From NCBI RefSeq assembly GCF_000003605.2, contig NW_003141996.1, forward strand, positions 1-21,964: a DNA stretch of 21,964 nucleotides, written 5' to 3'. This document shows positions 1 through 21,964 of this stretch, piece by piece. Source of the stretch: Saccoglossus kowalevskii. Its lineage: Eukaryota; Hemichordata; Enteropneusta; Harrimaniidae. Below the pieces are notes generated by a model that saw nothing but the letters and a program-made list of their open reading frames with translations, searched no databases and was not told the origin of the DNA. Position numbers and translations under genes: made by a program. Position 1 is the stretch's first letter; every line of letters starts with the position of its first letter.

Positions 1-15
1 GATTTGGCAGTAGAC
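1..15 (-). pseudogene. 5S copy 0 (edge fragment)
   Basis: Only the RNA 5' end (about 15 nt) of a copy cut by the left window edge. It carries TAGAC for TAGGC, a helix I change. Confidence 0.8.
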
Positions 16-111
16 TGAATATTCGTCGGAATTGGATGTAATTTAATACTTCGACTAGGCAACAAATCCCGGGAAAAAGTTGGTATGTACGGTGGAATAA
101 AAATGTTGATG

Positions 112-231
112 AGCGTACTGCACGTGGTATTACCAGCCGGTCTCACATCCAAGTACTAACCACGCCCGATGCAGCTTAACTTCAGTGATAGGACGAGAAC
201 GGGTGTATTCTGCAATTTTTTGGCAGTAGGC
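112..231 (-). pseudogene. 5S copy 1, family A
   Basis: Full length, about 8 changes: AGCGTACTGC end, CTCACATCC, GTGATAGG, AGAACGGG and GCAATTTTTT. The AGAACGGG change breaks helix III. Confidence 0.9.
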
Positions 232-327
232 TGAATATTCGTCGGAATTGGATGTAACTTAATACTTCGGCTAGGCAAAAAATCCCGGGAAAAAGTTAGT
301 ATGTACGGTGGAATAAAAATGATGATG

Positions 328-447
328 AGCCTAAAGCACGTGGTATTCCCAGCCGGTCTCCCATGCAAGTAATAACCACGCTCGATGCAGCTTAACTTCA
401 GTGATCGGACGAGAACTGGTGTATTTTGCAATGGCTTGGCAGTAGGC
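328..447 (-). pseudogene. 5S copy 2, family B
   Basis: Full length, 6 changes including AGCCTAAAGC, AGTAATAACC, ACGCTCG and TTTTGCAATGGCTT. The TAATAA change removes the TAG that normally closes the spurious minus frame in each monomer. Confidence 0.9.
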
Positions 448-543
448 TGAATGTTCGTCCGAATTGTATGTCGTTTAATACTTCGGCTATGCAAACAATC
501 CCGGGAAAAATTTAGTATGTACGGTGGAATAAAAATGTTGATG

Positions 544-663
544 AGCCTAATGCACGTAGTATTCCCAGCCAGTCTCCCATGCAAGTACTAACCACACCCG
601 ATGCAGCTTAACTTCAGTGATCGGACGAGAACTGGTGTATTCTGCAATGGTTTGGCAGTAGGC
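544..663 (-). rRNA. 5S-like copy 3, family C
   Basis: Full length, 4 changes: AGCCTAATGC, ACGTAGTATT, CCAGTCTCC and ACACCC. Confidence 0.88.
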
Positions 664-759
664 TGAATATTCGTCCTAATTGTATGTCATTTAATGATTC
701 GTCTAGGCAAAAAATCATGGGAAAAAGTTAGCATGTAATGTGGAATAAAAATGTTGATG

Positions 760-879
760 AGCCTACTGCACGAGGTATTCCCAGCCGGTCTCCCGTGCAA
801 GTACTAACCACGCCCGATGCGGCTTAGCTTCAGTGATCGGACGAGAACTGGTGTATTCTGCAATGGTTTGGCAGTAGGC
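760..879 (-). rRNA. 5S-like copy 4, family Z
   Basis: Full length, 4 changes: ACGAGG, CCCGTGCA and CGGCTTAGC (two). Confidence 0.88.
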
Positions 880-975
880 TGAATATTTGTCAGAATTGGA
901 TTTCAATTAATGCTTCGGCTAGGCAAAAAATCACGAGAAAAAGATAGCATGTACGGTGGAATAAAAATATTGATA

Positions 976-1095
976 AGCCTACTGCACGTGGTATTCCCAG
1001 CAGGTCTCCCATGCAAGTACTAACCACGCCCGATGCAGCTTAACTTCAGTGATCGGACGAGAACTGGTGTTATTTGCAATGATTTGGCAGTAGAC
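976..1095 (-). pseudogene. 5S copy 5
   Basis: Full length with CAGCAGGTC, a shuffled GGTGTTATTT stretch and TAGAC at the RNA 5' end; about 6 changes. Confidence 0.88.
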
Positions 1096-1190
1096 TGAAT
1101 ATTCGTCGGAATTGGATGTAATGTAATACTTCGGCTAAGCAAAAAATCCCGGGAAAAGTTAGTACGTACGGTGGTATAAAAATGTTGATG

Positions 1191-1310
1191 AGCCTAATGC
1201 ACGTGGTATTCCCAGCCGGTCTCCCATGCAAGTACTAACCACGCCAGATGCAGCTTAACTTCAGTGATCGGACGAGAACTGGTGTATTCTGCAATGGTTA
1301 GGCAGTAGGC
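1191..1310 (-). rRNA. 5S-like copy 6
   Basis: Full length, 3 changes: AGCCTAATGC, ACGCCAGATG and GGTTAGGCAG. Confidence 0.88.
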
Positions 1311-1406
1311 TGAATATTCGACCGAATTGGATGTAATTTAATACTTCGGCTAGGCAACAAATCCCGGGAAAAAGTTGGTATGTACAGTGGAATAAAAATG
1401 TTGATG

Positions 1407-1526
1407 AGCGTACTGCACGTGGTATTCCCAGCCGGTCTCACATCCAAGTACTAACCACGCCCGATGCAGCTTAACTTCAGTGATCGGACGAGAACGGGTG
1501 TATTCTGCAATGGTTTGGCAGTAGGC
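1407..1526 (-). rRNA. 5S-like copy 7, family A
   Basis: Full length, 4 changes: AGCGTACTGC, CTCACATCC (two) and AGAACGGG. Confidence 0.88.
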
Positions 1527-1622
1527 TGAATATTCGTCGGAATTGGATGTAACTTAATACTTCGGCTAGGCAAAAAATCACGGGAAAAAGATAGTATGTA
1601 TGGTGGAATAAAAATGTTGATA

Positions 1623-1742
1623 AGCTTACTGCACGTGGTATTCCGAGCAGGTCTCCCATGCAAGTACTAACCACGCCCGATACAGCTTAACTACAGTGAT
1701 CGGACGAGAACTTCTGTATTCTGGAATGGTTTGGCAGCAGGC
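1623..1742 (-). pseudogene. 5S copy 8
   Basis: Full length, about 9 changes: AGCTTACTGC, CCGAGCAGG, GATACAGC, AACTACAG, ACTTCTG, CTGGAATGG and CAGCAGGC. Near twin of copy 12. Confidence 0.9.
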
Positions 1743-1838
1743 TGAATATTCGTCGGAATTGGATGTAATTTAATTCTTCGGCTAGGCAAAAAATCCTGGG
1801 AAAAAGTTAGTATGTATGGTGGAATAAAAATGTTGATG

Positions 1839-1943
1839 AGCATACTGCAAGTGGTATTCCCAGCTGGTCTCCCATGCAAGTGCTAACCACGCCCGATACA
1901 GCTTAACTTCAGTGATCGGACGAGAACTGGTGTATTCTGCAAT
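1839..1943 (-). pseudogene. 5S copy 9, short monomer (S)
   Basis: 105 nt. RNA nt 1-15 and nearly all the upstream spacer are missing; GCAAT joins directly to an A-run at 1944. The linker to copy 10 is 13 bp and holds the CATCAGCC marker. Body markers are AGCATACTGC, CAAGTGG, AAGTGCTAACC and GATACAG. Confidence 0.92.
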
Positions 1944-1956
1944 AAAAAAGTTCATC

Positions 1957-2076
1957 AGCCTACTGCACGTGATATTCCAAGCCGGTGTCCCATGCAAGTA
2001 CTAACCACGCCCGATGCAGCTTAACTTCAGTGATCGGACGAGAACTGGTGTATTCTGCAATGGTTTGGCCGTAGGC
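1957..2076 (-). rRNA. 5S-like copy 10
   Basis: Full length, 4 changes: ACGTGATATT, CCAAGCC, GGTGTCCC and GGCCGTAGGC. Confidence 0.88.
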
Positions 2077-2230
2077 CGAATATTCGTCCGAATTGTATGT
2101 AATTTAATGCCTCGTCTAGGCAAAAAATCATGGGAAAAAGTTAGTATGTAATGTGGAATAAAAATGTTGATGAGCCTACTGCAAGTGGTATTCCCAGCCG
2201 GTCTCCCATGCAAGTACTAACCACGCCCGA
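1972..2230. repeat. Segment shared with 11985-12243
   Basis: Copies 10-11 correspond to 59-60 at a 10,013-bp offset, marked by GGTGTCCC and GGCCGTAGGCCGAA. Confidence 0.8.
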
Positions 2231-2292
2231 TGCCGCTTAACTTTAGTGATCGGACGAGAACTGGTGTATTCTGTAATGGTTTGGCAGTAGGC
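2173..2292 (-). rRNA. 5S-like copy 11
   Basis: Full length, 4 changes: CAAGTGG, GATGCCGC, CTTTAGTG and CTGTAATGG. Confidence 0.88.
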
Positions 2293-2388
2293 TGAATATT
2301 TGTCGGAATTGGATTTCAATTAATGCTTCGGCTAGGCAAAAAATCACGGGAAAAAGATAGTATGTATGGTGGAATAAAAATGTTGATA

Positions 2389-2508
2389 AGCTTACTGCAC
2401 GTGGTATTCCCAGCAGGTCTCCCATGCAAGTACTAACCACGCCCGATACAGCTTAACTACAGTGATCGGACGAGAACTGCTGTATTCTGGAATGGTTTGG
2501 CAGCAGGC
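2389..2508 (-). pseudogene. 5S copy 12
   Basis: Full length, 7 changes, nearly the same set as copy 8 (AGCTTACTGC, CAGCAGG, GATACAG, CTACAG, CTGGAATGG, CAGCAGGC). Confidence 0.9.
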
Positions 2509-2604
2509 TGAATATTCGTCGGAATTGGATGTAATTTAATACTTCGGCTAGGCAAAAAATCCTGGGAAAAAGTTAGTATGTATGGTGGAATAAAAATGTT
2601 GATG

Positions 2605-2709
2605 AGCCTACTGCAAGTGGTATTCCCAGCCGGTCTCCCATGCAAGTGCTAACCACGCCCGATACAGCTTAACTTCAGTGATCGGACGAGAACTGGTGTA
2701 TTCTGCAAT
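2605..2709 (-). pseudogene. 5S copy 13, short monomer (S)
   Basis: 105 nt with the same GCAAT/A-run junction as copy 9 and a CATCAGCC linker. Body CAAGTGG, AAGTGCTAACC, GATACAG. Confidence 0.92.
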
Positions 2710-2722
2710 AAAAAAGTTCATC

Positions 2723-2842
2723 AGCCTACTGCACGTGGTATTCCCAGTCCGTCTCCCATGCAAGTACTAACCACACCCGATGCAGCTTAACTTCAGTGAT
2801 CGGACGAGAACTGGTGTATTCCGCAATGGTTTGGCAGTAGGT
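2723..2842 (-). rRNA. 5S-like copy 14
   Basis: Full length, 5 changes: CCCAGTCCGTC, ACACCC, ATTCCGC and TAGGT at RNA nt 1. Confidence 0.88.
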
Positions 2843-2938
2843 TGGATATTGGTCGGAATTGGATGTAATTTAATACATCGGCTAGGCAAAAAATCCCGGA
2901 AAATAGTTAGTATGTACGGTGGAATAAAAATGTTGATG

Positions 2939-3058
2939 AACCTAATGCACGTAGTATTCCCAGCCGGTCTCCCATGCAAGTACTAACCACGCCCGATACA
3001 GTATAACTTCAGTGATCGGACGAGAACTGGAGTATTCTGCAATGGTTTGGCAGTAGGC
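2939..3058 (-). pseudogene. 5S copy 15
   Basis: Full length, about 7 changes: AACCTAATGC, ACGTAGTATT, GATACAGTATAAC and TGGAGTATT. CAGTATAAC falls in the A box. Confidence 0.88.
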
Positions 3059-3154
3059 TGAATATTCGTCCGAATTGCATGTAATTTAATGCTTCGTCTA
3101 GGCAAAAAATCATGGGAAAAAGTTAGTATGTAATGTGGAATACAAATGTTGATG

Positions 3155-3259
3155 AGCCTACTGCACGTGGTATTCCCAGCCGGTCTCCCGTGCAAGAACT
3201 AACCACGCCCTATGCGGCTTAACTTCAGTGATCGGACGAGAACTGGTGTATTCTGCAAT
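3155..3259 (-). pseudogene. 5S copy 16, short monomer (S)
   Basis: 105 nt, same deletion junction, CATCAGCC linker. The body is a different background from copies 9 and 13: CCCGTGCAAGAAC, CGCCCTATGCGGC. Confidence 0.92.
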
Positions 3260-3272
3260 AAAAATGTTCATC

Positions 3273-3391
3273 AGCCTCCTGCACGTGGTATTCCCAGCCG
3301 GTATCCCGTGCAAGTACTAACCAAGCCTGATGCAGCTTAACTTCAGTGATCGGACGAGAACTGGTGGTATCTGCAATGGTAGGCAGTAGGC
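3273..3391 (-). pseudogene. 5S copy 17
   Basis: 119 nt. AGCCTCCTGC, GGTATCCCG, CCAAGCCTGATG, and two small indels around GGTGGTATCTG and GGTAGGCAG. Confidence 0.88.
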
Positions 3392-3487
3392 TGAATATTC
3401 GACCGAATTGTATGTCATTTAATGCTTCGTCTAGGCAAACAATCATTGGAAAAAGTTAGCATGTAATGTGGAATAAAAATGTTGATG

Positions 3488-3607
3488 AGCCTTCTGCACG
3501 AGGTATTCCCCGCCGGTCTCTCGTGCAAGTACTAACCACGCCCGATGCGGCTTAGCTTCAGTGATCGGACGAGAACTGGTGTAATTTGCAATGGTTTGGC
3601 AGTAGAC
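3488..3607 (-). pseudogene. 5S copy 18, family Z, diverged
   Basis: Full length, about 10 changes: AGCCTTCTGC, ACGAGG, CCCCGCC, CTCTCGTG, CGGCTTAGC, GTGTAATTTGC and TAGAC. Confidence 0.88.
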
Positions 3608-3703
3608 TGAATATTCGTCCGAATTGTATGTCGTTTAATGCTTTGGCTATGCAAACAATCCCGGGAAAAATTTAGTATGTATGGTGGAATAAAAATGTTG
3701 ATG

Positions 3704-3823
3704 AGCCTAATGCACGTAGTATTCCCAGCCGGTCTCCCATGCAAGTACTAACCACACCCGATGCAGCTTAACTTCAGTGATCGGACGAGAACTGGTGTAT
3801 TCTGAAATGGTTTGGCAGTAGGC
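3704..3823 (-). rRNA. 5S-like copy 19, family C
   Basis: Full length, 4 changes: AGCCTAATGC, ACGTAGTATT, ACACCC and CTGAAATGG. Corresponds to copy 3 at a 3,160-bp offset. Confidence 0.88.
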
Positions 3824-3919
3824 TGAATATTCGTCCTAATTGTATGTTATTTAATGCTTCGTCTAGGCAAAAAATCATGGGAAAAAGTTAGCATGTAATG
3901 TGGAATAAAAATGTTGATG

Positions 3920-4039
3920 AGCCTACTGCACGAGGTATTCCCAGCCGGTCTCCTGTGCAAGTACTAACCACGCCCGATGCGGCTTAGCTTCAGTGATCGG
4001 ACGAAAACTGGTGTATTCTGCAATGGTTTGGCAGTAGGC
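3920..4039 (-). pseudogene. 5S copy 20, family Z
   Basis: Full length, 6 changes: ACGAGG, CTCCTGTG, CGGCTTAGC and GACGAAAAC. Confidence 0.88.
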
Positions 4040-4135
4040 TGAATATTTGTCAGAATTGGATTTCAATTAATGCTTCGGCTAGGCAAAAAATCACGGGAAA
4101 AAGATAGCATGTACGGTGGAATAAAAATATTGATA

Positions 4136-4253
4136 AGCCTACTGCACGTGGTATTCCCAGCAGGCCTCCCATGGAAGTACTAACCACGCCCGATGCAGCT
4201 TAACTTCAGTGATCGGACGAGAACTGGTGTATCTGAAATAGTTTGCAGTAGGC
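4136..4253 (-). pseudogene. 5S copy 21
   Basis: 118 nt. CAGCAGGCCTC, CATGGAAG, and a damaged RNA 5' region (GTATCTGAAATAGTTTGCAG). Confidence 0.88.
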
Positions 4254-4349
4254 TGAATATTTGTCGGAATTGGATGTCATTTAATGCTACGGCTAGGCAA
4301 AAAATCTTGGGTAAAAGTTAGTATGTAATGTGGAATAAAAATGTTGATG

Positions 4350-4469
4350 AGCATAATGCACGTGGTATTCCCAGCCGGTCTCCCATGCAAGTACTAACCA
4401 CGCCTGATGCAGCTTAACTTCAGTGATCGGATGAGAACTGGTGTATTCTGCAATGGTTTGGCTGTAGGC
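4350..4469 (-). rRNA. 5S-like copy 22
   Basis: Full length, 5 changes: AGCATAATGC (two), CGCCTGATG, GGATGAG and GGCTGTAGGC. Confidence 0.86.
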
Positions 4470-4565
4470 TGAATATTCGTCCGAATTGTATGTCATTTAA
4501 TTCTTCGTCTAGGCAAAAAATCATGGGAAAAAGTTGGAATGTAATGTGGAATAAAAATGTTGATG

Positions 4566-4685
4566 AGCCTACTGCACGTGGTATTCCCAGCCGGTCTTGC
4601 GTGCAAGAACTAACCACGCCCGATGCGGCTTAACTTCAGTGATCGGACGAGAACTGGTGTATTCTGCAATGGTTTAGCAGTAGGC
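4566..4685 (-). pseudogene. 5S copy 23
   Basis: Full length, 6 changes: GTCTTGCGTGC, AAGAACTAACC, GCGGCTT and TTTAGCAG. Starts the block shared with 20 kb. Confidence 0.88.
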
Positions 4686-4781
4686 TGAATATTCGTCGGA
4701 ATTGGATGTCATTTAATGCTACGGCTAGGCAAAAAATCATAGGAAAAAGTTAGTATGTAATGTGGAATAAAAATGTTGATG

Positions 4782-4901
4782 AGCCTACTGCACGTGGCAT
4801 TCCCAGCCGGTCTCCCATTCAAGTACTTACCACGATCGATGCAGCTTAACTTCAGTGATCGGACGAGAACTGGTGTGTTCTGCAATGGTTTGGCAGTAGG
4901 C
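4782..4901 (-). pseudogene. 5S copy 24, family K
   Basis: Full length, 6 changes: GGCATT, CCCATTCAAG, ACTTACC, ACGATCGATG and GTGTTCTG. Identical to copy 98. Confidence 0.9.
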
Positions 4902-4997
4902 TGAGTATTCGTCAGAATTGGATGTCGTTTAACGCTTCGGCTAGGCAAAAAATCCCGTGAAAATTTTGGTATGTACGGTGGAATAAAAATGTTGATA

Positions 4998-5117
4998 AGC
5001 CTACTGCAATTGGTATTCCCAGCCTGTCTCCCATGCAAGTACTAACCACGCCAGATGCAGCTTAACTTCAGTGATCGGACGAGAACTGGTGTATTCTGCA
5101 ATGGTTTGGCAGTAGGC
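4998..5117 (-). rRNA. 5S-like copy 25
   Basis: Full length, 4 changes: GCAATTGG (two), CCTGTC and CGCCAGATG. Identical to copy 99. Confidence 0.88.
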
Positions 5118-5215
5118 TGAATATTTTGTCAGAATTGGATGTAATTTAATACTTTCTGCTAGGCAACAAATCCCGGGAAAAAGTTGGTATGTACGGTGGA
5201 ATAAAAATGTTGATG

Positions 5216-5335
5216 AGCCTACTGCACGTGGTATTCCCAGTCGGTCTCCCATGCAAGTACTAACCACGCCCGATACAGCTTAACTTCAGTGATCGGACGA
5301 GAACTGGTGTATTCTGCAATGGGTTGGCAGTAGGC
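5216..5335 (-). rRNA. 5S-like copy 26
   Basis: Full length, 3 changes: CCAGTCGG, GATACAG and ATGGGTTGG. Its downstream spacer is intact; the spacer on its left-hand side (5118-5215) is 98 nt, with two extra bases. Confidence 0.88.
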
Positions 5336-5431
5336 TGAATATTCGTCGGAATTGGATGTCGTTTAATGCTTCGGTTAGGCAAAAAAACATGGGAAAATGT
5401 TAGTATGTAATGTGGAATAAAAATGTTGATG

Positions 5432-5551
5432 AGCGTACTGCACGTGGTATTCCCAGCCGGTCTCACAACCAAGTACTAACCACGCCCGATGCAGCTTAAC
5501 TTCAGTGATCGGACGAGAACGGGTGTATTCTGCAATGGTTTAGCAGTAGGC
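5432..5551 (-). pseudogene. 5S copy 27, family A
   Basis: Full length, 6 changes: AGCGTACTGC, CTCACAACC, AGAACGGG and TTTAGCAG. Confidence 0.88.
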
Positions 5552-5647
5552 TGAATATTCGTCGGAATTGGATGTAACTTAATACTTCGGCTAGGCAAAA
5601 AATCCCGGGAAAAATTTAGTCTGTACGGTGGAATAAAAATGTTGATG

Positions 5648-5767
5648 AGACTAATGCACGTGGTATTCCCAGCCGGTCTCCCATGCAAATAGTAACCACG
5701 CTCGATGCAGCTTAACTTCAGTGATCGGACGAGAACTGGTGTATTTTGCAATGGCTTGGCAGTAGGC
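5648..5767 (-). pseudogene. 5S copy 28, family B
   Basis: Full length, 7 changes: AGACTAATGC, CAAATAGTAACC, ACGCTCG and TTTTGCAATGGCTT. Confidence 0.88.
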
Positions 5768-5863
5768 TGAATGTTCGTCCGAATTGTATGTCGTTTAATG
5801 CTTCGGCTATGCAAACAATCCCGGGAAAATGTTAGTATGTACGGTGGAATAAAAATGTTGATG

Positions 5864-5997
5864 AGCCTAATGCACGTAGTATTCCCAGCCGGTCTCCCAT
5901 GCAAGTACCACGCCCGATACAGTAACCACGCCGGATGCAGCTTAACTTCAGTGATCGGACGAGAACTTGTGTATTCTGCAATGGTTTGGCAGTAGGC
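5864..5997 (-). pseudogene. 5S copy 29, family C with 14-nt insertion
   Basis: 134 nt. After GCAAGTAC there is an extra CACGCCCGATACAG, a second version of the neighbouring segment. The insert carries GATACAG whereas the copy's own version reads GGATGCAG, so it looks copied from a different monomer. It widens the A box-C box distance and should disrupt both folding and TFIIIA binding. Confidence 0.9.
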
Positions 5998-6093
5998 TGA
6001 ATATTCGTCGGAATTGGATGTCATTAAATGCTTCTGCTAGGCAAAAAATCATGGGAAAAAGTTAGTATGTACGGTGGAATAAAAATGTTGATA

Positions 6094-6198
6094 AGCCTAC
6101 TGCACGTGGTATTCCCAGCAGGTCTCTCATGCTAGTACTAGCCACGCCCGATGCGGCTTAACTTCAGTGATCGGACGAGAACTGGTGTATTCTGCAAT
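6094..6198 (-). pseudogene. 5S copy 30, short monomer (S) on a D background
   Basis: 105 nt with the standard junction at GCAAT and a CATCAGCC linker. The body carries D markers CAGCAGG, CTCTCATGCTAG, ACTAGCC and GCGGC. Confidence 0.92.
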
Positions 6199-6211
6199 AC
6201 AAATGTTCATC

Positions 6212-6331
6212 AGCCTACTGCACGTGGTATTCTCAGCCGGTCTCCTATGCAAGTACTAACCAAGCCTGATGCAGCTTAACTTCAGTGATCGGACAAGAAC
6301 AGGTGTATTCTGCAATGGTTTGGCAGTTGGC
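6212..6331 (-). pseudogene. 5S copy 31
   Basis: Full length, about 7 changes: ATTCTCAGCC, CTCCTATG, CCAAGCCTGATG, GGACAAGAACAGG and CAGTTGGC. Confidence 0.88.
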
Positions 6332-6427
6332 TTAATATTCGTCGGAATTGGATGTCATTTAATGCTACGGCTAGGCAAAAAATCATAGGAAAAAGGTAGT
6401 ATGTAATGTGGAATAAAAATGTTGATG

Positions 6428-6547
6428 AGCCTACTGAACGTGGCATTCCCAGCCGGTCTCCAATTCAAGTACTTACCACGTCCAATGCAGCTTAACTTCA
6501 GTGATCGGACGAAAACTGGTGTGTTCTGCAATGGTTTGGCAGTAGGC
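6428..6547 (-). pseudogene. 5S copy 32, family K
   Basis: Full length, about 9 changes: ACTGAACG, GGCATT, CCAATTCAAG, ACTTACC, ACGTCCAATG, GACGAAAAC and GTGTTCTG. Confidence 0.88.
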
Positions 6548-6642
6548 TGAGTGTTCGTCAGAATTGGATGTCGTTTATGCTTCGGCTATGCAAAAAATCC
6601 CGCGAAAAAGTTAGTATGTACGGTGGAATAAAAATGTTGATG

Positions 6643-6761
6643 ATCCTACTGCATGTAGTATTCTCAGCCGGTCTCCCTTGCAAGTACTAACCACGTCCAG
6701 TGGGCTTAACTTCAGTGATCGGAGGAGAGCTGGTGTATTCTGCAATGGTTTGTCAGTAGGC
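6643..6761 (-). pseudogene. 5S copy 33, family L
   Basis: 119 nt. ATCCTACTGC, GCATGTAG, TTCTCAGCC, CCCTTGC; ACGTCCAGTGGGCTT replaces the A box region one base short; GGAGGAGAGC; TGTCAG. Confidence 0.88.
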
Positions 6762-7133
6762 TGAATATTCGTAGGAATTTGATGTAATTTAATACTTCGG
6801 CTAGTCAAAAAATCCCGGGAAAAAGTTAGTATATATGGTGGAATAAAAATGTTGATGAGCCTAATGCACATGGTATTCCCAGCCGGTCTCCCATGCATGT
6901 ACTGACCATGGCCGATGCAGATTAACTTCAGTGATCAGACGAGAACTGGTGTATTCTGCATTGGTCTGTCAGTAGGCTGAATATTCGTCGGAATTGGATG
7001 TCATTTAATGCTACGGCTAGGCAAAAAAAAATTTTGGGTAAAAGTTAGTATGTAATGTGGAATAAAAATGTTGATGAGCCTACTGCACGTGGTATTCCCA
7101 GCCGGTCTCACATGCAAGTACTAACAACGCCCG
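6708..7133. repeat. Duplicated segment, partner 7358-7783
   Basis: About 426 bp repeated at a 650-bp offset with about four differences seen (GGAGAGC/GGAGAAC, GTAGG/GTCGG, TACTGC/TATTGC, AACAACG/AACCACG). Confidence 0.87.
6858..6977 (-). pseudogene. 5S copy 34, family H
   Basis: Full length, about 11 changes: AGCCTAATGC, ACATGG, CATGTACTGACC, ATGGCC, CAGATTAAC, GATCAGAC, GCATTGGTCTGTCAG. Identical to copy 37. Confidence 0.88.
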
Positions 7134-7196
7134 ATACAGCTTATCTTCAGTGATCGGACGAGAACTGGTGTATTCTGCAATGTTTTTGCAGTAGTC
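7077..7196 (-). pseudogene. 5S copy 35
   Basis: Full length, about 7 changes: CTCACATG, TAACAACG, GATACAG, CTTATCTTC and ATGTTTTTGCAGTAGTC. Confidence 0.88.
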
Positions 7197-7291
7197 TGAA
7201 TATTCGTCCGAATTGCATGTCATTTTTGTTTCGTCTAGGCAAAAAATCATGGGAAAAAGTTAGTATGTAATGTGGAATAAAAATGTTGACG

Positions 7292-7411
7292 AGCCTACTG
7301 CACGTGGCATTCCCAGCCGGTCTCCCATTCAAGTACTAACCATGGCCGATGCAGATTAACTTCAGTGATCGGAGGAGAACTGGTGTATTCTGCAATGGTT
7401 TGTCAGTAGGC
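7292..7411 (-). pseudogene. 5S copy 36
   Basis: Full length, about 7 changes: GGCATT, CATTCAAG, ATGGCC, CAGATT, GGAGGAG and TGTCAG. A mosaic of K (left) and H/L (right) markers. Confidence 0.88.
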
Positions 7412-7507
7412 TGAATATTCGTCGGAATTTGATGTAATTTAATACTTCGGCTAGTCAAAAAATCCCGGGAAAAAGTTAGTATATATGGTGGAATAAAAAT
7501 GTTGATG

Positions 7508-7627
7508 AGCCTAATGCACATGGTATTCCCAGCCGGTCTCCCATGCATGTACTGACCATGGCCGATGCAGATTAACTTCAGTGATCAGACGAGAACTGGT
7601 GTATTCTGCATTGGTCTGTCAGTAGGC
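7508..7627 (-). pseudogene. 5S copy 37, family H
   Basis: Full length, identical by eye to copy 34, 650 bp away; part of a recent block duplication. Confidence 0.88.
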
Positions 7628-7726
7628 TGAATATTCGTCGGAATTGGATGTCATTTAATGCTACGGCTAGGCAAAAAAAAATTTTGGGTAAAAGTTAGTA
7701 TGTAATGTGGAATAAAAATGTTGATG

Positions 7727-7846
7727 AGCCTATTGCACGTGGTATTCCCAGCCGGTCTCACATGCAAGTACTAACCACGCCCGATGCAGCTTAACTTCAG
7801 TGATCGGAGGAGAACTGGTGTATTCCGCAATGGTTTGGCAGTAGGC
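7727..7846 (-). rRNA. 5S-like copy 38
   Basis: Full length, 4 changes: AGCCTATTGC, CTCACATG, GGAGGAG and ATTCCGC. Confidence 0.88.
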
Positions 7847-7942
7847 TGGATATTCGTCGGAATTGGATGTAATTTAATACATCGGCTAGGCAAAAAATCC
7901 CGGAAAAAAGTTAGTATGTATGGTGGAATAAAAATGTTGATG

Positions 7943-8047
7943 AGCCTACTGCAAGTGGTATTCCCAGCCGGTCTCCCATGCAAGTACTAACCACGCCCGA
8001 TACAGCTTAACTTCAGTGATCGGACGAGAACTGGTGTATTCTGCAAT
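7943..8047 (-). pseudogene. 5S copy 39, short monomer (S)
   Basis: 105 nt with the standard junction and CATCAGCC linker. Apart from the deletion it has only two changes (CAAGTGG, GATACAG). Confidence 0.92.
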
Positions 8048-8060
8048 AAAAAAGTTCATC

Positions 8061-8180
8061 AGCCTACTGCACGTGGTATTCCCAGTCCGTCTCCCATGCA
8101 AGTACTAACCACACCCGATGCAGCTTAACTTCAGTGATCGGACGAGAACTGGTGTATTCCGCAATGGTTTGGCAGTAGGC
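8061..8180 (-). rRNA. 5S-like copy 40
   Basis: Full length, 4 changes: CCCAGTCCGTC (two), ACACCC and ATTCCGC. Counterpart of copy 14. Confidence 0.88.
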
Positions 8181-8276
8181 TGGATATTCGTCGGAATTGG
8201 ATGTAATTTAATACATCGGCTAGGCAAAAAATCCCGGAAAAAAGTTTGTATGTACGGTGGAATAAAAATGTTGATG

Positions 8277-8396
8277 AGCCTAATGCACGTGGTATTCCCA
8301 GCCGGTCTCCCATGCAAGTACTAACCACGCCCGATGCAGCTTAACTTCAGTGATCGGACAAGAACTGTTGTATTCTGCAATGGCTTGGGAGTAGGC
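8277..8396 (-). rRNA. 5S-like copy 41
   Basis: Full length, 5 changes: AGCCTAATGC, GGACAAG, CTGTTG, GGCTT and GGGAGTAGGC. An extra monomer compared with the parallel run at 2.6-3.4 kb. Confidence 0.88.
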
Positions 8397-8492
8397 TGGA
8401 TATTCGTCGGAATTGGATGTAATTTAATACTTCGGCTAGGCAAAAAATCCCGGAAAATAGTTAGTATGTACGGTGGAATAAAAATGTTGATG

Positions 8493-8612
8493 AGCCTAAT
8501 GCACGTGGTATTCCCAGCCGGTCTCCCATGCAAGTACTAACCACGCCCGATACAGTATAACTTCAGTGATGGGACGAGAACTGGTGTATTCTGCAATGGT
8601 TTGGCAGTAGGC
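8493..8612 (-). rRNA. 5S-like copy 42
   Basis: Full length, 5 changes: AGCCTAATGC, GATACAGTATAAC and GTGATGGG. Counterpart of copy 15. Confidence 0.86.
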
Positions 8613-8708
8613 TGAATATTCGTCCGAATTGCATGTCATTTAATGCTTCGTCTAGGCAAAAAATCATGGGAAAAAGTTAGTATGTAATGTGGAATCAACA
8701 TGTTGATG

Positions 8709-8813
8709 AGCCTACTGCACGTGGTATTCCCAGCCGGTCTCCCGTGCAAGAACTAACCACGCCCTATGCGGCCTAACTTCAGTGATCGGACGAGAACTGG
8801 TGTATTCTGCAAT
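8709..8813 (-). pseudogene. 5S copy 43, short monomer (S)
   Basis: 105 nt with the standard junction; the linker reads CTCATCAGCC. Body CCCGTGCAAGAAC and CCCTATGCGGCC, as in copies 16, 51 and 103. Confidence 0.92.
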
Positions 8814-8826
8814 AAAAATGCTCATC

Positions 8827-8946
8827 AGCCTACTGCACGTGGTATTCCCAGCCGGTCTCCCATGCAAGTACTAACCAAGCCTGATGCAGCTTAACTTCAG
8901 TGATCGGACAAGAACAGTTGTATTCTGCAATGGTTTGGCAGTAGGC
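8827..8946 (-). rRNA. 5S-like copy 44
   Basis: Full length, 5 changes: CCAAGCCTGATG, GGACAAGAACAG and AGTTG. Confidence 0.87.
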
Positions 8947-9042
8947 TTAATATTCGTCGGAATTGGATGTCATTTAATGCTACGGCTAGGCAAAAAATCA
9001 TAGGAAAAAGGTAGTATGTAATGTGGAATAAAAATGTTGATG

Positions 9043-9162
9043 AGCCTACTGCTCGTTATATTCCCAGCCGGTCTCCCATGCAAGTACTAACCACGCCAAA
9101 TGCAGCTTAACTTCAGTGATCGGACGAGAACTGGTGTATTCTGCAATGGTTTGGCAGTAGGC
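9043..9162 (-). rRNA. 5S-like copy 45
   Basis: Full length, 5 changes: GCTCGTTATATTCC (three) and CGCCAAATG (two). The first group breaks helix V. Confidence 0.86.
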
Positions 9163-9258
9163 TGAATATTCGTCCGAATTGTATGTCATTTAATGCTTCG
9201 TCTAGGCCAAAAATCATGGGAAAATGTTAGTATGTAATGTGGAATGAAAATGTTAATG

Positions 9259-9378
9259 AGCCTACTGCGCGTGTTATTCCCAGCCGGTCTCCCATGCAAG
9301 TACTAACCACGCCCGATGGAGCTTAACTTCAGTGATCGGACTTGAACTGGTGAATTATGCAATGGGTTGGCAGTAGAC
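9259..9378 (-). pseudogene. 5S copy 46
   Basis: Full length, about 9 changes: GCGCGTGTTATT, GATGGAGC, GGACTTGAAC, GTGAATTATGC, ATGGGTTGG and TAGAC. Confidence 0.88.
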
Positions 9379-9473
9379 TGAATATTCGTCGGAATTGGAT
9401 GTCGTTTATGCTTCGGCTATGCAAAAAATCCCGCGAAAAAGTTAGTATGTATGGTGGAATAAAAATGTTGATG

Positions 9474-9592
9474 AGCCTAATGCACGTGGTATTCCCAGCC
9501 GGTCTCCCATGCAAGTACTAACCACGTCCAGTGGGCTTAACTTCAGTGATCGGAGGAGAACTGGTGTATTCTGCAATGGTTTGTCAGTAGGC
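9474..9592 (-). pseudogene. 5S copy 47, family L
   Basis: 119 nt. AGCCTAATGC, ACGTCCAGTGGGCTT (A box damaged, one base short), GGAGGAG and TGTCAG. Confidence 0.88.
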
Positions 9593-9688
9593 TGAATATT
9601 CGTCAGAATTTGATGTAATTTAATACTTCGGCTAGTCAAAAAATCCCGGGAAAAAGTTTGTATGTATGGTGGAATAAAAATGTTGATG

Positions 9689-9808
9689 AGCCTAATGCAC
9701 ATGGTATTCCCAGCCGGTCTCCCATGCAAGTACTGACCATGGCCGATGCAGATTAACTTCAGAGATCAGACAAGAACTGGTGTATTCTGCATTGGTTTGA
9801 CAGTAGGC
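9689..9808 (-). pseudogene. 5S copy 48, family H
   Basis: Full length, about 11 changes: ACATGG, ACTGACC, ATGGCC, CAGATT, CAGAGATCAGACAAG, GCATTGG and TGACAG. Confidence 0.88.
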
Positions 9809-9907
9809 TGAATATTCGTCGGAATTGGATGTCATTTAATGCTACGGCTAGGCAAAAAAAAATTTTGGGTAAAAGTTAGTATGTAATGTGGAATAAAAAA
9901 GTTGATG

Positions 9908-10027
9908 AGCCTACTGCACGTGGTATTCCCAGCCGGTCTCCCATGCAAGTACTAACCACGCCCGATGCAGCTTGACTTCAGTGATCGGAGGAGAACTGGT
10001 GTATTCCGCAATGGTTTGGCAGTAGGC
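9908..10027 (-). rRNA. 5S-like copy 49
   Basis: Full length, 3 changes: GCTTGAC, GGAGGAG and ATTCCGC. Downstream T-run interval is the 99-nt A9T4 spacer form (9809-9907). Confidence 0.88.
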
Positions 10028-10123
10028 TGGATATTCGTCGGAATTGGATGTAATTTAATACATCGGCTAGGCAAAAAATCCCGGAAAAAAGTTAGCATGT
10101 ACGGTGGAATAAAAATGTTGATG

Positions 10124-10243
10124 AGCCTAATGCACGTGGTATTCCCAGCCGGTCTCCCATGCAAGTACTAACCACGCCCGATACAGGTTAACTTCAGTGA
10201 TCGGACGAAAACTGGTGTATTCTGCAATGGTTTGGCAGTAGGC
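10124..10243 (-). rRNA. 5S-like copy 50
   Basis: Full length, 4 changes: AGCCTAATGC, GATACAGGTT (two) and GACGAAAAC. Confidence 0.88.
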
Positions 10244-10339
10244 TGAATATTCGTCCGAATTGCATGTCATTTAATGCTTCGTCTAGGCAAAAAATCATGG
10301 GAAAAAGTTAGTATGTAATGTGGAATAAAAATGTTGATG

Positions 10340-10444
10340 AGCCTACTGCACGTGGTATTCCCAGCCGGTCTCCCGTGCAAGAACTAACCACGCCCTATGC
10401 GGCTTAACTTCAGTGATCGGACGAGAACTGGTGTATTCTGCAAT
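10340..10444 (-). pseudogene. 5S copy 51, short monomer (S)
   Basis: 105 nt with the standard junction; linker variant TTGCTCAGCC. Body CCCGTGCAAGAAC, CCCTATGCGGC. Confidence 0.92.
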
Positions 10445-10457
10445 AAAAAAGTTGCTC

Positions 10458-10577
10458 AGCCTACTGCACGTGGTATTCCCAGCCGGTCTCACATGCAAGT
10501 ACTAACCACACCCGATGCAGCTTAACTTCAGTGATCAGAGGAGAACTGGTGTATTCCGCAATGGTTTGGCAGTAGGC
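10458..10577 (-). rRNA. 5S-like copy 52
   Basis: Full length, 5 changes: CTCACATG, ACACCC, GATCAGAGGAG and ATTCCGC. Confidence 0.88.
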
Positions 10578-10660
10578 TGGATATTCGTCGGAATTGGATG
10601 TAATTTAATACATCGGCTAGGCAAAAAATCCCGGAAAAAAGTTAGTATGTATGGTGGAAT

Positions 10661-10665
10661 AAAAA
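10661..10665 (-). terminator. Pol III T-run terminator of copy 53
   Basis: Five T on the minus strand, 8 nt past the RNA 3' end, with backup T6 runs at 10635-10640 and 10623-10628. This CATCAACATTTTT arrangement recurs after most copies; some monomers have T4, and copy 85 has only T3. Confidence 0.65.
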
Positions 10666-10673
10666 TGTTGATG

Positions 10674-10793
10674 AGCCTACTGCAAGTGGTATTCCCAGCC
10701 GGTCTCCCATGCAAGTACTAACCACGCCCGATACAGCTTAACTTCAGTGATCGGACGAGAACTGGTGTATTCTGCAATGGTTTGGCAGTAGGC
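10674..10793 (-). rRNA. 5S-like copy 53, best candidate for an intact unit
   Basis: Full length with only 2 changes from the consensus (CAAGTGG and GATACAG). The first weakens only the outermost pair of helix V; the second turns a helix II pair into G-U. Helices I, III and IV are perfect. Unlike copy 85, it also keeps the T5 at 10661-10665 just past the RNA 3' end, further T6 runs at 10635-10640 and 10623-10628, and the upstream AT-rich box at 10819-10825. If any copy here is transcribed as 5S rRNA, this is a good candidate; sequence alone cannot show it is. Confidence 0.88.
10695..10742 (-). promoter_or_regulatory. Internal control region of copy 53 (A box to C box)
   Basis: On the minus strand, RNA nt 52-66 read GTTAAGCTGTATCGG (A box) and nt 80-99 read TTGCATGGGAGACCGGCTGG (C box). 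These are at the positions of the TFIIIA-bound internal promoter of animal 5S genes. The same region exists in nearly every copy, with damage noted individually. Confidence 0.65.
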
Positions 10794-10818
10794 TGAATAT
10801 TCGTCGGAATTGGATGTC

Positions 10819-10825
10819 ATTTAAT
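10819..10825 (-). promoter_or_regulatory. AT-rich upstream box of copy 53 (about -32 to -26)
   Basis: Minus-strand ATTAAAT lies 26-32 nt before the RNA start. Variants of it (TTAAA core) hold this position in most monomers. A TATA-like element near -30 is known for several insect and plant 5S genes; its role here is inferred. Confidence 0.45.
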
Positions 10826-10889
10826 GCTACGGCTAGGCAAAAAATCATAGGAAAAAGGTAGTATGTAATGTGGAATAAAAATGTTGATG

Positions 10890-11009
10890 AGCCTACTGCA
10901 CGTGGCATTCCCAGCCGGTCTCCAATTCAAGTACTTACCACGTCCAATGCAGCTTAACTTCAGTGATCGGACGAAAACTGGTGTGTTCTGCAATGGTTTG
11001 GCAGTAGAC
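10890..11009 (-). pseudogene. 5S copy 54, family K
   Basis: Full length, about 9 changes: GGCATT, CCAATTCAAG, ACTTACC, ACGTCCAATG, GACGAAAAC, GTGTTCTG and TAGAC. Counterpart of copy 32 at a 4,462-bp offset. Confidence 0.88.
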
Positions 11010-11104
11010 TGAATATTCGTCGGAATTGGATGTCGTTTATGCTTCGGCTATGCAAAAAATCCCGCGAAAAAGTTAGTATGTACGGTGGAATAAAAATGTT
11101 GATG

Positions 11105-11223
11105 ATCCTACTGCATGTAGTATTCTCAGCCGGTCTCCCTTGCAAGTACTAACCACGTCCAGTGGGCTTAACTTCAGTGATCGGAGGAGAGCTGGTGTAT
11201 TCTGCAATGGTTTGTCAGTAGGC
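11105..11223 (-). pseudogene. 5S copy 55, family L
   Basis: 119 nt, with the same marker set as copy 33 (ATCCTACTGC, GCATGTAG, ACGTCCAGTGGG, GGAGGAGAGC). Confidence 0.88.
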
Positions 11224-11319
11224 TGAATATTCGTCGGAATTTGATTTAATTTAATACTTCGGCTAGTCAAAAAATCCCGGGAAAATGTTAGTATGTATGG
11301 TGGAATAAAAATGTTGATG

Positions 11320-11439
11320 AGCCTAATGCACATGGTATTCCCTGCCGGTCTCCCATGCAAGTACTGACCGTAGCCGATGCAGATTAACTTCAGTGATCAG
11401 ACGAGAACTGGTGTATTCTGCATTGGTTTGTATGCAGGC
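11320..11439 (-). pseudogene. 5S copy 56, family H
   Basis: Full length, about 14 changes, the most diverged of the H copies: CCCTGCC, ACTGACCGTAGCC, GCATTGG and GTATGCAGGC at the RNA 5' end, which ruins helix I. Confidence 0.87.
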
Positions 11440-11538
11440 TGAATATTCGTCGGAATTGGATGTCATTTAATGCTACGGCTAGGCAAAAAAAAATTTTGGG
11501 TTAAAGTTAGTATGTAATGTGGAATAAAAATGTTGATG

Positions 11539-11658
11539 AGCCTACTGCACGTGGTATTCCCAGCCGGTCTCACATGCAAGTACTTACCACGCCCGATGCA
11601 GCTTAACTTCAGTGATCGGAGGAGAACTGGTGTATTCTGCAATGGTTTGGCAGTAGGC
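11539..11658 (-). rRNA. 5S-like copy 57
   Basis: Full length, 3 changes: CTCACATG, ACTTACC and GGAGGAG. Flanked downstream by the A9T4 spacer form. Confidence 0.88.
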
Positions 11659-11754
11659 TGGATATTCGTCGGAATTGGATGTAATTTAATACATCGGCTA
11701 GGCAAAAAATCCCGGAAAAAAGTTAGTATGTATGGTGGAATAAAAATGTTGATG

Positions 11755-11874
11755 AGCCTACTGCAAGTGGTATTCCCAGCCGGTCTCCCATGCAAGTACT
11801 AACCACGCCCGATACAGCTTAACTTCAGTGATCAGACGAGAACTGGTGTATTCTGCAATGGTTTGGCAGTAGGC
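11755..11874 (-). rRNA. 5S-like copy 58
   Basis: Full length, 3 changes: CAAGTGG, GATACAG and GATCAGAC. Confidence 0.88.
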
Positions 11875-11969
11875 TGAATATTCGTCGCAATTGGATGTCG
11901 TTTAACGCTTTGGCTAAGCAAAAAATCCGGGAAAAAGTTGCTATGTACGGTGGAATCTAAATGTTGATA

Positions 11970-12089
11970 AGCCTACTGCACGTGACATTTCAAGCCGGTG
12001 TCCCATGCAAGTACTAACCACGCCCGATGCAGCTTAACTTCAGTGATCGGACGAGAACTGGTGTATTCTGCAATGGTTTGGCCGTAGGC
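11970..12089 (-). pseudogene. 5S copy 59
   Basis: Full length, 6 changes: ACGTGACATTTCAAGCC, GGTGTCCC and GGCCGTAGGC. Counterpart of copy 10. Confidence 0.88.
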
Positions 12090-12185
12090 CGAATATTCGT
12101 CCGAATTGTATGTAATTTAATGCCTCGTCTAGGCAAAAAATCATGGGAAAAAGTTAGTATGTAATGTGGAATAAAAATGTTGATG

Positions 12186-12305
12186 AGCCTACTGCAAGTG
12201 GTATTCCCAGCCAGTCTCCCATGCAAGTACTAACCACGCCCGATGCGGCTTAGCTTCAGTGATCGGACGAGAACTGGTGTATTCTGCAATGGTTTGGCAG
12301 TAGGC
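12186..12305 (-). rRNA. 5S-like copy 60
   Basis: Full length, 4 changes: CAAGTGG, CCAGTC, GCGGC and CTTAGC; copy 11-like on the left and Z-like on the right. Confidence 0.88.
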
Positions 12306-12401
12306 TGAATATTCGTCGGAATTGGATGTAACTTAATACTTCGGCTAGGCAAAAAATCCCGGGAAAAATTTAGTCTGTACGGTGGAATAAAAATGTTGAT
12401 G

Positions 12402-12521
12402 AGACTAATGCACGTGGTATTCCCAGCCGGTCTCCCATGCAAGTAATAACCACGCTCGATGCAGCTTAACTTCAGTGATCGGACGAGAACTGGTGTATTT
12501 TGCAATGGCTTGGCAGTAGGC
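12402..12521 (-). pseudogene. 5S copy 61, family B
   Basis: Full length, 6 changes: AGACTAATGC, AGTAATAACC, ACGCTCG and TTTTGCAATGGCTT. Confidence 0.88.
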
Positions 12522-12617
12522 TGAATGTTCGTCCGAATTGTATGTCGTTTAATTCTTCGGCTATGCAAACAATCCCGGGAAAATGTTAGTATGTACGGTG
12601 GAATAAAAATGTTGATG

Positions 12618-12737
12618 AGCCTAATGCACGTAGTATTCCCAGCCGGTCTCCCATGCAAGTACTAACCACGCCGGATGCAGCTTAACTTCAGTGATCGGAC
12701 GAGAACTTGTGTATTCTGCAATGGTTTGGCAGTAGGC
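12618..12737 (-). rRNA. 5S-like copy 62, family C
   Basis: Full length, 4 changes: AGCCTAATGC, ACGTAGTATT, CGCCGGATG and AACTTGTG. Confidence 0.88.
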
Positions 12738-12833
12738 TGAATATTCGTCGGAATTGGATGTCATTAAATGCTTCTGCTAGGCAAAAAATCATGTGAAAAA
12801 GTTGGTATGTACGGTGGAATAAAAATGTTGATA

Positions 12834-12953
12834 AGCCAACTGCACGTGGTATTCCCAGCAGGTCTCTCATGCTAGTACTAGCCACGCCCGATGCAGCTTA
12901 ACTTCATTGATCGGACGAGAACTGGTGTATTCTGAAATGTTTTGGCAGTAGGC
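12834..12953 (-). pseudogene. 5S copy 63, family D
   Basis: Full length, about 8 changes: AGCCAACTGC, CAGCAGG, CTCTCATGCTAG, ACTAGCC, TTCATTG and TGAAATGTTTT. Confidence 0.88.
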
Positions 12954-13049
12954 TGAATATTCATCGGAATTGGATGTCATTTAATGCTTCGGCTAAGCAA
13001 AAAATCTCGGGAAAATGTTAGTAAGTAATGTGGAATAAAAATGTTGATA

Positions 13050-13169
13050 AGCCAACTGCATGTGGTATTCCCAGCCGGTCTCCCATGCAAGTACTAACCA
13101 TGTCCGATGCAGATTAACTTCAGTGATCGGACGAGAACTGGTGTATTCTGCATTGGTTTGGCAGTAGGC
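13050..13169 (-). pseudogene. 5S copy 64, family E
   Basis: Full length, 6 changes: AGCCAACTGC, GCATGTGG, CCATGTCCG, CAGATT and GCATTGG. Confidence 0.88.
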
Positions 13170-13264
13170 TGAATATTCGTCGCAATTGGATGTCATTTAA
13201 TGCTTCGGCTAGGCAAAAAATCATGGAAAAAGTTAGTATGTACGATGGAATAAAAATGTTCATC

Positions 13265-13384
13265 AGCCTACTGCACGTGGTATTCCCAGCCAGTCTCCCA
13301 TGCAAGTACTAACCACGCCCGATGCAGCTTAACTTCAGTGATCGGACGAGAACTGGTGTGTTCTGCAATGGTTTGGCAGTAGGC
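13265..13384 (-). rRNA. 5S-like copy 65, full length with the CATCAG marker
   Basis: Full length, 2 changes (CCAGTC, GTGTTCTG). Its downstream flank reads TTCATCAGCC, otherwise seen only next to short monomers, but the spacer is complete (95 nt). It is therefore either the un-deleted ancestor of the short form or a recombinant with it. Confidence 0.88.
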
Positions 13385-13480
13385 TGAATATTTGTCAGAA
13401 TTGGATGTCGTTTAACGTTTCGGCTAGGCAAAAAATCCCAGGGAAAAGTTAGCATGTACGGTGGAATAAAAATGTTGATA

Positions 13481-13600
13481 AGCCTACTGCACGTGGTATT
13501 CCCAGCCGGTCTCCAATGCAAGTACTAACCACGCCCGATGCAGCTTAACTTCAGCGATCGGACGAGAACTGGTGTACTCTGCAATGGTTTGGCAGTAGGC
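13481..13600 (-). rRNA. 5S-like copy 66
   Basis: Full length, 3 changes: TCCAATGC, TTCAGCG and GTACTCTG. Confidence 0.88.
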
Positions 13601-13696
13601 TGAATATTCGTCGGAATTGGATGTAATTTAATACTTCGGCTAGGCAACAAATCCCGGGAAAAAGTTGGAATGTACGGTGAAATAAAAATGTTGATA

Positions 13697-13816
13697 AGCC
13701 AACTGCACGTGGTATTCCCAGCCGGTCTCCCATGCAAGTACTAACCATGTCCGATGCAGATTAACTTCAGTGATAGGACGAGAACGGGTGTATTCTGCAA
13801 CGGTTTGGCAGTAGGC
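13697..13816 (-). pseudogene. 5S copy 67, E/A mosaic
   Basis: Full length, 7 changes. The left part carries E markers (AGCCAACTGC, CATGTCCG, CAGATT); the right part carries copy-1 markers (GTGATAGG, AGAACGGG). The switch lies about 13,757-13,775. Confidence 0.87.
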
Positions 13817-13912
13817 TGAACATTCGTCGGAATTGGATGTAACTTAATACTTCGGCTAGGCAAAAAATCCCGGGAAAAAGTTAGTATGTACGGTGGAATA
13901 AAAATGATGATG

Positions 13913-14032
13913 AGCCTAATGCACGTGGTATTCCCAGCCGGTCTCCCATGCAAGTAATAACCACGCTCGATGCAGCTTAACTTCAGTGATCGGACGAGAA
14001 CTGGTGTATTTTGCAATGGCTTGGCAGTAGGC
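13913..14032 (-). rRNA. 5S-like copy 68, family B
   Basis: Full length, 5 changes: AGCCTAATGC, AGTAATAACC, ACGCTCG, TTTTGC and GGCTT. Confidence 0.87.
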
Positions 14033-14128
14033 TGAATGTTCGTCCGAATTGTATGTCGTTTAATGCTTCGGCTATGCAAACAATCCCGGGAAAAATTTAG
14101 TATGTACGGTGGAATAAAAATGTTGATG

Positions 14129-14248
14129 AGCCTAATGCACGTAGTATTCCCAGCCGGTCTCCCATGCAAGTACTAACCACACCCGATGCAGCTTAACTTC
14201 AGTGATCGGACGAGAACTGGTGTATTCTGCAATGGTTTGGCAGTAGGC
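14129..14248 (-). rRNA. 5S-like copy 69, family C
   Basis: Full length, 3 changes: AGCCTAATGC, ACGTAGTATT and ACACCC. Confidence 0.88.
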
Positions 14249-14344
14249 TGAATATTCGTCCTAATTGTATGTCATTTAATGCTTCGTCTAGGCAAAAAAT
14301 CATGGGAAAAAGTTAGCATGTAATGTGGAATAAAAATGTTGATG

Positions 14345-14464
14345 AGCCTACTGCACGAGGTATTCCCAGCCGGTCTCCCGTGCAAGTACTAACCACGCCC
14401 GATGCGGCTTAGCTTCAGTGATCGGACGAGAACTGGTGTATTCTGCAATGGTTTGGCAGTAGGC
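14345..14464 (-). rRNA. 5S-like copy 70, family Z
   Basis: Full length, 4 changes: ACGAGG, CCCGTGC and GCGGCTTAGC (two). First unit of a Z-A-B-C-D-E run. Confidence 0.88.
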
Positions 14465-14560
14465 TGAACATTTGTCAGAATTGGATGTAATTTAATACTT
14501 CTGCTAGGCAACAAATCCCGGGAAAAATTTGGTATGTACGGTGGAATAAAAATGTTGATG

Positions 14561-14680
14561 AGCGTACTGCACGTGGTATTCCCAGCCGGTCTCACATCCA
14601 AGTACTAACCACGCCCGATGCAGCTTAACTTCAGTGATCGGACGAGAACGGGTGTATTCTGCAATGGTTTAGCAGTAGGC
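14561..14680 (-). rRNA. 5S-like copy 71, family A
   Basis: Full length, 5 changes: AGCGTACTGC, CTCACATCC, AGAACGGG and TTTAGCAG. Confidence 0.87.
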
Positions 14681-14775
14681 TGAATATTCGTCGGAATTGG
14701 ATGTAACTTAATACTAGGCTAGGCAAAAAATCCCGGGAAAAATTTAGTCTGTACGGTGGAATAAAAATGTTGATG

Positions 14776-14895
14776 AGACTAATGCACGTGGTATTCCCAG
14801 CCGGTCTCCCATGCAAGTAATAACCACGCTCGATGCAGCTTAACTTCAGTGATCGGACGAGAACTGGTGTATTTTGCAATGGCTTGGCAGTAGGC
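14776..14895 (-). pseudogene. 5S copy 72, family B
   Basis: Full length, 6 changes, same set as copy 61. Confidence 0.88.
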
Positions 14896-14991
14896 TGAAT
14901 GTTCGTCCGAATTGTATGTCGTTTAATGCTTCGGCTATGCAAACAATCCCGGGAAAATGTTAGTATGTACGGTGGAATAAAAATTTTGATG

Positions 14992-15114
14992 AGCCTAATG
15001 CACGTAGTAGTATTCCCAGCCGGTCTCCCATGCAAGTACTAACCACGCCGGATGCAGCTTAACTTCAGTGATCGGACGAGAACTTGTGTATTCTGCAATG
15101 GTTTGGCAGTAGGC
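14992..15114 (-). pseudogene. 5S copy 73, family C with 3-nt insertion
   Basis: 123 nt. ACGTAGTAGTATT duplicates TAG within the helix V strand; otherwise as copy 62. Confidence 0.88.
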
Positions 15115-15210
15115 TGAATATTCGTCGGAATTGGATGTCATTAAATGCTTCTGCTAGGCAAAAAATCATGGGAAAAAGTTGGTATGTACGGTGGAATAAA
15201 AATGTTGATA

Positions 15211-15330
15211 AGCCTACTGCACGTGGTATTCCCAGCAGGTCTCTCATGCTAGTACTAGCCACGCCCGATGCAGCTTAACTTCATTGATCGGACGAGAACT
15301 GGTGTATTCTGAAATGTTTTGGCAGTAGGC
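15211..15330 (-). pseudogene. 5S copy 74, family D
   Basis: Full length, 7 changes, as copy 63 but with a normal AGCCTACTGC end. Confidence 0.88.
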
Positions 15331-15425
15331 TGAATATTCATCGGAATTGGATGTCATTTAATGCTTCGGCTAAGCAAAAAATCTCGGGAAAATGTTAGTA
15401 AGTAATGTGGAATAAAATGTTGATA

Positions 15426-15544
15426 AGCCAACTGCATGTGGTATTCCCAGCCGGTCTCCCATGCAAGTACTAACCATGCCCGATGCAGATTAACTTCAGT
15501 GATCGGACGAGAACTGGTGTATTCTGCATTGGTTTGGCAGTAGC
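15426..15544 (-). pseudogene. 5S copy 75, family E
   Basis: 119 nt. AGCCAACTGC, GCATGTGG, CCATGCCC, CAGATT, GCATTGG; loses one G near the RNA 5' end (CAGTAGCT). Confidence 0.87.
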
Positions 15545-15635
15545 TGAATATTCGTCGCAATTGGATGTCATTTAATGCTTCGCTAGCAAAAATCATGGAA
15601 AAAGTTAGTATGTACGTGAAATAAAAAATGTGATA

Positions 15636-15755
15636 AGCCTACTGCACGTGTATTCCCAGCCGATCTCCCATGCAAGTACTAAACCATGCCCGATGCAGCT
15701 TAACTTCAGTGATCGGACGAGAACTGGTGTATTCTGCAATGGTTTGGCAGTAGGC
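15636..15755 (-). pseudogene. 5S copy 76
   Basis: 120 nt by two cancelling indels: ACGTGTATTCC (one G lost) and CTAAACCATG (one A gained). Flanked downstream by a 91-nt spacer that has lost several single bases. Confidence 0.86.
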
Positions 15756-15851
15756 TGAATATTCGTCCTAATTGTATGTCATTTAATGCTTCGTCTAGGC
15801 AAAAAATCATGGAAAAAAGTTAGCATGAAATGTGGAATAAAAATGTTGATG

Positions 15852-15971
15852 AGCCTACTGCACGAGGTATTCCCAGCCGGTCTCCCGTGCAAGTACTAAC
15901 CACGCCCGATGCGGCTTAGCTTCAGTGATCGGACGAGAACTGGTGTATTCTGCAATGGTTTGGCAGTAGGC
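15852..15971 (-). rRNA. 5S-like copy 77, family Z
   Basis: Full length, 4 changes, same set as copy 70. First unit of the second Z-A-B run. Confidence 0.88.
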
Positions 15972-16067
15972 AGAACATTTGTCAGAATTGGATGTAATTT
16001 AATACTTCTGCTAGGCAACAAATCCCGGGAAAAAGTTGGTATGTACGGTGGAATAAAAATGTTGATG

Positions 16068-16187
16068 AGCGTACTGCACGTGGTATTCCCAGCCGGTCTC
16101 ACATCCAAGTACTAACCACGCCCGATGCAGCTTAACTTCAGTGATCGGACGAGAACGGGTGTATTCTGCAATGGTTTAGCAGTAGGC
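16068..16187 (-). rRNA. 5S-like copy 78, family A
   Basis: Full length, 5 changes, same set as copy 71. Confidence 0.87.
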
Positions 16188-16283
16188 TGAATATTCGTCG
16201 GAATTGGATGTAACTTAATACTTCGGCTAGGCAAAAAATCCCGGGAAAAATTTAGTCTGTACGGTGGAATAAAAATGTTGATG

Positions 16284-16403
16284 AGACTAATGCACGTGGT
16301 ATTCCCAGCCGGTCTCCCATGCAAGTAATAACCACGCTCGATGCAGCTTAACTTCAGTGATCGGACGAGAACTGGTGTATTTTGCAATGGCTTGGCAGTA
16401 GGC
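16284..16403 (-). pseudogene. 5S copy 79, family B
   Basis: Full length, 6 changes, same set as copies 61 and 72. Confidence 0.88.
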
Positions 16404-16500
16404 TGAATGTTCGTCCGAATTGTATGTCGTTTAATGCTTCGGCTATGCAAACAATCCCGGGAAAATGTTAGTATGTACGGGTGGAATAAAAATGTTGATG

Positions 16501-16618
16501 AGCCTAATGCACGTGGTATTCCCAGCAGTCTCCCATGCTAGTACTAACCATGCCCGATGCAGATTAACTTCAGTGATCGGACGAAAACTGGTGTATCTGC
16601 AATGCTCTGGCAGTAGGC
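16501..16618 (-). pseudogene. 5S copy 80, C/D/E mosaic
   Basis: 118 nt. C-like AGCCTAATGC, D-like CAGCAGTC and CATGCTAG, then E-like CCATGCCC and CAGATT, GACGAAAAC, GTATCTGC, ATGCTCTGG. Several exchanges or small losses appear within one copy. Confidence 0.87.
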
Positions 16619-16712
16619 TGAAAATCGTCGGAATTGGTTGACATTTAATGCTACGGCTAGGCAAAAAATCATGGGAAAAAGTTAGTATGTATGGTGGAAT
16701 AAAATGTTGATG

Positions 16713-16831
16713 AGCCTATTGCACGTGGTATTCTCAGCTGGTCTCCCATACAAGTAATAACCACGTCCGTTGAGCTTAACTTCAGTGATCGGAGTAGAAC
16801 TGGTGTATTCTGCAATGGTTTGTCAGTAGGC
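16713..16831 (-). pseudogene. 5S copy 81
   Basis: 119 nt. AGCCTATTGC, TTCTCAGCTGG, CCATACAAG, AGTAATAACC, ACGTCCGTTGAGC (A box damaged), GGAGTAG, TGTCAG. Confidence 0.87.
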
Positions 16832-16927
16832 TGAAAATTTTTCGGAATTGGTTAACAATTAATGCTTCGGCTAGGCAAAAAATTCCGGGAAAAAGTTAGT
16901 ATGTACGGTGGAATAAAAATGGTGCTG

Positions 16928-17047
16928 TGCCTACTGCACGTGATATTCCCAGCCGGTCTCTCATGCAAGTACTGTCCACGCCCGATGAAGCTTAACTTCA
17001 GTGATCGGACGAGAACTGGTGTATTCTGAAATGGAGTGGCAGTAGGC
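16928..17047 (-). pseudogene. 5S copy 82
   Basis: Full length, about 9 changes: TGCCTACTGC, ACGTGATATT, CTCTCATG, ACTGTCC, GATGAAGC and TGAAATGGAGTGG. Confidence 0.87.
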
Positions 17048-17143
17048 TGAATATTCGTCGGAATTGGATGTCATTTAATGCTACGGCTAGGCAAAAAATC
17101 CAGGGAAAAAGTTGGTATATACGGTAGAATCAAAATGTTGATA

Positions 17144-17263
17144 AGCCTACTGCACGTGGTACTCCCAGCAGGTCTCCCATGCAAGTACTAACCACGCCCG
17201 ATGCAGCTTAACTTCAGTGATCGGACTAGAACTTGTGTATTCTGCATTGGTTTGGCAGTAGGC
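17144..17263 (-). rRNA. 5S-like copy 83
   Basis: Full length, 5 changes: GGTACTCCC, CAGCAGG, GGACTAG, AACTTGTG and GCATTGG. Identical to copy 84 next door. Confidence 0.88.
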
Positions 17264-17359
17264 TGAATATTCGTCGGAATTGGATGTCATTTAATGCTAC
17301 GGCTAGGCAAAAAATCCAGGGAAAAAGTTGGTATATACGGTAGAATCACAATGTTGATA

Positions 17360-17479
17360 AGCCTACTGCACGTGGTACTCCCAGCAGGTCTCCCATGCAA
17401 GTACTAACCACGCCCGATGCAGCTTAACTTCAGTGATCGGACTAGAACTTGTGTATTCTGCATTGGTTTGGCAGTAGGC
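17360..17479 (-). rRNA. 5S-like copy 84
   Basis: Full length, identical to copy 83; a fresh single-monomer duplication. Confidence 0.88.
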
Positions 17480-17575
17480 TGAATATTCGTCGGAATTGGA
17501 TGTAATTTAGGACTTCGGCTAGGCAAACAATCCCGGGAAAAAGTTAGTATGTACGGTGGAATAAACATGTTGATG

Positions 17576-17695
17576 AGCCTAATGCACGTGGTATTCCCAG
17601 CCGGTCTCCCATGCAAGTACTAACCACGCCCGATGCAGCTTAACTTCAGTGATCGGACGAGAACTGGTGTATTCTGCAATGGTTTGGCAGTAGGC
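17576..17695 (-). rRNA. 5S-like copy 85, closest to consensus
   Basis: Full length with a single change (AGCCTAATGC: RNA G114 to U opposite C6 in helix I). Its control elements are weaker. The first T-run is broken to T3 (ATAAACATG at about 17551-17559) and the GCAAACAATC run is also interrupted. The first T5 lies about 34-38 nt downstream. Confidence 0.88.
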
Positions 17696-17791
17696 TGAAT
17701 ATTCGTCGCAATTGGATGTCGTTTAACGCTTCGGCTAAGCAAAAAATCCCGGGAAAAAGTTGCTATGTACAGTGGAATCAAAATGTTGATA

Positions 17792-17911
17792 AGCCAACTG
17801 CACGTGATATTCCAAGCCGGTGTCCCATGCAAGTACTAACCATGCCCGATGCAGCTTAACTTCAGTGATCGGACGAGAACTGGTGTATTCTGCAATGGTT
17901 TGGCAGTAGGC
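17792..17911 (-). rRNA. 5S-like copy 86
   Basis: Full length, 5 changes: AGCCAACTGC, ACGTGATATT, CCAAGCC, GGTGTCCC and CCATGCCC. Confidence 0.87.
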
Positions 17912-18007
17912 TGAATATTCGTCCTAATTGTATGTCATTTAATGCTTCGTCTAGGCAAAAAATCATGGGAAAAAGTTAGCATGTAATGTGGAATAAAAAT
18001 GTTGATG

Positions 18008-18127
18008 AGCCTACTGCACGTGGTATTCCCAGCCGGTCTCCCGTGCAAGTACTAACCACGCCCGATGCGGCTTAGCTTCAGTGATCGGACGAGAACTGGT
18101 GTATTCTGCAATGGTTTGGCAGTAGGC
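18008..18127 (-). rRNA. 5S-like copy 87, family Z
   Basis: Full length, 3 changes: CCCGTGC and GCGGCTTAGC. It lacks the ACGAGG change of the other Z copies. First unit of the third Z-A-B-C-D-E run. Confidence 0.88.
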
Positions 18128-18223
18128 TGAACATTTGTCAGAATTGGATGTAATTTAATACTTCTGCTAGGCAACAAATCCCGGGAAAAAGTTGGTATGT
18201 ACGGTGGAATAAAAATGTTGATG

Positions 18224-18343
18224 AGCGTACTGCACGTGGTATTCCCAGCCGGTCTCACATCCAAGTACTAACCACGCCCGATGCAGCTTAACTTCAGTGA
18301 TCGGACGAGAACGGGTGTATTCTGCAATGGTTTAGCAGTAGGC
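18224..18343 (-). rRNA. 5S-like copy 88, family A
   Basis: Full length, 5 changes, same set as copies 71 and 78. Confidence 0.87.
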
Positions 18344-18439
18344 TGAATATTCGTCGGAATTGGATGTAACTTAATACTTCAGCTAGGCAAAAAATCCCGG
18401 GAAAAATTTAGTCTGTACGGTGGAATAAAAATGTTGATG

Positions 18440-18559
18440 AGACTAATGCACGTGGTATTCCCAGCCGGTCTCCCATGCAAGTAGTAACCACGCTCGATGC
18501 AGCTTAACTTCAGTGATCGGACGAGAACTGGTGTATTTTGCAATGGCTTGGCAGTAGGC
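18440..18559 (-). pseudogene. 5S copy 89, family B
   Basis: Full length, 6 changes; as copy 61 but AGTAGTAACC. Confidence 0.88.
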
Positions 18560-18655
18560 TGAATGTTCGTCCGAATTGTATGTCGTTTAATGCTTCGGCT
18601 ATGCAAACAATCCCGGGAAAATGTTAGTATGTACGGTGGAATAAAAATGTTGATG

Positions 18656-18775
18656 AGCCTAATGCACGTAGTATTCCCAGCCGGTCTCCCATGCAAGTAC
18701 TAACCACGCCGGATGCAGCTTAACTTCAGTGATCGGACGAGAACTTGTGTATTCTGCAATGGTTTGGCAGTAGGC
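18656..18775 (-). rRNA. 5S-like copy 90, family C
   Basis: Full length, 4 changes, same set as copy 62. Confidence 0.88.
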
Positions 18776-18871
18776 TGAATATTCGTCGGAATTGGATGTC
18801 ATTAAATGCTTCTGCTAGGCAAAAAATCATGGGAAAAAGTTAGTATGTACGGTGGAATAAAAATGTTGATA

Positions 18872-18989
18872 AGCCTACTGCACGTGGTATTCCCAGCAGT
18901 CTCTCATGCTAGTACTAACCACGCCCGATGCAGCTTACTTCATTGATCGGACGAGAACTGGTGTATTCTGAAATGTTTTGGCAGTAGGC
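18872..18989 (-). pseudogene. 5S copy 91, family D
   Basis: 118 nt; D markers plus two single-base losses (CAGCAGTCTC, GCTTACTTC). Confidence 0.87.
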
Positions 18990-19082
18990 TGAATTATTCA
19001 TCGGAATTGGATGTCATTTAATGCTTCGGCTAGCAAAAATCTCGGGAAAATGTTAGTAGTACGGTGGAATAAAAATGTGATA

Positions 19083-19199
19083 AGCTACTGCAGGTGGTAT
19101 CCTGCCGGTCTCACATGCAAGTACTAACCATGGCCGATGCAGATTAACTTCAGTGATCGGACGTGAACTGGTGTATTCTGCATTGGTTTGGCAGTAGGC
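19083..19199 (-). pseudogene. 5S copy 92, degraded
   Basis: 117 nt: AGCTACTGCAGG, GGTATCCTGCC, CTCACATG, CCATGGCC, CAGATT, GGACGTG, GCATTGG. Three bases lost in the RNA 3' region. Confidence 0.87.
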
Positions 19200-19295
19200 T
19201 GAATATTCGTCGGAATTGGATGTCATTTAATGCTACGGCTAGGCAAAAAATCATAGGAAAAAGTTAGTATGTAATGTGGAATAAAAATGTTGATG

Positions 19296-19415
19296 AGCCT
19301 ACTGCACGTGGCATTCCCAGCTAGTCTCCCATGCAAGTAGTAACCACGCCCGATGCAGTTTAACTTCAGTGATCCGACGAGAACTGGTGTATTCTTCAAT
19401 GGTTTGGCAGTAGGC
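19296..19415 (-). pseudogene. 5S copy 93
   Basis: Full length, 7 changes: GGCATT, AGCTAGTC, AGTAGTAACC, GCAGTTTAAC, GATCCGAC and TCTTCAATGG. Confidence 0.88.
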
Positions 19416-19511
19416 TGAATATTCCTCGGAATTGGATGTAATTTAATACTTCGACTAGGCAAAAAATCCCGGGAAAAAATTAGTATGTACGGTGGAATAA
19501 AATTGTTGATG

Positions 19512-19616
19512 TGCCTAATGCACGTGGTATTCCCAGCCGGTCTCCCATGCAAGTACTAACCACGCCCAATGCAGCTTAAGTTCAATGATCGGACGAGAAC
19601 TGGTGTATTCTGCAAT
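19512..19616 (-). pseudogene. 5S copy 94, short monomer (S)
   Basis: 105 nt with the standard junction and CATCAGCC linker. The body is unlike the other short copies: TGCCTAATGC, CGCCCAATG, CTTAAGTTCAATG. Confidence 0.92.
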
Positions 19617-19629
19617 AAAAAAGTTCATC

Positions 19630-19749
19630 AGCCTACTGCACGTGGTATTCCCAGCCGGTCTCCCGTGCAAGTACTAACCACACCAGATGCAGCTTAACTT
19701 CAGTGGTCGGACAAGAACTGGTGTGTTATGCAGTGGTTTTACAGCAGGC
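19630..19749 (-). pseudogene. 5S copy 95
   Basis: Full length, about 11 changes: CCCGTGC, ACACCAGATG, CAGTGGTCGGACAAG, GTGTTATGCAGTGG and TTTACAGCAGGC. Confidence 0.87.
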
Positions 19750-19845
19750 TGAATATTTGTCAGAATTGCATGTCGTTTAACGCTTCGGCAAGGCAAAAAA
19801 TCCCAGGAAAAAGTTGCTATGTACGGTGGAATCAAAATGTTGATA

Positions 19846-19965
19846 AGCCAACTGCACGTGATATTCCAAGCCGGTGTCCCATGCAAGTACTAACCACGCC
19901 CGATGCAGCTTAACTTCAGTGATCGGACGAGAACTGGTGTATTCTGAAATAGTTTTGCAGTAGGC
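19846..19965 (-). pseudogene. 5S copy 96
   Basis: Full length, 7 changes: AGCCAACTGC, ACGTGATATT, CCAAGCC, GGTGTCCC and TGAAATAGTTTTGCAG. Confidence 0.88.
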
Positions 19966-20061
19966 TGAATATTCGTCCGAATTGTATGTCATTTAATTCT
20001 TCGTCTAGGCAAAAAATCATGGGAAAAAGTTGGAATGTAATGTGGAATAAAAATGTTGATG

Positions 20062-20181
20062 AGCCTACTGCACGTGGTATTCCCAGCCGGTCTTGCGTGC
20101 AAAAACTAACCACGCCCGATGCGGCTTAACTTCAGTGATCGGACGAGAACTGGTGTACTCTGCAATGGTTTAGCAGTAGGC
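20062..20181 (-). pseudogene. 5S copy 97
   Basis: Full length, about 8 changes; as copy 23 plus GCAAAAACTAACC and GTACTCTG. Confidence 0.88.
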
Positions 20182-20277
20182 TGAATATTCGTCGGAATTG
20201 GATGTCATTTAATGCTACGGCTAGGCAAAAAATCATAGGAAAAAGTTAGTATGTAATGTGGAATAAAAATGTTGATG

Positions 20278-20397
20278 AGCCTACTGCACGTGGCATTCCC
20301 AGCCGGTCTCCCATTCAAGTACTTACCACGATCGATGCAGCTTAACTTCAGTGATCGGACGAGAACTGGTGTGTTCTGCAATGGTTTGGCAGTAGGC
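20278..20397 (-). pseudogene. 5S copy 98, family K
   Basis: Full length, identical to copy 24, 15,496 bp away. Confidence 0.9.
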
Positions 20398-20493
20398 TGA
20401 GTATTCGTCAGAATTGGATGTCGTTTAACGCTTCGGCTAGGCAAAAAATCCCGTGAAAATTTTGGTATGTACGGTGGAATAAAAATGTTGATA

Positions 20494-20613
20494 AGCCTAC
20501 TGCAATTGGTATTCCCAGCCTGTCTCCCATGCAAGTACTAACCACGCCAGATGCAGCTTAACTTCAGTGATCGGACGAGAACTGGTGTATTCTGCAATGG
20601 TTTGGCAGTAGGC
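20494..20613 (-). rRNA. 5S-like copy 99
   Basis: Full length, identical to copy 25, 15,496 bp away. Confidence 0.88.
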
Positions 20614-20709
20614 TGAATATTCGTCCGAATTGTATGTCATTTAATGCTTCGTCTAGGGAAAAAATCATGGGAAAAGGTTAGTAAGTAATGTGGAATAAAA
20701 ATGTTGATG

Positions 20710-20829
20710 AGCCTACTGCACGTGGTATTCCCAGCCGGTCTCCCATGCAAGTACTAACCATGGCCGATGCAGATTAACTTCAGTGATCGAATGAGAACTT
20801 GTGTATTCTGCATTGGTTTGACAGTAGGC
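20710..20829 (-). pseudogene. 5S copy 100
   Basis: Full length, about 8 changes: CCATGGCC, CAGATT, GATCGAATGAG, AACTTGTG, GCATTGG and TGACAG. Confidence 0.88.
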
Positions 20830-20925
20830 TGAATATTCGTCCGAATTGTATGTCATTTAATGCTTCGTCTAGGCAAAAAATCATAGGAAAAAGGTTGTAT
20901 GTATTTTGGAATAAAAATGTTGATG

Positions 20926-21045
20926 AGCCTACCGCACGTGGTATTCCCGGCCGGTCTCCCGTGCAAGAACTAACCACGCCCGATGCTGCTTAACTTCAGT
21001 GATCGGACGAGAACTGGTGTATTCTGCAATGGTTTGGCAGTAGGC
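20926..21045 (-). rRNA. 5S-like copy 101
   Basis: Full length, 5 changes: AGCCTACCGC, CCCGGCC, CCCGTGCAAGAAC and GATGCTGC. Confidence 0.87.
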
Positions 21046-21143
21046 TGAATATTCGTCGGAATTGGATGTCATTTAATGCTACGGCTAGGCAAAACAAATT
21101 GTGGGTAAAAGTTAGTATGTAATGTGGAATAAAAATGTTGATG

Positions 21144-21262
21144 AGCTACTGCACATGGTATTCCCAGCCGGTCTCCCATGCAAGTACTAACCACGCCCGA
21201 TGCAGCTTAACCTCAGTGATCGGACAAGAACTGGTGTGTTCTGCAATGGTTTGACAGTAGGC
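21144..21262 (-). pseudogene. 5S copy 102
   Basis: 119 nt. AGCTACTGC (one C lost), ACATGG, CTTAACCTC, GGACAAG, GTGTTCTG, TGACAG. Confidence 0.87.
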
Positions 21263-21358
21263 TGAATATTCGTCCGAATTGTATGTTATTTAATGCTTCG
21301 TCTAGGCAAAAAATCATGGGAAAAATTTAGTATGTAATGTGGAATAAAAATGTTGATG

Positions 21359-21463
21359 AGCCTACTGCACGTGGCATTCCCAACCGGTCTCCCGTGCAAG
21401 AACTAACCACGCCCTATGCGGCTTAACTTCAGTGATCGGACGAGAACTGGTGTATTCTGCAAT
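21359..21463 (-). pseudogene. 5S copy 103, short monomer (S)
   Basis: 105 nt with the standard junction and CATCAGCC linker. Body GGCATT, CCAACCGG, CCCGTGCAAGAAC, CCCTATGCGGC. Confidence 0.92.
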
Positions 21464-21476
21464 AAAAATGTTCATC

Positions 21477-21596
21477 AGCCTACTGGACGTGGTATTCCCA
21501 GCCAGTCTCCCATGCAAGTACTAACCAAGCCTGATGCAGCTTAACTTCAGTGATCGTACGAGAACTGGTGTATTCTGTAATGGTTTGGCAGTAGGC
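21477..21596 (-). pseudogene. 5S copy 104
   Basis: Full length, 6 changes: ACTGGACG, CCAGTC, CCAAGCCTGATG, GATCGTAC and CTGTAATGG. Upstream spacer reads ATTCGTTGGAATTGG. Confidence 0.88.
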
Positions 21597-21691
21597 TGAA
21601 TATTCGTTGGAATTGGATGTCATTTAATGCTACGGCTAGGCAAAAAATCATAGGAAAAAGTTTGTATGTAATGTGGAATAAAATGTTGATG

Positions 21692-21811
21692 AGCCTACTG
21701 CACGTGGCATTCCCAGCCGGTCTCCCATTCAAGTACTTACCACGTCCGATGCAGCTTAACTTCAGTGATCGGACGAGAACTGGTGTGTTCTGCAATGGTT
21801 TGGCAGTAGGC
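21692..21811 (-). rRNA. 5S-like copy 105, family K
   Basis: Full length, 5 changes: GGCATT, CATTCAAG, ACTTACC, ACGTCCG and GTGTTCTG. Confidence 0.87.
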
Positions 21812-21905
21812 TGAGTATTCGTCAGAATTGGATGTCGTTTAACGCTTCGGCTAGCAAAAAATCACGCGAAAAAGTTAGTATGTACGGTGGAATAAAATGT
21901 TGATG

Positions 21906-21964
21906 ATCCCACTGCATGTGGTATTCTCAGCCCGTCTCCTTTGCAAATACTAACCACGTCCAGT
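21906..21964 (-). pseudogene. 5S copy 106, family L (cut by window edge)
   Basis: RNA 3' half only, with L markers ATCCCACTGC, GCATGTGG, TTCTCAGCCCG and ACGTCCAGT; the rest lies outside. Confidence 0.85.

Follow-up and report, generated by a model that had tools for sequence, protein, structure and literature searches.

The contig NW_003141996.1 of Saccoglossus kowalevskii, analysed over its full 21,964 nucleotides (hereafter the window), is filled by a satellite derived from 5S rDNA, and we consider it highly probable that this satellite has a two-phase history. In what amounts to an addition to the preliminary description of this DNA, the satellite very likely descends from a second 5S type rather than from the 5S gene that the host uses at present, and to judge from its sequence that type was very likely working and structurally intact. 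The family is genome-wide, with an estimated ~1 Mb in the assembly, and its mutations in the window show little regard for RNA structure, for conserved sites or for the promoter boxes.

Architecture of the array in the window

The window is a complete contig within a 572-Mb assembly and the array occupies all of it. The preliminary description reported 106 head-to-tail 5S-like copies with a 216-bp period; our own count gives the same number, with every copy on the minus strand, and a wrap-around alignment yields the period, along with nine truncated 118-bp steps that the description did not contain. The alignment comprises 112 pieces, which became 108 once split pieces were merged and 106 after a 15-nt edge piece was dropped and a copy split by an internal duplication (5768-5997) was rejoined; one 58-nt fragment at the right edge of the window is included. 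Using cmscan, 101 matches to RF00001 were obtained at the gathering threshold, on the minus strand only, with E values from 1.7e-20 to 8.6e-10. Each 216-bp monomer consists of a 119-bp 5S-like part and a 97-bp spacer. The earlier description of a 22-kb satellite is right that the array is real over the whole window; since it spans the entire contig, the figure of 22 kb reflects only the contig ends. The following features are referred to below.

1..21964, minus strand: whole-contig array of 5S-derived monomers, cut by both contig ends (cmscan and wrap-around alignment)
13170..13385, minus strand: example monomer, query for the genome search, with the highest-scoring 5S copy in the window (13265-13384, 97.6 bits)
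17577..17695, minus strand: window 5S copy nearest the family consensus, 1 mismatch in 119
1743..1943, minus strand: truncated unit (118-bp step), column 133-to-16 junction
2509..2709, minus strand: truncated unit, column 133-to-16 junction
3059..3259, minus strand: truncated unit, column 133-to-16 junction
5998..6198, minus strand: truncated unit, column 133-to-16 junction
7847..8047, minus strand: truncated unit, column 133-to-16 junction
8613..8813, minus strand: truncated unit, column 133-to-16 junction
10244..10444, minus strand: truncated unit, column 133-to-16 junction
19416..19616, minus strand: truncated unit, column 133-to-16 junction
21263..21463, minus strand: truncated unit, column 133-to-16 junction
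5768..5997, minus strand: unit with a short internal duplication in the 5S part (columns 58-75 repeated)
15682..16480, minus strand: 799-bp block (~3.7 monomers), 99.25% identical to 17838-18636 (background 89.6%)
4464..5125, minus strand: 662-bp block, 99.7% identical to 19960-20621, 15.5 kb off
237..883, minus strand: 647-bp block, 99.4% identical to 13822-14468, 13.6 kb off

In the truncated units the 5S part is missing its first 15 nt, and the unit preceding each of them lacks 83 bp of spacer; the junction joins column 133 to column 16, and the consensus has ATT at both breakpoints. The pair 4464..5125 and 19960-20621 is long-range block copying, and similarity between monomers does not decay with distance inside the window (Mantel r 0.003). 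No tRNA was found in the window, and Rfam at E values up to 1 returned nothing but 5S for one 647-bp stretch. Open reading frames in the window reach 182 aa, and all six frames of the monomer consensus contain stops; the long frames are probably by-products of monomer periodicity, 216 being divisible by three.

Divergence among the copies

None of the 82 complete ungapped 5S copies in the window matches the consensus. They form 71 haplotypes and carry 1 to 15 differences each, so the heterogeneity noted earlier holds while its upper limit of 14 positions is slightly too low. Pairwise identity averages 0.896 among the 91 near-full monomers, at ~91% for the 5S parts and 88% for the spacers. Many variants are common to several and up to dozens of copies and indels are rare, so that sequencing error cannot be chiefly responsible.

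Divergence per site in the window is 0.049 in the 5S part versus 0.078 in the spacer, and the 5S part is the less diverged on all 11 contigs read. At G and C sites the difference is 2.1- to 3.3-fold. Variants above 20% frequency number none in the 5S part and 10 in the spacer, the pattern expected of founders whose genes were uniform and whose spacers were polymorphic. Because rare variants are about equally frequent in the two parts, we read the lower divergence of the 5S part as old spacer polymorphism. Weak constraint may nevertheless remain on the 5S part: in the 20 most similar duplicate pairs, none with more than 4 differences, 12 changes fall in the 5S part versus 18 in the spacer, a ratio of 0.54, though looser cuts give ratios of 0.87 to 1.06.

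The types of variants were compared with a null expectation in 816 pieces, contig C1116 (115 of 931 pieces) being left out since its inserts disturb the alignment. Among 318 distinct 5S variant types, 152 break a pair (null 150.2 ± 2.5), 103 fall at conserved positions (103.8 ± 2.5) and 96 in promoter boxes (97.0 ± 2.4), and double changes within pairs in the same pieces number 39 versus 50.5 expected. Pair breaking is slightly low when weighted by copies (1750 versus 1960 ± 144, p 0.076), with 8 versus 11.0 ± 2.0 (p 0.10) among variants above 4%. The 82 window copies fold with a mean energy of -36.6 kcal/mol, against -38.0 ± 0.35 for randomly placed changes, and the family consensus folds at -45.9 kcal/mol with 34 of 34 pairs formed. 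This structure-blind pattern, in which no clear selection for 5S function is seen, is what a satellite would show and a working cluster would not. The three promoter elements (box A, IE and box C, at the limits usual for 5S genes) are all as in the consensus in only 15 of the 112 alignment pieces; taken singly, box A is so in 55/100, IE in 71/106 and box C in 37/103. The window copies therefore lack the intact promoter in most copies that is looked for in a functional 5S rDNA cluster, and also its near-identity, which the type-1 genes described below do show.

The family, the type-1 genes and a probable second 5S type

The window family is present on at least 47 contigs. An exact 26-mer of the family has 1,235 matches in the assembly (reversed control 0), which scale to an estimated ~4,900 pieces and 0.99 Mb, or 4,600 pieces if the length is divided by 216. 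On the 11 satellite contigs read there is one common consensus, spacer included, with at most 2 sites differing and few indels. The family consists of long tandem arrays of a unit descended from 5S rDNA, and on contig C3034 it is present in both orientations. Mean monomer identity is 0.8985 within contigs and 0.8935 between them, and pairs at least 98% identical are tenfold more frequent within (1.7%) than between contigs (0.17%); the monomer tree clusters by contig, with 324 label changes versus 616 when shuffled. Outside the assembly, no relatives were found in phages and plasmids by distant blastn or in viral contigs by three exact patterns. A 19-mer match in a Parvarchaeota MAG was rejected as a relative, such a match being expected by chance in 257 Gb.

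A different 5S gene, here called type 1, was recognised by a diagnostic 26-mer that occurs 52 times on three contigs (26 + 14 + 12; reversed-pattern control 0). In the stretch read on contig C3485, 11 genes have a mean identity of 99.57%, 8 of the 11 being identical to the reference, and nine repeat units have a mean identity of 99.4%. Given this uniformity, type 1 would represent the working 5S genes of the genome; 47 of 18,217 first-look 5S candidates were scored, and a further 5S type may exist elsewhere in the assembly. The window copies are hence not the host's only 5S genes, and the preliminary call of a satellite rather than a working cluster gains support from the separate type-1 arrays together with the structure-blind mutations. 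The satellite is by estimate ~90 times more numerous than type 1 and is distinct from it: the two 5S sequences are 91.7% alike, the 97-bp spacer shares with the type-1 spacers read no more than a 10-mer (E 0.92), and the T-run that immediately follows type-1 genes is absent, a T5 being present 9 nt beyond the satellite 5S end.

Nine substitutions and one insertion separate the family consensus from type 1. Of the substitutions, eight lie in helices and none breaks a pair; three pairs (G7-C113, C18-G62 and G31-C48) are changed on both sides and so fully compensated, and two further pairs shift from U-G to C-G and from G-U to A-U. When changes were placed at random in 200,000 trials, treating sites as independent and using one structure, no pair was broken in 390 trials (0.002), at least three double changes arose at a rate of 4.5e-5, and the two together at 1e-5 (2 trials). 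Box A, IE and box C all fall within consensus columns 49-61 and 63-112, over which there is no difference from type 1. Three compensated pairs and no broken pair make it very likely that the progenitor was a working 5S gene. Type-1 states at the nine sites are found in few of 825 satellite copies (none in 767, one in 57, two in 1), which indicates that amplification began only once the differences had become fixed. Site 7 has the type-1 base in 16 of the 825 copies, more than the 0.3% background of this kind of change would give. Judging by the 5S sequences of other animals, the derived states would be those of the family's own version, type 2, and not those of type 1.

Proposed history, alternatives and known relatives

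In the first phase, the host lineage would have carried a second 5S gene type with a short 97-bp spacer, whose divergence from the main 5S gene consisted almost wholly of fold-preserving changes, with the internal promoter region left unchanged; the retention of both fold and promoter makes a working gene very likely. In the second phase, which is largely shown, the unit appears to have multiplied into thousands of copies over many contigs. Blocks roughly one to four units long are copied to near and far sites by what may be unequal exchange, gene conversion or circle reinsertion, and the copies seem to decay neutrally, no exchange with the main 5S genes being visible. The window copies would no longer act as a 5S cluster. 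The satellite is most likely bulk repeat DNA at present and is probably heterochromatic.

It is unlikely that the family is instead still working, for example mainly in the germ line in the manner of the oocyte-type 5S genes of frogs, with a few intact copies among many decayed passengers. The consensus does form all of its pairs and keep the type-1 internal promoter boxes, and 14 exact consensus copies exist in the whole assembly (reversed-pattern control 0). These are, however, dispersed over 11 contigs with no two adjoining, and the 53 copies with one mismatch yield a single adjoining pair (C404:5904 and 6120). Nor are intact copies in excess: by our own arithmetic 633 complete copies carry a mean of 5.46 changes, for which Poisson expects ~2.7 copies with none and 14.7 with one, and 1 and 4 were seen. 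No contig read has a uniform type-2 block; where C576 is less decayed, three complete copies were read, with 3, 2 and 4 changes, and the displaced T5 in place of an immediate T-run also weighs against function. Quite improbable, too, is a chance origin of the divergence from type 1 inside the satellite, without a functional second 5S type. Only nine substitutions are involved and the simulation assumes independent sites and one structure, yet the double-sided pair changes without a broken pair were matched in only 2 of 200,000 trials, and changes that arose within the satellite disrupt pairs about as often as random placement would.

Truncated copies occur inside working Tribolium arrays (PMC11202950), and the window could on that ground be taken for a decayed edge or orphaned block of an ordinary 5S array, made of mere local pseudogenes. 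The genome-wide spread contradicts this, as do the spacer unlike the type-1 spacers read and the near absence of type-1 states, leaving it a very improbable reading. The chance that assembly or sequencing artefacts account for the family is slighter still. The satellite contigs whose length was seen are short (10.8 to 27 kb), like collapsed or read-sized pieces; against this, longer contigs exist (C1639 has matches at 44.6-47.1 kb and C2140 at 30 kb), the 11 contigs share their consensus with few indels, near-identical monomers lie on different contigs and the reversed-pattern controls are empty. The two-phase history is the reading retained here.

That 5S-derived satellites are a known class, as previously stated, is borne out by Hoplias 5SHindIII and frog PcP190. 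5SHindIII of Hoplias malabaricus is a tandem satellite, probably derived from 5S rDNA, beside true 5S genes (PMC2713275; PMC5437419), with a 360-bp unit in which 95 bp resemble 5S and 265 bp resemble the true NTS (PMC2713275). The window family resembles it in being tandem, 5S-derived and coexistent with true 5S genes, and falls outside that definition with its 216-bp unit, full 119-bp 5S part and spacer unlike the true one. Clones of 5SHindIII fold weakly (~28 versus 50 kcal/mol), unlike the window consensus, though single window copies fold more weakly on average, as given above. PcP190 has a ~190-bp unit with a 120-bp 5S-like and a variable region, lies on contigs separate from 5S rDNA in the two species studied, and combines a conserved region ~70% like 5S with a hypervariable region that differs within and among species (PMC11675491). 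The window unit likewise has a full-size 5S-like region and a second region, on contigs apart from the 5S genes; its 216-bp length, its 91.7% likeness to host 5S and its single spacer consensus set it apart from PcP190 so described.

5S arrays of other animals offer a further comparison. Esox pikes have thousands of tandem ~220-bp 5S units, in some blocks of which the authors suggest that satellite formation may have begun, with uniform genes (2.5 SNPs per 100 bp versus 12.8 in spacers, none in promoter boxes; PMC5437419). The window family is similar in unit number and size, whereas its genes and boxes are full of changes. In Tribolium, truncated copies accompany a short unit (121 + 71 bp in T. 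castaneum), and genes are 99.4% similar, with T. castaneum spacers at 94.1% (PMC11202950). A short unit and truncated copies are shared by the window family, in contrast to its pairwise identities of ~91% and 88%.

The oocyte-type 5S genes of Xenopus are a second, numerous type beside a smaller main type. The window family would be comparable in this respect, but its copies appear to decay largely regardless of RNA structure. It is probably a new satellite of a known kind, with an unusually readable origin.

The transition from an essential gene held strictly uniform to a free-running satellite is usually inferred from its end products, while here uniform arrays and a decayed family stand in one genome, and the order of events, divergence that keeps structure followed by amplification and structure-blind decay, is still readable in the sequence. 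A rather unlikely extension is a dual 5S system in which type 2, once under RNA-structure selection, collapsed into a megabase satellite whose scattered intact copies are still transcribed in some tissue; if so, the satellite would be a family caught between gene and satellite. Escape from concerted evolution becomes measurable in this genome, with an internal control, and the question is raised of a former second 5S type.

Two 5S families in one assembly

The window makes up the complete contig C3310 in an assembly of 572,110,611 bases and 4,830 contigs, and throughout its length 5S-like copies follow one another head to tail, all of them on the minus strand. The Rfam 5S rRNA model (RF00001) finds 101 matches at its gathering threshold, and our own count by wrap-around alignment is 106 copies. 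This is the number in the preliminary description, whose 216-bp period also recurs as a unit composed of a 119-bp 5S part and a 97-bp spacer. Nine 118-bp steps share a single junction (column 133 of the alignment meets column 16) with ATT at either breakpoint in the consensus, and are taken as a single 98-bp deletion multiplied by copying. The junction also occurs on C2147 (12 times), C111 (three) and C3712 (two), and is absent from the lists for C1528, C2420, C2015, C3311, C1334 and C3444. An AT-rich spacer stretch resembling ATTAAAT lies 25–32 bp upstream of the 5S start (minus strand of the window) and is variable, the consensus form being found in 33 of 93 units. Its position is near that of the likely TATA element of Tribolium 5S genes (PMC11202950).

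According to the preliminary description, the window would be the functional cluster if its copies were the host's only 5S genes and mature 5S rRNA matched them. Separate genes, here type 1, were found on C3485, C2212 and C3801. RF00001 matches scored there (47, out of 18,217 first-look candidates in the assembly) reach 105–113 bits, a range above the best window copy (97.6 bits). A type-1 26-mer occurs 52 times (26, 12 and 14, respectively) and on no other contig, so the window copies are not the sole 5S genes. Type-1 repeats are mostly ~1,139 bp long on C3485 and mostly ~1,579 bp on C2212 and C3801, yet the copies compared have a common reference gene sequence; in the units printed, a T-run directly follows the gene 3′. 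One copy scores lower than its neighbors:

L061:3009-3127 (a stretch of C3801), type-1-array copy, 103.6 bits

It is 87.5% identical to the satellite consensus (type 2), against ~91% for other main-array copies, and is probably a decayed type-1-array copy.

The high heterogeneity first described for the window holds: none of its 82 complete 5S copies equals the consensus, 71 haplotypes are present, and mean identity among 91 near-full monomers is 0.896. On 11 contigs, the consensus 5S accounts for 1 of 633 complete copies. Type-1 genes are the internal control for ordinary concerted evolution, with mean identities of 0.9957 for 11 genes of C3485 (eight identical to the reference) and 0.9938 for nine whole repeat units. 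As an outside control, PMC11202950 gives 99.4% similarity for Tribolium 5S genes. Changes in the window favor the direction G/C to A/T, and C to A and G to T transversions are numerous. CpG sites change at only ~1.4–2 times the rate of other G/C sites, which argues against heavy CpG methylation.

The satellite counterpart of the type-1 26-mer occurs 1,235 times in the assembly (control, 0). Given how often it appears in 190 kb of satellite sequence, the assembly is estimated to contain ~4,900 pieces spanning 0.99 Mb, equivalent to 4,600 units of 216 bp. At least 47 contigs carry the satellite in the union of matches listed. Of another ten contigs, eight were read over their full length and two over their first 10 kb; all except C1116 are wall-to-wall satellite. 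C1116 (L051) carries two inserts, 98% identical to each other:

C1116:885-1555, insert of ~670 bp
C1116:4365-5038, insert of ~670 bp

Both occupy a common position inside a 5S part with identical flanking variants, and thus represent one insertion event, duplicated afterwards with its block. Satellite matches lie on both strands of C3034, which would be an inversion or an array junction. Less decayed sequence includes C576:5650-6640 (L062), where three complete 5S parts read carry 2–4 changes. C3149, a candidate for further less decayed sequence, has 12 of the 100 exact 69-mer matches listed.

Probable divergence from type 1 before amplification

Nine substitutions and one inserted base separate type 1 from the satellite consensus. 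Eight substitutions fall in helices and the ninth in a loop. Three pairs changed on both sides (G7-C113 to T-A, C18-G62 to T-A, G31-C48 to A-T) and two on one (U20-G60 to C-G, G26-U53 to A-U); type 1 and the consensus alike form 34 of 34 pairs. When nine changes are placed at random sites of matching base types, the probability of no broken pair is 0.002, that of at least three double changes is 4.5e-5, and that of both jointly is 1e-5 (2 of 200,000 trials). The columns of the internal promoter elements box A, IE and box C are unchanged. Type 1 is presumably the older and the satellite states derived, a direction taken from the 5S sequences of other animals.

At the nine sites, 767 of 825 copies carry no type-1 state, 57 carry one and one carries two, so the differences were fixed in the founder, with exchange with type 1 barely visible; site 7 alone exceeds background for the type-1 base (16/825). 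Across ten contigs (C1116 dropped), variants above 20% frequency number 0 at 5S sites and 10 in the spacer; the window alone has one and eight. In the window, a variant exceeds 15% at 1/119 sites of the 5S part vs. 13/97 of the spacer (p 1.6e-4). Taken together, the pair-keeping changes, unchanged boxes, fixed differences and 5S/spacer contrast point to a founder array of uniform genes and polymorphic spacers, i.e., a working second 5S type that would have diverged from type 1 with RNA pairing kept, before amplification.

Block copying and decay after amplification

The window contains 26 near-identical block pairs (302–799 bp, 97.4–99.7% identical, 0.65 to 18 kb apart) whose lengths are not integer multiples of the unit, and identity does not fall with distance (Mantel r 0.003). 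The contigs read have a common consensus that differs between them at no more than two sites. Mean monomer identity is 0.8985 within a contig vs. 0.8935 between contigs, very close pairs are tenfold more frequent within (1.7% vs. 0.17%), and the monomer tree clusters by contig (324 changes vs. 616 shuffled; minimum 10). Copying therefore proceeds in blocks, mostly inside an array, over long and short distances alike. Conversion, unequal exchange or circles may be responsible.

Among 104 window copies, broken pairs number 255 vs. 266 ± 10 under random placement, double-sided standard pairs 4 vs. 4.5 ± 2.1, and changes at Rfam-conserved positions 181 vs. 195 ± 12. Folding of the window copies is slightly less stable than under random placement of changes. 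The 5S part of the window is less diverged than the spacer (0.049 vs. 0.078). Weak remaining constraint on the 5S part may contribute; a copy-weighted pair test gives p 0.076. The lower divergence looks mostly inherited from the period before amplification, because the 318 distinct 5S variants in 816 pieces (ten contigs, C1116 dropped) follow the random expectation in pairs and stems as well as at conserved sites and in promoter boxes, with 39 double changes vs. 50.5 expected, and because the 5S-to-spacer difference ratio, 0.54 in the closest duplicates (20 pairs, 30 differences), nears 1 at looser cuts (0.87, 30 pairs; 1.06, 34 pairs). Exact consensus 5S copies (14) and one-mismatch copies (53) jointly occupy 31 contigs of the assembly; no exact copies are adjacent, one pair of one-mismatch copies is (C404), and neither class gives any sign of a preserved functional subset. 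No uniform type-2 array was found in the assembled sequence. The amplified copies accumulated changes largely regardless of RNA structure.

A satellite of known kind

The window family is a 5S-derived satellite, the class first proposed for it. It is like 5SHindIII and PcP190 in kind, yet the features tested place it in neither. The nearest transition described is that suggested in PMC5437419 for certain blocks of 5S DNA in pikes. What is special here is that type-1 and satellite 5S families stand together in one assembly, and that structure-keeping and structure-blind phases are still separable in the satellite sequence.
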